From NCBI RefSeq assembly GCF_001421565.1, contig NZ_LMKQ01000001.1, positions 2,914,934 through 2,978,933 on the forward strand: a DNA stretch of 64,000 bases, written 5' to 3'. A program made the position numbers and the translations under genes. The notes below the pieces were generated by a model. That model ran no database searches. It was given only the letters and a program-made list of their open reading frames with translations, and was not told the origin of the DNA. Source of the stretch: Agromyces sp. Leaf222. GTDB taxonomy: Bacteria > Actinomycetota > Actinomycetes > Actinomycetales > Microbacteriaceae. Every line of letters begins with the position of its first letter. Position 1 is the stretch's first letter. Shown here piece by piece: positions 1 to 64,000 of the stretch.

Positions 1-196
1 CGCTGGCGAAGTCGCCTGCGGCGTGGCCGCCCATGCCGTCGGCGACGGAGAAGACCGGAGCCTGCGCGACGAAGCTGTCCTCGTTGACCTGGCGGCGGTG
101 GCCCGTGTCGGTCGCCGCGGCCCACGAGATCGTGATCCTCGTGCCGTCGGGCAGCACGATCGGATGACGGGTGTTGCCGTTTCCGATCTGTGTCAC
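1..196 (-). CDS. PP2C-family serine/threonine phosphatase, N-terminal part (truncated by window edge)
   Basis: Only the first 65 codons are inside the window; the gene continues past base 1. The translated start carries two hallmark PP2C pieces: RQVNEDSF near residues 33-40 and VADGMGGHAAGD near residues 51-62, the latter holding metal-binding aspartate and glycine residues. The family removes phosphate from Ser/Thr in cytosolic signalling proteins using two Mn/Mg ions. The GTG start overlaps the TGA stop of the upstream FHA gene by three bases (GTGA), so the two are probably translationally coupled. A PP2C-FHA pair usually belongs to a Ser/Thr kinase signalling locus, and a kinase gene might lie just outside the window. 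Family assignment is firm; the substrate is unknown. Confidence 0.93.
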   Translation of the reverse strand, partial: MTQIGNGNTRHPIVLPDGTRITISWAAATDTGHRRQVNEDSFVAQAPVFSVADGMGGHAAGDFAS

Positions 197-1302
197 GAGT
201 GGGGCCTGTCGGTTCGGGTCGGACGGGGTGCTTCGTCGCTGGCTGGGAGGACCTCGATGATCGTACCGTCTCCGAGGTCGAGGGAGCTGCCCGGCACGAC
301 GACGATCGATTCACCGGCGCGCATCCGACGCACGCCGGTCGACGTCCGGATCACGGTGCCGTTGGTCGAACGCAGGTCGGTCGCGACCAGTCGCTCGCCC
401 TGCACGCGGAGCTCGAGATGGGTGCCGGATATCACGCCGTTCGGCGAGCGAACGGGCACGAGCTCCGGCGCCGTCGCGGCCGCCGAGGGTGCGCGCGGCG
501 CGAGCGGACGCCGGCCGACCAGAATCGGCACCGTGACCGTCCTCGCGAGGCCGTACCCGATCCGCACCCTCGGAGGGGCGCCTGGAGCGAACGCGCTCGG
601 CGCGGCTTCGGACGTCGGCGCCTCCGGCCATCGGTCGGCGTCGGGATCCTGCTCGGCGTCCGCGCCGGACGCGAGCGCGACCGTGGCGTCGATCACCCCG
701 TCGCGGAGCACCGTGTCGGCGTCGCTCGTCGGCCCGCCACCGGCATCCGCTCGGCTCCCGACGATCTGGTCGACTGGCCGCTCGACGGCCCGCTCGACGG
801 CATGCTCGACGGGCGACCAGACGACGTCCGAGGCCCTGAGCCGGGCGCGCGCGGGTGCGATCGCGCCCGCCGCGACGCCGATCGTCGCACTGCTCGAGCG
901 CACCGGGGCGTCGGCGCCCGTCAACCGCACGCCGGTCACGTCGCGGAACTCGGCGAGGTGCCACGGGCGGATGCCTCGAGCGTCGAAGCGTCTCGACCCT
1001 CCGGGCGAGTCGAGGTCGACGACCGCGTCGCCCCGCACGACGGCCGTGACGATCTCGGTGCCGTCCCTCGGCCACAGCACCACGGCGAAACCGCGATCGT
1101 CGAGGTCCGCGGGGCCCACGGCCGGGATCGCCTGCACGAGTCGCTCGATGCTGACATCGGCGTCGCCCGTGACCGCGGCGAGTTCGGCGAGCGCCAACTC
1201 CTCGGCGGGGGCGGCGAGCACGGCGATGAACCGGTCGCCGATGACGACGTCCCAGTCCATCGCCCCGATGCGAGACGCGCTCGTCACGGTTCCGGCGACC
1301 AT
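193..1302 (-). CDS. FHA domain-containing protein
   Basis: About 369 residues. The last hundred form a forkhead-associated phosphothreonine-binding domain: VGRRP, then SPNGVISGTHLEL and DLRSTNGTVI, the usual GR..S..H and N-G-T elements of the fold. The first 130 residues are a separate acidic alpha/beta region I do not recognise. The middle (about 150-250) is Ala/Pro/Asp-rich and probably an unstructured linker. No membrane segment is seen. The domain would bind a Thr-phosphorylated partner, in keeping with the coupled PP2C phosphatase downstream. Start choice: ATG at 1302 is preceded by CAGACT six bases upstream, which fits a leaderless transcript; a GTG at 1317 in the same frame is the alternative. 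The aldehyde dehydrogenase gene ends nine bases upstream of that GTG on the same strand. Confidence 0.88.
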   Translation of the reverse strand: MVAGTVTSASRIGAMDWDVVIGDRFIAVLAAPAEELALAELAAVTGDADVSIERLVQAIPAVGPADLDDRGFAVVLWPRDGTEIVTAVVRGDAVVDLDSPGGSRRFDARGIRPWHLAEFRDVTGVRLTGADAPVRSSSATIGVAAGAIAPARARLRASDVVWSPVEHAVERAVERPVDQIVGSRADAGGGPTSDADTVLRDGVIDATVALASGADAEQDPDADRWPEAPTSEAAPSAFAPGAPPRVRIGYGLARTVTVPILVGRRPLAPRAPSAAATAPELVPVRSPNGVISGTHLELRVQGERLVATDLRSTNGTVIRTSTGVRRMRAGESIVVVPGSSLDLGDGTIIEVLPASDEAPRPTRTDRPHS

Positions 1303-1326
1303 GTGCCCAGTCTGCACCAGACCGGG

Positions 1327-2760
1327 TCAGCCGATCGCGCTCATCACGTGCTTGATGCGGGTGTAGTCCTCGAAACCGTAGTTCGAGAGGTCCTTGCCGT
1401 ACCCGGAGTGCTTGAACCCGCCGTGCGGCATGTCGGACACGAACGGGATGTGGGTGTTGATCCAGACGCAGCCGAAGTCGAGGTGCTTGGCGAACCGCAT
1501 GGCCCGCGTGTGCTCGGTCGTCCAGACCGACGAGGCGAGCGCGTAGTCGACGCCGTTCGCCTTCGCCAGCGCGTCGGCATCGTCGGTGAACGGCTGCACG
1601 GTCAGCACGGGACCGAAGATCTCGCGCTGCACGGCCTCGTCGTGCTGCTCGAGGCCCGTGACGATCGTCGCCTCCCAGAAGTAGCCGCGGTCGCCCTGGC
1701 GACGGCCGCCGGCGACGATCCGGGCATGGGCAGGCAGCCGATCGATGAACCCGGCGACCTGGGCGAGTTGGTTCGCGTTGTTCAGCGGCCCGTAGAGCAC
1801 GCCCTCCTCGCGTGGCCCGCCCGTTCGGGCATCGGATGCCGCGTGCGCGACGAGCAGTTCCACGAACCGGTCGTGCACCGACTCGTGCACGAGCACGCGC
1901 GTGGCTGCGGTGCAGTCCTGGCCGCCGTTGAAGTACGCGGCGGTGACGATGCCGGCGGCCGCCTGCTCGAGGTCGGCGTCGGCGAAGACGATCGCGGGCG
2001 CCTTGCCGCCGAGCTCGAGGTGCACGCGCTTGAGGTCGGAGGCCGCGGCGCGCGCGACCTCCATGCCGGCCCGCACCGACCCGGTGATCGCGACCATCTG
2101 GGCGCGATCGTGGCCGAGCACTGCGGCACCGGTGGTGCGGTCGCCGGTGACGACGTTCAGCACGCCGTTCGGCAGGAACTCCGCCGCGACCTCGGCGAGC
2201 AGGAGCGTGGCGAGCGGGGTCGTGTCCGAGGGCTTCAGCACGACCGTGTTGCCCGCGGCGATCGCCGGAGCGACCTTCCACACCGCCATGTTGAGCGGGT
2301 AGTTCCACGGCGTGACCTGGCCGATGACGCCGATCGGCTCGCGGCGGATGAACGAGGTGTGTCCGGCCAGGTACTCGGCGGAGGCCCGTCCCTCGAGGTT
2401 GCGAGCCGCGCCGGCGAAGAACCGCAGCTGGTCGACGGACTGCATGATCTCGTCCGCGACGAGGCTCGCCCGCGGCTTCCCGGTGTCCTGCGACTCGAGG
2501 TCGGCGAACTCCTCTGCCCGGTCCTGCATGGCATCGGCGATGCGGAACAGGGCGAGCTGACGTTCGGCCGGCGTCGTCTCGCCCCAGACCTCGAAGGCGT
2601 CGGATGCCGCGCGATACGCGTCTCGAACGTCCTCGTCGTTCGAGATCGGCGAGGTCGCGTAGACCTCCTCGGTCGCCGGATCGATGAGGTCCAGCGACGT
2701 CTCCCCGTGCGCCTCGGCGTACGCGCCGTCGATGAAGTTCCGTACGGGTGCTGTCGTCAT
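1327..2760 (-). CDS. aldehyde dehydrogenase, probable gamma-aminobutyraldehyde dehydrogenase
   Basis: 477 residues, the usual length for the NAD(P)-dependent aldehyde dehydrogenase superfamily. The catalytic set is complete: TPWNYPLN (150-157, oxyanion Asn), LELGGKAP with general base Glu249, GGQDCTAATR with nucleophile Cys283, and the EIFGPV motif near the C terminus. Overall it most resembles aminobutyraldehyde/betaine aldehyde dehydrogenases, which oxidise 4-aminobutanal to GABA in the cytosol. The context supports this: a class III aminotransferase and an FAD amine oxidase lie just across a divergent promoter with an Lrp regulator. The start at 2760 follows a good ribosome site (GAGGAG, about six bases upstream). 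The frame stays open further upstream, but that would run over the Lrp gene. The exact substrate is inferred. Confidence 0.9.
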   Translation of the reverse strand: MTTAPVRNFIDGAYAEAHGETSLDLIDPATEEVYATSPISNDEDVRDAYRAASDAFEVWGETTPAERQLALFRIADAMQDRAEEFADLESQDTGKPRASLVADEIMQSVDQLRFFAGAARNLEGRASAEYLAGHTSFIRREPIGVIGQVTPWNYPLNMAVWKVAPAIAAGNTVVLKPSDTTPLATLLLAEVAAEFLPNGVLNVVTGDRTTGAAVLGHDRAQMVAITGSVRAGMEVARAAASDLKRVHLELGGKAPAIVFADADLEQAAAGIVTAAYFNGGQDCTAATRVLVHESVHDRFVELLVAHAASDARTGGPREEGVLYGPLNNANQLAQVAGFIDRLPAHARIVAGGRRQGDRGYFWEATIVTGLEQHDEAVQREIFGPVLTVQPFTDDADALAKANGVDYALASSVWTTEHTRAMRFAKHLDFGCVWINTHIPFVSDMPHGGFKHSGYGKDLSNYGFEDYTRIKHVMSAIG

Positions 2761-2968
2761 GATGCTCTCCTCGTCGCGATGCGCGAACGTCTGCGGTCCG
2801 TCACCGGCGGACACCGGATCCGGGCGCGGCAACCCGCGCGACACTGCCCGCCATGCTAATCGGATCCCGCGGTCTTCCGCGAGTATTTGGGTGGGAATTC
2901 GTTGCGTTCGGCAGGAATTTCGACGGAATCCCTTGCCGAAGGCCAATCTCGCTGACACAATCGGTCGC
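2761..2968. promoter_or_regulatory. Divergent promoter region with a long inverted repeat (candidate Lrp operator)
   Basis: Control region between the aldehyde dehydrogenase (minus) and the Lrp regulator (plus). An imperfect inverted repeat lies at 2907-2940, with arms TTCGGCA and TGCCGAA 20 bases apart and further partial symmetry inside. It covers a possible -35 (TTGCCG, 2934-2939); a possible -10 (CACAAT, 2956-2961) sits 16 bases beyond and ends seven bases before the lrp ATG. Lrp/AsnC proteins usually autoregulate from such divergent regions. Operator identity is inferred. Confidence 0.5.
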
Positions 2969-3451
2969 ATGACGAACACGGCACGAACGGCTGCGGCGCG
3001 GCCCGTGCACCTCGACGACGTCTCGAAGGCGATCATCGAACAGCTGCAGGCCGACGGTCGCCGCTCCTACGCCGACATCGGCAAGGCGGTCGGGTTGTCC
3101 GAGGCCGCCGTCCGCCAGCGCGTCCAGCGCCTCACCGAGTCCGGCGTGATGCAGATCGTGGCGGTGACCGATCCGATGCAGCTCGGCTTCACGCGCCAGG
3201 CGATGATCGGCATCCGCGCCTCCGGCGACACGAGGGAACTGGCGGCGAGCCTCGCCGAGCTGGCCGAGATCGATTACGTCGTGCTCACGGCCGGCAGCTT
3301 CGACGTGCTGGCCGAGGTGGTGTGCGAGAACGACGACGAGCTCATCACACTGCTGAACTCGCGCATCCGCAACCTGCCGGGAGTGCGCTCGACCGAGACG
3401 TTCGTCTACCTCAAACTCCAGAAGCAGTTCTACAACTGGGGCACTCGCTAG
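2969..3451 (+). CDS. Lrp/AsnC-family transcriptional regulator
   Basis: 160 residues, standard for the family. The N-terminal winged helix-turn-helix (about 10-65) contains LDDVSKAIIEQLQADGRRSY and AVGLSEAAVRQRVQRL. The C-terminal RAM domain (about 75-155), an alpha/beta sandwich that binds amino-acid-type effectors and builds octamers, includes VLTAGSFDVLAEVVCENDDEL. No Shine-Dalgarno is visible before the ATG, but a CACAAT box ends seven bases upstream, suggesting a leaderless mRNA. The gene heads a run with the aminotransferase (12-base gap) and the oxidase, and diverges from the aldehyde dehydrogenase. It is therefore the likely local regulator of amine catabolism. The effector is unknown. 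Confidence 0.95.
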   Translation: MTNTARTAAARPVHLDDVSKAIIEQLQADGRRSYADIGKAVGLSEAAVRQRVQRLTESGVMQIVAVTDPMQLGFTRQAMIGIRASGDTRELAASLAELAEIDYVVLTAGSFDVLAEVVCENDDELITLLNSRIRNLPGVRSTETFVYLKLQKQFYNWGTR

Positions 3452-3463
3452 AAGGGATCGATC

Positions 3464-4852
3464 ATGACAGATCGTGTACGGGACAATGCCACGCTGCAGC
3501 GCATGGCCAACGACCACCTGTGGATGCACTTCGCCAGGCAGTCCACGATGCACTCCTCCGGGGTGCCGATCATCACGAGGGGCGAGGGCCACCACGTCTT
3601 CGACATCGAGGGCCGCAAGTACTTCGACGGCCTCGCCGGCCTCTTCACCGTCAACGCGGGCCACGGGCGCAAGCGCCTCGCGGAGGTCGCGGCGCGCCAG
3701 GCCGAGGAGCTCGCCTTCTTCCCGATCTGGTCGTATGCGCATCCCGCGGCCATCGAGCTGGCCGACCGGCTCGCGACCCACGCCCCCGGCGACCTGAACC
3801 GCGTGTTCTTCTCGACGGGTGGCGGCGAGGCGGTCGAGACCGCCTTCAAGCTGGCCAAGTACTACTGGAAGCTGCAGGGCCGCCCGACGAAGCACAAGGT
3901 GATCTCGCGCTCGGTCGCCTATCACGGCACGCCGCAGGGCGCCCTGGCGATCACCGGCATCCCCGCCATCAAGGAGATGTTCGAACCGGTGACCCCCGGC
4001 GGATTCCGCGTGCCGAACACGAACTTCTACCGCGCCGCGGAGATGGGCGCCCCTTCCGAGGACATCGAGGCGTTCGGCCTCTGGGCGGCGAACCGCATCG
4101 AGGAGCAGATCCTCTTCGAAGGCCCCGAGACCGTCGCCGCGGTGTTCCTCGAGCCCGTGCAGAACTCCGGCGGCTGCTTCCCGCCTCCCCCCGGCTACTT
4201 CAAGCGGGTGCGCGAGATCTGCGACCAGTACGACGTGCTGCTCGTCTCCGACGAGGTCATCTGCGCGTTCGGCCGCATCGGCCACATGTTCGCGTGCGAC
4301 GCGTACGGCTACGTGCCCGACATGATCACGTGCGCCAAGGCCATGACCTCCGGCTACGCCCCCATCGGCGCGACCATCATCTCCGAGAAGCTCTACGAGC
4401 CGTTCGCCACCGGCGAGACGTCGTTCTACCACGGGTACACCTTCGGAGGGCACCCGGTCTCGGCCGCGGTCGCGCTCGAGAACCTCGACATCTTCGAGGA
4501 GGAGGGCCTGAACGAGCGCGTGCGCGAGAACTCGCCGCTCTTCCGCGCCGAGCTCGAGAAGCTCCTCGACCTGCCGATCGTCGGCGACGTGCGCGGCGAC
4601 GGGTACTTCTTCGGCATCGAGCTCGTGAAGGACAAGGGCACGAAGGAGACCTTCAACGACGACGAGGCCGAGCGCCTGCTGCGCGGCTTCCTCTCGAAGG
4701 CGCTGTTCGACGCCGGCCTGTACTGCCGAGCCGACGACCGGGGCGACCCCGTCATCCAGCTCGCGCCGCCGCTCACCATCGGCCCTGCCGAGTTCCAGGA
4801 GATCGAGCAGATCCTCCGCGGAGTGCTCACCGAAGCCTCGACGAAGATCTGA
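3464..4852 (+). CDS. class III (PLP) aminotransferase, probably acting on putrescine or a related amine
   Basis: 462 residues; fold type I, class III aminotransferase. Visible landmarks: FFSTGGGEAVETAFKLAKYY (cofactor phosphate site), the aspartate of LLVSDEVICAFGR (Asp263) and the Schiff-base lysine in ITCAKAMTSGYAP (Lys292), followed by HGYTFGGHPVS. The closest well-known families are putrescine-pyruvate/omega-amino acid transaminases, which make an aminoaldehyde or semialdehyde that the neighbouring dehydrogenase would oxidise. AGAAGGGA lies about seven bases before the ATG. The stop codon overlaps the start of the next gene (TGATG), so the two are coupled. Substrate assignment rests on context and overall resemblance; beta-alanine or GABA transamination is also possible. 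Confidence 0.93.
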   Translation: MTDRVRDNATLQRMANDHLWMHFARQSTMHSSGVPIITRGEGHHVFDIEGRKYFDGLAGLFTVNAGHGRKRLAEVAARQAEELAFFPIWSYAHPAAIELADRLATHAPGDLNRVFFSTGGGEAVETAFKLAKYYWKLQGRPTKHKVISRSVAYHGTPQGALAITGIPAIKEMFEPVTPGGFRVPNTNFYRAAEMGAPSEDIEAFGLWAANRIEEQILFEGPETVAAVFLEPVQNSGGCFPPPPGYFKRVREICDQYDVLLVSDEVICAFGRIGHMFACDAYGYVPDMITCAKAMTSGYAPIGATIISEKLYEPFATGETSFYHGYTFGGHPVSAAVALENLDIFEEEGLNERVRENSPLFRAELEKLLDLPIVGDVRGDGYFFGIELVKDKGTKETFNDDEAERLLRGFLSKALFDAGLYCRADDRGDPVIQLAPPLTIGPAEFQEIEQILRGVLTEASTKI

Positions 4853-6300
4853 TGCCCCGACCCCTGCATGCCGCCACGGACGGATCCGTGGCGGCATACC
4901 GGTCGACGGGTCTCTGGTTCGACTCCCTCGTCGAGTCCGGACTCGACGAGCTGCGTCCGCGCGCCGCGCTGACCTCCGATGCCCGTTTCGACGTGTGCCT
5001 GATCGGCGGCGGCCTGACGGCGCTCTGGACCGCGTACTCGCTCATCTCGCAGGACCCGACCCTCCGCATCGCGGTGCTCGAGCGCGAGATCGCCGGATAC
5101 GGCGCGTCCGGACGCAACGGCGGTTGGTGCTCGGCCCTGTTCCCGCGTACGGCGGGCGCGATCGAGCGTCGCGACGGACTCGAGGCCGCGGTCGCGATGC
5201 GGCGTGCGATGGTCGAGACGGTCGCCGAGGTCGGTGCCGTGACGCGTCGCGAGTCGATCGACTGCGACTTCGTGCAGGGTGGCACGCTCGTGTTCGCACG
5301 CGATGCCGTGCAACGTCGAGCCGCCGTCGAAGAGGTGGAGGAGGCTCGACAGTACGGCGTCGACCGCACGCGACTGCTCGGCGAGCAGGAGGTCGCCTCC
5401 CGCTTCGGGGTCAGCGGCCTCGGCGGGGCGCTTCCGACGGCGACGTTCGACCCCGACTGCGCACGCGTCCACCCCGGCAAGCTCGTGCGGGGACTCGCGC
5501 GGGTCGTCGAGGCGGCCGGCGTCACGATCTTCGAACGCACCGAGGTGCTCGACTGGGCCGCGGGTCGCGTGCGGTTCCGCGCGGTCGACAGCGGAGTCGA
5601 GGGCAGTGTCGCGGCTCGCAACGTCATCGTCGCCCTCGAGGGTTTCGGCTCGCAGTTGCCTCGTGTGCGCCGTCGCATCCTTCCGCTCTACTCGCTGATG
5701 ATCGCGACCGAGCCACTGGCCGACGAGGTGTGGGACGAGATCGGCATCCAGCACGGCCAGACCTTCAGCGACTTCCGACACCTGCTGATCTATGGGCAGC
5801 GAACCGCCGACAACCGGTTCGCGTTCGGCGGTCGTGGCGCCGCCTACCACTGGGGCAGCGCCGTCGACCCCGCCTTCGAACGCGTGGATGCCGTGTTCGA
5901 GCATCTGCATCGAACGCTGAAGGAGCTGTTTCCGGCCGCCAGAGATGCCGCGGTGACCCACCGCTGGGGCGGACCGCTCGGCATCGCGCGCGATTGGCAT
6001 GCCACGGCCAGTTACAACCCGCGCACCGGAGTCGGATTCGCCGGGGGCTACGTGGGAGACGGGCTCTCGACGACGAACCTGGCCGGTCGCACCCTCGCCG
6101 ACCTGATCTTCGAGCGGGACACCGACCTCACGCGCCTGCCGTGGGCGAACCACCGGTCCCCGCTGTGGGAGCCCGAGCCCCTGCGCTACCTCGGCGCGAA
6201 TCTCGGCGTGCTCGGCATGCAGGTCGCCGACCTCGAGGAACGGACGACCGGCCGGTCCTCGCTCGTCGCCCGCGCGGTGGGCCGGCTCACAGGCCACTGA
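4852..6300 (+). CDS. FAD-dependent amine/amino-acid oxidoreductase (DAO family, PuuB-like)
   Basis: 482 residues. A Rossmann FAD-binding segment appears near residues 44-60 (VCLIGGGLTALWTAYSL), followed by the DAO-family ASGRNGGWCSALFP. The C-terminal FAD-contacting piece is GGYVGDGLSTTNLAGRTLAD. This layout is that of the D-amino-acid oxidase superfamily subgroup that includes gamma-glutamylputrescine oxidase. It would use FAD and O2 to oxidise a C-N bond, releasing an aldehyde for the dehydrogenase on the other side of the cluster. The ATG overlaps the aminotransferase stop by one base. The 3' end runs 14 bases into the convergent DUF4192 gene. The precise substrate is inferred. Confidence 0.9.
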   Translation: MPRPLHAATDGSVAAYRSTGLWFDSLVESGLDELRPRAALTSDARFDVCLIGGGLTALWTAYSLISQDPTLRIAVLEREIAGYGASGRNGGWCSALFPRTAGAIERRDGLEAAVAMRRAMVETVAEVGAVTRRESIDCDFVQGGTLVFARDAVQRRAAVEEVEEARQYGVDRTRLLGEQEVASRFGVSGLGGALPTATFDPDCARVHPGKLVRGLARVVEAAGVTIFERTEVLDWAAGRVRFRAVDSGVEGSVAARNVIVALEGFGSQLPRVRRRILPLYSLMIATEPLADEVWDEIGIQHGQTFSDFRHLLIYGQRTADNRFAFGGRGAAYHWGSAVDPAFERVDAVFEHLHRTLKELFPAARDAAVTHRWGGPLGIARDWHATASYNPRTGVGFAGGYVGDGLSTTNLAGRTLADLIFERDTDLTRLPWANHRSPLWEPEPLRYLGANLGVLGMQVADLEERTTGRSSLVARAVGRLTGH

Positions 6301-7483
6301 CCGCTCCGTGGTGCTCGTCCTCCGAGCCCGGGCGGAGGAACACCCATTCGGGGAGCGCGCCCGACCCGATGTGCTGCTCGAGCAGGTTCGCCATCGAGTG
6401 ATCGGGTTCGATCTCGAGCGCCGCGTCGAGGAACGCGCCCGCCACCGACCCGCGCCCGATCGACCATGCGAGCCATCCCGCGATGCAGAGCGATCCTGGC
6501 CGCACGTCCTCCGGGGCGTGAGCGATCGACTCCCGCAGCACCGACAGTCCCCGCTCGACCCGGGCAGGATCCGGTCGGAGCATCGATCGACCGATGATGA
6601 GCCTGGCGAGCACGTCGTCGAGCGCATCGTCGGGTTCCGCCCCTGACCACGCTCCGTCGTGCAGCGTGCCGCACCCCTCCCTCGCGACGGCGGCCTCACC
6701 TGCCGCATCACCTCGACCCGACCGGTCGTGGGCGAGTTCGCCCATCATGCGCCCGAAGGCGATCTGCAGCATCATCGCGTCGCGCAGCGCAGGACGCGAG
6801 GCGAGGTGCAGGAGCCACGCCGCCCGTCGCGCGTCCACAGGGCGCCGTCGTGGCCTGGCGATCAGCGATTCGACGAGTTCGACCGGGTCGGCGTCACCCG
6901 CGAGTCCGGCCACGGCGGCCTCGAGGCTCGGCAGTCCGCGGAACTCGGCGATGGCCGCCGCGATCGCCGCCGCCCGCACGGCATCGACCGGCGGGAGCGC
7001 CGCGGCGCCGGAGACCGCAGCGAGCCGCTCCTCCTCTGGCACCTCGCGAAGGACGGCGCTCGCCTCGAGTATCGCAAGCGGCTGCCCGGTGGCCGGAGCA
7101 TCGGGGTCCAGCAGCGAGCACCATCCGTCGGCCGCCTGGCAGAGCGCGTCCCGGACGGTGAACCCGGCGTGGCCGGCACGATCCGCCACGAGTTCGAGGA
7201 GGTCGCGCCGGGGCATCCGCCCGGCGTCGGCGAACCGCTCATCGGTGTAGACGATCGGCACGATCGCGTCGACGTCGGGGATGCGGCAGATGGTGCCGAT
7301 GACGGCGGCGACGAGTCGGTCGTCGTCTTCCGCTGTGGCCGGCAGGTCGTGGCGGAGCACGCCGACGGTGCGGTTGCCGACGAAGACGACGCAGAGGAGC
7401 GAGTGCTCCGGTCTGAACCCGGCGAGGGTCGGCACGAGGGCGAGGAAGTCATGCGCCGATGCGGCGCGGATGATGGCGGTCAT
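6287..7483 (-). CDS. DUF4192 domain-containing protein
   Basis: 398 residues matching the actinobacterial DUF4192 family: an N-terminal region beginning with the pattern I-R-A-x(3)-D-F-L-A-L-V-P, then GFRPEHSLLCVVF, a mixed alpha/beta body, and a helical C-terminal third that includes AGWLAWSIGRGSVAGAFLDAALE. No enzyme motif, signal peptide or membrane segment is visible. The family has no established function. It is convergent with the oxidase gene (14-base overlap) and is divergent, about 200 bases apart, from ogt. An in-frame GTG at 7501 is an alternative start; neither start has a convincing ribosome site. Confidence 0.85.
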   Translation of the reverse strand: MTAIIRAASAHDFLALVPTLAGFRPEHSLLCVVFVGNRTVGVLRHDLPATAEDDDRLVAAVIGTICRIPDVDAIVPIVYTDERFADAGRMPRRDLLELVADRAGHAGFTVRDALCQAADGWCSLLDPDAPATGQPLAILEASAVLREVPEEERLAAVSGAAALPPVDAVRAAAIAAAIAEFRGLPSLEAAVAGLAGDADPVELVESLIARPRRRPVDARRAAWLLHLASRPALRDAMMLQIAFGRMMGELAHDRSGRGDAAGEAAVAREGCGTLHDGAWSGAEPDDALDDVLARLIIGRSMLRPDPARVERGLSVLRESIAHAPEDVRPGSLCIAGWLAWSIGRGSVAGAFLDAALEIEPDHSMANLLEQHIGSGALPEWVFLRPGSEDEHHGAVSGL

Positions 7484-7670
7484 GCGGCCAGCGTCGGGCA
7501 CCGCCGCAGGCTCGTCGCGGCCGCCAACCGACTTCCGGCCGAGGTTCGGATGCGGCCGCGCCTGTCGAGGACGAGTCGTCGAGCGTGGACCACCGCTCCT
7601 CCACAGCGCGCACCCGTCGACGAGGTCGCCCCATGTCCGATTCCCGCGAGTCGATGTCGGATGCCGCAGC

Positions 7671-7676
7671 TACGCT
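7671..7676 (+). promoter_or_regulatory. -10 box of a probable leaderless ogt transcript
   Basis: TACGCT (TANNNT type) ends six bases before the ogt ATG, with no Shine-Dalgarno between. That spacing places the transcription start at or next to the ATG. No clear -35 element is seen. The same geometry recurs at several genes in this window. Confidence 0.45.
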
Positions 7677-7682
7677 CGAACC

Positions 7683-8174
7683 ATGACCGACCTGTTCCTC
7701 GCACGACTCGAGAGCCCCATCGGGCGGCTCGAACTCCTCGCAGACGACGACGCCGTCACCTCCCTCTCCATCGAGCGCGACGGCGCGCTCCCCCACGATG
7801 GCGACGCCGAACACCGCAACGCCGTGCTCGACCTCGCGCTCACCCAGCTCCGCGAGTACTTCGCCGGAGCGCGCACCGACTTCGACGTGCCCGTGCGCCT
7901 CCACGGCACCGAGTTCCAGCGCGCGGTGTGGAGCCGCCTGCAACTCCTGCAGTGGGGTGACGCCACCTCGTACGGCGCGCTTGCCGCCGCGGTCGGCAAG
8001 CCCGGCTCCGCCCGTGCCATCGGTGGTGCAGTCGGCGCCAACCCGGTGCCGATCCTGGTCGGCTGCCACCGCGTACTCGCCTCCGACGGCCGAATCACCG
8101 GCTACTCGGCGGGCGAAGGCGTGCCCACGAAGCTCTGGCTCCTCGGGCACGAGCAGATCGGGTTCGCCGCGTGA
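7683..8174 (+). CDS. ogt: methylated-DNA--[protein]-cysteine S-methyltransferase
   Basis: 163 residues, typical for a single-domain O6-alkylguanine transferase, which transfers the alkyl group irreversibly to its own cysteine. The DNA-binding/active-site half is clear: TEFQRAVWSRL, the ATSYGALAAAVGKPGSARAIGGAVGANP helix-turn-helix with its arginine finger, then the acceptor Cys128. The residue before the cysteine is glycine (VGCHRV) rather than the usual proline of PCHRV. The Tyr/Gly-rich tail follows (GYSAG). The stop overlaps the GTG of the adjacent tag gene (GTGA), making a two-gene alkylation-repair operon. Confidence 0.93.
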   Translation: MTDLFLARLESPIGRLELLADDDAVTSLSIERDGALPHDGDAEHRNAVLDLALTQLREYFAGARTDFDVPVRLHGTEFQRAVWSRLQLLQWGDATSYGALAAAVGKPGSARAIGGAVGANPVPILVGCHRVLASDGRITGYSAGEGVPTKLWLLGHEQIGFAA

Positions 8175-8839
8175 GCGTGATCCCCCGCCCAGAGCTCATC
8201 CGGGGCGAAGACGACGCGGTGCGCTGCGGGTGGAGCGGCACCGATCCCGAGTACCGCCGCTATCACGACGAGGAATGGGGCACTCCGCAGCACGATCCCG
8301 TGCGACTGTTCGAGAAGGTCTGCCTCGAGGGATTCCAGGCCGGGCTCTCGTGGATCACCATCCTCCGCCGCCGTCCCGCGTTCCGAGAGGTGTTCCACGG
8401 CTTCGACGTCGAGCGGGTCGCGGCAATGGGCGAGACCGACGTGCTGCGGCTGCTCGGCGACGAGCGCATCATCAGGCATCGCGGCAAGATCGAGGCGACG
8501 ATCCAGAACGCTCGCGCGACCCTCGAGCTCGACCTGCCGATCGATCAGCTCATCTGGTCGTTCGCTCCCGAGCGTCGCCCGACAGCGCCGGCGACCTTCG
8601 CCGAGGTCCCGGCGGTGACGGCCGAGTCCACGGCGCTCAGCAAGGAGTTGCGTGCCCGCGGATTCCGGTTCGTCGGCCCGACCACGATGTACGCGCTCAT
8701 GCAGGCCGCCGGACTCGTCGACGATCACTTGGGCGGGTGCTTCCGCTCGACGGCTCACGCAGACGCGAATGCATCCGCAGACGCATCCGCAGACACCGCC
8801 ACAGCCGTCGACGACGCGGCAGCTCGACCGGTCGCGTAG
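8171..8839 (+). CDS. tag: DNA-3-methyladenine glycosylase I
   Basis: 222 residues. It matches the TAG family, which excises 3-methyladenine: RCGWSGTDPEYRRYHDEEWG at the N terminus (zinc Cys and the conserved catalytic-pocket region), GFQAGLSWITILRRR, and the C-terminal GFRFVGPTTMYALMQAAG followed by DHLGGCFR. His and Cys in the last segment complete the structural zinc site seen in the family. A family member of about 190 residues would end near there; the last 30 residues are an Ala/Asp/Ser-rich tail encoded by short imperfect DNA repeats (8758-8800). The GTG start overlaps the ogt stop. It is convergent with yaaA, 19 bases away. Confidence 0.95.
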   Translation: MSVIPRPELIRGEDDAVRCGWSGTDPEYRRYHDEEWGTPQHDPVRLFEKVCLEGFQAGLSWITILRRRPAFREVFHGFDVERVAAMGETDVLRLLGDERIIRHRGKIEATIQNARATLELDLPIDQLIWSFAPERRPTAPATFAEVPAVTAESTALSKELRARGFRFVGPTTMYALMQAAGLVDDHLGGCFRSTAHADANASADASADTATAVDDAAARPVA

Positions 8840-8858
8840 CGCCGGAGCATGAGGGCCG

Positions 8859-9617
8859 TCAGGCGACGAGATCGAGTTCGATCGGGGCGCCGGCGTTCGC
8901 CGCGCCGAACGCCATGGCGAACCCTTCGGCACCGGCCCAGTTCACGAGGTCCTCGACCGTGGCGAGATCGGGCCGGGTCTCGAGCAGCCGGCGTGTGAAG
9001 CGACCCTTGGCCTGTTTGTTGAAGTGGTTGAGTGCACGACGGCGTCCGCCGTCATCGACCGCGACGACGCGCACGAAGACGCTGCCGTCGCGAGCGGGTG
9101 CCGGGCCGATTTCGGCGTACGCCTCGGAGCGGAGGTCGACGACGAGGCCGTCGTACGACGCGATGCGCTGCGCGATCGCCTCTCGCCAGAAGCGCTTCAG
9201 CACCACGCCCGGAACCCGGGAGTCGTGCGAGAGGCGATACGCCGGAATCGGGTCCATGGCACCCACGAGGCCGAACAGCGCCGAGTGCACGACCACCGTC
9301 TCGCCGCCGAAGGCGCGTGCGTCGGCATCGAGCGTTCCGGCATCGAGGGCGTCGAAGAGCACTCCGGTGAACCGGTCGAGGGCTGGCATGGTGGGCGATG
9401 TCCGCAAGGCCAGGTTGTGCTCGACCTCGCCCGCCAATCGCGGACCGAGCTTCAGCGCACGCATCGCCGCAGGCTCATCGGCACTCAACGCCACGAGTCG
9501 GTCGGCGAGCTCGTTCCGCAGCGGCGAGAGTTCGGTGAACGACAGCTTCGACAGGTCGAGCGGCGCACCGACGCCACCCGCGCGCTTCGTCTCCGAAGGC
9601 GGCAGGAGGAACAGCAT
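8859..9617 (-). CDS. yaaA: YaaA-family peroxide stress protein
   Basis: 252 residues, matching the YaaA/DUF328 family: the opening MLFLLPPSETKR, then ALDRFTGVLFDALD, VVHSALFGLVGAMDPIPAYR, and the C-terminal LNHFNKQAKGRFTRRLLE block. In E. coli YaaA limits intracellular iron during peroxide stress and the fold binds DNA; a cytosolic protective role is inferred here. The start codon directly follows the stop of the P-loop kinase gene upstream (no gap), so the two are co-transcribed. A minor oddity is the large number of Ala/Arg/Asp substitutions typical of high-GC genomes. Confidence 0.93.
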   Translation of the reverse strand: MLFLLPPSETKRAGGVGAPLDLSKLSFTELSPLRNELADRLVALSADEPAAMRALKLGPRLAGEVEHNLALRTSPTMPALDRFTGVLFDALDAGTLDADARAFGGETVVVHSALFGLVGAMDPIPAYRLSHDSRVPGVVLKRFWREAIAQRIASYDGLVVDLRSEAYAEIGPAPARDGSVFVRVVAVDDGGRRRALNHFNKQAKGRFTRRLLETRPDLATVEDLVNWAGAEGFAMAFGAANAGAPIELDLVA

Positions 9618-10190
9618 CTACGATGCGAGGAACGCGAGCGTCGCGTCGACGTTCGCGCCCAGCGACTCGATGCTGTCGATCGACACGCGAGGAAGGGCCG
9701 AGGACGGCCCGGTCCAGGGCGCGTAGCCCTCGAGGCTCTGCTCGACGGCGCGCCAGGTCGTCTCTTCGAGATGCGGCAGGTTGCGCTCGCGCTTCGCGAG
9801 CCGGGACCGGTGCAGCGCTTCGTCGGAGCAGACGACCTCGACGACTCGAAGTCGCACCTCGGTGCGAACCGCGAGGTCACGCCACTGCAGGCGAGCCGCC
9901 TCACCGGCGTTCACCGCATCGACGATCACCGTTCGACCCGACGAGAGTTCCTTCTCGGCGATCTCTTCAGCAACGAGATAGGCCGCGAGCCCCGTGGGCT
10001 CACCGGCGTCGATTCCGGCCCGCAGAATCGCAGACTCGATCGGGTCGACCGACACGACGGTCGCCCCGAGCCGGGCGCCGACGATCTCGGCGATCGTCGA
10101 CTTCCCGGCTCCGGGCAGACCCGCCATGACGACGAGTTGCGTGATGGACAGCTCACCGAACTGTCGATCGAGCGGCTGCTCCCCCGGCAT
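9618..10190 (-). CDS. P-loop kinase-like ATPase (AAA_33/zeta-toxin-like fold)
   Basis: 190 residues. A Walker A motif GLPGAGKST sits near residues 24-32; SVDPIESAIL and VIVDAVNAG follow, then VEVVCSDEALHRSRLAKRER, an arginine-rich lid. This is the layout of small nucleoside/sugar kinase-like proteins that phosphorylate a small molecule with ATP. The substrate cannot be told. The ATG at 10190 lies only ten bases downstream of the atpC stop and yaaA follows directly, so this gene probably rides on ATP synthase operon read-through. No terminator is visible between atpC and this gene. Confidence 0.85.
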   Translation of the reverse strand: MPGEQPLDRQFGELSITQLVVMAGLPGAGKSTIAEIVGARLGATVVSVDPIESAILRAGIDAGEPTGLAAYLVAEEIAEKELSSGRTVIVDAVNAGEAARLQWRDLAVRTEVRLRVVEVVCSDEALHRSRLAKRERNLPHLEETTWRAVEQSLEGYAPWTGPSSALPRVSIDSIESLGANVDATLAFLAS

Positions 10191-10200
10191 CCGCTGAACC

Positions 10201-10461
10201 TCAGGCCAGTTCGGCGCGGGACGCGACGATCTGGACGGTGTTCGACTGCACCGAGAGGAAGCCGTCTTCGGCATTCGCGGTGATCTTCTCACCGTCGGGC
10301 AGGGACACCCGAACCTCTCCGGCGGCCAGGACCGCGAGCATCGGCTCGTGTCCCGGCAGGATGCCGATCTGGCCCTCGACCGTGCGAGCGACCACCATGG
10401 ACGCCTCGCCCGACCAGATCTCCCGGTCGGCCGAGACGACGCTCACCTTGAGTGCGGCCAT
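10201..10461 (-). CDS. atpC: F1Fo ATP synthase subunit epsilon (short form)
   Basis: 86 residues. It contains the complete N-terminal beta-sandwich of epsilon: KVSVVSADREIWSGEAS, GQIGILPGHEPMLAVL, then a glycine/aspartate turn and ISVQSNTVQI-like strands. The subunit links the rotor gamma to the c-ring. The C-terminal helical domain that inhibits hydrolysis in E. coli (about 50 residues) is absent, as in a number of actinobacteria. Last gene of the atp operon proper, three bases after atpD. Confidence 0.95.
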   Translation of the reverse strand: MAALKVSVVSADREIWSGEASMVVARTVEGQIGILPGHEPMLAVLAAGEVRVSLPDGEKITANAEDGFLSVQSNTVQIVASRAELA

Positions 10462-10463
10462 GC

Positions 10464-12841
<2,378 letters not shown>

Positions 12842-12888
12842 GTCTCTCCTGTAGTCCTAGAGTCGATCGATCAGTCGTGTCGAGGCGC

Positions 12889-14529
12889 TCAGCGCTTCGA
12901 CTTGACGACCTGCTCCTGGTTGACCGATTCGGCGTCGATCGGCTCGAACTGCTCCGAGCCGACGGATGCGAGCGGCTTGCCCTCTCCGGTCTGGAACTCG
13001 AGCTTGAACTTGTCGACCGAGGACTCGAGCGTCGCGACGGTCTCGTCGGACAGCACGTTGGTCTCGCGGAGGTCGCTGAGCACCGACGTGTTGCGACCGA
13101 GGAAGTCAAGGAGCTCGCGCTCGAAGCGCAGGATGTCCTCGACCGGGACCTCGTCGAGCTTGCCGTTCGTGCCGGCCCAGATCGAGACGACCTGCTCCTC
13201 GACGGGGTACGGCGAGTACTGCGGCTGCTTGAGCAGCTCGGTGAGGCGTGCGCCGCGAGCGAGCTGGCGACGGCTGGCCGCGTCGAGGTCGGACGCGAAC
13301 ATCGCGAACGCCTCGAGCGAGCGGTACTGCGCGAGCTCGAGCTTCAGCGTGCCGGAGACCTTCTTGATCGACTTCACCTGGGCGTCGCCACCGACACGCG
13401 ACACCGAGATGCCCACGTCGACCGCGGGACGCTGGTTGGCGTTGAAGAGGTCGGACTGGAGGAAGATCTGGCCGTCGGTGATCGAGATCACGTTGGTCGG
13501 GATGTAGGCCGACACGTCGTTCGCCTTGGTCTCGATGATCGGCAGGCCGGTCATCGAGCCCGCGCCGAGCTCGTCGGAGAGCTTCGCGCAACGCTCGAGC
13601 AGACGCGAGTGCAGGTAGAAGACGTCACCGGGGTACGCCTCGCGTCCCGGCGGACGACGGAGGAGCAGCGACACGGCACGGTAGGCCTCGGCCTGCTTCG
13701 ACAGGTCATCGAAGATGATGAGGACGTGCTTGGAGGCGTACATCCAGTGCTGGCCGATGGCCGAGCCGGTGTACGGGGCGAGGTACTTGAAGCCGGCGGG
13801 GTCGGAGGCCGGTGCCGCGACGATCGTCGTGTACTCCATGGCTCCGGCGTCTTCGAGGGCGCCCTTCACCGAGGCGATGGTCGAGCCCTTCTGGCCGATC
13901 GCGACGTAGATGCAGCGGACCTGCTTGTTGACGTCGCCGGACTCCCAGTTGGCCTTCTGGTTGATGATCGTGTCGATCGCGATGGCCGTCTTGCCGGTCT
14001 GGCGGTCGCCGATGATCAGCTGACGCTGGCCGCGGCCGACGGGGATCATGGCGTCGATCGCCTTGATGCCGGTCTGGAGCGGTTCGTGGACCGACTTGCG
14101 CTGCATGACGCCGGGAGCCTGGAGCTCGAGCGCGCGGCGGCCCTCGAGGCCCGTGATCTCGCCGAGGCCGTCGATCGGGTTGCCGAGCGGGTCGACGACG
14201 CGGCCGAGGTAGCCCTCTCCGACGGGGACCGAGAGGACCTCGCCGGTGCGGGTCACCTCCATGCCCGCCTCGATGCCGGTGAACTCTCCGAGGACGACGA
14301 CGCCGATCACGTCTTCCTCGAGGTTCAGCGCGAGACCGAGCGTGCCGTCCGCGAAGCGGATGAGCTCGTTGGCCATGACCGAGGGCAGTCCCTCGACGTG
14401 CGCGATGCCGTCGGCGGCGTCGGTGACGTATCCGACCTCGGTCTTCTGCGCCGTGCCCGGCTCGTAAGCCGAGGCGAACTCCGTGAGAGCCGTGCGGATC
14501 TCATCGGGGCTGATGGAGAGTTCTGCCAT
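12889..14529 (-). CDS. atpA: F1Fo ATP synthase subunit alpha
   Basis: 546 residues, the non-catalytic nucleotide-binding F1 subunit. The P-loop [11 protein letters not shown] lies near residue 170; downstream are [28 protein letters not shown] and [26 protein letters not shown]. The C-terminal extension after 505 ([13 protein letters not shown] onward) is usual for actinobacteria. Start: two ATGs lie at 14535 and 14529. The Shine-Dalgarno AAGGA is one base from the first and seven from the second, so 14529 is preferred. It follows atpH by about 100 bases, the longest gap in the F1 part of the operon. Confidence 0.97.
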
Positions 14530-14626
14530 TGCCATTTCCTTTTCTGAAGGGCCAGGCCCTTTTCTGTGCCGGAGGACCAGCTACTGGTGTGTCACGGCGC
14601 AGGACGCCGGTCGGTGTCGTCCGGCG

Positions 14627-15424
14627 TCAGCCGGCAAGCTTCTGCCTCAGCGAGCTGAGGCGCGAGGCGACGCTGCCGTCGATGACGTCGTCGCCGATCT
14701 GCACGCGGACCCCGCCGAGCACGGCGGGATCGACGATGGTGTCGAAACGGATGCGGCGACCGGCCTGAATGGCGAGTCCCTGCTCGAGTCGTGCCAGCTG
14801 CGCGTCGCTCAGCGGCACGGCGGTCGTGACCGTCGCGACATCGAATCCGCGCTGGTCGGCGATGACGGATGCTGCGCCGCGGAGCATCTCGCCGATGCGG
14901 CGACCGCGCGGCGAGAGCACCAGGTGACGCACGACGACCACGGTCGCCGGGTCGGACTTGCCCGAGCCGAGCAGCCGCTCGACGAGGCGGGCCTTCGGCT
15001 CGCTGGCACCGAGCTTGGAGCCGAGCACGAGCTCGAGCTCCGAGTCGGACGCGACGGCGCGCTCGAACGCGAAGAGTTCGGCGTCGAGGTCGACGCCCTC
15101 GCCCGCGGTGTCGGCCGCGACCCGGAAGCCCAGCTCCTCGACGCCGTCGAGGAAGTCGGCCTGGCTCGACCACCGCTGCGATGCCGCCGCCGTGAGCAGG
15201 GCCACCGCTCCGGGAGCGATGCGCCCGCCGAGCACGCTGGAAACCAGCGCGCTCTTCTGCGCGGCATCGGCTTCGTTGTCGGTGAGCGCGGTGCGCAGCT
15301 GACCGGAACCGGCGATGAGTCGAACGGCGGCGAGGAGGTCCTCGGCGACCGAAAGGTCGGCCTGGCCCGACGACGCGAGCGTGGCTCGCGACGCCGCCAG
15401 GGCCTCTCTCGTAGCGCTACCCAT
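14627..15424 (-). CDS. atpH: F1Fo ATP synthase subunit delta
   Basis: 265 residues, longer than the approximately 180 of E. coli delta but usual for actinobacteria, where an extra helical segment is inserted. It starts MGSATREALAASRATLA and ends with the diagnostic GGVRVQIGDDVIDGSVASRL, the signature of the peripheral-stalk delta subunit. It joins F1 alpha to the b subunit. It is a stand-alone delta, unlike the b-delta fusion of mycobacteria. The start lies three bases from the atpF stop. Confidence 0.96.
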   Translation of the reverse strand: MGSATREALAASRATLASSGQADLSVAEDLLAAVRLIAGSGQLRTALTDNEADAAQKSALVSSVLGGRIAPGAVALLTAAASQRWSSQADFLDGVEELGFRVAADTAGEGVDLDAELFAFERAVASDSELELVLGSKLGASEPKARLVERLLGSGKSDPATVVVVRHLVLSPRGRRIGEMLRGAASVIADQRGFDVATVTTAVPLSDAQLARLEQGLAIQAGRRIRFDTIVDPAVLGGVRVQIGDDVIDGSVASRLSSLRQKLAG

Positions 15425-15427
15425 GGG

Positions 15428-15994
15428 CTACTTCGTCTCCCCTGCGGCGGCCTTCTCGGACGCCTCGAGGTCGGCGAGGAACCGGTCGACCACGGCCTGG
15501 GCCTTCTGGTCGTCGGTCAGCGACTCGCCGATGACGCCGGAGGCCAGGTCGATCGCGATGGTGCCGACCTCGGAGCGGAGCGAGACGAGCGCGGACTGGC
15601 GCTCGGCCTCGATCTGCGCCTGGGCGCTCGCGGTGACGCGAGCGGCCTCGGACACCGCGGTGTCCTTGGCCTCGGCGACGATCTTCTTGCCGTCTTCACG
15701 AGCGGTCTCGCGGATCTGGCCTGCCTCTGCGCGCGCGTCGGCGAGCTGGGCGGTGTACTCCTCGAGGGCGGCCTCGGCCTTGCGCTGGGCCTCGTCGGCC
15801 TTCGCGATGTTGCCTTCGATCGCTTCGGCACGCTCATCGAGCATCGTCTGGACGCGCGGCAGCACGTACTTCCAGAAGAAGATGAGGATGATGATGAAGC
15901 AGACCGACGACCAGAGGATGTCGTAACCCTCGGGAAGGACCGGGCTGTGGGTCTCGCCACCCTCGGTTGCAGCGCTCAGTACTGCATGAAGCAC
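15428..15994 (-). CDS. atpF: F1Fo ATP synthase subunit b
   Basis: 188 residues. One membrane helix near residues 24-45 (YDILWSSVCFIIILIFFWKY), then a long charged Ala/Glu/Arg coiled coil (about 50-170) forming the peripheral stator stalk. The N-terminal 20 residues before the helix are typical of actinobacterial b. Position between atpE and atpH is canonical. No anomaly. Confidence 0.96.
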   Translation of the reverse strand: MLHAVLSAATEGGETHSPVLPEGYDILWSSVCFIIILIFFWKYVLPRVQTMLDERAEAIEGNIAKADEAQRKAEAALEEYTAQLADARAEAGQIRETAREDGKKIVAEAKDTAVSEAARVTASAQAQIEAERQSALVSLRSEVGTIAIDLASGVIGESLTDDQKAQAVVDRFLADLEASEKAAAGETK

Positions 15995-16022
15995 GTTGGC
16001 CTCCTCAGTTGCGGCGGGTGGA

Positions 16023-16271
<249 letters not shown>

Positions 16272-16301
16272 CTAGGGATGTTTCTGGGCGGGTGCCCGGG
16301 C

Positions 16302-17081
16302 TCAGTGCTCTTCGGCGACCGCGAGCTGGATGTAGACCGCGGTGAGAAGGGTGAAGACGTATGCCTGCAGGAAGGCGACGAGGATCTCGAACAGCGTGAA
16401 GGCGAACCCGAAGGCCAGCGTTCCGGCACCGAGGAGAGTCCACCATCCGCCGAGGGTGAAGACGAAGAACTGCGTGGCTGCGAAGAAGAGCACGAGCAGG
16501 AGGTGACCGACGATCATGTTCATCATGAGTCGAAGGGTCAGCGTGATCGGCCGGATCACGAAGGTCGAGAGGAGCTCGATCGGCGTGACGATGATGTAGA
16601 CCGGCCACGGAACACCCGAGGGGAAGAGCGAGTTCTTGAAGAAGTTCTTCGGGCTCTTCTTGACACCCGCGTAGATGAAGGTGATGTAGGAGACGATCGC
16701 GAGGACGAGCGGCACGCCGATGACGGAGGTGCCGGCGATGTTCAGGAACGGGATGATGCCCGTGATGTTCATGAACAGGATCATGAAGAACATCGTCGTG
16801 AGGATCGGCAGGAACCGCTTGGCGTCCTTCTTGCCCAGCAGGTCTTCGGCGACGTTGACGCGCACCAGGTCGAGACCCATCTCGAGCAGGCTCTGGAACC
16901 TGCCTGGCACGAGGCGCATGTGGCGCGTGCCGAGCCAGAAGACCAGGAGCAGTGCCACGACCGCGACGAAGCGGACGAGCATGATGCGGTTGATCTCGAA
17001 GGGGGTGTCTTCGAAGAGGAGTGCTCCCGGGAAGAATTCGTCGATCGACGGCCCGTGGAATTCACCATCGTTGGTTGACAT
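16302..17081 (-). CDS. atpB: F1Fo ATP synthase subunit a
   Basis: About 259 residues, with five to six membrane helices forming the proton half-channels next to the c-ring. Key arginine is in PITLTLRLMMNMIVGH; also visible are LGTRHMRLVPGRFQSLLEMG and the C-terminal LQAYVFTLLTAVYIQLA. Start is uncertain. ATG 17081 gives an N terminus reading MSTNDGEFHGPSIDEFF; in-frame starts at 17165 (ATG) and 17183 (GTG) would add 28 or 34 residues, including a mildly hydrophobic stretch. None has a clear ribosome site. First structural gene of the atp operon, about 210 bases after the AtpI-like gene. A TAGAGT box (17220-17225, minus) is a weak candidate operon promoter. Confidence 0.95.
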   Translation of the reverse strand: MSTNDGEFHGPSIDEFFPGALLFEDTPFEINRIMLVRFVAVVALLLVFWLGTRHMRLVPGRFQSLLEMGLDLVRVNVAEDLLGKKDAKRFLPILTTMFFMILFMNITGIIPFLNIAGTSVIGVPLVLAIVSYITFIYAGVKKSPKNFFKNSLFPSGVPWPVYIIVTPIELLSTFVIRPITLTLRLMMNMIVGHLLLVLFFAATQFFVFTLGGWWTLLGAGTLAFGFAFTLFEILVAFLQAYVFTLLTAVYIQLAVAEEH

Positions 17082-17294
17082 CGGAACCAGAAGGTTCAGA
17101 GCGTTAGCTAGCAGCGCTATCTCCTGTTTCGGGGCGTGGAGCTCTGCTCTCGCGACGACGAACATCGGAACGGTTTCACGCACATGCCGAAGCAGGCGTT
17201 TACCGGGGGGATCTCCATTACTCTAGCAAGACTTCGGGCATCGGACGAATCGCCGACGAAGTCTCGTGCGACGAATTCGACAACTCGTCGAAAT

Positions 17295-17765
17295 TCAGTC
17301 CTCGCGAGGCGCCGGAGGCAGCTCGACGTCGCTGACGTGCGGCATCCGGGACTTCGTGATCACGACCACGTCGACGACGAGCGAGGCGAGCACGCCGGCC
17401 ACGAGGCTGAGGAACAGCACGGTCGTGTCGAGCCATGCGGCGTCACGCAGCAGCACGACGAGCACGATGAAGACGATGAACTTCAGGAGCCATCCGCCGA
17501 GCACGATGCCGAAGAAGGCACCCACGAAGAGGTCGCTCGAGGCGAAGCGGTTCGCGATGAGGATCGTGGCGGCCGTGATGCCCATGAAGACGACGGCCAT
17601 GGCGGTGCCGATCAGCGCTCCGACGAGCCCCTCGCCACCCGCGAAGACGAAGCCGAGCACCGCGCTCACCACGAGCAGGGCCGCGGCGACGATGCCGCCC
17701 CACACGAGCGCCTGGCGCAGCACGGGGTTCGAGGTGGGGGTGTTGTCAGGTCGTGCGTCGTTCAT
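17295..17765 (-). CDS. AtpI-like integral membrane protein upstream of the atp operon
   Basis: 156 residues with four predicted membrane helices (about 20-40, 46-66, 82-104, 115-136), short loops and a hydrophilic N terminus. Position between the WecA-like transferase and atpB is where actinobacteria usually carry an AtpI-type protein (the mycobacterial Rv1303 position). AtpI is thought to help assemble the c-ring or import Mg2+; sequence resemblance is too weak for me to claim the same function. The ATG at 17765 overlaps the 3' end of the transferase gene by 20 bases, so the two are coupled. Confidence 0.8.
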   Translation of the reverse strand: MNDARPDNTPTSNPVLRQALVWGGIVAAALLVVSAVLGFVFAGGEGLVGALIGTAMAVVFMGITAATILIANRFASSDLFVGAFFGIVLGGWLLKFIVFIVLVVLLRDAAWLDTTVLFLSLVAGVLASLVVDVVVITKSRMPHVSDVELPPAPRED

Positions 17766-19113
17766 CAGGCTCCAGTCGTGGGTCGCCCGATTGTACCGAG
17801 GCGGCCTGAGCCGAGCCTGCCGTGGCCGCCGGCGCCGGTGCCGCCGCGGCATCCGTCGTCATCGCGGCGTCGACCCTCCCGCCCTCGTCGATCACGGACT
17901 CCGAGGCGGTCGCGCCGCGCTCGAGCTCGTCGAGGTGCGGCGCCACCGGCACGGCGGACGTCGCCTCGGCCGCGACGGTCAGGCGCTTGCGGCGGCCGAG
18001 CGGCGCGAGCGTGACGATCGCGCAGGCCACGAAGCCGACGCCGAGCAGCAGGAACGCCCAGCGTGCGCTGATGCCGAGGTAGACGGGGAAGACATACGTG
18101 AGGAGGCATCCGATCGAGGCCACCGCGGTCCAGCTGTAGAAGATGAGCACGGCATTCAGGTGCGAGTGCCCCATGTCGAGCAGGCGGTGGTGCAGGTGCT
18201 TGCGGTCGGCCGCGAAGGGCGACTTGCCGGCGCGCAGGCGACGCACGACGGCGAGGCCGAAGTCGAGCAGCGGGATGAGCAGCACGATGACCGGCAGGAT
18301 GATCGGGATGAACGCGGCGAAGAGCTGGTTGAAGCCGACGCCCGCGGGGTTCAGCTGGCCGGTGACGGCGATCGCCGAGGTCGCCATGAGCAGGCCGACG
18401 AGCAACGCACCGGCATCGCCCATGAACAGCTTCGCCGGGCGCCAGTTCAGCGGCAGGAAGCCGGCGCACGCCCCGACCAGGATGATCGCGATCATCGACG
18501 CGAGGTTGAAGTAGTTGGTCGGCGAGGTCTGCTGCACGAGCAGGTACGTGTAGACGAAGAACACGCCGTTCGAGATGAGCGAGACGCCGGCGACCAATCC
18601 GTCGAGGCCGTCGATGAAGTTCACGGCGTTCATCACGAGCACGATGACGAACACGGTGAGCGTCGCGAACATCCACGACGAGCCGACCAGGATGCCGCCG
18701 ATGGGCAGCGACACGATGGACACGCCCTGCCAGGCGATGAGGCCGGCGGCGATGAACTGGCCCGCGAGCTTCGTGGTCCAGTCGAGGTCCCAGATGTCGT
18801 CGGCGACGCCGATGAGCACGATGAGCAGCGCCGCCCCGAGGATCGCGAGCACCTGCGTCGGGTCCTGGAAGATGATCGCGACGTTGGCGAACCGCGTCGG
18901 ACCGAGGCTCGACACGAACCACGCCGCGCCGAACGCGACGAGGATGCCCACGAACATCGCGATGCCGCCGAGCCGCGGCGTCGGGCGCGTGTGCACGTCG
19001 CGCTCGCGGATCTTCGGGTAGAGCCGGTACTTCAGGCTCAGCTTCCAGACGACGTACGACCCGACGAGGGTCACGAGCGCGGCGATGATCGCGAGCGCGA
19101 TGAACAGGGTCAT
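17746..19113 (-). CDS. undecaprenyl-phosphate GlcNAc-1-phosphate transferase (WecA/MraY family)
   Basis: 455 residues with about ten to eleven membrane helices. Family signatures: TPRLGGIAMF after the first helix, the Mg-binding pair in GVADDIWDLDWTTK, NAVNFIDGLDGLVAG, KLFMGDAGALLVG and the cytosolic HLHHRLLDMGHSH loop. This is the polyprenyl-phosphate HexNAc-1-P transferase family, which starts arabinogalactan-type or other cell-wall glycan synthesis at the inner membrane. The last 70 residues form an Ala/Pro-rich cytosolic tail absent from most relatives. The ATG overlaps the tsaC stop by four bases. Substrate is inferred from the family. Confidence 0.93.
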   Translation of the reverse strand: MTLFIALAIIAALVTLVGSYVVWKLSLKYRLYPKIRERDVHTRPTPRLGGIAMFVGILVAFGAAWFVSSLGPTRFANVAIIFQDPTQVLAILGAALLIVLIGVADDIWDLDWTTKLAGQFIAAGLIAWQGVSIVSLPIGGILVGSSWMFATLTVFVIVLVMNAVNFIDGLDGLVAGVSLISNGVFFVYTYLLVQQTSPTNYFNLASMIAIILVGACAGFLPLNWRPAKLFMGDAGALLVGLLMATSAIAVTGQLNPAGVGFNQLFAAFIPIILPVIVLLIPLLDFGLAVVRRLRAGKSPFAADRKHLHHRLLDMGHSHLNAVLIFYSWTAVASIGCLLTYVFPVYLGISARWAFLLLGVGFVACAIVTLAPLGRRKRLTVAAEATSAVPVAPHLDELERGATASESVIDEGGRVDAAMTTDAAAAPAPAATAGSAQAASVQSGDPRLEPDERRTT

Positions 19114-19889
19114 GAGGCGGCGGTACCGCTTTCGTCGTCGGATGCCGCGGGCTGGGGGTCCGCGGCAGGCTCGCCGGCCGACGCCGCAGCCGCTTCGGCG
19201 GGCGCGAGTCGATCCTCGCCCACGACGGCGGCGATGCGCTCGCGCGAGATGACGCCGGCGCGGACGATGCGGATGGTGCCGCCCTCGGCCGTGAGTCCGG
19301 TCGCGTCGATGATGGTCGAGGACGTGTCGCCGGGGCGTTCGCCGATCGCGTCGTAGTCGGCGCCGGCCGAGCCGCCGTCGAGGTAGACGGCGACCGAGTC
19401 GCCCAGCATGTCGGACGCCTCGGCCGCGGTCGTGGCGGCCGGCAGGCCGCTGAGGTTCGCCGACGAGACCGCGAGCGGTCCGGTCTCGGAGAGCAGCTCG
19501 AGCGCGAAGCGGTTGTCGGGCATGCGCAGGGCGACCGTGCCGCGGGTCTCGCCGAGATCCCAGGTGAGCGACGGCTGCGCGTGCAGGATCACGGTCAGGC
19601 CGCCCGGCCAGAACTCCGCGACGAGCTCGCGCACGGGCTCGGGCACCTCGCTGGCGAGCGCGTCGAGCGTGGGGATGCCCGGGATCAGCACGGGCGGCGG
19701 CGAGGTGCGCTCGCGCCCCTTCGCCTCGAGCAGTCGCGTGACGGCTGCGGGGTCGAACGCGTCGGCGGCGAGGCCGTAGACGGTGTCGGTGGGGATCACG
19801 ACGAGCTGGCCGCGGCCGATCGCTCCGCGTGCGAGGCGCATGCCCGTGAGCAGCTGGGATTCGACCGAACAGTCGTAGATGGCAGTCAT
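19110..19889 (-). CDS. tsaC: L-threonylcarbamoyladenylate synthase (Sua5/YrdC/YciO family)
   Basis: 259 residues. It makes threonylcarbamoyl-AMP from threonine, bicarbonate and ATP for the t6A37 modification of ANN-decoding tRNAs. Visible motifs: GQLVVIPTDTVYGLAADAF near 28-46, the KGRERTSPPPVLIP segment (the usual KxR and SxN-type substrate residues with a PPP variation), and LAVSSANLSGLPA. The catalytic domain ends near 215; the remaining Ala/Glu/Asp tail is low complexity. It is the first gene of the run tsaC, wecA-like, atpI-like, atp. In most actinobacteria prmC sits directly upstream; here an ABC exporter intervenes. Confidence 0.94.
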   Translation of the reverse strand: MTAIYDCSVESQLLTGMRLARGAIGRGQLVVIPTDTVYGLAADAFDPAAVTRLLEAKGRERTSPPPVLIPGIPTLDALASEVPEPVRELVAEFWPGGLTVILHAQPSLTWDLGETRGTVALRMPDNRFALELLSETGPLAVSSANLSGLPAATTAAEASDMLGDSVAVYLDGGSAGADYDAIGERPGDTSSTIIDATGLTAEGGTIRIVRAGVISRERIAAVVGEDRLAPAEAAAASAGEPAADPQPAASDDESGTAAS

Positions 19890-19947
19890 GACCTGCCGAT
19901 TCTAGACCAGCGGCGGCAGGGCATCCGGGGCACGGTGGGCACGGGAA

Positions 19948-19989
19948 CGGCGGATGCCGCGTGCCCGGCCCGGCACGCGGCATCCGCCG
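19948..19989. terminator. Terminator hairpin built from GGATGCC/GGCATCC inverted pair
   Basis: Two 18-base arms (19948-19965 and 19972-19989) pair perfectly around a six-base loop. Each arm carries the GGATGCCGC nonamer. It lies just downstream of the ABC permease stop on the minus strand and before tsaC. It is not followed by a clear T-run, as is usual in actinobacteria. Confidence 0.75.
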
Positions 19990-20014
19990 CTCTCATCGTC
20001 GTTCGCGACGCCGT

Positions 20015-20860
20015 TCAGCGGCGCCCGGCCTTGCGCGAGAACAGCCACGCGCCCCAGACGGCCGCGACGGCGATGATCGCGACGCACCAGCCGAGCGCCC
20101 ACCAGCCCTCGTCGCCGAGCGGCGCATCGGTGAGCAGCGCACGGATCGTCTCGATGACGGGCGTGATCGGCTGGTTCTCGGCGATCGGCTGCAGCCAGTC
20201 GGGCATCGTCGAGACGGGCACGAACGCACTGGAGATGTACGGCAGGAACAGCAGGATGAAGCCGTAGCCGCTCGCCGCCTCCGGCGTGCCGGCCGCGAGC
20301 CCGATCGCCGCGAACAGGTACGTGATCGCGAGGATGTAGAGCGCCACGAGGCCGAACACCCCGAGCCATTCGAGCGGGGTCGCCGACGGACGGAACCCGA
20401 CGAGGAGGCCGACGCCGATCACCACGGCGGTCGCGACGAGGTTGCGCACGAGGCTCGCGACCACGTGGCCCGTGAGCACGGCCCCGCTCCGGATGGGCAT
20501 CGTGCGGAAGCGGTCGATGACGCCGGTGGTCATGTCGCGCGAGACGGAGACGGCGGTCGAGGACGCGCCGAACCCCGCGCAGAGCAGGATGATGCCGGGC
20601 ACGACGTAGTCGACGTAGCCGCCGGACGGGTCGATCGCGTTGCCGAAGATCCACGTGAACATCAGCATGAGCATGACCGGGAGCATCACGGCCATGAGCA
20701 TGGACTCCACGTCGCGCACCGAGTGCCGGAAGCTGCGCCCGATGAACACGGACTCGGCCGTGAGGGCTCCGACGCGAGGTCGGGCGGCGACGGTGCCGTT
20801 GGTGCGCGCCCGGCCGGCGGCATCCGGGGCGACGGGGTCGGTGACGGTGAGGGTGCTCAT
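20015..20860 (-). CDS. ABC-2 type transporter permease (DrrB-like)
   Basis: 281 residues. After a cytosolic N terminus it has six membrane helices typical of ABC-2 permeases; the sequence includes FRHSVRDVESMLMAVMLPV, GYVDYVVPGIILLCAGFG, DMTTGVIDRFRTMPIRSGAV and PYISSAFVPVSTMPDWLQ. This is the daunorubicin-resistance type (DrrB), an exporter of drugs or lipids. It begins five bases after the ATPase gene ends. The divergent TetR gene makes drug-inducible efflux the most likely role. Substrate unknown. Confidence 0.93.
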   Translation of the reverse strand: MSTLTVTDPVAPDAAGRARTNGTVAARPRVGALTAESVFIGRSFRHSVRDVESMLMAVMLPVMLMLMFTWIFGNAIDPSGGYVDYVVPGIILLCAGFGASSTAVSVSRDMTTGVIDRFRTMPIRSGAVLTGHVVASLVRNLVATAVVIGVGLLVGFRPSATPLEWLGVFGLVALYILAITYLFAAIGLAAGTPEAASGYGFILLFLPYISSAFVPVSTMPDWLQPIAENQPITPVIETIRALLTDAPLGDEGWWALGWCVAIIAVAAVWGAWLFSRKAGRR

Positions 20861-20865
20861 GCTGC

Positions 20866-21810
20866 TCACTCCGCTTCCTGCAGTTCGGGTGCGGTCCGGG
20901 GCGATGCCCCCGGGGTGATGTCGGCGTCGGATGCCGCGTCGCGGCCGGTGATCGCGAGGAACACGTCGTCGAGGCTCGGCCGCCGGATCGCGATCGTCGC
21001 GCCGGGGGCCGTGGCGGCGGGCAGCCGGTCGATGCGCTCGACGGCGGCACGGAGTCCGTGCACGGTGCCGTCGGTGGGCAACTCGGCGAGCACGGCGCCG
21101 GTCTCGTCGCGGAGCTCGACGACCTCTCCCCCGATGCGCGCCTTGAGCTCGTCGGCCGTGCCCTCGGCGGCGATGCGCCCGTGGTCGAGCACGGCGATGC
21201 GGTCGGCCAGGCGGTCGGCCTCCTCGAGGTACTGGGTCGTCAGGAACACGGTCGCCCCGTCGTCGGCGAGCGAGCGGATGACCGCCCAGAGCTCCTGGCG
21301 GCTGCGGGTGTCCAGTCCGGTCGTCGGCTCGTCGAGGAAGATCACGGGAACTGCGACGACGAGGCTGAGCGCGAGGTCGAGTCGTCGCCGCATGCCGCCC
21401 GAGTAGGTGCCGACGCGGCGGCCCGCGGCATCCGTCAGGTCGAAGCGTTCGAGGAGCTCGGCGGCGCGTGCGCGTGCGTCGCGCGCCGACAGGCCGGAGA
21501 GCCGGCCCAGCATGACGAGGTTCTCGGTGCCCGTGAGCACCTCGTCGACCGCGGCGGACTGGCCCGTGAGGCTGATGCGGCGACGGACCTCGTCGGGGCG
21601 GGCGAGCACGTCGTGCCCGGCGACGGAGACCGTGCCCTCGTCGGGGCGCACGAGCGTCGTGAGGATGTTGATGGTCGTCGTCTTGCCCGCGCCGTTCGGC
21701 CCGAGCAGCGCGAAGATCGTGCCGGCCGGCACGGCGAGGTCCAGCCCCGCGAGCACGTCGGTGCGCCCGAAGCGCTTGCGGAGCCCGTGGGCTTCGATGG
21801 CGAGTGGCAT
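20866..21810 (-). CDS. ABC transporter ATP-binding protein (DrrA-like)
   Basis: 314 residues. Walker A LLGPNGAGKTTTIN (about 36-49), signature YSGGMRRRLDLALSL, Walker B VPVIFLDEPTTGLD and the H-loop TTQYLEEAD are all intact. The C-terminal 80 residues form the DUF4162-like extension of drug exporters such as DrrA. It powers the permease encoded directly downstream. Start at ATG 21810 with GGAGAAG nine bases upstream; the longer in-frame start at 21864 would run into the operator region. Expression is probably controlled by the divergent TetR protein through the operators at 21846-21887. Confidence 0.95.
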   Translation of the reverse strand: MPLAIEAHGLRKRFGRTDVLAGLDLAVPAGTIFALLGPNGAGKTTTINILTTLVRPDEGTVSVAGHDVLARPDEVRRRISLTGQSAAVDEVLTGTENLVMLGRLSGLSARDARARAAELLERFDLTDAAGRRVGTYSGGMRRRLDLALSLVVAVPVIFLDEPTTGLDTRSRQELWAVIRSLADDGATVFLTTQYLEEADRLADRIAVLDHGRIAAEGTADELKARIGGEVVELRDETGAVLAELPTDGTVHGLRAAVERIDRLPAATAPGATIAIRRPSLDDVFLAITGRDAASDADITPGASPRTAPELQEAE

Positions 21811-21845
21811 GGCTTCTCCGATCCGTTCTGTCTGCGTATGGCGCA

Positions 21846-21902
21846 AACTGTTTATGTGATCCACAGTTGTTTAACCTATACACAGTTCTAGACTGTCGTC
21901 AA
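21846..21902. promoter_or_regulatory. Overlapping divergent promoters with TetR-type operators
   Basis: Inverted repeat AACTGT (21846-21851) with ACAGTT (21863-21868), a second ACAGTT at 21882-21887, and a compact palindrome TGTTTA-ACC-TATACA (21868-21882). For the ABC operon (minus): -35 TTGACG (complement of 21897-21902), 16 bases, -10 TATAGG (complement of 21875-21880). For tetR (plus): TTGTTT (21867-21872), 16 bases, TAGACT (21889-21894). The operators lie inside both promoters, as expected for a local repressor. Base composition is strikingly AT-rich against the surroundings. Confidence 0.6.
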
Positions 21903-21916
21903 CACCGATCGAACGG

Positions 21917-22987
21917 ATGTCCATGACCGAGCCGAAACCCGACCCGGAACTCCCCCGCGGCGTCGCACTCGCCTGGGGCGTCGCCGCGCACCCGCAACGC
22001 GGGCCGAAGCGCGAGCTCTCGATCGAGCGCATCGTCGAGGTCGCCATCGAGATCGCGGATGCCGAGGGCCTCGGCGCCGTCTCGATGAGCCGCGTCGCCT
22101 CGACGCTGGGGTTCACGACGATGTCGCTCTACCGCTACGTCACGAGCAAGGACGACCTGATCCTGCTCATGCAGGAGGCCGCGAGCGAGCTGCCCGTGCC
22201 CGACGCGGCGATCGAGCATGGATGGCGCGAGGGCGTGACCTCATGGGTGCTCGGCATCCGCGCGGGGTACCAGGCGCACCCGTGGCTCGTCGACATCCCC
22301 ATCTCGGGCGCCCCGCTCACGCCGAACTCGCTCATGATCGTCGACTGGTTCCTGCGCGAGGTGCGCACGCTCCCCCTCGACGACGGCGAGAAGATGGCGA
22401 CCCTGCTGCTCTGCACGAGCTATGCGCGCGCCACCAGCGCCCAGGATCGCGACATCGCCCGCGCGGTCGAGGCCGGTGCGATCGCCGCGGCCACCGCCGA
22501 GCAGTCGCTCAGCGCGCTCATGGAGCTCGTGACGCCCGAGCGCTTCCCCGACCTCAGCCCGCTGTTCCGCGCGGGCTCGTACGCGGAGCCGAGCGGTGCC
22601 GACGCCGTCGCGCCCGACACCGCGACCGACTTCGTCTTCGGCCTCGAGCGGATCCTCGACGGCATCGAGACCTACGTGGCGCGGCACGCGACGGGTGCAC
22701 CGGGCGCCGGCGGCTCGGCCGAGCGCGCGGCCGACCTCGCGGGCGACGACGTCGCGTCGATCCTCGCCCTCGAGCCCCCGCGCGACAAGGACGTGCGCGA
22801 GGCGGCCAAGGCCCGCCGCGAGGCCGAGAAGGCCGTGCGCGAAGCCGAGAAGGCGCTCCGCGAGGCGCAGAAGCGCGAACGCGACGCGGTCAAGCGCGCC
22901 CGCGAACGCAGCGAACGCGAGCAGGACCGCGAGTCGCGCGAGCGCGAACGCGAGCAGCGCGAGCAGGAGCGCCTGCAGCGGGGCTGA
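21917..22987 (+). CDS. TetR/AcrR-family regulator with a long charged C-terminal helix
   Basis: 356 residues. An N-terminal helix-turn-helix (about 35-83: IVEVAIEIADAEGLGAVSMS, then VASTLGFTTMSLYRYVTSKDD) is standard TetR. Residues 90-275 form a TetR_C-type ligand domain. Unusual is the last 66 residues (291-356): almost entirely Arg, Glu, Lys and Ala in heptad-like i/i+4 opposite-charge order, a probable single alpha helix or coiled coil absent from most TetR proteins. It diverges from the ABC exporter and probably represses it. An alternative ATG at 21923 has better ribosome-site spacing (GGA five bases upstream). Confidence 0.92.
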   Translation: MSMTEPKPDPELPRGVALAWGVAAHPQRGPKRELSIERIVEVAIEIADAEGLGAVSMSRVASTLGFTTMSLYRYVTSKDDLILLMQEAASELPVPDAAIEHGWREGVTSWVLGIRAGYQAHPWLVDIPISGAPLTPNSLMIVDWFLREVRTLPLDDGEKMATLLLCTSYARATSAQDRDIARAVEAGAIAAATAEQSLSALMELVTPERFPDLSPLFRAGSYAEPSGADAVAPDTATDFVFGLERILDGIETYVARHATGAPGAGGSAERAADLAGDDVASILALEPPRDKDVREAAKARREAEKAVREAEKALREAQKRERDAVKRARERSEREQDRESREREREQREQERLQRG

Positions 22988-23003
22988 GCCGAGCGGATGC
23001 CGC

Positions 23004-23061
23004 GGGCCGGCGTCAGCGCGTCCGCGGGCCGGCCGGCTTGCGCGGCCGGCGTCAGCGCGTC
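23004..23061. repeat. 18-base direct repeat at the 3' end of prmC
   Basis: The 18 bases at 23004-23021 recur at 23044-23061, 40 bases on. The second copy overlaps the prmC stop codon region (stop at 23052-23054). The gap also holds a GGATGCC motif and GC-rich inverted segments. It looks like a small tandem duplication of the gene end between the convergent tetR and prmC genes. Confidence 0.6.
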
Positions 23062-23936
23062 GCGGTCGTCGCCCGATCGCGCCCGGTGAGATCGCGGTGG
23101 TGCGAGATCGCCCGCCAGCCGTCGGCCCGCAGCAGATCCGCGATCGCCGCCGACTGCGTCTCGAAGTGCTCGAACACGAGCGTGCCGCCGGGGTGCAGCA
23201 GCGCGAACGCGCGCACCGAGAGCGCCCGGATCACGTCGAGCCCGTCGACGCCGCCGTAGAGCGCGACATCCGGATCGTGCACGAGCACCTCGACGTCGCG
23301 CGGCAACTCGGCCGCGGGCACGTAGGGCGGATTCGACACGACGACCGAGACCCGGCCGTCGAGCTCGGGCAGCGCGTCGGCGAGGTCGCCGACGACGAGG
23401 TCGACCTCGGCCCCCACCTCGTCGATGTTGCGCCGGGCCCAGACGGCGGCCTCCGGCGAGAGCTCGACGGCGTGCACCTCGGCGTGCGGCACCTCTGTCG
23501 CGAGCGCCAATGCGAGCGCGCCGCTGCCCGTGCCGAGATCCACCGCGATCGGCGACGCGGCCGGCACCGCACGCAGGGCGTCGATCGCGAGCTGGGCGAC
23601 CGTCTCGGTCTCGGGTCGCGGCACCAGCACGCCGGGGCCCACGAGCAGGTCGAGGCTGCGGAACGGCGCCCGGCCCGTGATGTGCTGCAACGGCTCGCGC
23701 GCGGCGCGGCGCGCGACGACGCCCTCGAGCGCCGCGGCATCCGCTTCGCCGAGTTCGCCGCCGAGGATGAGCCTCGCCTGCACGCCGCCGCGCGACAGCC
23801 CGAGCACGTGGCCCATCAGCAGCTCGGCGTCGACCTCGGCATCGGGCACGCCGGAGGCGGTCAACCGCGAGACGATCGCCTCGCGCACCGCCCTCACCGA
23901 ACGATCGTCGGCGGGCCGCGGCATCCGTGCATCCAT
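23052..23936 (-). CDS. prmC: peptide chain release factor N(5)-glutamine methyltransferase
   Basis: 294 residues. It methylates the glutamine of the GGQ motif in release factors RF1/RF2 using S-adenosylmethionine. N-terminal helical recognition domain (about 10-85, ending LQHITGRAPFRSLDL), then the SAM-binding VDLGTGSGALALALA and the catalytic NPPY in VVSNPPYVPAAEL. The substrate gene prfA is 1.7 kb away, separated by cysK-cysE on the opposite strand, whereas most actinobacteria keep prfA-prmC adjacent. No clear Shine-Dalgarno; an ATG at 23924 is an alternative start. Convergent with tetR (64-base gap). Confidence 0.94.
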   Translation of the reverse strand: MDARMPRPADDRSVRAVREAIVSRLTASGVPDAEVDAELLMGHVLGLSRGGVQARLILGGELGEADAAALEGVVARRAAREPLQHITGRAPFRSLDLLVGPGVLVPRPETETVAQLAIDALRAVPAASPIAVDLGTGSGALALALATEVPHAEVHAVELSPEAAVWARRNIDEVGAEVDLVVGDLADALPELDGRVSVVVSNPPYVPAAELPRDVEVLVHDPDVALYGGVDGLDVIRALSVRAFALLHPGGTLVFEHFETQSAAIADLLRADGWRAISHHRDLTGRDRATTATR

Positions 23937-24029
23937 GAAATGGAATGTAATGCACGTGACCGTGAGACACCCCCGCCATAGGCTTGGCGACGGCGTTCGC
24001 TGCCGCACCCACACCCGAGAGGAAGCCCC

Positions 24030-24965
24030 ATGGCCCAGATCTTCGACAACATCACCGAGGCCTTCGGTCGCACGCCGCTCGTGCGCCTGAACCGCGTCAC
24101 CGAGGGTGCGGGCGCCACCGTGCTCGGCAAGCTCGAGTTCTACAACCCGTCCGCGAGCGTCAAGGACCGCCTCGGCATCGCCATCGTCGACGCCGCAGAG
24201 GCCTCCGGCGAGCTCGCCCCCGGCGGCACCATCGTCGAGGGCACCAGCGGCAACACCGGCATCGCCCTCGCCATGGTCGGCGCGGCACGCGGTTACAAGG
24301 TCATCCTCGCGATGCCCGAGACCATGTCGAAGGAGCGCAAGTCGCTGCTCAAGGCCTACGGCGCCGAGCTCGTGCTCACGCCCGGCTCCGAGGGAATGAA
24401 GGGCGCCGTCGCACGCGCCGAGCAGATCGTCGCCGAGACCCCCGGCGCCGTGCTCGCCAAGCAGTTCGCCAACCAGGCCAACGTCGAGGTCCACCGCCGC
24501 ACCACGGCCGAGGAGATCTGGGCCGACACCGACGGCGGCGTCGACATCTTCATCTCCGGCATCGGCACGGGCGGCACCATCTCGGGCGTCGGCCAGGTCC
24601 TCAAGGAGCGCAAGCCCGAGGTGCAGATCATCGGCGTCGAGCCCGCGGAATCCCCCATCCTCAACGGCGGCGCACCCGGCCCCCACAAGATCCAGGGCAT
24701 CGGCGCGAACTTCGTGCCCGACATCCTCGACCGCGAGGTCTACGACGAGATCTTCGACGTCAACATCGACCAGGCCGTCGCCACCGCCCGCCGCCTCGGC
24801 ACCGAAGAGGGCGTCCTCGGCGGCATCTCGTCGGGTGCAACGGTCTACGCCGCGATCGAGGTCGCCAAGCGCCCCGAGAACGCCGGCAAGACCATCGTCG
24901 TGATCCTCGCGAGCTACGGTGAGCGCTACCTGTCCACGGTGCTGTACGAAGGTCTGCTTGACTGA
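24030..24965 (+). CDS. cysK: cysteine synthase A (O-acetylserine sulfhydrylase)
   Basis: 311 residues, fold type II PLP enzyme joining O-acetylserine and sulfide into cysteine. Landmarks: [16 protein letters not shown], the PLP lysine in [11 protein letters not shown] (Lys45), the substrate loop [12 protein letters not shown], and the phosphate-binding [12 protein letters not shown]. Start preceded by GAGAGGAAG at ideal spacing. The divergent prmC gene starts 93 bases away; a TAGGCT box in this gap is a possible -10. cysE follows directly. CysK and CysE proteins usually form the cysteine synthase complex, in line with this pairing. Confidence 0.97.
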
Positions 24966-24969
24966 CCGG

Positions 24970-25548
24970 GTGAGCTTCTTCTCCCGACTGAAGGAAGACC
25001 TCGCGACCGCTCGTGCGCACGACCCAGCCGCACGCAGCGATCTCGAGGTCTTCTTCGTGTACTCGGGCCTGCACGCGGTGTGGGCCTCCCGTCTGACCCA
25101 CCGGCTGTGGGTCTCCGGCCTCCGCTTCCCGGCGCGGGTGATCTCGCAGCTCGCCCGGTTCCTGACCGGCATCGAGATCCACCCCGGCGCGACCATCGGC
25201 CGCCGGTTCTTCATCGACCACGGAATGGGCGTCGTCATCGGCGAGACCGCGATCATCGGCGACGACTGCATGCTCTACCACGGGGTCACGCTCGGCGGGA
25301 AGGCGCCGCGGCACACGCCGCCCGGCACGAAGCGGCATCCGACCCTCGGCGACGGCGTCACCATCGGCGCGGGCGCGAAGGTGCTCGGCGACATCACCAT
25401 CGGCGAGTGGAGCGCCGTCGGCGCCAACGCCGTCGTCACGCGCAGTGCTCCCCCGCACTCGCTGCTCGTCGGCGTGCCGGCGACCCCCCGCCCGCTGACC
25501 GCCGCCGCGGCCGACTCGTCGCGCGGCGTGCACGACTGGCACATCTAG
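24970..25548 (+). CDS. cysE: serine O-acetyltransferase
   Basis: About 192 residues, short CysE type. It acetylates serine with acetyl-CoA, the committed step of cysteine synthesis. The left-handed beta-helix hexapeptide region runs from about residue 65 ([20 protein letters not shown]) through [20 protein letters not shown] to [20 protein letters not shown]. The active His is in DHGMG. GTG 24970 lies four bases after the cysK stop; a TTG at 24958 in the same frame has GAAGG five bases upstream and overlaps cysK, so it may be the true start. The C-terminal tail, which feeds back on CysK, ends in Ile (HDWHI), as in proteins that bind the CysK active site. Confidence 0.95.
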
Positions 25549-25562
25549 GCCGACCAGACGCG

Positions 25563-25598
25563 ACGAAGGGGCGGATGCCGCGGCATCCGCCCCTTCGT
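25563..25598. terminator. Perfect 36-base palindromic bidirectional terminator
   Basis: A perfect palindrome centred between 25580 and 25581, with GGATGCCGC and GCGGCATCC abutting at the centre. It lies between the convergent cysE (ends 25548) and prfA (ends 25642), so it can end both transcripts. Confidence 0.85.
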
Positions 25599-25641
25599 GC
25601 GTTCACCGCTGCTGCGGCGAGACTAGTCTGCTTCGCTCGGG

Positions 25642-26718
25642 TCAGACCTCGGCGAGGCCGGAGAGCTGCGCCTCCTCGTCGGCCTGGATGGCCGACTCGA
25701 TGATCGGCTCGAGCGCCCCGTTCATGACCTGGTCGAGGTTGTAGGCCTTGTACCCGGTGCGATGGTCGGCGATGCGATTCTCGGGGAAGTTGTACGTGCG
25801 GATGCGCTCCGAACGGTCCATCGAGCGGATCTGCGACTTGCGGGCATCGGATGCCGCGGCGTCGAGCTCCTCCTGCTGGCGCGCGAGGATGCGGGCGCGG
25901 AGCACGCGCATCGCGGCCTCGCGGTTCTGCAGTTGCGACTTCTCGTTCTGCATCGACACCACGATGCCGGTCGGCAGGTGCGTGATGCGCACGGCCGAGT
26001 CGGTCGTGTTCACCGACTGCCCGCCGGGGCCCGACGACCGGTAGACGTCGATCTTGAGGTCGTTCTGGTTGATCTCGACCTCTTCGGGCTCGTCGACCTC
26101 GGGGAAGACGAGCACGCCCGTGGTCGACGTGTGGATGCGGCCCTGCGTCTCGGTGACGGGCACGCGCTGCACGCGGTGCACGCCGCCCTCGTACTTCAGG
26201 TGCGCCCACACGCCCTGCGACGGGTCGGTCGCGTTCGACTTGATCGCGACCTGCACGTCTTTGTAGCCGCCGAGGTCGGACTCGTTCTGGTCGAGCAGCT
26301 CGACCTTCCACCCCTTCGACTGCGCGTACTGCATGTACATGCGGAGCAGGTCGCCGGCGAAGAGGGCGCTCTCGGCGCCACCCTCACCGCCCTTGATCTC
26401 CATGATGACGTCACGGCCGTCGTCGGGGTCGCGCGGGATCAGGAGCCGCCGAAGCCGCTCCTGAGCCTGCGCGAGACCCTCCTCGAGGGAGGGCACCTCC
26501 TCGGCGAACGCGTCGTCCTCCTTGGCCAGCTCACGAGCGGCCGCGAGATCCTCCTGCGCCTGATGCCATGCCGTGTTCGCGGCGACGATGCGGCTGAGCT
26601 CGGCGTAGCGCCGGTTCACCTTCTTCGCGCGCGCGGCGTCGGCATGCAGCGCCGGGTCGGCGAGCGCCTCCTGGAGCTCGCCGTGCTCGACGAGCAGGCT
26701 CTTGACGGATTCGAACAC
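25642..26718 (-). CDS. prfA: peptide chain release factor 1
   Basis: 358 residues, normal RF1 length. It recognises UAA/UAG and releases nascent peptides. The GGQ motif is in [17 protein letters not shown] (the glutamine that PrmC methylates); the stop-codon-reading region includes [16 protein letters not shown] with the RF1 PxT-type tripeptide. The GTG start at 26718 lies seven bases after the rho stop, and the rho TGA is part of its TGAGG ribosome site, so the genes are coupled. In many actinobacteria rpmE lies between rho and prfA; it is missing here. Confidence 0.96.
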
Positions 26719-26725
26719 GGATGCC

Positions 26726-28936
26726 TCAGCGGTGGTCGTGCTCGCTCGCGTGCGATGCGCCGTGGCCGTTCGCACCGACCGGCATCGACTTCTGCATGAG
26801 CATGAGGAACTCGACGTTGGACTGGGTCTCCTTCAGGCGACCGAGCACCGCCTCGAGGGCCGGCTGCTGGTCGAGGCCCGCCAGGGCGCGACGCAGCTTC
26901 CAGGTGATCTTGACCTCGTCGGGCGAGAGCAGCATCTCTTCACGACGCGTCGACGACGCGTTGACGTCGACCGCCGGGAAGATGCGCTTGTCGGCGAGCT
27001 GGCGGCTCAGGCGCAGTTCGCTGTTGCCGGTGCCCTTGAACTCCTCGAAGATCACCTCGTCCATCTTGGAGCCGGTCTCGACGAGCGCGGTCGCGAGGAT
27101 CGTGAGGGATCCGCCGTTCTCGATGTTGCGCGCGGCGCCGAAGAAGCGCTTCGGGGGGTAGAGCGCCGAGGCGTCGACACCACCGGAGAGGATGCGGCCC
27201 GAGGTGGGTGCGGCCAGGTTGTAGGCGCGGCCCAGGCGGGTGATCGAGTCGAGCAGCACGACGACGTCGTGACCGAGCTCGACGAGGCGCTTGGCGCGCT
27301 CGATGGCGAGCTCGGCGACCGTCGTGTGGTCTTCGGCCGGACGGTCGAAGGTCGAGGCGATGACCTCGCCCTTGACGGTGCGCTGCATGTCGGTGACCTC
27401 TTCGGGGCGCTCGTCGACGAGCACGACCATGAGGTGGACCTCGGGGTTGTTGATCGAGATCGCGTTCGCGATCTGCTGCAGCACGATCGTCTTGCCCGCC
27501 TTCGGGGGCGCGACGATGAGGCCGCGCTGACCCTTGCCGATGGGGGCGACGAGGTCGATGATGCGCTGGGTGAGCTTGGTGGGCTCGGTCTCGAGGCGCA
27601 GGCGCTCCTGCGGGTAGAGCGGCGTCAGCTTCTGGAACTCGACGCGTGCGCCCGACTCCTCGATGGTCTGGCCGTTGACCGAGTCGGCCTTGACCAGCGC
27701 GTTGTACTTCTGGCGGCTGTTCGACTCGCCGTCGCGCGGCTGCTTGATCGAGCCGACGACCGCGTCGCCCTTGCGCAGGTTGTACTTCTTCACCTGGCCG
27801 AGCGAGACGTAGACGTCGCTCGGGCCGGGCAGGTAGCCGGTGGTGCGGACGAACGCGTAGTTGTCGAGCACGTCGAGAATGCCCGCGATCGGCACGAGCA
27901 CGTCGTCGTCGAGGATCTCGGGCTCGAGCTCGTCGCCGCCGGTCTGGCCGCGACGCTTGCGGTCGCGGTAACGGTTGCGACGGCCCCCGTCGGCGTCGAG
28001 CGGAAGCTGCGGGTCGCCGCCGCCGCGGTTCTGCTGGCCCTGCTGGCGGTTCTCGCCCTGCTTGGGCTCGGCGTCGCCACCCTGGCGCTCCTGACGCTCG
28101 CGCGGCTGACGGCCGCCCTGCTCGTCGCCCTTGCGTGCATCGGCGTTGCCGCCGTTGCCGCCCTGCGCGTTGCCGTTCTGGGCGTCCTGGGCGTTCTTCG
28201 CGCTCTGACGGCCCTGGGTCTCTGCGCCCTTCTGGCCGTCGTCGGTCGTGCGCTCTGCGCGCTCGCGCTCTCCGCCACGGCGGCCGCGGTTGCGGCTGCG
28301 GCCCTGGCGGGGCTGCTCGGCGGGCTGCTCGCCCTCGGTCTCGGCCTGGGGCGCACGGCCGGCTTCGCCGGTCGCCGCGGCGAGCTCCTCGCGCACGGCG
28401 GCGCGAGCGGCCTCACGGGCCTCGTCGGTGTCGGTGCCGGATGCCGCGGGCACGAGGTCGACGCCCGAGGCGCCGGCGTTCGCGTGCTGGGCAGCCGCGG
28501 TCGTCGCGCTGGTCGCGCGGCGGGGCTGACGTGCCTGACGGGTGCGCGCCGGTGCGGCGGGGGCCTCGGCCTCGGCCTCGGCGGCAGGCGCTTCGGCGGG
28601 GGCGTCGAAGACGGCCGGCGCTTCGGGCGCTTCGGTCGAGACGACGGGCTCGGATGCGGCGGGAGCCTCGGCGACGGTGGGCGCCGCGTCGACGGCCGGT
28701 GCCTGCTCGGCCGCGGGAGCCTCGACCGGAGCGTCGACGGCCTCGGCCGCGTCGGCCTCGGGGGCCTCGCCCACCTGGTGGGCGGAGATCAGGTCCACGA
28801 GGTCGCCCTTGCGCCGCTTGGAGGCGCCGGCGATGCCGAGCGAGGACGCGAGCTCCTGGAGCTCTGCGACCTTCAGCGTGGAGAGTCGGGTGCGGTTCGC
28901 CGCGCTCAGTTCAGCGTGGTCGGTTGCGTTGGTCAC
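26726..28936 (-). CDS. rho: transcription termination factor Rho with actinobacterial N-terminal insert
   Basis: 736 residues. The N-terminal helical SAP-like part (about 10-52) and the RNA-binding cold-shock domain (around 340-420, with [20 protein letters not shown]) are separated by about 280 residues rich in Ala, Glu, Arg, Asn and Gly. The hexameric ATPase core follows: P-loop [15 protein letters not shown], the Walker B/R-loop region [16 protein letters not shown] and [18 protein letters not shown]. High-GC Rho inserts of this kind extend RNA binding and reduce bicyclomycin sensitivity in some species. The first gene of the rho-prfA pair. Confidence 0.97.
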
Positions 28937-29194
28937 TGGGTATGTTCCTTTCCCCTGGCCGCAAGAGCTGCAGGCCCAGAAGAGCTGGTCGCTGACACGT
29001 CAGAGGTCATGCGCGGAGGCGCAGACGTGCGCGAGCGAGAAAAGCAATGATTGCCGGGAATTGCACGATGCGACGTTGAACGCGAACAGTGCGTCGCTCG
29101 TCGGGTGCGCTCTCATGATATCACCAGACGAGCGATGCACCGATTCGTGACGCGCCCTGTGCAGAACGAAACGGAGAACGGGCTCCCGCTCGCG
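28937..29194 (-). promoter_or_regulatory. rho: rho leader and promoter region
   Basis: 258 bases with no gene between thrB and rho. A TGATATCAT element (complement of 29115-29123) is a good extended -10 (TGN-TATCAT); no convincing -35 is seen. It would give a leader of about 170 bases, consistent with the rho autoregulation known elsewhere. The leader has an AGGAACATACCC-type ribosome site close to the rho start. No riboswitch fold was recognised. Confidence 0.5.
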
Positions 29195-30154
29195 TCAGTC
29201 GGCGACTGGCGTGACGGTCGCCCCGAGGAAGTCGACGGCGAGCGGCAGCGGCTGCCACGCGGTCTCGGCGGATTCCTCGACGAGGCGCACGGCCTCTGCG
29301 CGCGCACTCGGGTCGCTCGCGAGCACCAGGATCGACGGCCCGGCGCCCGAGACGACGGCCGGGTGGCCGGCGGCGCGGAGCACGCGGATGAGTCGATCGG
29401 TCTCGGGCATCGCCTGCGCCCGGTAGTTCTGGTGCAGCTTGTCTTCGGTGGCCTGCAGCAGCAGTTCGGGGCTCTGGATCAGCGCCGCGATGAGCAGGGC
29501 CGAACGCGACACGTTGAACACGGCGTCCTCGTGCGGCACCGACTCGGGCTGCAGCGAACGCGCGAGGGCGGTCGACATCTCGTGCTCGGGCACGAGCACG
29601 AGCGGCGAGACGCCGCGGTGCACGATGAGCTTCTTGTGACGGGGACCCTCGGGCGTGACCCAGGCGATCGTGAGCCCGCCGAAGAGCGCGGGCGCCACGT
29701 TGTCGGGGTGGCCCTCGAGCTCGGTCGCGATCTCGAGCAGGTCGTCGGCGCCGAGGTCGACGACGCCGGCGAGGAGCCCGGATGCCGCGACGACACCGGC
29801 GACGATCGCCGCACCCGAGGAGCCGAGGCCCCGGCCGTGCGGGATGCTGTTGTGCGCGACGAGGCGGATCGACGGCATGTCGACGCCCGCGTGCGCGAAG
29901 GTGTGCGCAATGGCCCGCACGACGAGGTGCGTCTCGTCGAGCGGCACCTCGCCCTCGCCGACGCCGTGCACCTCGATCTCGTGGGTCGGGCCGTTCGTGA
30001 CCCCGACCTCGAGCTCGTCGTAGCGCGCGAGCGCGAGTCCGAGCGTGTCGAAGCCCGGCCCGAGGTTCGCGCTCGTCGCGGGAACCTTGACGTGCACGCG
30101 ACGACCGACGAGGTCGACCGGGCCTGCGCTCGTCGCGGGCGCGGACGTGCTCAT
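29195..30154 (-). CDS. thrB: homoserine kinase
   Basis: 319 residues, GHMP kinase family. It phosphorylates homoserine with ATP as the fourth step of threonine synthesis. Motifs: VPATSANLGPGFDTLGLALA (motif 1), the ATP-binding PHGRGLGSSGAAIVAG (motif 2) and VVSGAGPSILVLA (motif 3). The ATG overlaps the thrC stop by four bases (ATGA). Last gene of lysA-hom-thrC-thrB. Confidence 0.97.
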   Translation of the reverse strand: MSTSAPATSAGPVDLVGRRVHVKVPATSANLGPGFDTLGLALARYDELEVGVTNGPTHEIEVHGVGEGEVPLDETHLVVRAIAHTFAHAGVDMPSIRLVAHNSIPHGRGLGSSGAAIVAGVVAASGLLAGVVDLGADDLLEIATELEGHPDNVAPALFGGLTIAWVTPEGPRHKKLIVHRGVSPLVLVPEHEMSTALARSLQPESVPHEDAVFNVSRSALLIAALIQSPELLLQATEDKLHQNYRAQAMPETDRLIRVLRAAGHPAVVSGAGPSILVLASDPSARAEAVRLVEESAETAWQPLPLAVDFLGATVTPVAD

Positions 30155-31248
30155 GAGGTGAGTCCGAGCACCGCGGCGATCTGGGCGGTGTCGACCGGGA
30201 CGATCGTGGGCTGCACGTCGGAGCCGTCGGCCGTGCGGAGGGCCCACTGGGGGTCCTTCAGCCCGTGGCCGGTCACCGTGAGCACGACGCGGGCTCCGGC
30301 GGGGATGACGCCGGCCTCCGAGCGCTCGAGCAGGCCGGCGACCGAGATCGCCGACGCGGGCTCGACGAAGATGCCGACCTCCGCCGAGAGGATGCGCTGC
30401 GCCTCGAGGATCTTGTCGTCGTCGATGGCGCCGAAGTAGCCGTCGGTCTCGTCGCGCGCCGCGAGGGCGAGCTCCCACGAGGCCGGGTTGCCGATGCGGA
30501 TCGCGCTCGCGATGGTCTCGGGGTTCTTCACCGGCTCGCCGCGGACGATCGGGGCGGAGCCCGAGGCCTGGAAGCCGAACATGCGCGGCATGCGCGTGGA
30601 GTTGCCCGCGGCGAGGTCCTCGCGGTAGCCGCGCGTGTACGCGGTGTAGTTGCCCGCGTTGCCGACCGGGATGAAGTGGAAGTCGGGGGCGTCGCCATGC
30701 GCCTCGACGATCTCGAACGCGGCGGTCTTCTGGCCCTCGATGCGGTCGTTGTTGACCGAGTTCACGAGGTGCACCGCATAGTTCTCGGCGAGGTCGCGGG
30801 CGATGTCGAGGCAGTCGTCGAAGTTGCCCTGCACCTGCAGGAGCTCTCCGTTGTGCGCGATGGCCTGGCTGAGCTTGCCCATCGCGATCTTGCCCTCTGG
30901 CACGAGCACGGCGGCCTTGATGCCGGCGTGCGTCGCGTAGGCGGCCGCCGAGGCCGACGTGTTGCCCGTCGAGGCGCAGATGACGACCTTCGCGCCGTGC
31001 TCGACGGCCTTCGTGACGGCCATGGTCATGCCGCGGTCCTTGAAGGAGCCGGTCGGGTTCATGCCCTCGTACTTGACCCACACGTCGGCGCCAGTGCGGC
31101 GCGACAGCGCCGGTGCGGGCAGGAGCGGCGTGCCGCCCTCGCCGAGGGTGACGACCGGCGTGGCATCCGTGACGTCGAGACGATCGGCGTACTCGCGGAT
31201 GACGCCTCGCCACTGGCGGGACGTGGCCTTGGGGCTGGGCTGGTTCAC
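30151..31248 (-). CDS. thrC: threonine synthase
   Basis: 365 residues, the short (type II PLP fold) actinobacterial form. It converts O-phosphohomoserine to threonine. PLP lysine is in NPTGSFKDRGMTMA; the ASTGNTSASAAAYA loop and PVGNAGNYTAY phosphate site follow. GTG start 31248 overlaps the hom TGA (GTGA). The start is supported by the conserved RGVIREYADRL beginning a few residues in. Confidence 0.97.
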   Translation of the reverse strand: MNQPSPKATSRQWRGVIREYADRLDVTDATPVVTLGEGGTPLLPAPALSRRTGADVWVKYEGMNPTGSFKDRGMTMAVTKAVEHGAKVVICASTGNTSASAAAYATHAGIKAAVLVPEGKIAMGKLSQAIAHNGELLQVQGNFDDCLDIARDLAENYAVHLVNSVNNDRIEGQKTAAFEIVEAHGDAPDFHFIPVGNAGNYTAYTRGYREDLAAGNSTRMPRMFGFQASGSAPIVRGEPVKNPETIASAIRIGNPASWELALAARDETDGYFGAIDDDKILEAQRILSAEVGIFVEPASAISVAGLLERSEAGVIPAGARVVLTVTGHGLKDPQWALRTADGSDVQPTIVPVDTAQIAAVLGLTS

Positions 31249-32555
31249 AGTGTTCCTTCGACTCGGAGGACGGACGCGACGGATGCGACGACGGGATTCT
31301 CGGCGAGGGAGGTGACGGTCTCGGCGAGCGCGGACTCCGTCGCCTCGTGCGTCCCGATCACCAGCGTAGCCCGCTCGGAGCCACTGCTCACCGTCTGCTG
31401 GAGCTGCTCGACGGAGACGCCGTGCTCGCTGAAGACGTGCGCGATGCGCTCGAGCACGCCGGGCTCGTCGACGACCTCGAGCGTGATCGCGTAGCGCGTG
31501 GTGATGCGGCCGATGTCGAACATCGGCAGCGCGGCGTGGGTGGACTCGGCCATGCCGGGGCCGCCGATGACGTGGCGTCGGGCGATGGCCACGAGGTCGC
31601 CGAGCACGGCCGAGGCGGTCTGCACTCCCCCGGCGCCGGCGCCGTAGAACATCAGCGGGCCGGCGGCGGATGCCTCGACGAAGACGGCGTTGTTCGCCCC
31701 GCGCACCGAGGCGAGCGGGTGCTCGCGCGGCACGAGGGCCGGGTACACGCGGGCGGAGACGCCCTCTTCGCCGGTCTCGGCGTCGACGAGGCGCTCGCAG
31801 ATCGCGAGGAGCTTCACGACGAAGCCGGCGCGGCGGGCCGAGTCGACCTGCGCGGCGCTCACCTCGGTGATGCCCTCGCGGTGCACGGCCTCGACGGGCA
31901 CGTTGGTGTGGAACGCGATGCTCGCGAGGATCGCGGCCTTCTGCGCGGCGTCGTAGCCGCCGATGTCGGCCGTCGGGTCGGCTTCGGCGTACCCGAGCTC
32001 GGTCGCGGTGGCCAGGGCGTCCTCGAGGGAGGCGCCCGTGGTGTCCATGCGGTCGAGGATGAAGTTCGTGGTGCCGTTCACGATGCCGAGGATGCGCTCG
32101 ACCCGGTCGCCGGCGAGGCTCTCGCGGAGCGGACGCAGGATCGGGATGGCTCCGCCGACCGCGGCCTCGTAGGAGAGCTGGGCGCCGACCTGCTCGGCTG
32201 CGGCGTAGAGCTCGGGGCCGTGCGTCGCGAGCAGGGCCTTGTTGCCGGTGACGACGTCGGCACCGGAGGCGATGGCCTTCAGCACGAGCGTGCGAGCGGG
32301 CTCGAGGCCGCCCATGAGCTCGATGACGATGTCGGAGCCGAGGATCAGGGCGTCGGCGTCGGTCGTGAGCAGCTCGCGCGGCAGGTCGACGTCGCGCTTG
32401 GCCTCGAGGTCGCGCACCGCGACGCCGACGAGCTCGATGCGCGCGCCGATGCGCTGGGCGAGCTCGTCGCCGTGCTCGAGCAGGAGCCGGGCGACCTGGG
32501 AGCCGACGGAGCCGGCTCCGAGCAGGCCGACCCGGATGGAGCGGTACTCGATCAT
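31245..32555 (-). CDS. hom: homoserine dehydrogenase
   Basis: 436 residues. NAD(P)-dependent reduction of aspartate semialdehyde to homoserine. N-terminal Rossmann VGLLGAGSVGSQVARLL; catalytic-domain segments GGAIPILRPLRESLAGD, VNGTTNFILDRM and EADPTADIGGYDAAQKAAIL; a C-terminal ACT domain (about 355-430, including EHGVSVEQLQQT) for threonine feedback. This enzyme feeds both threonine (thrC, thrB next door) and methionine (metX, metY at 60 kb). Overlaps lysA by four bases. Confidence 0.97.
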   Translation of the reverse strand: MIEYRSIRVGLLGAGSVGSQVARLLLEHGDELAQRIGARIELVGVAVRDLEAKRDVDLPRELLTTDADALILGSDIVIELMGGLEPARTLVLKAIASGADVVTGNKALLATHGPELYAAAEQVGAQLSYEAAVGGAIPILRPLRESLAGDRVERILGIVNGTTNFILDRMDTTGASLEDALATATELGYAEADPTADIGGYDAAQKAAILASIAFHTNVPVEAVHREGITEVSAAQVDSARRAGFVVKLLAICERLVDAETGEEGVSARVYPALVPREHPLASVRGANNAVFVEASAAGPLMFYGAGAGGVQTASAVLGDLVAIARRHVIGGPGMAESTHAALPMFDIGRITTRYAITLEVVDEPGVLERIAHVFSEHGVSVEQLQQTVSSGSERATLVIGTHEATESALAETVTSLAENPVVASVASVLRVEGTL

Positions 32556-33976
32556 GCGGTGGTTCCTCCGGTGGAGTTCGGTGCGGGATGCGGCGTTGCG
32601 AGCCCCGCGTCACGTGCGAGCAGGTCGTCGACCGTCTCGCCGCGCACGATCACGCGAGCCGCGCCGTCGCGCACGGCGACGACCGGCGGACGCGGCACGT
32701 GGTTGTAGTTGTTCGAGAGCGACCAGCAGTATGCGCCGGTGGCCGCGACGGCGACGAGGTCGCCGGGTGCGACGTCGTGCGGCAGGTAGTCGGCGTCGAC
32801 GACGATGTCGCCGGATTCGCAGTGCTTGCCGGCGACGCGCACGAGGGCGGGCGGCTCGTCGGACACGCGGCCCGCGAGCCGCACGGTGTAGTCGGCGCCG
32901 TAGAGGGCGGTGCGGGCGTTGTCGCTCATGCCGCCGTCGACCGACACGTAGTGGCGCCATCCGCCCTCGATGGGCACGGGCTTGACGGTGCCGACGGTGT
33001 AGAGCGTGATGCCGGCGGGGCCGATGATCGACCGGCCGGGCTCGAAGGCGAGCTTCGGCACCGGCACCCCGTGGTCGCGGCAGGCGCGTGCCACGGCATC
33101 GGCGATGCCCTGGGCGATCTGCTCGATCGGCGTCGGGTCGTCGGCCGACGTGTAGGCGATGCCGAACCCGCCGCCGAGGTTGAGCTCTGGCAGCGGCGAG
33201 ATGCGGGCGAGCTCGGCGTGTGCAGCGAGGAGGCGTTCGGCCGACTCGGCGAAGCCCGCCGAGTCGAAGATCTGCGACCCGATGTGGCAGTGCAGGCCGA
33301 GGAAGTCGAGGGAGGCAGAGGAGCGGATACGGGTGCCGAGTTCGACCGCCCGGTCGAGCGAGACGCCGAACTTCTGGTCTTCGTGGGCCGTGGCCAGGAA
33401 CTCGTGGGTCGAGGCGTGCACGCCGCTGTTGACGCGCAGGCGCACGCGCTGCACGCGACCGGCACGCGCCGCGGCATCGGCCACGCGCTCGATCTCGATC
33501 TCGGAGTCGAGGATGATCGCGCCGACGCCGACGCCGACCGCCCGCTCGATCTCGGCGGCCGACTTGTTGTTGCCGTGGAACCCGATGCGCGCGGGGTCGG
33601 CGCCCGCGGCGAGCGCGACCGCGAGCTCGCCGCCGCTGCACACGTCGACCGACAGGCCCTCGCCGGTGACCCAGCGCACGATCTCGCTCGAGAGGAACGC
33701 CTTGCCCGCGTAGTAGACGGAGACGTTCGTGCCGACGGATGCCGCGGCGGACTCGAATGCGGCGCGCAGGCGCCTGGCACGGGACCTGGCGTCGCCCTCG
33801 TCGACGACGTAGAGCGGCGTGCCGTAGGTCGCGACGAGCGTCTCGGCGTCGACGCCGCCGATGACGAGGCGGCCGGCGTCGTCGCGATGCGCACCGATCG
33901 GCCAGACCTGCTCGGCGAGCGCGTTCGCATCGGCGGGCGCATGCAGCCATCCGGGAGCTGCGGTGGTCGTTGCCAC
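32552..33976 (-). CDS. lysA: diaminopimelate decarboxylase
   Basis: 474 residues, alanine-racemase-fold PLP enzyme making lysine from meso-DAP. PLP lysine in SVYYAGKAFLSSEI, phosphate-binding GGGFGIAY, and the catalytic cysteine in KHCESGD. The GTG start at 33976 has GAAGG seven bases upstream. The frame is open further upstream but contains no conserved sequence. Heads the lysA-hom-thrC-thrB operon, which groups lysine and threonine branches of the aspartate pathway. DAP is also a peptidoglycan residue in many actinobacteria. Confidence 0.97.
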   Translation of the reverse strand: MATTTAAPGWLHAPADANALAEQVWPIGAHRDDAGRLVIGGVDAETLVATYGTPLYVVDEGDARSRARRLRAAFESAAASVGTNVSVYYAGKAFLSSEIVRWVTGEGLSVDVCSGGELAVALAAGADPARIGFHGNNKSAAEIERAVGVGVGAIILDSEIEIERVADAAARAGRVQRVRLRVNSGVHASTHEFLATAHEDQKFGVSLDRAVELGTRIRSSASLDFLGLHCHIGSQIFDSAGFAESAERLLAAHAELARISPLPELNLGGGFGIAYTSADDPTPIEQIAQGIADAVARACRDHGVPVPKLAFEPGRSIIGPAGITLYTVGTVKPVPIEGGWRHYVSVDGGMSDNARTALYGADYTVRLAGRVSDEPPALVRVAGKHCESGDIVVDADYLPHDVAPGDLVAVAATGAYCWSLSNNYNHVPRPPVVAVRDGAARVIVRGETVDDLLARDAGLATPHPAPNSTGGTTA

Positions 33977-34208
33977 GGGGAAACCTTCGGGGACGTGATG
34001 GATCGTGAACCTCGCTCGAGGCGAGCGAACCCGGATCGATTCGGCGAAGCCTGCTGCGAACCGCCCTTGTGGGGTGGCCTCCCGGGAGTCTACCGAGTGC
34101 TCAGGCAGCGGCCGAATCCGTGACGCCGCGTGCACGCCCGGCGTGCGCCGGCCGTGCGGGGGCGGTGCGCGGCCGCCTCGCGGGCGGCCCCGCCGGGCGC
34201 GCGGCCGG

Positions 34209-35324
34209 TCAGTCGCAGGTGCCGAGCACCTGCAGGGCATCCTCGCTGAACGCGAGATCGCTCGCCTGGAACGTGACCGTGGCGACGCCGGGCTCGAGCT
34301 GGATGCCGTCGACCTCCGCACCCTCGGGGAGGTACTTCGCGACGCACACGTCGAGCGGCGAGCGGAGCAGGTTCGGCATGTTGTCGAGCGCGAGCTTGCG
34401 GTCGCCGGTGCCGAGCTCGACGCCGACCGGCGTGAGCACGACGGAGGTGCCGGCGGCCTCGACCTCGGCCGTGACCGAGTAGGCGATCGAGAGGCCGAGC
34501 ACGTCGAACTGGCCCTTGTAGCCGACGGTGCCGTCGCCGATCACGATCTCGCCGTCGACGCCCGGCACGTCGACGAGCGCGTTGAGGGATGCCTGGTCGG
34601 CGGTCACCTCGCCCTCGACGAAGTCGATCGTGCCGCCCTCGCGCACCGGCACGCCGTGCGCGATGACGTGCACGTCGACCGGGTTGCCGTCGATCGTCAG
34701 CTCGGGTGCGTCGGCCGTGATCTGGGCGAGGGAGCCCGTGAGCAACTGGGCGAGCACCGAGAATCCGCCGATCTGCACGTCGACGTCACCCTCGACCCCC
34801 TCTGGCAGGGAGGACTGCGCCTCGTCGGCGATGCCCTGCTCGATCGCCGAGCGCGTCAGCAGGTCGGCGACCACGAGCACCGCGGCGACCACGAGCACGA
34901 TCACGCCGGCGATGATCCAGCGGCGACCGGTGCGGCGGCGGGCCGGGTCGACCGGCTTCGTCCCGGCCGGCGCGGTTCCGACCGGCGCGGTTCCTGCGAC
35001 GGACGCGGCGCCTGTAGCGGGCGCGGCTCCTGCGGCAGTGGCGCCGGCGACGGTCGCGCTCGCAGGGGCGACGCCGTCGGGGATCACCTCGGTCGGCTGG
35101 TGGTCGGCCGACAGCGGCTCGAGCACGGCGGTGGGCGCCAGTTCGTCGTCGGGCGTCACAGCCTCATCGGGCGTCACGGCCTCGTCGGGCGTCACGGCCT
35201 CATCGGGCGTCACGGCATCGTCGCGCACAGCGCTCTCGGACGCCGCGCCCGGCGGAACCGCCTCGTCTGGCTCACGGCCGCCAGCGGCATCCGTCTCGTC
35301 CGAACCGTCGCGGGGTGTGCTCAT
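34209..35324 (-). CDS. DUF2993 (LmeA-type) phospholipid-binding protein with repeat-bearing N terminus
   Basis: 371 residues. Residues 1-135 are cytosolic, Pro/Ala/Asp-rich and probably disordered. They contain a fourfold AVTPDE repeat (37-60) and GTAPVGTAPAGT. One membrane anchor follows (136-156, WIIAGVIVLVVAAVLVV), then a periplasm-side DUF2993 domain (165-371) with SLPEGVEGDVDVQIGGFSVL, and a pair of cysteines near the end. LmeA-type members bind phosphoinositide-like lipids for lipomannan elongation in mycobacteria; a cell-envelope lipid role is inferred. Downstream of argS on the same strand, 45 bases apart. A weak GC-rich hairpin (34171-34189) follows its stop. Confidence 0.88.
   Translation of the reverse strand: MSTPRDGSDETDAAGGREPDEAVPPGAASESAVRDDAVTPDEAVTPDEAVTPDEAVTPDDELAPTAVLEPLSADHQPTEVIPDGVAPASATVAGATAAGAAPATGAASVAGTAPVGTAPAGTKPVDPARRRTGRRWIIAGVIVLVVAAVLVVADLLTRSAIEQGIADEAQSSLPEGVEGDVDVQIGGFSVLAQLLTGSLAQITADAPELTIDGNPVDVHVIAHGVPVREGGTIDFVEGEVTADQASLNALVDVPGVDGEIVIGDGTVGYKGQFDVLGLSIAYSVTAEVEAAGTSVVLTPVGVELGTGDRKLALDNMPNLLRSPLDVCVAKYLPEGAEVDGIQLEPGVATVTFQASDLAFSEDALQVLGTCD
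35143..35214. repeat. Four tandem 18-base coding repeats
   Basis: Three near-identical 18-base units at 35161-35178, 35179-35196 and 35197-35214, and a more diverged fourth at 35143-35160. The units differ at one position (CTCATC or CTCGTC). They encode the in-frame AVTPDE repeat in the cytosolic tail of the DUF2993 protein. Unit length is a multiple of three, so copy-number change would not break the frame. Confidence 0.9.
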
Positions 35325-35369
35325 CGGGGCCTCCGTGCTCGTCGTGCCGTGCGGTGCAGCGTATCGAAG

Positions 35370-37043
35370 TCACATGCGCTCGGGCGCGGAGACTCCCAGC
35401 AGGTCGAGGCCGTTGCGGATGACCTGGCCCGTCGCGTCGTTCAGCCACAGGCGCGTGCGGTGCAGGTCGCCGACGGGCTCCTCGCCGAGCGGCAGCACAC
35501 GGCAGTTGTCGTACCAGCGGTGGTAGAGGCCGGCGAGCTCTTCGATGTAGCGGGCCACGCGGTGCGGCTCGCGGAGCTCGGCGGACTGCGCGACGATGCG
35601 CGGGAACTCCTGCAGCGCGCCGAGCAGCGCGGACTCCGCCTCGTGCTCGAGCAGCTCGGGCGCGAAGGTCGAACGGTCGACGCCGACGGATGCCGCGTTG
35701 CGGTCGACCGCGCACGTGCGCGCATGGGCGTACTGCACGTAGAAGACGGGGTTGTCGTTCGTGCGACGGGTGAGGATCTCGGGGTCGATCGTGAGCGGCG
35801 AGTCGGCGGGATAGCGCGCGAGGGTGTACCGCAGCGCGTCGGTGCCGAGCCAGGCCTGCAGGTCGTCGAGCTCGATGATGTTGCCGGCGCGCTTGGAGAG
35901 CTTCGCGCCGTTGATCGACACGAGCTGGCCGATGAGCACCTCGATGTCGCGCTCGGGGTCGTCGCCCGCTGCGCCGGCGAGCGCCTTGAGCCGATGCACG
36001 TAGCCGTGGTGGTCGGCGCCGAGCAGGTAGATCTTGTGGCCGAACCCGCGGTCGCCCTTGTCGAGGTAGTAGGCCGCGTCGGCCGCGAAGTAGGTGTAGA
36101 CGCCGTTGCCGCGGCGGATCACGCGGTCTTTGTCGTCGCCGAAGTCGGTCGTGCGCACCCACACCGCGTCGTCCTCGTCGTAGACGTGGCCCTGGGCGCG
36201 GAGGCGCTCGACGGCGGTGTCGACGTCGGAGAGCCCGTCGTCGTTCTTCGCGTGCAGCCGGCGCTCGCTGGTCCAGACGTCGAAGTGCACGTTGAAGCGC
36301 TCGAGCGAGGCGCGGATCTCGCCGAGCTGCAGCTCGTAGGCGATCTCCTTCGCCGTGTGCAGCGCGACGTCGTCGGCGAGCGCGAGGAGGTTCGGCTCGC
36401 GCTCGAGCACGCGCGTCGCGAGGTCGGCGATGTAGCTGCCGGGGTACCCGCCCTCTGGCGTGGGCTCGCCCTTGGCGGCCGCGATGACGGAGAGGCCGAA
36501 GTTGTCCATCTGGTTGCCGGCGTCGTTGATGTAGTACTCGTTCGCGACGTCGGCGCCCGCGGCGCGGAGCACGCGGGAGATCGCGTCGCCGAGCGCGGCC
36601 CACCTGGTGTGGCCGATGTGCAACGGGCCCGTGGGGTTCGCCGAGACGAACTCGAGGTTGATGCGCTCGCCGGCGAGCTTCTCGCTGCGCCCGTAGGCCG
36701 CACCGGCGTCGACGATCGCCTTCGCGAGCGCGCCGGCGGCCGCCGCGTCGAGTCGGACGTTGATGAAGCCGGGGCCGGCGACCTCGGCGCTCGTCACGCC
36801 GTCGACCCCTGCGAGCCCGGCGGCCAGCTCGGTCGCGATCTCGCGCGGGTTCGAGCCCAGCGGCTTCGCCAGGCGCATGGCGATGTTCGAGGCCCAGTCG
36901 CCGTGATCGCGGTTCTTGGGGCGCTCGAGCACGATCTGCTCGGCCGAGAGGGCGAGCTCGACCTCGGTGCCGGCTTGCCGACGTCGTTCGACCATGGCGG
37001 TCACGAGGTCGAACAGGGCACGCGAGAGGTCGTCGGGAGTCAC
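35370..37043 (-). CDS. argS: arginine--tRNA ligase
   Basis: 557 residues, class I synthetase. The HIGH-type signature is NPTGPLHIGHTRWAALGDAI. The second signature is degenerate, with LSKRAGN in the usual KMSKS place, as is common in ArgRS. N-terminal Add-1 tRNA D-loop recognition domain (about 1-105), C-terminal DALR anticodon domain with YVQYAHARTCAV and ending HRTRLWLNDATGQVIRNGLDLLGV. GTG start 37043: AGGA is seven bases upstream; a TTG at 37049 is too close to it. Just upstream of lysA in the usual actinobacterial order, with the DUF2993 gene between. Confidence 0.97.
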   Translation of the reverse strand: MTPDDLSRALFDLVTAMVERRRQAGTEVELALSAEQIVLERPKNRDHGDWASNIAMRLAKPLGSNPREIATELAAGLAGVDGVTSAEVAGPGFINVRLDAAAAGALAKAIVDAGAAYGRSEKLAGERINLEFVSANPTGPLHIGHTRWAALGDAISRVLRAAGADVANEYYINDAGNQMDNFGLSVIAAAKGEPTPEGGYPGSYIADLATRVLEREPNLLALADDVALHTAKEIAYELQLGEIRASLERFNVHFDVWTSERRLHAKNDDGLSDVDTAVERLRAQGHVYDEDDAVWVRTTDFGDDKDRVIRRGNGVYTYFAADAAYYLDKGDRGFGHKIYLLGADHHGYVHRLKALAGAAGDDPERDIEVLIGQLVSINGAKLSKRAGNIIELDDLQAWLGTDALRYTLARYPADSPLTIDPEILTRRTNDNPVFYVQYAHARTCAVDRNAASVGVDRSTFAPELLEHEAESALLGALQEFPRIVAQSAELREPHRVARYIEELAGLYHRWYDNCRVLPLGEEPVGDLHRTRLWLNDATGQVIRNGLDLLGVSAPERM

Positions 37044-37068
37044 CCGCAAATCCTACCGTTCGACGTTG

Positions 37069-37074
37069 TACAGT
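37069..37074 (+). promoter_or_regulatory. -10 box of a probable leaderless lipoprotein mRNA
   Basis: TACAGT ends six bases before ATG 37081, and no ribosome site lies between. It sits in the 37-base gap between the divergent argS and the lipoprotein gene. Confidence 0.4.
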
Positions 37075-37080
37075 CTGTCC

Positions 37081-37725
37081 ATGCCCCGCCCCGCCCTGCG
37101 CCGCCCTGCCCGAAGCCTCCGCTCCGCCGTGGGCTCGACGCTGCTCGTCGCGGCATCCGTACTGCTGCTGACCGGGTGCGGACCGACGGGCGCAGACCCC
37201 GCGCCGTCGGCCTCCGACCCGGCCCAGTCCGGCTCCCCCGCGGCATCCGACCCCGCGGCCTCGCCCGAGCCCACCGAGACCGTCGAGCCGCCCACGCCGT
37301 TCGAGATCGCCTGCGACGCGCTCGTCACGCCCGACCAGCTCTACGCGTTCAACCCCAACGTCGGTGCCGCGCCCGACTACACGCCGCAGGCGAGCACCGT
37401 CGTCACGCTCACGACGGATGCCGCGGGCACCGCATGCGGCTACCTCAACCAGACGAGTGGCGACCTCATCGAGGTCGCGGTGGCCACCCCGTCCGAGACG
37501 GCGCTCGAGACGTACATGAACGACGCCGCCGCCTCGAGTACCGCGGTGCCCACGTACGGCACGCCGCCGGAGGTGACCGGCTTCTTCAAGCACAGCGGCT
37601 CGCACGGGCAGGTGCAGGTCTTCACCGGCGGCTACTGGGTGGTGGTCGACTCGACCGAGTTCTTCGAGCCCGGCGACGCGCAGCGACTCGTCGACGACGT
37701 GCTCGCCAACCTGCCGGCGAGCTGA
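37081..37725 (+). CDS. secreted lipoprotein of unknown function
   Basis: 214 residues. N-terminal positively charged segment with a hydrophobic core (19-30) and a lipobox ending at Cys33 (LTGC), so it should be lipid-anchored outside the membrane. A Ser/Pro/Ala linker follows (38-65), then a compact domain with two cysteines (in EIACDAL and ACGYLNQ). It resembles the small DUF3558-like actinobacterial lipoprotein type, but I would not claim family membership. Divergent from argS. Confidence 0.75.
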   Translation: MPRPALRRPARSLRSAVGSTLLVAASVLLLTGCGPTGADPAPSASDPAQSGSPAASDPAASPEPTETVEPPTPFEIACDALVTPDQLYAFNPNVGAAPDYTPQASTVVTLTTDAAGTACGYLNQTSGDLIEVAVATPSETALETYMNDAAASSTAVPTYGTPPEVTGFFKHSGSHGQVQVFTGGYWVVVDSTEFFEPGDAQRLVDDVLANLPAS

Positions 37726-37765
37726 CCCAGACCGAACCCGACCGACCGACCCGAGGAGCGACGCG

Positions 37766-38959
37766 GTGGCGCCGAACACACCTGGAACCCCGTCCTGGCT
37801 CGGTGCCGTCAACGACCGGGCCGGCCTCGCGGTGCTGCTCGACCACGGACCGCTCACGCGCAACCGCATCTGCGAACTCGTCGGCGTCTCGAAGCCGACC
37901 GCCTCGCAGATGATGAGCCGCCTGCTGCAGGTGGGCGCCATCGAGGAGCAGGGCCTGCTCGCGGGCACCGCCGGCCGCGCGGCCGTCGTGTACGCGGCGC
38001 GCACCGACCGGCGCGTCGGCGTCGCGCTCGACCTCGACGCGTTCGAGCTTCGCGCGACCGTCGTCGACGCGGCGGGCACCGATCGCCCGATGGTGCGGAT
38101 GCCGCTGCCGCGCGACCCGACCGCCCGATCCGCCGTCGAGGAGGTGCGCCGCGCCATCGCCGCGGCGAGCGAGGCGGCCGGCACCTCACCCGATGCCGTG
38201 CGCACGGTGTGCCTCGGCATCCCCGGCTACGTCGACCCCGGCGCCGGCGGCGAGCTCTTCAGCGAGACCCTGCCCGGCTGGCCCGTGCGCGCCCTGCGCC
38301 AGATCCTCGAGGACGACCTCGGCCGCACCGTGCTCATCGAGAACGACGTGAACCTCGCAGCGCTCGCCGAGCGCGAGGTCGGCGCCGCCGCCGGCCGCGA
38401 CGTGTTCGCGCTGCTCTGGCTCGGCAACGGCGTCGGCGCCTCGTTCGACGTCGCCGGCGACCTGCACCGCGGATCGTTCGGCGGAGCCGGCGAGATCGGC
38501 TTCCTCCCGGTCTCGGCCGAGGCCGCAGCGATCGACCCGGCCGCACGCACCGTGCAGGACCTCGTCGGCGGACGCGCCGTCGCGCTGCTCGCACAGCGGC
38601 ACGGCATCGACGCCGACGGCTTCCACGCCGCACGAGAGGCCCTCGCCGAGCCCGGCGCCGACGAGGCGAGGCGCGCCGTCTTCGACGACCTCGCCGTGCG
38701 CGTGGCGCACGTCGCGCTGCCCGTCATCGCGACCCTCGACCCCGGCCTGATCGTGCTCGCCGGCCCGACCGCCAACCTCGGCGGCGAGGCGTTCGCCGAT
38801 GCGGTGGCCGGCGGCATCCGTCGCATCAGCCGGTGGTACCCCGAGGTGCGCGCGACGACCGTCGAGGGCGACGCGGTGCTGCGCGGGGCGAGGAGCCTGC
38901 TCGGCAGTCGCGTGCGCGAGGAGCTGCTCGACTCGGTCGCCGCGCTCGGTCGCGCCTGA
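37766..38959 (+). CDS. ROK-family transcriptional regulator lacking the zinc motif
   Basis: 397 residues. N-terminal winged helix (about 10-75: LTRNRICELVGVSKPTASQ, MMSRLL) followed by a ROK sugar-kinase fold (85-390). The kinase-like catalytic Asp is kept in LIENDVNLAAL, and GLGIPGYV-like CLGIPGYVDPG is present. The zinc-binding Cys cluster that ROK proteins carry after the GEIG motif is gone: there is no cysteine in the corresponding GEIGFLPVSAEAAAIDPAART region. A GTG start with GAGGAG ten bases upstream. Probably a sugar-responsive repressor, but the missing metal site implies a different fold stability or ligand. Confidence 0.88.
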   Translation: MAPNTPGTPSWLGAVNDRAGLAVLLDHGPLTRNRICELVGVSKPTASQMMSRLLQVGAIEEQGLLAGTAGRAAVVYAARTDRRVGVALDLDAFELRATVVDAAGTDRPMVRMPLPRDPTARSAVEEVRRAIAAASEAAGTSPDAVRTVCLGIPGYVDPGAGGELFSETLPGWPVRALRQILEDDLGRTVLIENDVNLAALAEREVGAAAGRDVFALLWLGNGVGASFDVAGDLHRGSFGGAGEIGFLPVSAEAAAIDPAARTVQDLVGGRAVALLAQRHGIDADGFHAAREALAEPGADEARRAVFDDLAVRVAHVALPVIATLDPGLIVLAGPTANLGGEAFADAVAGGIRRISRWYPEVRATTVEGDAVLRGARSLLGSRVREELLDSVAALGRA

Positions 38960-39047
38960 GCGGTCGGGACGCTCGCCGCGCGGCGTTCGCGACCCCGCAC
39001 CCGCGGCGGAACGGGGCCGCAAACGGTGCTAGTGTTGACGGCTGTGC

Positions 39048-39120
39048 GCCTCCGTAGCTCAGGGGATAGAGCGCCGGTTTCCGGTACCGTAGGTCGGGGG
39101 TTCGAATCCCTCCGGGGGCA
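39048..39120 (+). tRNA. tRNA-Arg (anticodon CCG)
   Basis: 73-base cloverleaf. Acceptor GCCTCCG pairs with CGGGGGC; D arm GCTC/GAGC; anticodon stem CCGGT/ACCGT with a C27-T43 mismatch; loop TTCCGGT places CCG at 34-36; T arm GGGGG/CCCTC with loop TTCGAAT. A discriminator A follows and 3' CCA is not encoded. CCG reads CGG arginine codons, which are abundant in this genome. A TAGTGT box (39030-39035) is a candidate -10. Confidence 0.95.
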
Positions 39121-39125
39121 CAGAA

Positions 39126-39142
39126 TCCCGTCGATTTCGACG
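39126..39142. terminator. Short hairpin after tRNA-Arg
   Basis: Seven-base arms of the type CCGTCGA/TCGACGG around a two- to three-base loop directly after the tRNA 3' end. It could be the tRNA terminator or a processing signal. Weak on its own. Confidence 0.4.
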
Positions 39143-39182
39143 GTCACCCAACGAAACGCGTCATCCGTTCGTCTCTTCAAGT

Positions 39183-39203
39183 GACGGCGGAACCTCCGCC
39201 GTC
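39183..39203 (+). promoter_or_regulatory. Hairpin abutting the sigma factor ribosome site
   Basis: Nine-base perfect arms GACGGCGGA/TCCGCCGTC with a three-base ACC loop, ending one base before GGGAGGA, the Shine-Dalgarno of the TTG-started sigma gene. It can act as a terminator for the tRNA, or as a stem that affects ribosome access to the sigma mRNA. Confidence 0.5.
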
Positions 39204-39217
39204 GGGAGGAGCCGGGC

Positions 39218-39763
39218 TTGGCCAGCACCTGGGACGACGTCGCGACTCGGCTGGTCGCCGAACGCGGTGACGCCCTCACGCGCTACGCGTACCTGCTGAC
39301 CGGCAGCATCGACGACGCCGCCGACCTCGTGCAGGACGCCCTCGTGCGCACCTTCGGCACACCGAGGTTCCACCTCGATCTGCCGCGCGCAGAGGCCTAC
39401 GTGCGGCGCGCGGTCCTGAACGCCGTGATCGACCGCTCGCGACGCGACGGCACCTGGCGTCGCGTGCGGCACCTGGCCGTCGCACCCGTGAGCACCGAGT
39501 CCGAGTCGGCCGGCACCGACGAGCGCCTCGACCTCATGCGCCGCATCCGCGCGCTCGCGCCCCGCCAGGCCGCGTGCATCGTGCTGCGCTACTACGAGGA
39601 CCTCACGGTCGACCAGGTCGCGGCGACCCTCGGACTCAGCTCCGGCGCCGTGAAGCGGTACCTGAGCGACGCGCTGCGAGCCCTCTCCTCCTCGATCCGA
39701 GCCTCCGACGCGGCGATGCTGCGCCAGGCCCCCACCCGGACGGAGGGTGACCATGTCGCCTGA
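39218..39763 (+). CDS. ECF-type RNA polymerase sigma factor (SigE-like family)
   Basis: 181 residues. Sigma region 2 (about 15-80) contains RYAYLLTGSIDDAADLVQDA, the core-binding helix; region 4 (about 110-165) has the helix-turn-helix EDLTVDQVAATLGLSSGAVK followed by RYLSDALRAL. The TTG start is supported by GGGAGGA seven bases upstream and the conserved N terminus. The stop overlaps the next gene by 11 bases, so the membrane partner is translationally coupled. It recruits RNA polymerase to an unknown regulon. Confidence 0.93.
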   Translation: MASTWDDVATRLVAERGDALTRYAYLLTGSIDDAADLVQDALVRTFGTPRFHLDLPRAEAYVRRAVLNAVIDRSRRDGTWRRVRHLAVAPVSTESESAGTDERLDLMRRIRALAPRQAACIVLRYYEDLTVDQVAATLGLSSGAVKRYLSDALRALSSSIRASDAAMLRQAPTRTEGDHVA

Positions 39764-40625
39764 CCCAACCACGTCGCCCGACCCCGCCGAGCGGCCCGAC
39801 CCCGCCGGCCTCGCGCATGCCCTCGCGCACGAGGCGGATGCCGCCTCCCCCCGCCGGGTCGACCTCGATGCGGTGCTGCGCGGCAGCCGCGAACGCCGCC
39901 GTCATCGGCGTCGAGCCGTGGTCGGCGCCACGGCCTCGGTCGCCGGCGTGCTCGTCGTCGGCGCGCTCGCGTTCGGCGTCGGATCGATGGTGCCGCGCGC
40001 GGCGACCACCGCGGACTCGAGCGCCGCCGACTCGAGCACGGCCGACGGCGCGGCCGAATCGCCGGCGGAACTCGGCGGCGACGCGGCATCCGGCGGGTCG
40101 GAGGCCGTCGCCCCGCAGGACGGGGCGCAGTTCGGCGACGACGCCCTCGTCGTCGGCCCCGACGCCCTGAACCGGTGCGGCGAGACGATCGCCGCGGCGT
40201 CGGATGCCGCCGACGGCCCGCTCACGGCCGTGCTCGTCTCCCCGCCCGGGCCGGTCTCCCCCGGCGCCGAGGGGGTCGTGCGCGTGCGGGTCGTGAACGA
40301 GGGCCCGACGGTCGTCGAGGCCTCGCTGCGGATGGTGCCCTCGATCACGGTCTCCGAGGCCGGCAGGACCGTGTGGCATCCCTCGTTCGCCCTCGACGCC
40401 CCGCTCGTGCCCGTTCGGCTCGCACCCGGCGAGCAGGTCGAACTCGAGGGCCGGTTCACGGCGGCGTCGTGCACCGCGGCCGACGAGGAGGACGGCGCGA
40501 TCGCGGTCGACCTGCCGCCGCTCTCCCCCGGGGCGTACGAGCTGTCGGCCGTGGTCCTCGTCGAGCCGACCGGCGCGGGCCCCGTGCTCGTCGTGTCGCC
40601 GACCGCGCCCGTCACGATCGGCTGA
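39753..40625 (+). CDS. putative membrane-anchored anti-sigma factor
   Basis: 290 residues. A cytosolic N-terminal part of about 50 residues (with HALAHEADAA and basic RERRRHRRRA) precedes one membrane helix (about 55-77). An outer Ala/Ser-rich linker then leads to a beta-rich outer domain with two cysteines. There is no recognisable zinc anti-sigma HXXXCXXC motif. The role is inferred from the coupling: ATG 39753 has GGAGG six bases upstream inside the sigma gene and overlaps its end. Alternative in-frame GTG at 39747. It could simply be a surface protein controlled by the same sigma factor. Confidence 0.7.
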   Translation: MSPDPTTSPDPAERPDPAGLAHALAHEADAASPRRVDLDAVLRGSRERRRHRRRAVVGATASVAGVLVVGALAFGVGSMVPRAATTADSSAADSSTADGAAESPAELGGDAASGGSEAVAPQDGAQFGDDALVVGPDALNRCGETIAAASDAADGPLTAVLVSPPGPVSPGAEGVVRVRVVNEGPTVVEASLRMVPSITVSEAGRTVWHPSFALDAPLVPVRLAPGEQVELEGRFTAASCTAADEEDGAIAVDLPPLSPGAYELSAVVLVEPTGAGPVLVVSPTAPVTIG

Positions 40626-40760
40626 CCGGGTCGGCGAGCCGCGCCCGGGCCCGGCTCGGGTCCGTCGTCGACGTCGCAGGCCCGACCGACGTGGACGGCG
40701 TCGGCGGCGCGCCATAGACTCGAAGCCGGTCCGTTTCCGGGGTCTGGAAGGCATTGGTGC

Positions 40761-42797
40761 ATGACGTCGAACCGTCGTAGTCCGGCGATCATCGCGAGCG
40801 TGCTCGGGCTCGCACTCGCCCTCGGCGGGGCTGCTCCGGCGTGGGCCGAAGACCCGGTCGACTTCGGCAAGACGCCGATCGTCGACACGGTCGGCGCCCT
40901 CGACGGCCGCACCGACGACGTGCTCGCGGCCATCGAGAAGACCGCCGGCGACACCGGCCGGCAGCTCTTCGTCGCGTACGTGAGCGAGTTCACGAACCCC
41001 GAGGCCGCCGACACCTGGGCCAACGACACCGCGGTGGCGAACAACATGGGCGACGAGGACTACCTGCTCGCCGTCGCGGTCGACGGCCGCGCGTACTACC
41101 TCTCCGCCGCCGCCGACGCGCAGGTGTCCGCCGACGAGATCCAGCGCATCAGCCTCGAGGTGATCGAGCCCGAACTCGTCGATGAGGACTGGGCCGGCGC
41201 CGCGATCGCCGCGGCCGAGGCGCTCGGCACCAGCGGCTCGGAGTCCGGTTCGGGCTGGGGTTGGGTGTGGTTCCTCGTCATCGCCGCCGGCGTGGTCGCC
41301 GTCATCGCGTTCGTGCTGGCACGGCGCTCGAAGCGGTCCAGGGCGACGGATGCCGCGGCCGGCGGTCGGCCTGCGGCCCCCGTCGTGCCGCTCGACGACC
41401 TGCGACGCACCGCGGGCTCGGCGCTCGTGCAGGCCGACGACGCCGTGAAGACGAGCGAGGAGGAGCTCGGATTCGCAACCGCGTCGTACGGCGACGAGGC
41501 GACCGCCACGTTCCGTACCGCGTTGGCCGAGGCCAAGGCCAAGGTCGCCGAGGCGTTCGCGCTGCAGCAGCGACTCGACGACGAGACGCCCGACTCCGAC
41601 GCCGACCGGCGTGCGGCCTACGAGGGCATCATCCGACTCACCGGTGAGGCCGATGCGCGGCTCGACGAGCAGGCGGAGGCCTTCGACGCGCTCCGCGACC
41701 TCGAGCGCAACGCCCCCGCCGAGCTCGAGCGCGTCGCCGCAGAGGCCACCGCTGCCGAGGCCTCGGTGCAGCCGGCCGCCGAGCGCCTGCAGGCGCTCGA
41801 GCGCGACTACGCGGCATCCGCCGTCACCGCCGTCGCCGACAACCCGGCCCAGGCGGCCTCTCGCATCGCGTTCGCGACCGAGGCGCTCGACCGGGCGAGG
41901 CAGGCCGTCGCCGCCACGCCGCCGCAGAGCGCCGATGCGGCCGTCGCGATCCGCGCCGCCGAGGAGTCCGTCGACCAGGCGGTGCTGCTCACCGGCGCCG
42001 TCGGCCGACTCGCCGCCGACCTCGCGCAGGCCGATCGGGCGATCGAGGCCGGCGTCGCCGACCTCGAGGCCGACGTGATCACCGCGAGCGCCCTCGGCGG
42101 CGCCGCTGCGCAGGCGGCCGAGCGCACCGCATCCGTCGCGGCCGAGCTCCGCGCGGGCGCCGGCCTCGCCGGGCGCGACCCGCTCGCCGCGGGGGCACGA
42201 CTCACCCGGGCGAACCACGAGATCGACACCGTCATCGCCGCCGCACGCGACGCCGCCGAACAGGCGGCCAGGGCGCAGGCGATGCGCGAGCGCGCCGTCG
42301 CCAACGCGCGCGTGCAGGTGCAGACCGCCGAGGACTACCTCGTCGCCCGCCGTGGCGCGGTCGGCACCGACGCGCGCACGCGCCTCGCGTCGGCGGCGCA
42401 ACTGCTGCAGCAGGCGCAGACCAGCACCGACCCCGCGTTCGCGGTCGAGGCGGCGCAGCGCGCCGAGCGACTCGCCGCCGAGGCGCTCTCGCTCGCACGC
42501 AACGACGTCGAGGGATTCGGCGGCGGGTTCGGCGGCGCCGGTGCCACCGGGTACGGCCAGGGCGGCGGCGGCACGAGCGGAGGCGACCTCATGGGCGCCG
42601 TGCTCGGCGGCATCCTCATCGACTCGGTGCTCGGCGGGGGTCGACGCTCGCCCGGTGGTCCGGGCGGGTTCGGCGGCTTCGGCGGCGGCTCCTCCGGCGG
42701 AGGCTTCGGCGGCGGCCGATCCGGCGGAGGCCGCTCGGCCGGGAGCTTCGGCGGGAGCGCGACGCGTGGCCGCCGCGGGAGCGGAGGCCGATTCTGA
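40761..42797 (+). CDS. TPM domain-containing envelope protein with coiled coils and Gly-rich tail
   Basis: 678 residues. A signal peptide (cleavage after AWA, near 29) leads to an extracytoplasmic TPM domain (about 35-155) with the DDVLAAIEK and LFVAYVSEFTNP elements, then one membrane helix (167-187). Residues 205-575 are a cytosolic Ala/Glu/Asp/Arg-rich helical region with coiled-coil character. The tail (580-678) is Gly/Ser/Arg-rich. TPM-type proteins are linked to photosystem or membrane repair and to PspA systems. The pspA gene follows 136 bases downstream. A TAGACT box lies upstream; GGAAGG precedes the ATG by nine bases. Confidence 0.88.
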   Translation: MTSNRRSPAIIASVLGLALALGGAAPAWAEDPVDFGKTPIVDTVGALDGRTDDVLAAIEKTAGDTGRQLFVAYVSEFTNPEAADTWANDTAVANNMGDEDYLLAVAVDGRAYYLSAAADAQVSADEIQRISLEVIEPELVDEDWAGAAIAAAEALGTSGSESGSGWGWVWFLVIAAGVVAVIAFVLARRSKRSRATDAAAGGRPAAPVVPLDDLRRTAGSALVQADDAVKTSEEELGFATASYGDEATATFRTALAEAKAKVAEAFALQQRLDDETPDSDADRRAAYEGIIRLTGEADARLDEQAEAFDALRDLERNAPAELERVAAEATAAEASVQPAAERLQALERDYAASAVTAVADNPAQAASRIAFATEALDRARQAVAATPPQSADAAVAIRAAEESVDQAVLLTGAVGRLAADLAQADRAIEAGVADLEADVITASALGGAAAQAAERTASVAAELRAGAGLAGRDPLAAGARLTRANHEIDTVIAAARDAAEQAARAQAMRERAVANARVQVQTAEDYLVARRGAVGTDARTRLASAAQLLQQAQTSTDPAFAVEAAQRAERLAAEALSLARNDVEGFGGGFGGAGATGYGQGGGGTSGGDLMGAVLGGILIDSVLGGGRRSPGGPGGFGGFGGGSSGGGFGGGRSGGGRSAGSFGGSATRGRRGSGGRF

Positions 42798-42933
42798 CCC
42801 GCCAGCACCTCGCAGCCGCGCGCCGGTCGGCCGCATGCCGCGCATCGCGCGCACGGCGACCGCACCCGAGCAGCACCCCATCAGCAGCATCCGACGACCT
42901 GTACGTGACGAGCACCCGACGAAAGGAACCATC

Positions 42934-43668
42934 ATGACCAAGCAGTCCATCTTCGGGAGGATCTCCACCCTCCTCCGCGCGAACGTGAACGCACTCATCG
43001 ACCAGGCCGAAGACCCCGAGAAGATGCTCGACCAGATGGTCCGCGACTTCACGAACAGCATCGCCGACGCCGAGGCCGCGATCGCCGAGACCATCGGCAA
43101 CCTGCGCCTCCTCGAGGACGACCACCGCGAAGACGTCGAGGCCGCCCGCACCTGGGGCGAGAAGGCGATCGCCGCGAGCCGCAAGGGCGACGAGCTGCGC
43201 ACCGCCGGCGACACGTCCGGTGCCGACAAGTTCGACAACCTCGCCAAGGTCGCGCTCAGCCGCCAGATCTCGGCCGAGAACGAGGCGAAGGCGGCCGAGC
43301 CGCAGATCGCCGCGCAGACCGACGTCGTCGACAAGCTGAAGGCCGGCTTGAACGGCATGAAGGAGAAGCTGGTCCAGCTCAAGAACAAGCGGTCCGAGCT
43401 GGTCGCCCGTGCGAAGACCGCCGCGGCGCAGCGCCAGGTGCACGACGCCGTGAAGTCGATCGACATCCTCGACCCCACGAGCGAGCTCGGCCGCTTCGAA
43501 GACAAGATCCGTCGCGAAGAGGCGGTCGTGCGCGGTCAGGCCGAGCTCGCCGCGTCGAGCCTCGACGCCCAGTTCAACGAGCTCGACGACCTCGGCGAGC
43601 TCACCGAGGTCGACGCGCGACTCGCCGCACTGAAGTCCGGCGGCGCTCAGGGAGCGATCTCGGGCTGA
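42934..43668 (+). CDS. pspA: PspA/IM30-family membrane-stress protein
   Basis: 244 residues, nearly all helical. N-terminal amphipathic helix (MTKQSIFGRISTLLRANVNA), then long coiled coils with LIDQAEDPEKMLDQMVRDFT, the typical PspA/Vipp1/ESCRT-III-like hallmark. It binds and remodels the inner membrane under envelope stress. It follows the TPM protein on the same strand and ends before a strong hairpin (43713-43750). GAAAGGA ribosome site. Probably operates with the TPM protein, an inference from context. Confidence 0.95.
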   Translation: MTKQSIFGRISTLLRANVNALIDQAEDPEKMLDQMVRDFTNSIADAEAAIAETIGNLRLLEDDHREDVEAARTWGEKAIAASRKGDELRTAGDTSGADKFDNLAKVALSRQISAENEAKAAEPQIAAQTDVVDKLKAGLNGMKEKLVQLKNKRSELVARAKTAAAQRQVHDAVKSIDILDPTSELGRFEDKIRREEAVVRGQAELAASSLDAQFNELDDLGELTEVDARLAALKSGGAQGAISG

Positions 43669-43712
43669 GCCCGGGCTGATCAGCGGGCAGATCCGCCTCG
43701 CTTGAGGCTCCT

Positions 43713-43750
43713 CGCGATCGGAACGGCTGGCACCAGCCGTTCCGATCGCG
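43713..43750. terminator. Strong 18-bp stem hairpin after pspA
   Basis: Perfectly paired 18-base arms (43713-43730 and 43733-43750) with a two-base CA loop. It ends seven bases from the arginase-family -10 box, so it both terminates pspA and insulates the next gene. Confidence 0.85.
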
Positions 43751-43751
43751 G

Positions 43752-43757
43752 GATACT
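43752..43757 (+). promoter_or_regulatory. -10 box of the arginase-family gene (leaderless type)
   Basis: GATACT ends six bases before ATG 43764; no Shine-Dalgarno is seen between. The upstream hairpin occupies the -35 area, so any -35 contact would be unusual. Confidence 0.4.
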
Positions 43758-43763
43758 GGGCAC

Positions 43764-44639
43764 ATGCCCGCAACGTTCGTCGTCGTCCCCCTCTGGCAGG
43801 GCTCGGTCTCCTCACGCGCGATGAGCCTCGCCGACGGCGCCGCGGCCATCCTCGGCGACCTGCCCGCCGCCGCCACCGTGAGCATCGACGTGCCCATCGA
43901 GGCCGGCGAGTCGCTCGGCACCGGCATCCGTCGGTACAGCGCCGTGCGCCGCACCCGCGAGCGCACCGAGGAGGCCCTGGCCTCGATCACCGGAACCGCG
44001 ATCACCGTCGGCGGCGACTGCGGCGCGGCCCTGCCGGGCGTCGCCCACGCGGCGCGAAGCTCGAACGGCGAGCTCGCCGTGCTCTGGCTCGACGCGCATC
44101 CCGACCTGAACACCCCCGACTCGTCGCCGTCCGGCGGATTCGGCGGCATGACGCTGCGGCACATCGCGGGCGACGGCGCCGACGGCCTCGCCCTCGAGGG
44201 CGAGAGCCGGGTCGCACCGCAGCGCCTCGTGCTCGGCGGCATCCGCGCCATCGATGCCGAGGAGCACCGCTTCATCGACGAGCACGGCATCGACGTGCTC
44301 ACCGTCGAAGATCTCTCCGACCCCTCCATCGTCATCGCCTCGCTCGAGGCCACCGGCGCCTCGCAGGTCTTCGTGCACATCGACCTCGACGTGCTCGACC
44401 CCTCGGCGCTCGCGGGGTTGTCGTACCCGATGCCGTTCGGGGTCGGCGCGACGACGCTCGTCGCGCTCGTGAAGGCCGTCGTCGCCCGCTTCCCGCTCGC
44501 CGGTGCGGCGATCACCGGATTCGCACCGAGGTCGCCCGAGGTCGCCGACGACGACCTGCCCACGATCCTGCGACTCGTCGGCGCGCTCGCGAGCGGCGCG
44601 ACGGCCGACCCCGCGACCTCCGCCACTCCCGCGGCCTGA
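43764..44639 (+). CDS. arginase/agmatinase-family hydrolase with a cysteine in the first metal motif
   Basis: 291 residues, ureohydrolase fold. Metal-binding motifs: GGDCGA (83-88; the usual GGDH histidine is Cys86), WLDAHPDLN (Asp110, His112, Asp114) and HIDLDVLDPS (Asp207, Asp209). A binuclear Mn site is therefore five-sixths canonical. The substrate could be arginine, agmatine, formiminoglutamate or guanidinobutyrate. GATACT ends six bases before the ATG, with no ribosome site, so it is probably leaderless. The polyamine cluster at 1.3-6.3 kb could receive its product, but that is speculative. Confidence 0.88.
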   Translation: MPATFVVVPLWQGSVSSRAMSLADGAAAILGDLPAAATVSIDVPIEAGESLGTGIRRYSAVRRTRERTEEALASITGTAITVGGDCGAALPGVAHAARSSNGELAVLWLDAHPDLNTPDSSPSGGFGGMTLRHIAGDGADGLALEGESRVAPQRLVLGGIRAIDAEEHRFIDEHGIDVLTVEDLSDPSIVIASLEATGASQVFVHIDLDVLDPSALAGLSYPMPFGVGATTLVALVKAVVARFPLAGAAITGFAPRSPEVADDDLPTILRLVGALASGATADPATSATPAA

Positions 44640-44736
44640 ACCGGTCGCGCGCGGGGGGCGCAAGGGGGTGCCCTCGCCCCTCGCGGTGCCTAGGCTTGGG
44701 CCATCCGCCCGCAGCGGCGGGTGCGAGAGGAGACCG

Positions 44737-46203
44737 ATGCAACGCGAAGTCGACGTCATCGTCCTCGGCGCCGGACCCGTTGGCGAGAACATCGCCGACC
44801 GGGTGCGCGCCGCCGGACTCGAGGTGGTGATCGTCGAGCACGAACTCGTGGGCGGCGAATGCTCGTACTGGGCGTGCGTGCCGTCGAAGGTGCTGCTGCG
44901 CAGCGCCGCCGCCCTGCGTGCCGCGAAGCGCGTTCCAGGCGCCGCGGAGGCCGTCACCGGAGACCTCGACGTCGAGGCCGTGTTGCGCCGGCGCGACTAC
45001 TGGGTGTCGGACTGGAGCGACGACGGCGCCGTCTCCTGGCTCGACGATGCCGGCATCGGCCTCGAGCGCGGGCACGGGCGCCTCGACGGACCGCGCCGCG
45101 TCGTCGTGTCACGCGACGGCTCGGGTTCCGACGACGCCGTGACCCTCGTCGCGCGTCACGCCGTGGTCGTCGCGACGGGCTCGGATCCCGTGGTGCCGCC
45201 GATCCCCGGCCTCGCCGAGGCGTCGCCGTGGACGAGCCGCGAGGCGACGAGCGTCGAGCGACCGCCGAGGCGGCTCGCGATCATCGGGGGCGGGGTGGTG
45301 GCCTGCGAGATGGCGACCGTGTTCGCCGGGTTCGGCACCGAGGTCGTCGTGCTCGCGCGCAGCGGGCTGCTGGGCAACATGGAGCCGTTCGTCGGCGACG
45401 CCGTGACGGCCGGGCTCCGCGGGCTCGGCGCGACCGTGCGCACGGGCGTGCAGACCACCGGCGTCGAACGCACTGACGCCGGCGACGTCGTGCTGACCCT
45501 CGACGACGGCTCGACCGTGGTCGCCGACGAGGTGCTCGTCGCGACCGGACGCAAGCCCCGAACCGACGCGATCGGCCTCGAGACCGTCGGACTCGAACCC
45601 GGCGACTGGCTGCGCGTCGACGACGGCCTCCAGGTCGAAGGGCTCGACGCCTCCGAGGCAGGCGACGACGGCCAGTGGCTCTACGCCGCGGGCGACGTGA
45701 ACCACCGGGCCCTGCTCACCCACCAGGGCAAGTACCAGGGCCGTGCCGTCGGCGACCTCGTCGCGGCTCGCGCCACGGGACATCCGATCGACCTGAGCTC
45801 GTGGGGCGTGCATGCGGCGACGGCTGATCACTCGGCCGTGCCGCAGGTGGTCTTCGCCGAGCCCGAGGCCGTCGCGGTCGGGCTCACCGAGGCTCAGGCG
45901 ACGAAGGCCGGGCGCACGGTGCGCACCGTCGAGGTGTCGATGACCTCGGCGAGCGGCGCGGGAATCCTCGCCGACGGGTACGAGGGCCACGCGAAGCTCG
46001 TCGTCGACGAGGAGCTCGGCACCGTGATCGGCGCGACCTTCACCGGACAGGATGTCTCCGAGCTGCTGCATGCGGCGACCGTCGCGATCGTCGGCGAGGT
46101 GCCCGTCGAACGGCTCTGGCACGCGGTTCCGGCGTTCCCGACGATGAGCGAGGTGTGGCTGCGCCTGCTCGAGTCCTACGGCCGACCCGAGGCGCGCGCG
46201 TGA
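44737..46203 (+). CDS. pyridine nucleotide-disulfide oxidoreductase-type flavoprotein (LpdA-like)
   Basis: 488 residues. FAD-binding VIVLGAGPVGENIADRV (8-24), redox disulfide region GGECSYWACVPSK (Cys42 and Cys47), NAD(P)-binding AIIGGGVVACEMATVF, LYAAGDVNHRALLTHQGKYQG, and a dimerisation domain. The C-terminal catalytic dyad region reads HAVPAFPTMSE: phenylalanine replaces the second histidine of the usual HAHPTLSE-type motif. Such forms act as NAD(P)H-quinone reductases rather than dihydrolipoamide dehydrogenases, by analogy with mycobacterial LpdA. GAGAGGAG ribosome site. The next gene starts inside the stop codon. Confidence 0.92.
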   Translation: MQREVDVIVLGAGPVGENIADRVRAAGLEVVIVEHELVGGECSYWACVPSKVLLRSAAALRAAKRVPGAAEAVTGDLDVEAVLRRRDYWVSDWSDDGAVSWLDDAGIGLERGHGRLDGPRRVVVSRDGSGSDDAVTLVARHAVVVATGSDPVVPPIPGLAEASPWTSREATSVERPPRRLAIIGGGVVACEMATVFAGFGTEVVVLARSGLLGNMEPFVGDAVTAGLRGLGATVRTGVQTTGVERTDAGDVVLTLDDGSTVVADEVLVATGRKPRTDAIGLETVGLEPGDWLRVDDGLQVEGLDASEAGDDGQWLYAAGDVNHRALLTHQGKYQGRAVGDLVAARATGHPIDLSSWGVHAATADHSAVPQVVFAEPEAVAVGLTEAQATKAGRTVRTVEVSMTSASGAGILADGYEGHAKLVVDEELGTVIGATFTGQDVSELLHAATVAIVGEVPVERLWHAVPAFPTMSEVWLRLLESYGRPEARA

Positions 46204-46586
46204 GCCGGCTGACGATCGGGCTCACGGACTCGCCCATCAGTCGCGCCGGATTCTGGTGGGCGACGTGCGTCGGCTTCGTGTGGGGGTCGCTCTGGAGCAC
46301 GGGCCGGGTCGAGCGCCGCAACGGGCTGTTCGTGTTCACGGGCATGCCGAGCTGGACGTTCGGGCGCGGCGGTTCGTGCGTCGGCATGTGCTATCTGACG
46401 AACCGGAACGACTCCGACACCGTGCTCGGCCACGAGGCCGTGCACAAGCAGCAGTGGCTGCAGTACGGCATGCTGCTGCCGTTCCTCTACCTGCTCGCCG
46501 GGCGCAACCCCCTGAAGAACCGGTTCGAGATCGAGGCCGGGCTCGAGGCCGGCGGCTACCTGCCGAGGCGTCGCACCGCGAGGTGA
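46200..46586 (+). CDS. small HEXXH-motif protein of unknown function
   Basis: 128 residues. A hydrophobic N-terminal stretch (17-32), then FGRGGSCVGMCYL (Cys60, Cys64), the zinc-metallopeptidase-like motif GHEAVHKQQW with HEXXH at 78-82, a hydrophobic segment (90-100), and a Glu-rich NRFEIEAGLEAGGY that may give a third metal ligand. The GTG start overlaps the flavoprotein stop, so it is coupled. The motif suggests a metal site, but protease activity is not proven. It may be a scaffold or redox partner of the flavoprotein. Confidence 0.75.
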   Translation: MSRLTIGLTDSPISRAGFWWATCVGFVWGSLWSTGRVERRNGLFVFTGMPSWTFGRGGSCVGMCYLTNRNDSDTVLGHEAVHKQQWLQYGMLLPFLYLLAGRNPLKNRFEIEAGLEAGGYLPRRRTAR

Positions 46587-46592
46587 GACGGC

Positions 46593-46632
46593 GACGGCCG
46601 GCGACCCCATTCGTTCAGGGTCACCGGCCGTC
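46593..46632. terminator. Bidirectional terminator between convergent genes
   Basis: 15-base arms (46593-46607 and 46618-46632) with one mismatch and a ten-base loop. It lies between the HEXXH gene (plus) and the siderophore-binding protein gene (minus). Confidence 0.75.
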
Positions 46633-46650
46633 GGCCGTGGCGTCGTGCGA

Positions 46651-47682
46651 CTACTCGGATACGACGCCCGCGATGGACTCGATGAGCGCGGGCATGCCGC
46701 CCTCCCAGTCGAAGCTGAGCGCGGTCGGCGGCGAGACCGACGACACCGTGACCGGGTCGTAGACCTGCGCGACGTTGCCGGCGGCGACCGCCGGGATCGC
46801 CTGGATCTCTGGCTTGGTGAGGAAGGACTCCGCCTCCTCCTTCGAGCTGCTGTAGTTGACGATGAAGTCGGCATCGAGCTTGTCGAGCTGCTCGTAGCTC
46901 AGCTCGTAGAAGAAGCCGCCGTCGGTCGTGTCGAGTTCGGCGACGCTCGGGGCGACCTCGAGGCCGAGTTCGGTCAGGATCGAGATGCGGGGGTCCGCCT
47001 CGGTGTAGACGTAGACGAGCCCGTCGCCGTCCCACACGCCGGCGAAGGTCTTGCCCTCGAACTCGGGGTGGGCCGCGGCCTCGTCGGCGAGGTACGCGTC
47101 GATGTCGTCGAGCACGGCGTCACCCTCTGCCTCGAGGCCGAGCGCCGTGGCGGTGATCGAGATGGTCTCGTCCCACGGGGTGGTCCAGGGCGCCTCGGGG
47201 TACGCGACCACGGGTGCGATGTCGCTGAGCGTGTCGTACTGCTCCTCGGTGAGGCCGGAGTACGGCGCGATGATGAGGTCGGGCGCCGCCTCGATGAACT
47301 CCTCGTAGGGGATGGTCGCGCCGCCCTCGTCGTCGTTGATCACGACGGGGTGCTCGACGCCGGCTGCGTCGTAGGCGTCCTCGACCCACGGCAGCAGGTT
47401 GCCCTCGCCGACGGTCCAGCTCTGCTCCGCCACGGCGATCGGGTAGACGCCGACCGAGATCGCGGCCTCGGTCGAGCCCCAACCCCAGGTCGCAACGCGC
47501 TCGGGCGCGGCCTCGACGACGGTCTCGCCGAACGCGTGCTCGATCGTGATCGGGAAGCCGGTGCCGACGGCCGCGTCGGGAGCCGCCGTGGGCTCCTCGT
47601 TGGCGCCCGAGGCGCAGGCGGTCAGGGTCAGTGCGGTGGCGGCGAGGCAGGCCAGCGCGATGAGCGGACGTCGAAGACGCAC
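46651..47682 (-). CDS. ferric-siderophore ABC transporter substrate-binding lipoprotein
   Basis: 343 residues. Signal sequence with a lipobox LTAC (Cys23), then two helical-backboned lobes typical of class III (FecB/FhuD-like) binding proteins, with AAPERVATWGWGSTEAAISV and PDLIIAPYSGLTEEQYDTLS. It would capture ferric siderophore outside the membrane. The GTG start 47682 has GAGGAG seven bases upstream. An IdeR-like box (47711-47729) lies 29-47 bases upstream, so it is probably derepressed on iron limitation. The permeases and ATPase are encoded in the next operon. Confidence 0.93.
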   Translation of the reverse strand: MRLRRPLIALACLAATALTLTACASGANEEPTAAPDAAVGTGFPITIEHAFGETVVEAAPERVATWGWGSTEAAISVGVYPIAVAEQSWTVGEGNLLPWVEDAYDAAGVEHPVVINDDEGGATIPYEEFIEAAPDLIIAPYSGLTEEQYDTLSDIAPVVAYPEAPWTTPWDETISITATALGLEAEGDAVLDDIDAYLADEAAAHPEFEGKTFAGVWDGDGLVYVYTEADPRISILTELGLEVAPSVAELDTTDGGFFYELSYEQLDKLDADFIVNYSSSKEEAESFLTKPEIQAIPAVAAGNVAQVYDPVTVSSVSPPTALSFDWEGGMPALIESIAGVVSE

Positions 47683-47710
47683 GGGGAACTCCTCGTTCGA
47701 ATGATGGGGA

Positions 47711-47729
47711 TAAGGAAAGGCTAACCTAA
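47711..47729 (-). promoter_or_regulatory. IdeR/DtxR-type iron box of the binding-protein gene
   Basis: On the minus strand it reads TTAGGTTAGCCTTTCCTTA, matching about 16 of 19 positions of the DtxR/IdeR consensus. A repressor-Fe(II) complex would block transcription when iron is sufficient. Confidence 0.75.
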
Positions 47730-47784
47730 GCAGGTGCGCTGGGCGAACCGACGCCGTCACGGACGGGTCACGATTCGGAAGACG

Positions 47785-48699
47785 TCAGGAATCGAGCGCG
47801 GTCGGCGCGGACGCCGACGCGGACGCGGTCGGCTCGGACGCCGACGCCTCGAGCGCGGCCGTGTGGAATCGCCCGACCGGCACGATCATCGGCGACCCGG
47901 CCACCGGGTCGAGGATCACCGACGCCTCGAGCGCGAACGCCCGCCGCACCGTCTCGGGCGTGAGGATCTCGGCCGGGGCACCCTCGGCGATGATCGATCC
48001 GGCCGACATCACGACGAGGTGGTCGGCGTACCGCGCAGCCAGGTTCAACTCGTGCAGCACCATCACGACCGTCGTGCCCCGCTCGCGGTTGAGCTCGGTG
48101 AGCAGGTCGAGCAACTCGAGCTGGTGGGTCACGTCGAGGTACGTCGTGGGCTCGTCGAGCAGCACGATGTCGGTCTGCTGCGCGAGCACCATGGCGATCC
48201 AGACGCGCTGCCGCTGCCCGCCCGACAGCTCCTCGAGCCGCCGGTCGGCGAGGTCGGCGATGCCGGTCGCCGCAAGCGCCTCCGCCACGAACCGGTCGTC
48301 GTCGCTCGAATGGCGGCCGAACCAGCCCTGGTGGGGGTACCGGCCGCGCCCGACGAGCTCGGCGACCCGCACGCCGTCCGGCGCGATCGACGACTGCGGC
48401 AGCACGCCGACACGACGCGCGAGCTCGCGGCGCGGCAGGTCGGCGACGTCACGGCCGTCGAGCGTGACCCTGCCGCCGTCGAGCTGGTGGAGCCGCGCGA
48501 ACCCGCGCAGCAGCGTCGACTTGCCGCAGGCGTTCGGGCCGACGATGGCCGTGATGCGGCCGCTCGGGATCACGAGGTCGAGTCCGTCGATGACCCGGCG
48601 ACCGTCGTAGCCGAGGCAGACGCCCTCGGCGGCGAGCCCGCCCGACGTCGGCGCGACGGCCGGCACGGACGGCGGTACGGATGCGGGCACGGCGGTCAT
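47785..48699 (-). CDS. ferric-siderophore ABC transporter ATP-binding protein
   Basis: 304 residues, FecE/FhuC type. Walker A IVGPNACGKSTLLR, signature LSGGQRQRVWIAMVLAQ, Walker B DIVLLDEPTTYLD, and the H-loop VLHELN. The C terminus carries an Ala/Ser/Thr-Pro tail (EPTASASASAPTALDS). Start ATG 48699 overlaps the permease stop by four bases. It energises the two BtuCD-like permeases. Confidence 0.96.
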   Translation of the reverse strand: MTAVPASVPPSVPAVAPTSGGLAAEGVCLGYDGRRVIDGLDLVIPSGRITAIVGPNACGKSTLLRGFARLHQLDGGRVTLDGRDVADLPRRELARRVGVLPQSSIAPDGVRVAELVGRGRYPHQGWFGRHSSDDDRFVAEALAATGIADLADRRLEELSGGQRQRVWIAMVLAQQTDIVLLDEPTTYLDVTHQLELLDLLTELNRERGTTVVMVLHELNLAARYADHLVVMSAGSIIAEGAPAEILTPETVRRAFALEASVILDPVAGSPMIVPVGRFHTAALEASASEPTASASASAPTALDS

Positions 48700-49781
48700 G
48701 CGCGGGCCTTCCTCTCGGTGCGGGCGAGCAGCCACAGCAGGTACGGTGCGCCGATGAGTCCGGTCACGATGCCCACGGGCGCGGTGAACTGCGGCAGGGC
48801 GAACTGGCCGAGCACGTCGGAGCCGAGCGTCAGCACGGCACCCGTCATGGTCGAGGCCGCGAGTGCGGCGCTGCCGTCGTCGACGAGGCGACGTGCGATG
48901 GCGGGCGCGATGAGGGCGACGAAGGCGATCGGCCCCGCGACCGATGTCGCGATCGCGATCAGCAGCACCGCGACGAGCAGCAGGATGCCGCGGCGCACGT
49001 CGGTTCGCACGCCGAGCGAGATCGCATGGTCGTCGCCGAGTGCGAGCACGGGCAGGCCACGGGCGAACGCGGCCGTCAGGAGGCATCCGATCACCACGCC
49101 GATGCCGACCAGCACGAGCGCGTCGCCGCGCACGTCGGAGACGCTGCCGACGGTCCAGAGGAGCGCGGCCTGCGCCTGGCGCACCTCGGCACGAGCGAGG
49201 AGCCAGGCGATGAGCGAGCCGCAGACGTAGGCGAGTCCCACGCCGACGAGCACGAAGCGCACGCCGTGCAGGCCCTGCCGCCACGCGGTCGCCCAGATCA
49301 CGAGGGCGACGACGAGCGCCCCGGCGAGGGCGAATCCCGAGACGACGACGCCCGCGAGCCCGAGGCCGAGGATCGCCCAGACGGCACCGAGGCTCGCACC
49401 GGCCGAGACGCCGAGGATGTCCGGGCTCGCCAGCGGGTTGCGCAGCACCGCCTGGAAGATCGCGCCGGCGAGGCCGAACGCCGCGCCGACGAAGACCGCC
49501 GCGAGGATGCGCGGCAGCCGCAGCTTGAAGACCACGAGCTGCTCGGTGCGATCGCCCTGGCCGAGCAGGGTCGCGAGCACGCGGTCGGGTGGGACGCTCG
49601 CCGCGCCGGAGGAGATGGCGATCATCGCGAACACCAGGGCGAGCGCGGCACCGGCGGCGAGCATGACGACCAGGCGCCGACGGCTGCGACGACGCACGGA
49701 TGCGACGGTGCGGCGCACGTCGTCGACGGAGGCGGGCGCGGGCGGGGGCGTGGTGGCGGGTCGGGATTCGGTCGTCGTCAT
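48696..49781 (-). CDS. ferric-siderophore ABC transporter permease (FecCD family)
   Basis: 361 residues. A cytosolic Arg/Pro-rich N terminus, then about nine to ten membrane helices. FecCD landmarks: LRLPRILAAVFVGAAFGLAG, QAVLRNPLASPDILGVSAGA, ALGDDHAISLGV and the coupling-helix region AGPIAFVALIAPAIARRLV. Downstream partner of the 49781-50869 permease, with an ATGA overlap. Confidence 0.96.
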   Translation of the reverse strand: MTTTESRPATTPPPAPASVDDVRRTVASVRRRSRRRLVVMLAAGAALALVFAMIAISSGAASVPPDRVLATLLGQGDRTEQLVVFKLRLPRILAAVFVGAAFGLAGAIFQAVLRNPLASPDILGVSAGASLGAVWAILGLGLAGVVVSGFALAGALVVALVIWATAWRQGLHGVRFVLVGVGLAYVCGSLIAWLLARAEVRQAQAALLWTVGSVSDVRGDALVLVGIGVVIGCLLTAAFARGLPVLALGDDHAISLGVRTDVRRGILLLVAVLLIAIATSVAGPIAFVALIAPAIARRLVDDGSAALAASTMTGAVLTLGSDVLGQFALPQFTAPVGIVTGLIGAPYLLWLLARTERKARA

Positions 49782-50869
49782 CACAGGCCCGCCACGTTCC
49801 GGCTGCGCGCGATGGCGATGAGCACGGGGGCGCCGAGGAACGCCGTGACCACGCCGGCCTCGAGCTCGGCGTTCGGCACGATGAGGCGTCCGATGACGTC
49901 GGCGGCGAGCAGCATGACCGGGCCGAGCAGGAGTGCGGTCGACATGATCCATCGGTAGTCGGTGCCGACGAGGCGGCGCGCGGCGTGGGGCACGACGAGT
50001 CCGACGAGGGCGATCGGCCCGGCGAGCGCCGTGGCGGTTCCGCAGAGCAGCACGAGGGCGATGCCCGCGACGGCGCGGGTCGTGCCGACGCGCTGGCCGA
50101 GGGAGTTCGCGACGTCGTCGCCGAGGGCGATCAGGTTGAGCCGGTTGGCGAGCAGGAACGCGACGACCGCGCCGACCAGGATGAACGGCCAGAGGACGGC
50201 CGCGACGTCGAGGCCACGACCCGTGAGCGAGCCGACGGCCCAGAACCGGTACTGGTTGAACGTCTCGGTGTCGCGGAGGAGCACGAGGGCGATGAGCGGC
50301 GTGATGAACGCGGTCACGGCGGCGCCGACCAGCGCGAGGCGCACGGGTTGCCCCCGCCCGATCGAGAAGACGATGGCGGCCGCTGCCGCGGCACCGGCGA
50401 ACGCGAACCAGATGTACCCGAGCGGCGAGGTCACGCCGAGGAGGGCGATGCAGAGCACGACGGCGAGGGAGGCGCCGGAGTTCAGGCCGAGCAGCCCCGG
50501 GTCGGCGATCGGGTTGCGCGTGACACCCTGGATGAGCGTGCCGGCGAGGCCGAGCGCGACGCCCGCGAGCAGGCCGATGACGGTGCGCGGCACGCGCAGC
50601 TGCCAGATGACGTTGTGGTCGGCATTCGCGGGGTCCGGCCCGATGATGGCCTGCCAGACGACGCCGGGGTCGATGGAGCGCACGCCGAAGGCGAGGCTCG
50701 CCACGACGATCGCCACGAGTGCGATCGCGCAGGCGACGAGCACGGCCGCGGCACGCCCCGACCCGACGCGCCGAACGCGTCGACGGCCAGGGGCGACGGG
50801 CGTCGAGGCCGCCGTCGCGAGGTCGGACTGCGAGGCGGCGGGCCCGACGACGGTGGGCGACCCGTTCAC
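49781..50869 (-). CDS. ferric-siderophore ABC transporter permease (FecCD family), second subunit
   Basis: 362 residues, about ten membrane helices. LRVPRTVIGLLAGVALGLAG, QGVTRNPIADPGLLGLNSGA, LGDDVANSLGQRVG and the GPIALVGLVVPHAARRLVG coupling region are FecCD hallmarks. GTG start 50869 overlaps the SIP gene stop (GTGA). It heterodimerises with the other permease. Confidence 0.96.
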   Translation of the reverse strand: MNGSPTVVGPAASQSDLATAASTPVAPGRRRVRRVGSGRAAAVLVACAIALVAIVVASLAFGVRSIDPGVVWQAIIGPDPANADHNVIWQLRVPRTVIGLLAGVALGLAGTLIQGVTRNPIADPGLLGLNSGASLAVVLCIALLGVTSPLGYIWFAFAGAAAAAAIVFSIGRGQPVRLALVGAAVTAFITPLIALVLLRDTETFNQYRFWAVGSLTGRGLDVAAVLWPFILVGAVVAFLLANRLNLIALGDDVANSLGQRVGTTRAVAGIALVLLCGTATALAGPIALVGLVVPHAARRLVGTDYRWIMSTALLLGPVMLLAADVIGRLIVPNAELEAGVVTAFLGAPVLIAIARSRNVAGL

Positions 50870-51876
50870 TCGAGTTCGGCGCGCCCGCGGCGCCAGTAGC
50901 CCATGAACGCGACCTGGCGGCGGTCGAGCCCGGCCTCGCGCACGAGGAACCGGCGGAGGCCGGTGATGACGGACGCCTCGCCCGCGAGCCAGGCGTAGCA
51001 GGCGCCGTCGAGGCTCTGCCCCTCTGGAACGTCCCAGAGCGGCGTGTCGGGAAGGTCGGCCCGTTCGGCGGCGGCGAGCGCCGCGGCGGATTCGTCGGCG
51101 CCGGCGCGCGCGACGCCGAGGTCGGCGAGGTGGCGCACGACCCAGTCGCGCACGGCGGGCGCGAGGAGCGCGCCGTGCTCCGTTGCGGCGGCGGTGCCCT
51201 CGGCGACGGTGCCCCCGGCGGCGGTGCCCTCGGCGGCGTCCGCTCCGTGGCCGCCCTCGCGGGCGAACCACCGCACCTCGACACCGCGGGGCGCGCGAAC
51301 GTCGAGGCGGTCGCCGGCTTCGGGCACCTCGAGGAACGCCGCACCGGTGGCATCGGCGGGCAGCGACTCGAGGATCGCGCAGATCGCCGGGGTCGCGGTC
51401 TCGTCGCCGACGAGCAGCAGGGTGTCGACGTCGCCGGGGCGCCAGTCGATGCCGACCGCGCGGCCGGGGCCGAACTCGTCGGGTCCGATGAGCACGATCT
51501 CGTCGCCGGGCGTCGCGCGGGCCGCCCATGCCGAGGCGGGTCCGGTGTCGCCGTGGCTGGCGAACACGATGTCGACCTCGCGCTGCGCCGGGCGCACCGC
51601 GCGCACCGTGTAGGTGCGGAACGGGTTGCGCAGGTCGGCGGGCAGCTCACGCCACTTGGTGTACCAGTCCTCGCCGTCGGGGAAGGACGCGAAGCCGTTC
51701 GCAGCGAGCGGCAGCACGACCTTGACGCGCTGGTCGAGGCCGGCCGTGCCGAAGTCCGCCAGGTCGTCGCCGGCGAACGTCACGTTCACGAAGGTCGGCG
51801 AGAGGCGTTCGACGCGTGCGACCGCGACGCGGAAGTTGCGGTATGCGGGTCGCTCACGCCGAGGGGGTTCGGCCAC
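50866..51876 (-). CDS. siderophore-interacting protein (ferric-siderophore reductase)
   Basis: About 336 residues. FAD-binding_9 domain with FRTYTVRAVRPAQREVDIVFASHG, and the SIP domain with TLLLVGDETATPAICAILE, WLAGEASVITGLRRFL and VAFMGYWRRG at the C terminus. It reduces ferric siderophore in the cytosol, releasing iron. A low-complexity insert near residues 225-245 (a twice-repeated EGTAA unit) interrupts it. GTG 51876 is chosen: the ATG at 51888 lies inside the IdeR-like box, and a -10-like AATGCT seven bases before the GTG suggests a leaderless mRNA. First gene of the uptake operon. Confidence 0.92.
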   Translation of the reverse strand: MAEPPRRERPAYRNFRVAVARVERLSPTFVNVTFAGDDLADFGTAGLDQRVKVVLPLAANGFASFPDGEDWYTKWRELPADLRNPFRTYTVRAVRPAQREVDIVFASHGDTGPASAWAARATPGDEIVLIGPDEFGPGRAVGIDWRPGDVDTLLLVGDETATPAICAILESLPADATGAAFLEVPEAGDRLDVRAPRGVEVRWFAREGGHGADAAEGTAAGGTVAEGTAAATEHGALLAPAVRDWVVRHLADLGVARAGADESAAALAAAERADLPDTPLWDVPEGQSLDGACYAWLAGEASVITGLRRFLVREAGLDRRQVAFMGYWRRGRAELE

Positions 51877-51895
51877 TGAGGTAAGCATTACCTAA
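51877..51895 (-). promoter_or_regulatory. IdeR/DtxR-type iron box overlapping the SIP promoter
   Basis: Minus strand TTAGGTAATGCTTACCTCA, about 15 of 19 consensus positions. It covers the presumed -10 element and the ATG of a possible longer SIP start, so iron-loaded repressor would block RNA polymerase directly. Confidence 0.7.
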
Positions 51896-51936
51896 GTCTG
51901 ACATACCGGCTCGCGGCATCCGAACCGGCGGGGCAT

Positions 51937-53358
51937 TCACCAGACGAGCGGATGCCGCGGCGCACGCCGCAGCCGACGCTCGAGCTGCGCCGCGAGCGCG
52001 AACAGCACCGCCTCGCCGCCGGGACGCCCGATGAGCTGGACGCCCATGGGCACGCCGGCCTCCGTGACCTCGACGGGCACCGTGATCGCCGGCAGCCCGG
52101 CGACGTTGACGAACGACGTGAACGGCGTCACCTGCACCTGCTGCGCGAAGTTGCGTTCGCCGTCGACCGCGTCGTACCAGCCGACGGCCGGCGGCGTGAG
52201 CGCGAGCGCGGGCGTGAGCACAGCGTCGTACGAGGCGAACCTCGTGATCACGCGCCGTTCGAAGTCCGACAGCCACGCGAGCGCCTCGGCGAGCTGCCTG
52301 GACGGCAGCGCACGTCCGCGATCGACGAGCCACTGCGTGAGCGGTTCCAGCAGTGCGAGCCGCTCGTCGTCGACGGGGATCGTCGCGGCCCCCGCCTGCC
52401 AGATCGTGCGGAACGCGTCGGGATACCCGGGCTCCGGCGCATCCGGAACCGCCTCGATGCCGTGCCGGCCGCCGTCGAGCACCGCGATGGCCCGATCGAG
52501 CGCGGAGCGCGCCTGGGGCGCGATCGTGATCTCGTACGCGTCGTCCCACGGCGTCTCGGTCATGACGCCGATCTGGAACCGCCCCTCGCCTCGGATCGCC
52601 TCGCCGAGGTACGGCCCGTCGTCGCCGGGCGCTCGAACCGCGTAGGCGTGCGCCGCCGGATACCCCGTCGGGGCGATCAGCCCGTCGAGGAGCAACGCGG
52701 CGTCGGCGACCGTGCGACCGATCGCCCCCACGACGCCGAGGCCGGCGAGCCCGCCGAGTCCGGAGCCGGACGGCACGCGACCGCGCGAGGGCTTGATGCC
52801 GACGAGGCCACACACCGCCGCGGGGATCCGGATCGATCCCCCGCCGTCGGAGCCGGGCGCGAACGGCAGCATGCCGGAGGCCACGGCCGCCGCCGCTCCT
52901 CCGCTCGACCCGCCGGCGCCGAGCGTCGGATCCCACGGATTGCGGGTCGGGCGCCCGACGAGCGCCTCGGTGTACGAGGGCAGGCCGAACTCGGGGGTCG
53001 CCGTCTTGCCGAGGCTGACCGCACCGGCGGCGTCGACGGCCAGCACGAGCTCGTCGGAGGCATCCGGCACGAAGCCCTCGAACGCCCGCGAGCCGAACGC
53101 GGCCGGCACGCCCTCTCGGCGGTGCAGGTCCTTGTCGGCGAGCGGCAGTCCCCAGAGCGGCGCGGGCTTCGGCACGTTGCGCGTGACGAACTCGGCGCGC
53201 TCGAGCGCGCGCTCGGGGGTCAGCGTCGCGAAGGCCGCCACCTGGGGGTCGAGGCGCTCGGCGCGTTCGAGGTAATGGCGGGTGAGCTCGACCGGCGACA
53301 CCTCCCCGCGTTGCAGCAGCTGGTGCAGTTCGAGGGCGGTGTGCTCGTGCAGGTCCAC
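51937..53358 (-). CDS. amidase (amidase signature family)
   Basis: 473 residues. Complete Ser-cisSer-Lys triad elements: Lys in GLPLADKDLHRR, LGAGGSSGGAAAAVASGM and GSDGGGSIRIPAA (nucleophile Ser). The C terminus has GLPAITVPVEVTEAGVPMGVQLIG. It hydrolyses amides such as short aliphatic amides, nitrile-derived amides or peptides; the substrate is not determined. The stop lies just upstream of the SIP promoter on the same strand. Divergent from the 53433 membrane gene. Confidence 0.94.
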   Translation of the reverse strand: MDLHEHTALELHQLLQRGEVSPVELTRHYLERAERLDPQVAAFATLTPERALERAEFVTRNVPKPAPLWGLPLADKDLHRREGVPAAFGSRAFEGFVPDASDELVLAVDAAGAVSLGKTATPEFGLPSYTEALVGRPTRNPWDPTLGAGGSSGGAAAAVASGMLPFAPGSDGGGSIRIPAAVCGLVGIKPSRGRVPSGSGLGGLAGLGVVGAIGRTVADAALLLDGLIAPTGYPAAHAYAVRAPGDDGPYLGEAIRGEGRFQIGVMTETPWDDAYEITIAPQARSALDRAIAVLDGGRHGIEAVPDAPEPGYPDAFRTIWQAGAATIPVDDERLALLEPLTQWLVDRGRALPSRQLAEALAWLSDFERRVITRFASYDAVLTPALALTPPAVGWYDAVDGERNFAQQVQVTPFTSFVNVAGLPAITVPVEVTEAGVPMGVQLIGRPGGEAVLFALAAQLERRLRRAPRHPLVW

Positions 53359-53432
53359 CTCTCGAGCCTACGACCAGCGCGTCGCATCCTCGCCCGGCCG
53401 GTCGGGCCTGGCCTGCCGCTAGCATGGCGCCC

Positions 53433-54080
53433 GTGGGCACGAACCGGGTCGCAACCAGGGTCACGACCTCGATCACGCGGCATCCGCTGGTCTGGGGCGT
53501 CGGGTGGAGCATCGTGTTCGGCGTCGCGCTCGTCGTCGCGGTCGGGCTCGACTGGCACGGACTGATCGACTGGCTCCTGATCTTCCTGCTCGTGCTGCCG
53601 TCGACGATCGCGACCGTGCTCGTGCTGGCGGCGACGCCCCGGTCGCATTTCGAGGCGATGAGCTCGGTGTTCTCGCACTTCCTCGTGCGCTACCTCGCCC
53701 TCGTGTTCGGCCTGGCCGCCTGGGGCCTCTCGGTGGTCGTCGGCGCGGCCATCTCGCAGTCGATCCAGCTCGCGGCCGAGCAGCGCGAGGATGAGATCAT
53801 CGGCATCGGGATCGACCTGATGCTCGTCGTCGTCCCGATCGTGGCCGCCGTGCTCTGGGGGGCGTTCGTGCTGCGGTGCGCGTGGTTCCTCGTGCGGGTC
53901 CGCGGTTGGGCCGAGGTGCCGACGGCCGACCGGGTGCCCGCGCACCTGCTCGGGACGAGACCGGCGCTGCGGCGGATCGTGGTCGGCCTCGCCCATCCCG
54001 TGCTCTTCGCGGTGACCGGCCTGGTCGTGGCGATCGCGGGGCCGTCGGCCGTCGGCGGCACCCTCGACATCACCCTCTGA
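53433..54080 (+). CDS. hypothetical integral membrane protein
   Basis: 215 residues (218 from ATG 53424). Four to five membrane helices: about 15-38, 40-60, 80-102, 120-140 and 185-208, with a short Glu-rich loop between helices 3 and 4 (AEQREDEIIG). No motif or family recognised. Start: the ATG at 53424 lies inside a TAGCAT box, while GTG 53433 follows that box by seven bases, so GTG with a leaderless mRNA is more likely. Confidence 0.75.
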   Translation: MGTNRVATRVTTSITRHPLVWGVGWSIVFGVALVVAVGLDWHGLIDWLLIFLLVLPSTIATVLVLAATPRSHFEAMSSVFSHFLVRYLALVFGLAAWGLSVVVGAAISQSIQLAAEQREDEIIGIGIDLMLVVVPIVAAVLWGAFVLRCAWFLVRVRGWAEVPTADRVPAHLLGTRPALRRIVVGLAHPVLFAVTGLVVAIAGPSAVGGTLDITL

Positions 54081-54090
54081 GCCGTCGGGG

Positions 54091-54669
54091 CTACTTGAGC
54101 GAGCGCTGCAGCAGCACCGTGCCGAGCCACCGGTCGAACTTGAAGCCGACCCGGCCCATGCGGCCGATCTCGGTGAAGCCGAACTTCTCGTGCAGCGCGA
54201 TCGACGCGTCGGCGCCCTGGTCGGCGATGACCGCGAGCATCTCCTTGAGCCCGGCCGCCTTCGAACGGTCGATGAGCTCGCCGAGCAGCGCCCGCCCGAG
54301 CCCCTTGCCCGCGGCGGCCGGCCCGAGGTAGATCGAGTTCTCGACCGTGAACCGGTAGGCGCGCTTCGGCTTCCACGGGGCGACCAGCGCGTAGCCGAGC
54401 AGCTGGCCCGACGGCGCGACGGCCACGATGAACGGCATGCCGAGCTTGGTCAGGTACGCGAACTTCGCCTTCCACTCCCTCAGGGTCATGGCGTCCTCAT
54501 CGAAGGTGACCGTGGAGTTGGCGACGTAGTAGTTGTAGATCTCGCGCACCGCTGGCAGGTCGGCCGCCACGGCGTCACGGAGTTCGTACGTGAACGGCGC
54601 CTCGGGCTGCGGGGGCTTGCGCAGGTGCCGCGGCAGTTCCCGGCGCGGCTGGTATTCCTCCTCGAGCAT
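54091..54669 (-). CDS. GNAT-family N-acetyltransferase (phosphinothricin acetyltransferase-like)
   Basis: 192 residues. The segment DLPAVREIYNYYVANSTVTF followed by DED is typical of the PAT/BAR group; the acetyl-CoA loop is LGPAAAGKGLGRALLGELID, and the tail KFGFTEIGRMGRVGFKFDRW matches. It acetylates an amino group such as on phosphinothricin, methionine sulfoximine or a peptide. A TAGGGT box seven bases before ATG 54669 suggests a leaderless mRNA. Convergent with the membrane gene, 10 bases apart. The N-terminal 30 residues (YQPRRELPRHLRKPPQ) are unusual. Confidence 0.9.
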   Translation of the reverse strand: MLEEEYQPRRELPRHLRKPPQPEAPFTYELRDAVAADLPAVREIYNYYVANSTVTFDEDAMTLREWKAKFAYLTKLGMPFIVAVAPSGQLLGYALVAPWKPKRAYRFTVENSIYLGPAAAGKGLGRALLGELIDRSKAAGLKEMLAVIADQGADASIALHEKFGFTEIGRMGRVGFKFDRWLGTVLLQRSLK

Positions 54670-54766
54670 GCCGACCACCCTACGCCGCGGAGGTCGCGGG
54701 CGGAGGTCGCGGGCTCCGCCGAACGGCGCGCCACGAGCGGATGTCACGGGCGGCCGTCATGAGCCG

Positions 54767-54794
54767 ATGGGCGGATGCCGCGGCATCCGCCCAT
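54767..54794. terminator. Terminator hairpin after ung (palindrome with GGATGCCGC pair)
   Basis: A perfect 28-base palindrome centred between 54780 and 54781; the two halves each carry GGATGCCGC/GCGGCATCC. It starts five bases after the ung stop, on the minus-strand 3' side. Confidence 0.8.
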
Positions 54795-54798
54795 GCGA

Positions 54799-55485
54799 TC
54801 AGTCGAGCGACCAGTCGACCGCCGCCGCGCCCTGCGCCGAGAGCAGCTCGTCGGCACGGCTGAACGGCCTCGAGCCGAAGAATCCCCGCCTGGCCGAGAG
54901 CGGACTCGGGTGAGCCGACTCGATCACGGGCGTGTCCCCGAGCAGCGGCCTCAGCTGCTGCGCGTCGCGCCCCCAGAGGATCGCGACGAGCGGGGCGTCG
55001 CGTGCCGCGAGCGTGCGGATCGCGTGGTCGGTGACCCGCTCCCACCCCCTGCCGCGGTGCGAGCCCGCCTCGCCTGGACGCACCGTGAGCACGCGGTTCA
55101 GCAGCATGACGCCGTTGCGCGCCCACGGGGTGAGGTCGCCATGGGGCGGGGGCACGACGCCGAGGTCTGCGGCGAGCTCGGTGTAGACGTTGCCGAGGCT
55201 CCGCGGCAGCGGGCGCACGTCGCGCTCGACCGCGAACGACAGGCCGATCGGATGCCCGGGGGTCGGGTATGGGTCCTGGCCGACGATGAGCACGCGCACC
55301 TCGTCGAGCGGCGTCGCGAACGCGCGCAGCACGCGATCACCGGCGGGAAGGTATCCGCGCCCGGCGGCCGTCTCGGCGCGGAGGAACTCGCCGAGCTGCG
55401 CGATCTCGAGGGCGACCGGGGCGAGCGCCTGCGCCCATCCGGCGTCGACGAGCCCCGCCTCGGCGAGCTCGTCGAGGGTCTTCAC
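54799..55485 (-). CDS. ung: uracil-DNA glycosylase
   Basis: 228 residues, family 1. It removes uracil from DNA. Water-activating loop [16 protein letters not shown] (69-84), [22 protein letters not shown], and the DNA-intercalation loop [21 protein letters not shown] are all intact. Start GTG 55485 (a second GTG at 55488 is equally possible) lies four bases after the S51-type gene stop. It is the last gene of a minus-strand chain with the S51 peptidase and phosphoribosyltransferase. Confidence 0.96.
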
Positions 55486-55489
55486 CACC

Positions 55490-56206
55490 TCAGGCGCCGA
55501 GCGTCGAGACGAGCACACCGCCGTCGGCGGGGAGCACACGCCAGACGCTGCCGGAGCCCACGACCCGCAGTCCGCCCTCGCCGACGATGAGCGCGGTGCG
55601 CTCGTCGATGCCGAGCGCGCTGTCGATGAGTCCGGATTCGACGGCCGCGACGAGGCGCGAGAGGTTGCCGCGTTGCGCGACGTGCGCGTCGACGGCGACG
55701 TCGACGAGTCCGATGCCGCCCTCGACCTCGAACTCGGCCCCCTCCTCGGACGGGTCCTCTGGCGAGACGACCACGCCGTCGATGCGGGATCCGCCGCCGA
55801 GCGACCCCTCTGCGGCGATCATCGCCCCAGCCGAGATGCCGAGGTACGGCACGCCAGACGCGACCTGGCGCCGCAGCTCGCCGAAGACCGGCTCGATGCC
55901 GGCGCGGACCTGCTCGACGATGCCCCCGCCGACGGCGATGCCGTCGACGTCGGCGATCGCGGTCGGCTCGACGAGCCCGCCGCCCTCGACGGCCGTCACG
56001 TGCGGCTCGAAGTCGCCCGCGGCCGAGAGCACCTCGACGAGCGTCTCGGCCTGCGCGGCACCGCCCGGATGCACCGACACCACGGCGATGCGGGGTCGCT
56101 GCCGGCCGGCGGCACGTGCGTGAGCGGCCGCCTCCTCGAGGAACGGCGCGTACAGCGCGGCCTGCGCGGCGCTCAACGCGCCGCCGCCGACGAGATGCAC
56201 GCTCAT
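55490..56206 (-). CDS. S51-type peptidase / glutamine amidotransferase-like protein
   Basis: 238 residues. [12 protein letters not shown] at the N terminus and [12 protein letters not shown], where the serine is the nucleophile of the Peptidase_S51 family (cyanophycinase, dipeptidase E, alpha-aspartyl dipeptidase). A conserved [13 protein letters not shown] segment is near the C terminus. It would cleave a beta-/alpha-aspartyl or other small peptide in the cytosol. Overlaps the phosphoribosyltransferase by four bases. Substrate unknown. Confidence 0.87.
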
Positions 56207-56757
56207 GCGACCGACCCCGTCGCGCTCGCGGCCTGCGCCGCGGCATCCGGCACCTGCACCGGCGGCAGCGCCGACCACGGGAACACGATCCAGTCGTCGG
56301 TGCGCCGGTAGTCGAAGTCGGGCTCGAGCACCGTGTGCGACTTCGTGTAGAGCGTCGCGCTGCGCACGTCGGCGCCCGCGTCGCCCAGGATGGCGACGAC
56401 CTTGGCCAGCGTGCGGCCCGAGTCGGAGACGTCGTCGACGAGGAGCACGCGCTTGCCGCTGAGGGCGGGCGCATCGAGCATCGGCGGGTGCAGCACGGGC
56501 TCGGGCAGTCGCTCGTCGACGCCCGAGTAGAACTCCACGTTGATCGAGCCGCAGGCCTTGGTGCCGAGCGCATAGGCGATCGCACCGGCGAACAGCAGTC
56601 CCCCGCGCGCGATCGCGATGACCACGTCGGGCCGGAACCCGGAGCCGAGCACGTCGGCCGCGACCTGGCGCGAGGCCTCGGCGAAGTCGTCCCAGGTCAG
56701 GATCTCGCGGCGGATCCCGTCGTCGGCCGTGCCGGCGTCATTCGCATCGAAGGTCAT
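56203..56757 (-). CDS. phosphoribosyltransferase (hypoxanthine/xanthine-type family)
   Basis: 184 residues. PRPP-binding motif RVLLVDDVSDSGRTLA (about 104-119) and the N-terminal VVIAIARGGLLFAGAIAYAL loop. The YTKSHTVLEPDFDY hood is typical of xanthine/hypoxanthine-type purine salvage or of the putative PRTase family of actinobacteria. It forms a purine nucleotide from PRPP. A TACCCT box ends six bases before the ATG (leaderless type). First gene of the phosphoribosyltransferase-S51-ung run. Confidence 0.9.
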   Translation of the reverse strand: MTFDANDAGTADDGIRREILTWDDFAEASRQVAADVLGSGFRPDVVIAIARGGLLFAGAIAYALGTKACGSINVEFYSGVDERLPEPVLHPPMLDAPALSGKRVLLVDDVSDSGRTLAKVVAILGDAGADVRSATLYTKSHTVLEPDFDYRRTDDWIVFPWSALPPVQVPDAAAQAASATGSVA

Positions 56758-56827
56758 GCCCCAAGGGTACTGGCCGCGACCTCGACGACTCGGCCGGCGA
56801 CCGAACGTCCGCCGCCGCCGGACGGGC

Positions 56828-57610
56828 TCACCGTCCGGGCTCGCCGCTCCCCGCCTCGCCGTCGCCGAGCTCGACGTCCGCGGCATCCGCGATGAAGCCG
56901 CCTTCGGCCTCGGGCCTCGGCAGCCCGGTCTCGGGGTCGAGATGGACACGGTGCTGGCGCACCTGGCTCACGCGCTCGTTGATGTAGGAGATGATCGTCG
57001 CCGACGCGGTGCCGACGATGACGACGCCGCCGGCCATCAGGAAGACGGCGTAGAAGCGGCCCTCGGTCGTGACCGGGTACATGTCGCCGTAGCCGACCGT
57101 CGCGATCGTCACGATCGCCCACCAGATCGCATCGCCGAACGTCGTGATCGTCGCGCCCTCGGCGTACCGCTCGGCCTGCAGGGTCGCGAGGGCGATGAAG
57201 TACACGAAGACGATCGCGTAGCTCGCCGCGTAGATGACGATGTTCGCGCGCACCGCGGCGCCGCTCCGGCGCTGCAGGTAGGGCACCGCGTGCAGCAGCG
57301 TGAGCACCCGGAACGCACGGAACACGGGCACGAGGGCCGACAGCACGTCGATCGGGTGCGACCTGACGAACGCCCAGCGAGCGCCCTTCGGCGTGAGCAC
57401 GATGCGCACCGTGACATCGGCGACGAAGACGAGCCAGGCGAGCACGAGCGTCCAGAAGAGCACGGTGTCGGGCCCCCGCGGGATCGACGGGGTGAGCACG
57501 TACACCGAGTACGCGACGATGAACGCGACGCCGAGCACGACCAGCGGCATGGTCGTGCGACGCTCCCAGGCGATGCGCCTCGGAGCGTGGACCGGCGGCG
57601 CGGCGGCCAT
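56828..57610 (-). CDS. voltage-gated-type potassium channel
   Basis: 260 residues, six-helix Ion_trans fold: helices near 22-40, 50-70, 84-104 (S4-like with few arginines: Arg98, Arg101), 125-143, the pore helix plus TVGYGD selectivity filter (171-176), and 185-210. The short cytosolic C terminus ends without a recognisable RCK or CNBD domain. It lets potassium pass the inner membrane; gating is uncertain given the weak S4. It overlaps the SDR stop by ATGA. Confidence 0.93.
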   Translation of the reverse strand: MAAAPPVHAPRRIAWERRTTMPLVVLGVAFIVAYSVYVLTPSIPRGPDTVLFWTLVLAWLVFVADVTVRIVLTPKGARWAFVRSHPIDVLSALVPVFRAFRVLTLLHAVPYLQRRSGAAVRANIVIYAASYAIVFVYFIALATLQAERYAEGATITTFGDAIWWAIVTIATVGYGDMYPVTTEGRFYAVFLMAGGVVIVGTASATIISYINERVSQVRQHRVHLDPETGLPRPEAEGGFIADAADVELGDGEAGSGEPGR

Positions 57611-58392
57611 CAGTCCTCCGCTCGCACGACCAGCGGCCCCTTGGCGACGAGGTGCGGCGCGGACTGCGCGACGGGCTTCACCACGATGAGGTCGAGGTCG
57701 ACGTGCCGCGGCTTCGTGACCGCGTCGACGATGACCTCGGCGATGTCCTCGGCCACGAGCGGCTCGGGCACGCTCGAGTAGACGGCGTCGGCCCTCGCCC
57801 GGTCGCCGCCGAAGCGCACGAGGGCGAACTCGTCGGTCTTCACCATGCCCGGCGCCACCTCGATCACGCGGAGCGGTTCGCCGTTGAGCTCGAGCCGCAG
57901 CACCTCGGTGAGCGCGTGGGCGGCGAACTTCGCCGCGTTGTACCCGCCGCCGCCGACGTACGCCGTGTGACCGGCGATGGAGGTCACGTTCAGGATGTCG
58001 GCGACGCCGCGCTCCTGCGCACCACGGCGCAGCAGCGGCAGCAGCGCCGAGATCACGCGCTTGACGGCGAGCACGTTGACCTCGAACATCCACGCCCAGT
58101 CGTCGGTCGAGGAGCCCTCGACGCTGTCGAGCCCCTTCGCGCCGCCCGCGTTGTTCACGAGGGCGTGCACGCCGCCGGTCGCCTCGAGGTGGTCGCGCAA
58201 CGCCTCGACGTCGGCCTGCACGGTGAGGTCGGCGACGAACACCGACGCCCCGGTCTCCGCGGCGAGCGCCTGCAGCCGGTCCTCTCGGCGGGCGACGCCG
58301 ACGACGTCCCAGCCGGCCGCCCTGAAGGCGCGAACGGTGGCCGCTCCGATGCCCGAACTCGCACCCGTCACGACCACACGCAGTTCACTCAT
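57610..58392 (-). CDS. short-chain dehydrogenase/reductase
   Basis: 260 residues, classical SDR. NAD(P)-binding VVTGASSGIGAATVRAF (7-23), the NNAG motif, catalytic Ser in NVTSIAGHTAYVGG and YNAAK (Tyr-x3-Lys). The cofactor is probably NADP(H), given the basic ARREDR turn. Start ATG 58392 has CAGAAT six bases upstream, a leaderless-type arrangement. It precedes the potassium channel gene and is divergent from the acyltransferase. Confidence 0.95.
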   Translation of the reverse strand: MSELRVVVTGASSGIGAATVRAFRAAGWDVVGVARREDRLQALAAETGASVFVADLTVQADVEALRDHLEATGGVHALVNNAGGAKGLDSVEGSSTDDWAWMFEVNVLAVKRVISALLPLLRRGAQERGVADILNVTSIAGHTAYVGGGGYNAAKFAAHALTEVLRLELNGEPLRVIEVAPGMVKTDEFALVRFGGDRARADAVYSSVPEPLVAEDIAEVIVDAVTKPRHVDLDLIVVKPVAQSAPHLVAKGPLVVRAED

Positions 58393-58537
58393 GCGCCCAT
58401 TCTGCCGTGCGACGAGCGGATGCCGCGCGCAGGCGTCGCGCCGTGCCGCGACGCATGGACGACCGGTCACCGGGTCGTGCCCCGGCGCACCCCGGCCTGC
58501 GACCGCACGCCGACCTGCGACATCCGGCGCTCTGCGC

Positions 58538-58543
58538 TTGAAT
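58538..58543 (+). promoter_or_regulatory. -10 box of the membrane acyltransferase gene (leaderless type)
   Basis: TTGAAT ends six bases before ATG 58550, with no ribosome site between. The divergent SDR gene has a matching CAGAAT on the other strand. Confidence 0.35.
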
Positions 58544-58549
58544 GGACGG

Positions 58550-59650
58550 ATGCACCGCACCGGCCCGGCTCGACCTCAGACCAGGCGACGCGTGCCGCTC
58601 TGGGACAACGCCCGCTGGATCGCGATCACGCTCGTCGTGATCGGACACGGCATCCTGCCGTTGATCGCCGAGTCCGACAGCGCATACAGCGTCTACCTGT
58701 TCATCTACTCGTTCCACGTCGCCGTCTTCGTCACGGTCAGCGGGTACTTCGCGAAGTCCGGGCCGCCGAACGCGAAGGCGCTGCGGCAGATCATGACCGA
58801 CATCGTCTTCCCGTTCTTCATCTTCGAGACGATCTGGAGCCTCATCAAGTGGCTCCTCGGCGGCGAGTTCGCGCTCGACTTCACGACCGCGTCGTGGACC
58901 CTCTGGTTCCTCATCGCGCTCGCCGTGTGGCGCATCGTGCTGCCCTACCTCGTGCTGCTGCGATATCCGCTCATCATCGCGATCCTCATCTCCATCGGCG
59001 CGGGGTACACCGAGACGATCGACTCGACGCTCGCGCTCTCGCGCACGCTCGGCATGCTGCCCTTCTTCGTGTTCGGCTGGAAGCTGCGGCAGTGGCAGGT
59101 GACCGACCGCTGGCTCGACCTCCGACCGGCGGTGGCCTGGCGGTGGCGGGCGGGTGCGATCGCCCTGCTCGGCGTCGTGCTCGCGTTCATGCCCGCGACG
59201 ATCGAGACCCTGCGCGACCTGAAGCTGCGACGGTTCATGCTGTACGACGAGTCGTACCAGGCGATCGGCTACGACGAGCCGTGGTCGGGCGGCATCCGCC
59301 TCGTGCTGCTGCTCACCGCGATGCTGCTCACCGTCGCGTTCCTGCTGCTCATGCCGCGCGGAAAGCACTGGTTCACGGCCTTCGGCGGCGCGACGATGTA
59401 CATCTACCTGCTGCACACGTTCGTGCTCTATCCGTTCCGCGAGACGCCGGTGCTCGCGGGCGACCAGCCGTTCTGGGTGCTGCCGGCGATGATGCTGTTC
59501 TGCATCGGCCTCTCGATCGTGCTCGCGCTGAAACCGGTGCGGCGGGTGTTCCGCCCGCTGGTGCAGCCGCGAGCCCGCTGGCTCTTCCGGCCGGAGCCGT
59601 CGACCGCGACGGGCACGATCGTGCTGCCGCCGCTGCCCGACGAGCGCTGA
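58550..59650 (+). CDS. membrane acyltransferase (Acyltransferase_3 family)
   Basis: 366 residues with about ten membrane helices. The start PLWDNARWIAITLVVIGHGI contains the family's D-N-x-R and G-H motifs; also typical are FHVAVFVTVSGYFAKSG and MYIYLLHTFVLYPF. The family acetylates sugars of cell-wall or exported polymers in the inner membrane (fucose 4-O-acetylase group). The acceptor is unknown. It stands alone between the SDR and metY. Confidence 0.88.
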   Translation: MHRTGPARPQTRRRVPLWDNARWIAITLVVIGHGILPLIAESDSAYSVYLFIYSFHVAVFVTVSGYFAKSGPPNAKALRQIMTDIVFPFFIFETIWSLIKWLLGGEFALDFTTASWTLWFLIALAVWRIVLPYLVLLRYPLIIAILISIGAGYTETIDSTLALSRTLGMLPFFVFGWKLRQWQVTDRWLDLRPAVAWRWRAGAIALLGVVLAFMPATIETLRDLKLRRFMLYDESYQAIGYDEPWSGGIRLVLLLTAMLLTVAFLLLMPRGKHWFTAFGGATMYIYLLHTFVLYPFRETPVLAGDQPFWVLPAMMLFCIGLSIVLALKPVRRVFRPLVQPRARWLFRPEPSTATGTIVLPPLPDER

Positions 59651-59772
59651 CCCGACCGCGCGTGACGGGCCGTGACGCCGTGTTTCGCGGCCCGTTGCCG
59701 CTCGTGCGGCGCGAACGTAGCGTGGCTGCATCGCGGCGAGCCCGCGCCACGATCCCAGAAGGAGAGACCACG

Positions 59773-61098
59773 ATGAGCGAACGCGCCGCCGACTGGCGTT
59801 TCGAGACCAAGCAGGTGCACTCCGGGGCAGCGCCCGACCCGGTGACGCACGCCCGCGCGACCCCGATCTACCAGACCACGTCCTACGTGTTCGACAACGC
59901 CCAGCACGCGCAGAACCTGTTCGCGCTGGCCGAGTTCGGCAACATCTACACGCGCATCATGAACCCGACGCAGGCCGTCGTCGAAGAGCGCCTCGCCGCG
60001 CTCGAAGGGGGCACCGGAGCCCTCCTCGTCGCATCGGGCCAGGCGGCCGAGACGTTCGCGGTCCTGAACATCGCGCAGGCGGGCGACCACATCGTCTCGT
60101 CGAGCTCGATCTACGGCGGCACCTACAACCTCTTCAAGTACACGCTCGGCAAGCTCGGCATCGAGACCACGTTCGTCGAGAACCAGGACGACGCCGAGGA
60201 GTGGCGCCGCGCGGTGCGCCCGAACACGAAGCTCTTCTTCGCCGAGACCATCGGCAACCCGAAGATCAACGTGCTCGACATCGAGCTCGTCGCGGGCATC
60301 GCGCACGAGGCGGGCATCCCCCTCATCGTCGACAACACGATCGCGACGCCGTACCTGATCCGCCCGTTCGAGCACGGTGCCGACATCGTGGTGCACTCGG
60401 CGACGAAGTTCCTCGGCGGCCACGGCACGGTCATCGGCGGCATCATCGTCGACGGCGGCACCTTCGAGTGGTCGAAGAACGTCGACAAGTTCCCCGGCCT
60501 GACCGAGCCCGACCCGTCGTACCACGGCGCCAGCTACACGGCCGCGGTCGGCGACCCCCTCGCGTACATCATCAAGGCGCGCGTGCAGCTGCTGCGCGAC
60601 CTCGGCGCGTCGATCGCCCCGGCGAGCGCATGGCAGCTGATCCAGGGCATCGAGACGCTCTCGCTGCGCATCGAGCGTCACGTGCAGAACACGCAGGAGA
60701 TCGCGGAGTGGCTCGACAACCACCCCGACGTCGCGAGCGTCAACTACTCGGGCCTGCCGTCGAGCCCGTGGTACGCGGCCGCCAACAAGTACGCCCCCAA
60801 AGGCGTCGGCGCGGTGCTCTCGTTCGAGCTCAAGGGCGGCGTCGACGCCGGCCGTGCGCTCGTCGACAACCTCGACCTGTTCAGCCACCTGGCGAACATC
60901 GGCGACGTGCGCTCCCTCGTGATCCACCCGGCGTCCACGACGCACTCGCAGCTCACGCCCGAGCAGCAGCTCACGACGGGCGTCACGCCCGGGCTCGTGC
61001 GCCTCTCGGTGGGCATCGAGAACGTCGAGGACCTCAAGGGCGACCTCGAGGCCGGCTTCGCGGCGGCTCGCGCCGCGACGGCGGCCGCGCGCCTCTGA
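59773..61098 (+). CDS. metY: O-acetylhomoserine aminocarboxypropyltransferase (O-acetylhomoserine sulfhydrylase)
   Basis: 441 residues, Cys/Met-metabolism PLP enzyme. It joins O-acetylhomoserine and sulfide into homocysteine. PLP lysine Lys212 in [11 protein letters not shown]; substrate motifs YTRIMNPTQ and [10 protein letters not shown]; the insertion with [12 protein letters not shown] is typical of MetY rather than MetB. AGAAGGAGAG ribosome site. It precedes metX across a strong palindrome. Confidence 0.96.
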
Positions 61099-61127
61099 CC
61101 GACAGGGGCCGGGCCCCGACACGATCG

Positions 61128-61171
61128 ACGGCGGATGCCGCGGGCGAACGTTCGCCCGCGGCATCCGCCGT
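61128..61171. terminator. Perfect 44-base palindrome terminator after metY
   Basis: Perfect palindrome centred between 61149 and 61150, with GGATGCCGC (61133-61141) and GCGGCATCC inverted copies on each side. It is the longest hairpin in the window and separates metY from metX. Confidence 0.85.
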
Positions 61172-61286
61172 TCGTCGTCGCAGACGTCGTAGCACACGTC
61201 GGAGCATCGACCGCGCCGTGGCCGGCCGTCGAGCCGGTCGTGTAACAAAGCACCGAGCCGACCCCGCATTCGGGAGAATCGAGACC

Positions 61287-62492
61287 ATGGACTGGCAGAC
61301 CACCGCAGCCGCAGCGCCGGCGCCGCTCATCCCTGAGGCGAGCGCGCCCGCGGCGGCCGGTCGTGCACCGGTGACCGGAGCCTGGCGGGCCGGCGACCCG
61401 GTCGGCGACCGCCGCTTCGTGCAGATCGGCGACCTGGGGCTCGAGTCGGGCCGTGTGCTGCCCGGCATCCGCATCGCGTACGAGTCATGGGGCGAGCTCT
61501 CCCCCGCGCGCGACAACGCCGTGCTCGTGCTGCACGCGCTCACGGGCGACAGCCACGTGGTCGGGCCCGCGAGCGCGGCGCACGCGAGCGCCGGATGGTG
61601 GCCCGGCGTCGTCGGCCCCGGCCTCGCGATCGACACCGACCGATGGTTCGTGGTCGCCCCCAACGTGCTGGGCGGCTGCCAGGGCTCGACGGGCCCGGCG
61701 TCGCTCGCGCCCGACGGCACCGAGTGGGCATCCAGATTCCCGCTCGTCACGATCCGCGACCAGGTGCGCGCCCAGATCGCGTTCGCCCGCGAGCTCGGCA
61801 TCGAGCGCTTCGCCGCCGTCGTCGGCGGTTCGATGGGCGCCATGCACGTGCTCGAGTGGGCCATCGAGGCGCCGGCCGCCGTCGAGCGCATCGCCGTGCT
61901 CGCCGCGCCGCCCGCCACGACCGCCGACCAGATCGCCCTGAACTCCGTGCAGCTCGAGGCCGTTCGCTCCGATCCGGCGTTCCGCGACGGCGACTACTAC
62001 GACGCTTCCGACGGCGTCGGGCCGACCCGCGGCCTCGCACTCGCCAGGCGCATGGCGATGCTCAACTACCGCACGGCGGCCGAGCTCAACGATCGGTTCG
62101 AGCGCAGCTGGCAGAGCGACCTCGACCCGCTCGGCGGCGGGGGGCGATTCGCGGTGGAGTCCTACCTCGACTTCCACGGCAACAAGTTCACCCGCCGGTT
62201 CGACGCGAACAGCTACCTCGTGCTCACCGAGGCGATGAACTCCCACGACCTCGCACGAGGGCGCGGCAGCGTCGCATCGGCGCTCGCCCGCATCGAGGCG
62301 AAGAGCCTCGTGCTCGGCATCGACAGCGACCGGTACTTCCCGCTCCCCGGGCAGGTCGAGCTCGCCGCCGGCCTGCCGCACAGCATCCACGGCCCCGATC
62401 CCGTGATCGTGCGCTCCGAGTACGGCCACGACGCGTTCCTCGTCGAGCACGAGATCGTGGGCGCGGCGATCGCGCGCCTGCTCGCCGCCTGA
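61287..62492 (+). CDS. metX: homoserine O-acetyltransferase
   Basis: 401 residues, alpha/beta-hydrolase fold. It acetylates homoserine with acetyl-CoA. Nucleophile Ser182 in VVGGSMGAMHVLEW; catalytic Asp in GIDSDRYFPL and His in YGHDAFLVE. About 30 extra Ala/Pro-rich residues precede the conserved RFVQIGDLGLESG. GAGAAT ends seven bases before the ATG; no ribosome site. The metY/metX pair opens methionine synthesis from homoserine made by hom. Confidence 0.96.
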   Translation: MDWQTTAAAAPAPLIPEASAPAAAGRAPVTGAWRAGDPVGDRRFVQIGDLGLESGRVLPGIRIAYESWGELSPARDNAVLVLHALTGDSHVVGPASAAHASAGWWPGVVGPGLAIDTDRWFVVAPNVLGGCQGSTGPASLAPDGTEWASRFPLVTIRDQVRAQIAFARELGIERFAAVVGGSMGAMHVLEWAIEAPAAVERIAVLAAPPATTADQIALNSVQLEAVRSDPAFRDGDYYDASDGVGPTRGLALARRMAMLNYRTAAELNDRFERSWQSDLDPLGGGGRFAVESYLDFHGNKFTRRFDANSYLVLTEAMNSHDLARGRGSVASALARIEAKSLVLGIDSDRYFPLPGQVELAAGLPHSIHGPDPVIVRSEYGHDAFLVEHEIVGAAIARLLAA

Positions 62493-62536
62493 CCTCCGGC
62501 ACGGCTCTCCGGTACAGTTCGAGAAGGCGGAGCGGC

Positions 62537-62555
62537 CCCGGGTTCGAACCCCGGG
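62537..62555 (+). other. tRNA T-arm-like hairpin (isolated)
   Basis: Six-bp stem CCCGGG/CCCGGG with a seven-base TTCGAAC loop exactly matching tRNA T-arm geometry. The next seven bases (GCGGACC) could be an acceptor 3' strand, but no matching 5' strand or anticodon arm is found within the normal distance. It may be a tRNA relic or att-site remnant, or the metX terminator. Confidence 0.4.
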
Positions 62556-62615
62556 CGGACCGCCGCCCGGCTCCGGCCGGGTTCCGACCGTGACGCACAC
62601 CGATGAGGGGGTGCC

Positions 62616-63776
62616 GTGAAGCGCATCCACAAGGAACGCGACCGCCTGCTGCGACGTCTCACGCGCATCACCGGCCTCGCGGGAGCCATCGGCGCCTTCC
62701 TCTGCATCCTCGTTCCCGGAGCGGCGACCACGCCCGAGTTCGCGATCGCGGCGGCCATCTCGATCGTCCTCGCCGGGCTGCTCCTCGTGCACACCGCGCG
62801 GGGCTCGCTCGCCGCCGCACTCGGCGTCGTCGCGGCATCCGTCGCCCTCATCCTGACCCTCGGCGCCGCCCCGGTGCTCGACCCGGCCACCTCCACCGCC
62901 CTCGCCGTGACGGGCGGCGTCACCTCGGCCTCCGTCGCCGCGCCGCTCGTCGTGCGCCGGCGGGGCGTGCTGCTCGTCTGCGTGCTCGCGGCGGTGCTCA
63001 CCCTGTCGATCGCGACGGTCGCCGTCACCTCAGGGCATTCGATGATCGACGTGCTCGTGACGACCGTGACCGGCTGGGCGGCGCTGGCCGTGCTCGGCGC
63101 CTGGCTCGACAACGGCGTCCGCATCGCGGAGGCGCGCATCGGCGAGGTCGGTCGCGCGCACGAGGCCGAGCGCATCGCCAGCGAGCTCGAGGCGCAGCAG
63201 CGCCAGGATGCACGCGTGCTGCACGACACGGTGCTCGCGACGCTCTCGCTGCTCGCGCACTCCGGCGTCGGCGTCAGCGCCAACGCCCTTCGCGACCAGG
63301 CCGGCGACGACGCCCGCCTCCTTCGGCAGCTGCGCCTCGGCGTGCCCCTCGACAACGGGTCGAACGCGATCTTCTCGCCCGGCTCCGACGACGACCTGCT
63401 GAGCACGACGTTCGAGTCGGTGCGCCAGCGGTTCGTGCGCATGGGCCTCGACGTCGGCTGGCACGGCGCCGGCCAGCTGGTGCTGCCGAGGGAGACCCTC
63501 GACGCCCTCGTCGGCGCCCTCGGCGAGTGCCTCGAGAACGTGCGCCGCCACTCGGGCGTCACCGAGGCCGACGTCACCATCACCGACGACGAGCACACCG
63601 TGCGTGCCATGGTCACCGACGCGGGCGAGGGGTTCGAGCCCGACTCCGTCGACCCGGCCCGCCTCGGGTACGCCGAATCCGTGGTCGGCCGCCTGAACGC
63701 CGTCGGCGGCCGCGCACGCGTCTTCTCGTCGCCCGGGTCGGGCACGACCGTCATGCTGGAGGTGCCGAAGCCGTGA
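62616..63776 (+). CDS. sensor histidine kinase (NarL-type partner)
   Basis: 386 residues. Four to five membrane helices in the first 165 residues, a short coiled coil (175-200) and a phosphoacceptor region DARVLHDTVLATLSLL (His203, HisKA_3-like), then an ATPase domain with ECLENVRRHSGV (N box), VTDAGEGF (G1) and SSPGSGTTVML (G2). The tail lacks a separate sensory domain, so the signal is probably membrane-derived. The GTG start follows GAGGGGGT. The downstream gene overlaps the stop. Confidence 0.9.
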   Translation: MKRIHKERDRLLRRLTRITGLAGAIGAFLCILVPGAATTPEFAIAAAISIVLAGLLLVHTARGSLAAALGVVAASVALILTLGAAPVLDPATSTALAVTGGVTSASVAAPLVVRRRGVLLVCVLAAVLTLSIATVAVTSGHSMIDVLVTTVTGWAALAVLGAWLDNGVRIAEARIGEVGRAHEAERIASELEAQQRQDARVLHDTVLATLSLLAHSGVGVSANALRDQAGDDARLLRQLRLGVPLDNGSNAIFSPGSDDDLLSTTFESVRQRFVRMGLDVGWHGAGQLVLPRETLDALVGALGECLENVRRHSGVTEADVTITDDEHTVRAMVTDAGEGFEPDSVDPARLGYAESVVGRLNAVGGRARVFSSPGSGTTVMLEVPKP

Positions 63777-64000
63777 GCACCAGATCTCCGAGAACCGCCG
63801 CGACGATCGGCGAGCACTCGTTCCTGCGGCCCGCCCGGTCGGCCAGCGCGGCGAGCAACATCCGCTCGAGCCACGGGGGGCGCCGGCTCGCGATCGGCGC
63901 GACGATCGCCGCGGGCCTGCTCGTGCTCGGTCACCTCATCCGCGCCTTCGTGATGGCCCCCTACTTCCCGCCCGGACTCGGGCCGTGGCCCGGCTGGCTC
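63773..64000 (+). CDS. membrane protein downstream of the sensor kinase (truncated by window edge)
   Basis: First 76 residues only. The GTG start overlaps the kinase TGA (GTGA). Residues 1-40 are basic and polar, and one membrane helix spans about 42-62 (AIGATIAAGLLVLGHLIRAF). No family is recognised. It may be a transporter or a second membrane component of the kinase system; a response regulator would be expected nearby but is not seen in this fragment. Confidence 0.6.
   Translation, partial: MSTRSPRTAATIGEHSFLRPARSASAASNIRSSHGGRRLAIGATIAAGLLVLGHLIRAFVMAPYFPPGLGPWPGWL

Follow-up and report, generated by a model that had tools for sequence, protein, structure and literature searches.

A strongly over-represented nine-base word in Agromyces, upheld at the DNA level and possibly a DUS-like self tag with dialects in the Microbacteriaceae

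One short word, GGATGCCGC, recurs within and between the genes of a stretch of Agromyces DNA (the window, 64,000 nt, analysed as a whole), and the question is what keeps it there. An exact search found 49 copies, 24 on the plus and 25 on the minus strand, where the initial annotation had estimated about 45 against about two by chance; 100 dinucleotide shuffles gave 2.4 ± 1.6 (maximum 7), a third-order Markov model gave 3.6, and the word was the top entry among the over-represented 9-mers of the window. Thirty-five of the copies lie within called genes. The four inverted pairs that had been placed at 19948, 25563, 54767 and 61128 are all present, as hairpin pairs at 19952/19977, 25573/25580, 54773/54780 and 61133/61158. 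Copies likewise exist at the example sites that had been cited, although 41813 and 62843 have to be corrected to true starts of 41811 and 62832, and the empty stretch reported from 7.7 to 17.8 kb does exist but runs from 7,668 and ends at 17,338. The features are listed below by coordinates, strand and location (genes with their own strand); each is a copy of GGATGCCGC unless described otherwise.

1834..1842, plus, gene 1327-2814 (minus), GCG-GCA-TCC frame
2602..2610, plus, gene 1327-2814 (minus), GCG-GCA-TCC frame
7659..7667, plus, non-coding or gene edge
7668..17338, no strand, word-free stretch: ATP synthase genes and neighbours; orthologues (about 9 kb) have between 0 and 2 copies
17339..17347, minus, gene 17295-17765 (minus)
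17846..17854, minus, gene 17746-19113 (minus), GAT-GCC-GC frame
18690..18698, plus, gene 17746-19113 (minus)
19140..19148, plus, gene 19110-19889 (minus), GCG-GCA-TCC frame
19952..19960, plus, non-coding; inverted pair (hairpin), arm 1
19977..19985, minus, non-coding; inverted pair (hairpin), arm 2
20817..20825, minus, gene 20015-20860 (minus), GAT-GCC-GC frame
20929..20937, plus, gene 20866-21810 (minus), GCG-GCA-TCC frame
21425..21433, minus, gene 20866-21810 (minus), GAT-GCC-GC frame
22995..23003, plus, non-coding or gene edge
23734..23742, minus, gene 23052-23888 (minus), GAT-GCC-GC frame
23918..23926, minus, non-coding or gene edge
25332..25340, minus, gene 24970-25548 (plus)
25573..25581, plus, perfect 16-bp palindrome, half 1, between convergent genes
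25580..25588, minus, perfect 16-bp palindrome, half 2, between convergent genes
25849..25857, plus, gene 25642-26718 (minus), GCG-GCA-TCC frame
28439..28447, plus, gene 26726-28936 (minus), GCG-GCA-TCC frame
29780..29788, plus, gene 29195-30154 (minus), GCG-GCA-TCC frame
33737..33745, plus, gene 32552-33976 (minus), GCG-GCA-TCC frame
35284..35292, minus, non-coding or gene edge
35688..35696, plus, gene 35370-37043 (minus), GCG-GCA-TCC frame
37150..37158, minus, gene 37129-37725 (plus), GCG-GCA-TCC frame
37240..37248, minus, gene 37129-37725 (plus), GCG-GCA-TCC frame
37416..37424, plus, gene 37129-37725 (plus), GAT-GCC-GC frame
38097..38105, plus, gene 37832-38959 (plus)
38811..38819, minus, gene 37832-38959 (plus)
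39836..39844, plus, gene 39753-40625 (plus), GAT-GCC-GC frame
40083..40091, minus, gene 39753-40625 (plus), GCG-GCA-TCC frame
40202..40210, plus, gene 39753-40625 (plus), GAT-GCC-GC frame
41348..41356, plus, gene 40761-42797 (plus), GAT-GCC-GC frame
41811..41819, minus, gene 40761-42797 (plus), GCG-GCA-TCC frame
42607..42615, minus, gene 40761-42797 (plus)
44236..44244, minus, gene 43764-44639 (plus)
48983..48991, plus, gene 48696-49781 (minus)
51913..51921, minus, non-coding or gene edge
51950..51958, plus, gene 51937-53358 (minus)
53477..53485, minus, gene 53424-54080 (plus)
54773..54781, plus, perfect 16-bp palindrome, half 1, non-coding
54780..54788, minus, perfect 16-bp palindrome, half 2, non-coding
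56240..56248, minus, gene 56203-56757 (minus), GAT-GCC-GC frame
56880..56888, minus, gene 56828-57610 (minus), GAT-GCC-GC frame
58418..58426, plus, non-coding or gene edge
59289..59297, minus, gene 58592-59650 (plus)
61133..61141, plus, non-coding; inverted pair (hairpin), arm 1
61158..61166, minus, non-coding; inverted pair (hairpin), arm 2
62832..62840, minus, gene 62616-63776 (plus), GCG-GCA-TCC frame

The excess extends to the whole Agromyces genome (4.43 Mb, 4 contigs), which holds 3,222 copies (1,579 forward, 1,643 reverse) compared to 136 of the reversed word (61 forward, 75 reverse); like DUS and USS, this is a strongly over-represented genomic word in the range of 9 to 12 bases. Within the 364-kb part of the genome covered by the Markov comparison, 264 copies stand against 21 expected from a third-order or 43 from a fourth-order model, and the fall to the third-order expectation that had been named in advance as a refuting outcome did not occur. 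The reversed-word control is a lenient one: four non-actinobacterial genomes, chosen for one palindrome each, reach 1.6 to 5.4 times the control. A longer form of the word is approximately CGGATGCCGCG. One-mismatch variants are over-represented mainly at word positions 6, 8 and 9, the same half in which the GGATG dialects described below vary, whereas variants at positions 1 to 5 reach 0.96 to 1.42 times background. A literature search with the bare octamer returned no title about such a word among the matches listed.

Selection on the DNA and not on the protein had been proposed, and the genic copies bear this out. In 321 of 322 sampled genes (one gene with a masked base was left out) there are 206 copies, 80 in the GAT-GCC-GC frame and 81 in the GCG-GCA-TCC frame, so that the two frames originally named (Asp-Ala-Ala and Ala-Ala-Ser) account for 161, while the third frame holds 28. 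GAT and GCA are minority codons in these genes, as had been noted (890 GAT to 6,089 GAC; 1,032 GCA among 15,390 Ala codons). Synonymous shuffling, which controls for both protein and codon use, yielded only 24.5 ± 4.4 copies (highest of 200 shuffles, 37), and the excess at synonymous sites therefore remains. The tripeptides are themselves raised (Asp-Ala-Ala, 207 versus 142 expected; Ala-Ala-Ser, 195 versus 122), with no rise in the reversed tripeptides AAD (131) and SAA (112). Moreover, relatives retain word-internal GCA and GAT codons above the same codons elsewhere: GCA within the word was conserved in 9 of 10 cases versus 46 of 145 elsewhere in a near species (P = 0.0004), and in a more distant species the figures were 7 of 8 versus 16 of 110 (P = 3e-5). 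Genic copies on both strands are upheld at the DNA level, as are those of DUS and USS, and we conclude with very high confidence that the excess is caused by selection or drive that acts on the DNA and not on the protein.

Neisseria DUS are reported to be frequent in genome-maintenance genes. Very conserved Agromyces genes, unlike these, are poor in the word, with 2 sites in 15 genes (0.13/kb, versus 0.63-0.70); among the few genes sampled, polA, uvrA and uvrB have no copy and smc has one. In the two poorest 20-kb stretches, 10 of 30 genes were looked at, and all but 3 of them (7) belong by match to housekeeping families. The idea that word-poor stretches are mobile islands was dropped, as no mobile-element family occurred among the 10 genes checked of 30.

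The arrangement of copies in the Agromyces genome is also distinctive. Intergenic density is highest where genes converge, at 3.4/kb (18 sites), and is 1.77 between tandem genes (37) and 0.98 between divergent genes (10); the density within genes (0.63/kb) is below that outside genes. Close pairs are in plus-minus orientation in 27 of 36 cases, 14 of these 27 overlap by two bases, and perfect palindromes number 14 versus 0.06 expected. As with DUS and USS, inverted pairs lie near gene ends, where they are predicted to form hairpins. The plus-minus orientation was less frequent in genomes with other dialects, at 4 of 14 close pairs, although these samples were small.

Other Microbacteriaceae, congeners included, use different spellings, mostly with GGATG in common, although AGGAGGCGC, TCCTGCGCC and words of the GGATCC type deviate from this core; species dialects sharing a core are thus found here as among DUS and USS, with exceptions to GGATG. 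Three dialect words were counted genome-wide, and dialects in the samples exceed synonymous shuffles (the dialect-sample table excludes G143 and G069, in whose samples no genes were called). As raw counts, G004 and G005 each preserve 2 of the 15 own sites aligned. In-place conversion of sites between dialects was considered and rejected, as 0 of 15 own sites had become GGATGCCTC in G004. In seven Microbacterium phages, 255 kb in total, the word was counted 17 times and the control 10 times; two of the seven are not low, with 8 copies in 53 kb and 5 in 17 kb.

A check for competence genes had been suggested, and the Agromyces genome does encode, by homology, comEA and comEC. It also has two tad loci: the first includes a short pilin that was labelled Flp-like by eye, the other TadE/TadG-like proteins. 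Natural-transformation machinery, as expected for DUS or USS, is present by homology but does not discriminate: 195 of the 199 genomes of the family have ComEC, those poor in the word as well as those rich in it. For each genome, nine candidate type II/IV secretion ATPases were scored, and their counts showed, by eye, no clean pattern relative to the word. With ComEA considered as a candidate reader, a comparison by eye of the Agromyces protein and 18 relatives (G164 gave no match) showed no residue that clearly followed the dialect. A PADLOC scan of a PilB-like protein and one window protein gave two weak matches only.

What kind of process could yield such a word? Protein use, codon use or chance can practically be dismissed: three reading frames do hold most genic copies, but the synonymous shuffle falls far below the observed number, density is higher outside genes, and in 23 genomes of the same order outside the family the word is not much in excess, reaching some 3.5 times the reversed word at most. 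If biased mutation or repair produced the word without any function, this too would act at the DNA level, as observed; we consider it very unlikely, given the near-background near-misses at positions 1 to 5, the retention of word-internal codons in relatives and the variation of density with gene arrangement. Chi and KOPS words are short, over-represented and species-variable, and to that extent a Chi-like recombination hotspot or a KOPS-like segregation-polarity motif fits. Such words are, however, oriented relative to replication, while here the genome strands are nearly equal, inverted pairs are preferred, and a test by stretches, made without reference to a located replication origin, detected no strand heterogeneity over 16 genome stretches (chi-square 11.05, P = 0.75). 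The polarity or segregation option raised in the initial annotation is therefore disfavoured, and this class of explanation appears improbable.

HIP1 of cyanobacteria is a palindromic octamer, GCGATCGC, that occurs genome-wide, in genic and intergenic DNA, symmetrically on both strands. By this description the Agromyces word is similar, although GGATGCCGC is a different and non-palindromic word. On a HIP1-like explanation, the word would be retained for some function of the chromosome unrelated to uptake, as a genome-wide binding target of a protein of the nucleoid, of repair or of replication, or in a methylation-linked process. This would also account for the abundance inside genes and outside them, the symmetry of the strands and the palindromic pairs, and the presence of ComEC does not discriminate against it. 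Spellings that differ even within a genus and scarcity in very conserved genes would be less typical of a protein central to the chromosome, and we regard this explanation as rather unlikely, yet a real contender.

We give about an even chance to the reading that the word is a DUS-like self tag with dialects, serving natural transformation. The likeness to DNA uptake sequences that had been pointed out earlier finds circumstantial support in the dialects, the inverted pairs, the density between convergent genes, the strand symmetry, the few copies in most sampled phages and the competence genes. In the mechanism that we infer, with sequence-specific uptake, a receptor and recombination as the driver: a DNA receptor of the predicted competence machinery (at the surface or in the envelope; comEA-comEC plus the two Tad/Flp loci) would prefer word-bearing DNA, and such fragments would therefore be taken up and recombined more frequently; over generations, this biased exchange would let the word accumulate wherever proteins and regulation tolerate it; inverted pairs would settle downstream of genes, where they could double as hairpins; and a shift in receptor specificity would give rise to new spellings in other species and to sexual isolation. 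The broader proposal, that the Microbacteriaceae independently evolved dialect-specific uptake with a GGATG-type tag in thousands of copies per genome, a putative receptor belonging to a Tad-pilus/ComEA/ComEC machine, kin-directed exchange and species isolation, falls in our estimate just short of an even chance. Points that speak against uptake are the near-universal ComEC, the word-poor conserved genes, the lack of in-place conversion and the minority share of plus-minus pairs in the small samples of other dialects.

If the uptake reading is true, uptake words would have arisen independently in Gram-positive Actinobacteria, where a single family has many dialects, and such self-recognition would be something that evolves more than once. 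These common soil and plant bacteria would then be expected to be naturally transformable, and how a receptor changes jointly with its thousands of sites in the genome could be tested directly. If the word does not serve uptake, the family still bears a very strong genome-wide DNA signal with no known reader. To our knowledge, no uptake sequence is known from monoderms.

Uptake words have been described in two Gram-negative families (PMC3630211, PMC12616744). Neisseriaceae DUS occur in thousands of copies per genome, with genic copies and terminator-linked inverted pairs, and comprise several dialects with a common core, some genomes having no obvious word (PMC3630211). The Agromyces word is likewise abundant, genic, present in inverted pairs and varied in dialects around a core; unlike DUS, it belongs to monoderm Actinobacteria and is scarce in very conserved genes. 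A further difference is the overlap within plus-minus pairs, paired DUS being described as non-overlapping except for one arrangement in Simonsiella muelleri (PMC3630211). The USS of Pasteurellaceae is also an abundant self word with dialects, whose receptor, a type IV minor pilin, is only predicted (PMC12616744); the Agromyces word shares these properties but is unrelated in sequence and phylum. Transformation of Micrococcus luteus requires both tad loci (PMC4322843), and Agromyces resembles it in having two tad loci apart from each other along with comEA and comEC; the phrase 'uptake sequence' is absent from two M. luteus papers that were searched, PMC4322843 included. A second frequent word of Agromyces, CGGACTC, was also considered as a tag and is read as codon use, because its copies are mostly genic (192 of 210) and its flanks are codon-periodic.

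The 9-mer GGATGCCGC heads the ranking of over-represented 9-mers in the window, where 49 copies were counted on both strands, compared to 2.4 in shuffled sequences and 3.6 expected from a third-order Markov model. The excess reported in the initial annotation therefore holds, and it is genome-wide: the four contigs of Agromyces sp. Leaf222 carry 1,579 forward and 1,643 reverse copies (0.73 per kb); for the reversed word, our control, the counts are 61 and 75. A 364-kb sample (the window plus 15 other stretches of this genome) contained 264 copies, with 21 (third-order Markov) or 43 (fourth-order) expected, and the word was preceded by C (90%) and followed by G (81%). Over 444 kb holding 319 copies, one-mismatch forms at positions 3 and 4 were at background, those at positions 1, 2, 5 and 7 reached 1.2 to 1.4 times expectation, and those at positions 6, 8 and 9 reached 2.1, 4.9 and 2.6 times. 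As the near-miss excess sits mainly at positions 6, 8 and 9, the word is strict in its left half and looser in its right; the 393 genomic copies of CGGATGCCTC (6 reversed) are in keeping with this.

In 321 genes of this genome, 206 copies were present, compared to 24.5 ± 4.4 after synonymous-codon shuffling (maximum 37 in 200 shuffles). Asp-Ala-Ala and Ala-Ala-Ser occurred 207 and 195 times in these genes (142 and 122 expected), and the reversed tripeptides showed no excess (131 and 112). Syntenic orthologues from five Agromyces species, with reciprocal best hits for 57 to 60 of the 61 window genes, were then compared.

Retention of the word and of GCA codons in five compared Agromyces genomes
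Genome; exact copies kept/aligned sites; all other 9-mers kept; GCA kept in word; GCA kept outside; P
G026; 22/31; 43%; 9/10; 46/145; 0.0004
G008; 17/30; 40%; 9/9; 41/141; 3e-5
G028; 19/32; 30%; 7/11; 31/131; 0.009
G030; 9/25; 24%; 5/9; 17/115; 0.009
G009; 9/27; 24%; 7/8; 16/110; 3e-5

GCA codons were better retained inside the word than outside. GAT codons pointed in the same direction with few cases (8/9 in the word versus 44/90 outside in G026, P = 0.03). For GCC codons, lying in the word brought no better retention in the two more distant species (2/5 and 1/3). Selection on the DNA rather than on the protein had been proposed beforehand; selection or drive at the DNA level is as well shown as sequence allows.

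Conserved genes are word-poor: among 57 window genes, the 15 above 87% identity had 2 sites between them (0.13 per kb), compared to 0.63 to 0.70 per kb in those below. The word-free ATP synthase region pointed out earlier is common to the relatives, whose orthologues, spanning about 9 kb, carry 0, 0, 1, 2 and 2 copies. The two poorest 20-kb stretches (6 and 7 copies) encode, among the 10 of 30 genes scanned, polA, an S1-domain gene, uvrB, uvrA, smc and two SRP GTPase genes, together with an amylase, a luciferase-like gene and a DUF885 gene. Scarcity of the word thus appears to reflect constraint on the protein and not foreign DNA. Seven Microbacterium phages, 255 kb in all, carried 17 copies of the word and 10 of the control (0, 8, 0, 1, 5, 1 and 2 word copies per phage, two of the seven not being low), and seven named Microbacterium genomes held 0.34 to 0.78 copies per kb, an indirect comparison because these genomes are not the phages' own hosts.

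Within the Leaf222 genome, density was 0.63 per kb in genes and 1.48 between them, the latter being 3.4 in convergent (18 sites), 1.77 in tandem (37) and 0.98 in divergent (10) intergenic regions. Pairs less than 60 bases apart numbered 36 (27 plus-minus, 6 minus-plus and 3 same-strand). The perfect palindrome GGATGCCGCGGCATCC occurred 14 times (0.06 expected), 6 times between genes and 8 times within them, always in one frame (Asp-Ala-Ala-Ala-Ser). The 16 stretches held 126 minus and 138 plus copies with no strand heterogeneity among them (chi-square 11.05, P = 0.75), which argues against polarity of the Chi or KOPS type and disfavours the polarity or segregation option raised in the initial annotation, the stretches being unplaced relative to the origin.

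All 36 other genomes of the genus were enriched (sums 681 to 3,217, controls 74 to 153). Across 199 Microbacteriaceae genomes, Leaf222 included, the level in the others ran from background up to 2,858; in 23 genomes from elsewhere in the order it did not exceed about 3.5 times control. Reversed-word counts make a lenient control, as shown by genomes outside the family chosen for holding one palindrome: Stutzerimonas (161 vs 102), Cupriavidus (478 vs 132), a Verrucomicrobiota MAG (434 vs 106) and Massilia (383 vs 71). Palindrome CGGATGCCGCGGCATCCG was found in at least 119 stretches of genome_contigs, with no match in viral_contigs; among the matches listed, 113 of 119 carry titles of genera that we take to be Microbacteriaceae, and 6 do not. 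The same palindrome lies in stretches L092, L096, L162, L184, L185 and L187 of Cryobacterium, Salinibacterium, Galbitalea, Agreia and Leifsonia; the 9-mer occurs 443 to 1,702 times in these genomes. A MAG titled Dermatophilaceae, outside the family (G282, stretch L201), has 795 copies versus 75 reversed, and may be either a misbinned genome or a sign of wider distribution. A 465-kb Microbacterium sp. record titled plasmid (L141) carries the palindrome and 7 word copies in 8 kb, so large extra replicons may hold the word too.

Sampling 40 kb per genome in 38 members of the family (33 of other genera, 5 Agromyces) yielded differing spellings, or dialects.

Standout words by group (g)
GGATGCTGT: g23
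GGATGCGCC: g42
GTGGATGCG: g70
AGGAGGCGC: g57
TCCTGCGCC: g26
GGATCC-type: g56, g106
GGATGCCTC, GGATGACGC, GGATGCCCC: within Agromyces

No clear word was seen by eye in at least 11 samples (G073, G222, G235, G083, G069, G076, G110, G228, G178, G127 and G080). Three dialect words, GGATGCTGT, AGGAGGCGC and CGGATGCCTC, were counted genome-wide. GGATGCTGT reached 1,080 in G143 and 882 in G205, with at most 165 in the 197 other genomes; the third g23 genome, G060, has only 87 and instead 1,751 GGATGCCGC. AGGAGGCGC numbered 1,079, 1,612 and 1,474 in the three g57 genomes (controls 283, 162 and 135) and 522 in G114 (control 325), and CGGATGCCTC 70 to 1,196 in 37 Agromyces (control at most 6). Genic counts in the samples also exceeded 60 synonymous shuffles each, an excess inflated by choosing the words from the same samples, the three genome-wide-counted words excepted.

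Genic count versus shuffle in dialect samples
G205: 18 vs 0.7
G004: 26 vs 0.8
G168: 18 vs 4.5
G093: 26 vs 5.2
G145: 14 vs 2.0
G176: 13 vs 1.4
G158: 12 vs 1.5
G005: 13 vs 4.0
G060 (word of Leaf222): 18 vs 1.4
G073 (word-poor): 3 vs 1.2

Leaf222 sites were kept at 2 of 15 positions in each of the Agromyces genomes G004 and G005, and 12 aligned GGATGCCTC of G004 matched the same word once and GGATGCCGC never in Leaf222. Judging from these alignments, Agromyces species that differ in dialect also differ in where their sites lie. L053 and L054 (stretches of G093) and L238 and L239 (G221) show an excess of GGATCC flanked by C/G, for which a dialect or restriction-modification might be the cause. In G185 (L083 and L084), words that overlap one another, among them CCCAAATCAA and ATCAAGGAGT, occur 7 times each in 40 kb; they were rejected as a dialect of the word and are perhaps an intergenic repeat.

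The closest known kind of element is the Neisseriaceae DNA uptake sequence (DUS), which, in the sections of one account drawn upon here (PMC3630211), resembles the Agromyces word in being present thousands of times, lying within genes as well, forming inverted pairs and having dialects that share a fixed core; the likeness is circumstantial. The DUS comparison made in the initial annotation thus gains circumstantial support from these traits. Only 4 of the 14 close pairs in the dialect samples were plus-minus, which counts against an uptake reading. The chances appear evenly balanced that the word would be an uptake-sequence-like self tag for natural transformation, and that Microbacteriaceae independently evolved sequence-specific DNA uptake with species dialects is conceivable at a shade under an even chance. 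The main rival, a chromosome word resembling the cyanobacterial genome-wide HIP1, we consider rather unlikely. No description of such a word in Microbacteriaceae was recognised among the open-access papers that full-text searches listed, as judged by title and start of abstract.

Transformation of Micrococcus luteus needs comEA/comEC. In Leaf222, comEA (SLBB and helix-hairpin-helix domains) adjoins comEC at locus L254; ComEC is present in 195 of 199 Microbacteriaceae genomes, so its presence does not account for which genomes have the word. One tad locus (L255) gave matches to T2SSE, T2SSF, TadE and TadE/G-like, and another (L256) to T2SSE and T2SSF, with a TadE match below cut-off and a DUF4244 protein that we interpret as a Flp-like pilin. 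M. luteus transformation depends on both of its tad loci, with tadB partly dispensable, according to the portions of PMC4322843 used here. Three proteins only passed the T2SSE cut-off in Leaf222, namely the two Tad ATPases and the product of the following gene:

L253:17489-19159, minus strand: lone PilB-like ATPase gene beside rpoC

A cluster near this gene encodes proteins labelled by eye as WXG100-like, together with large ones labelled in the same way as FtsK/EssC-like.
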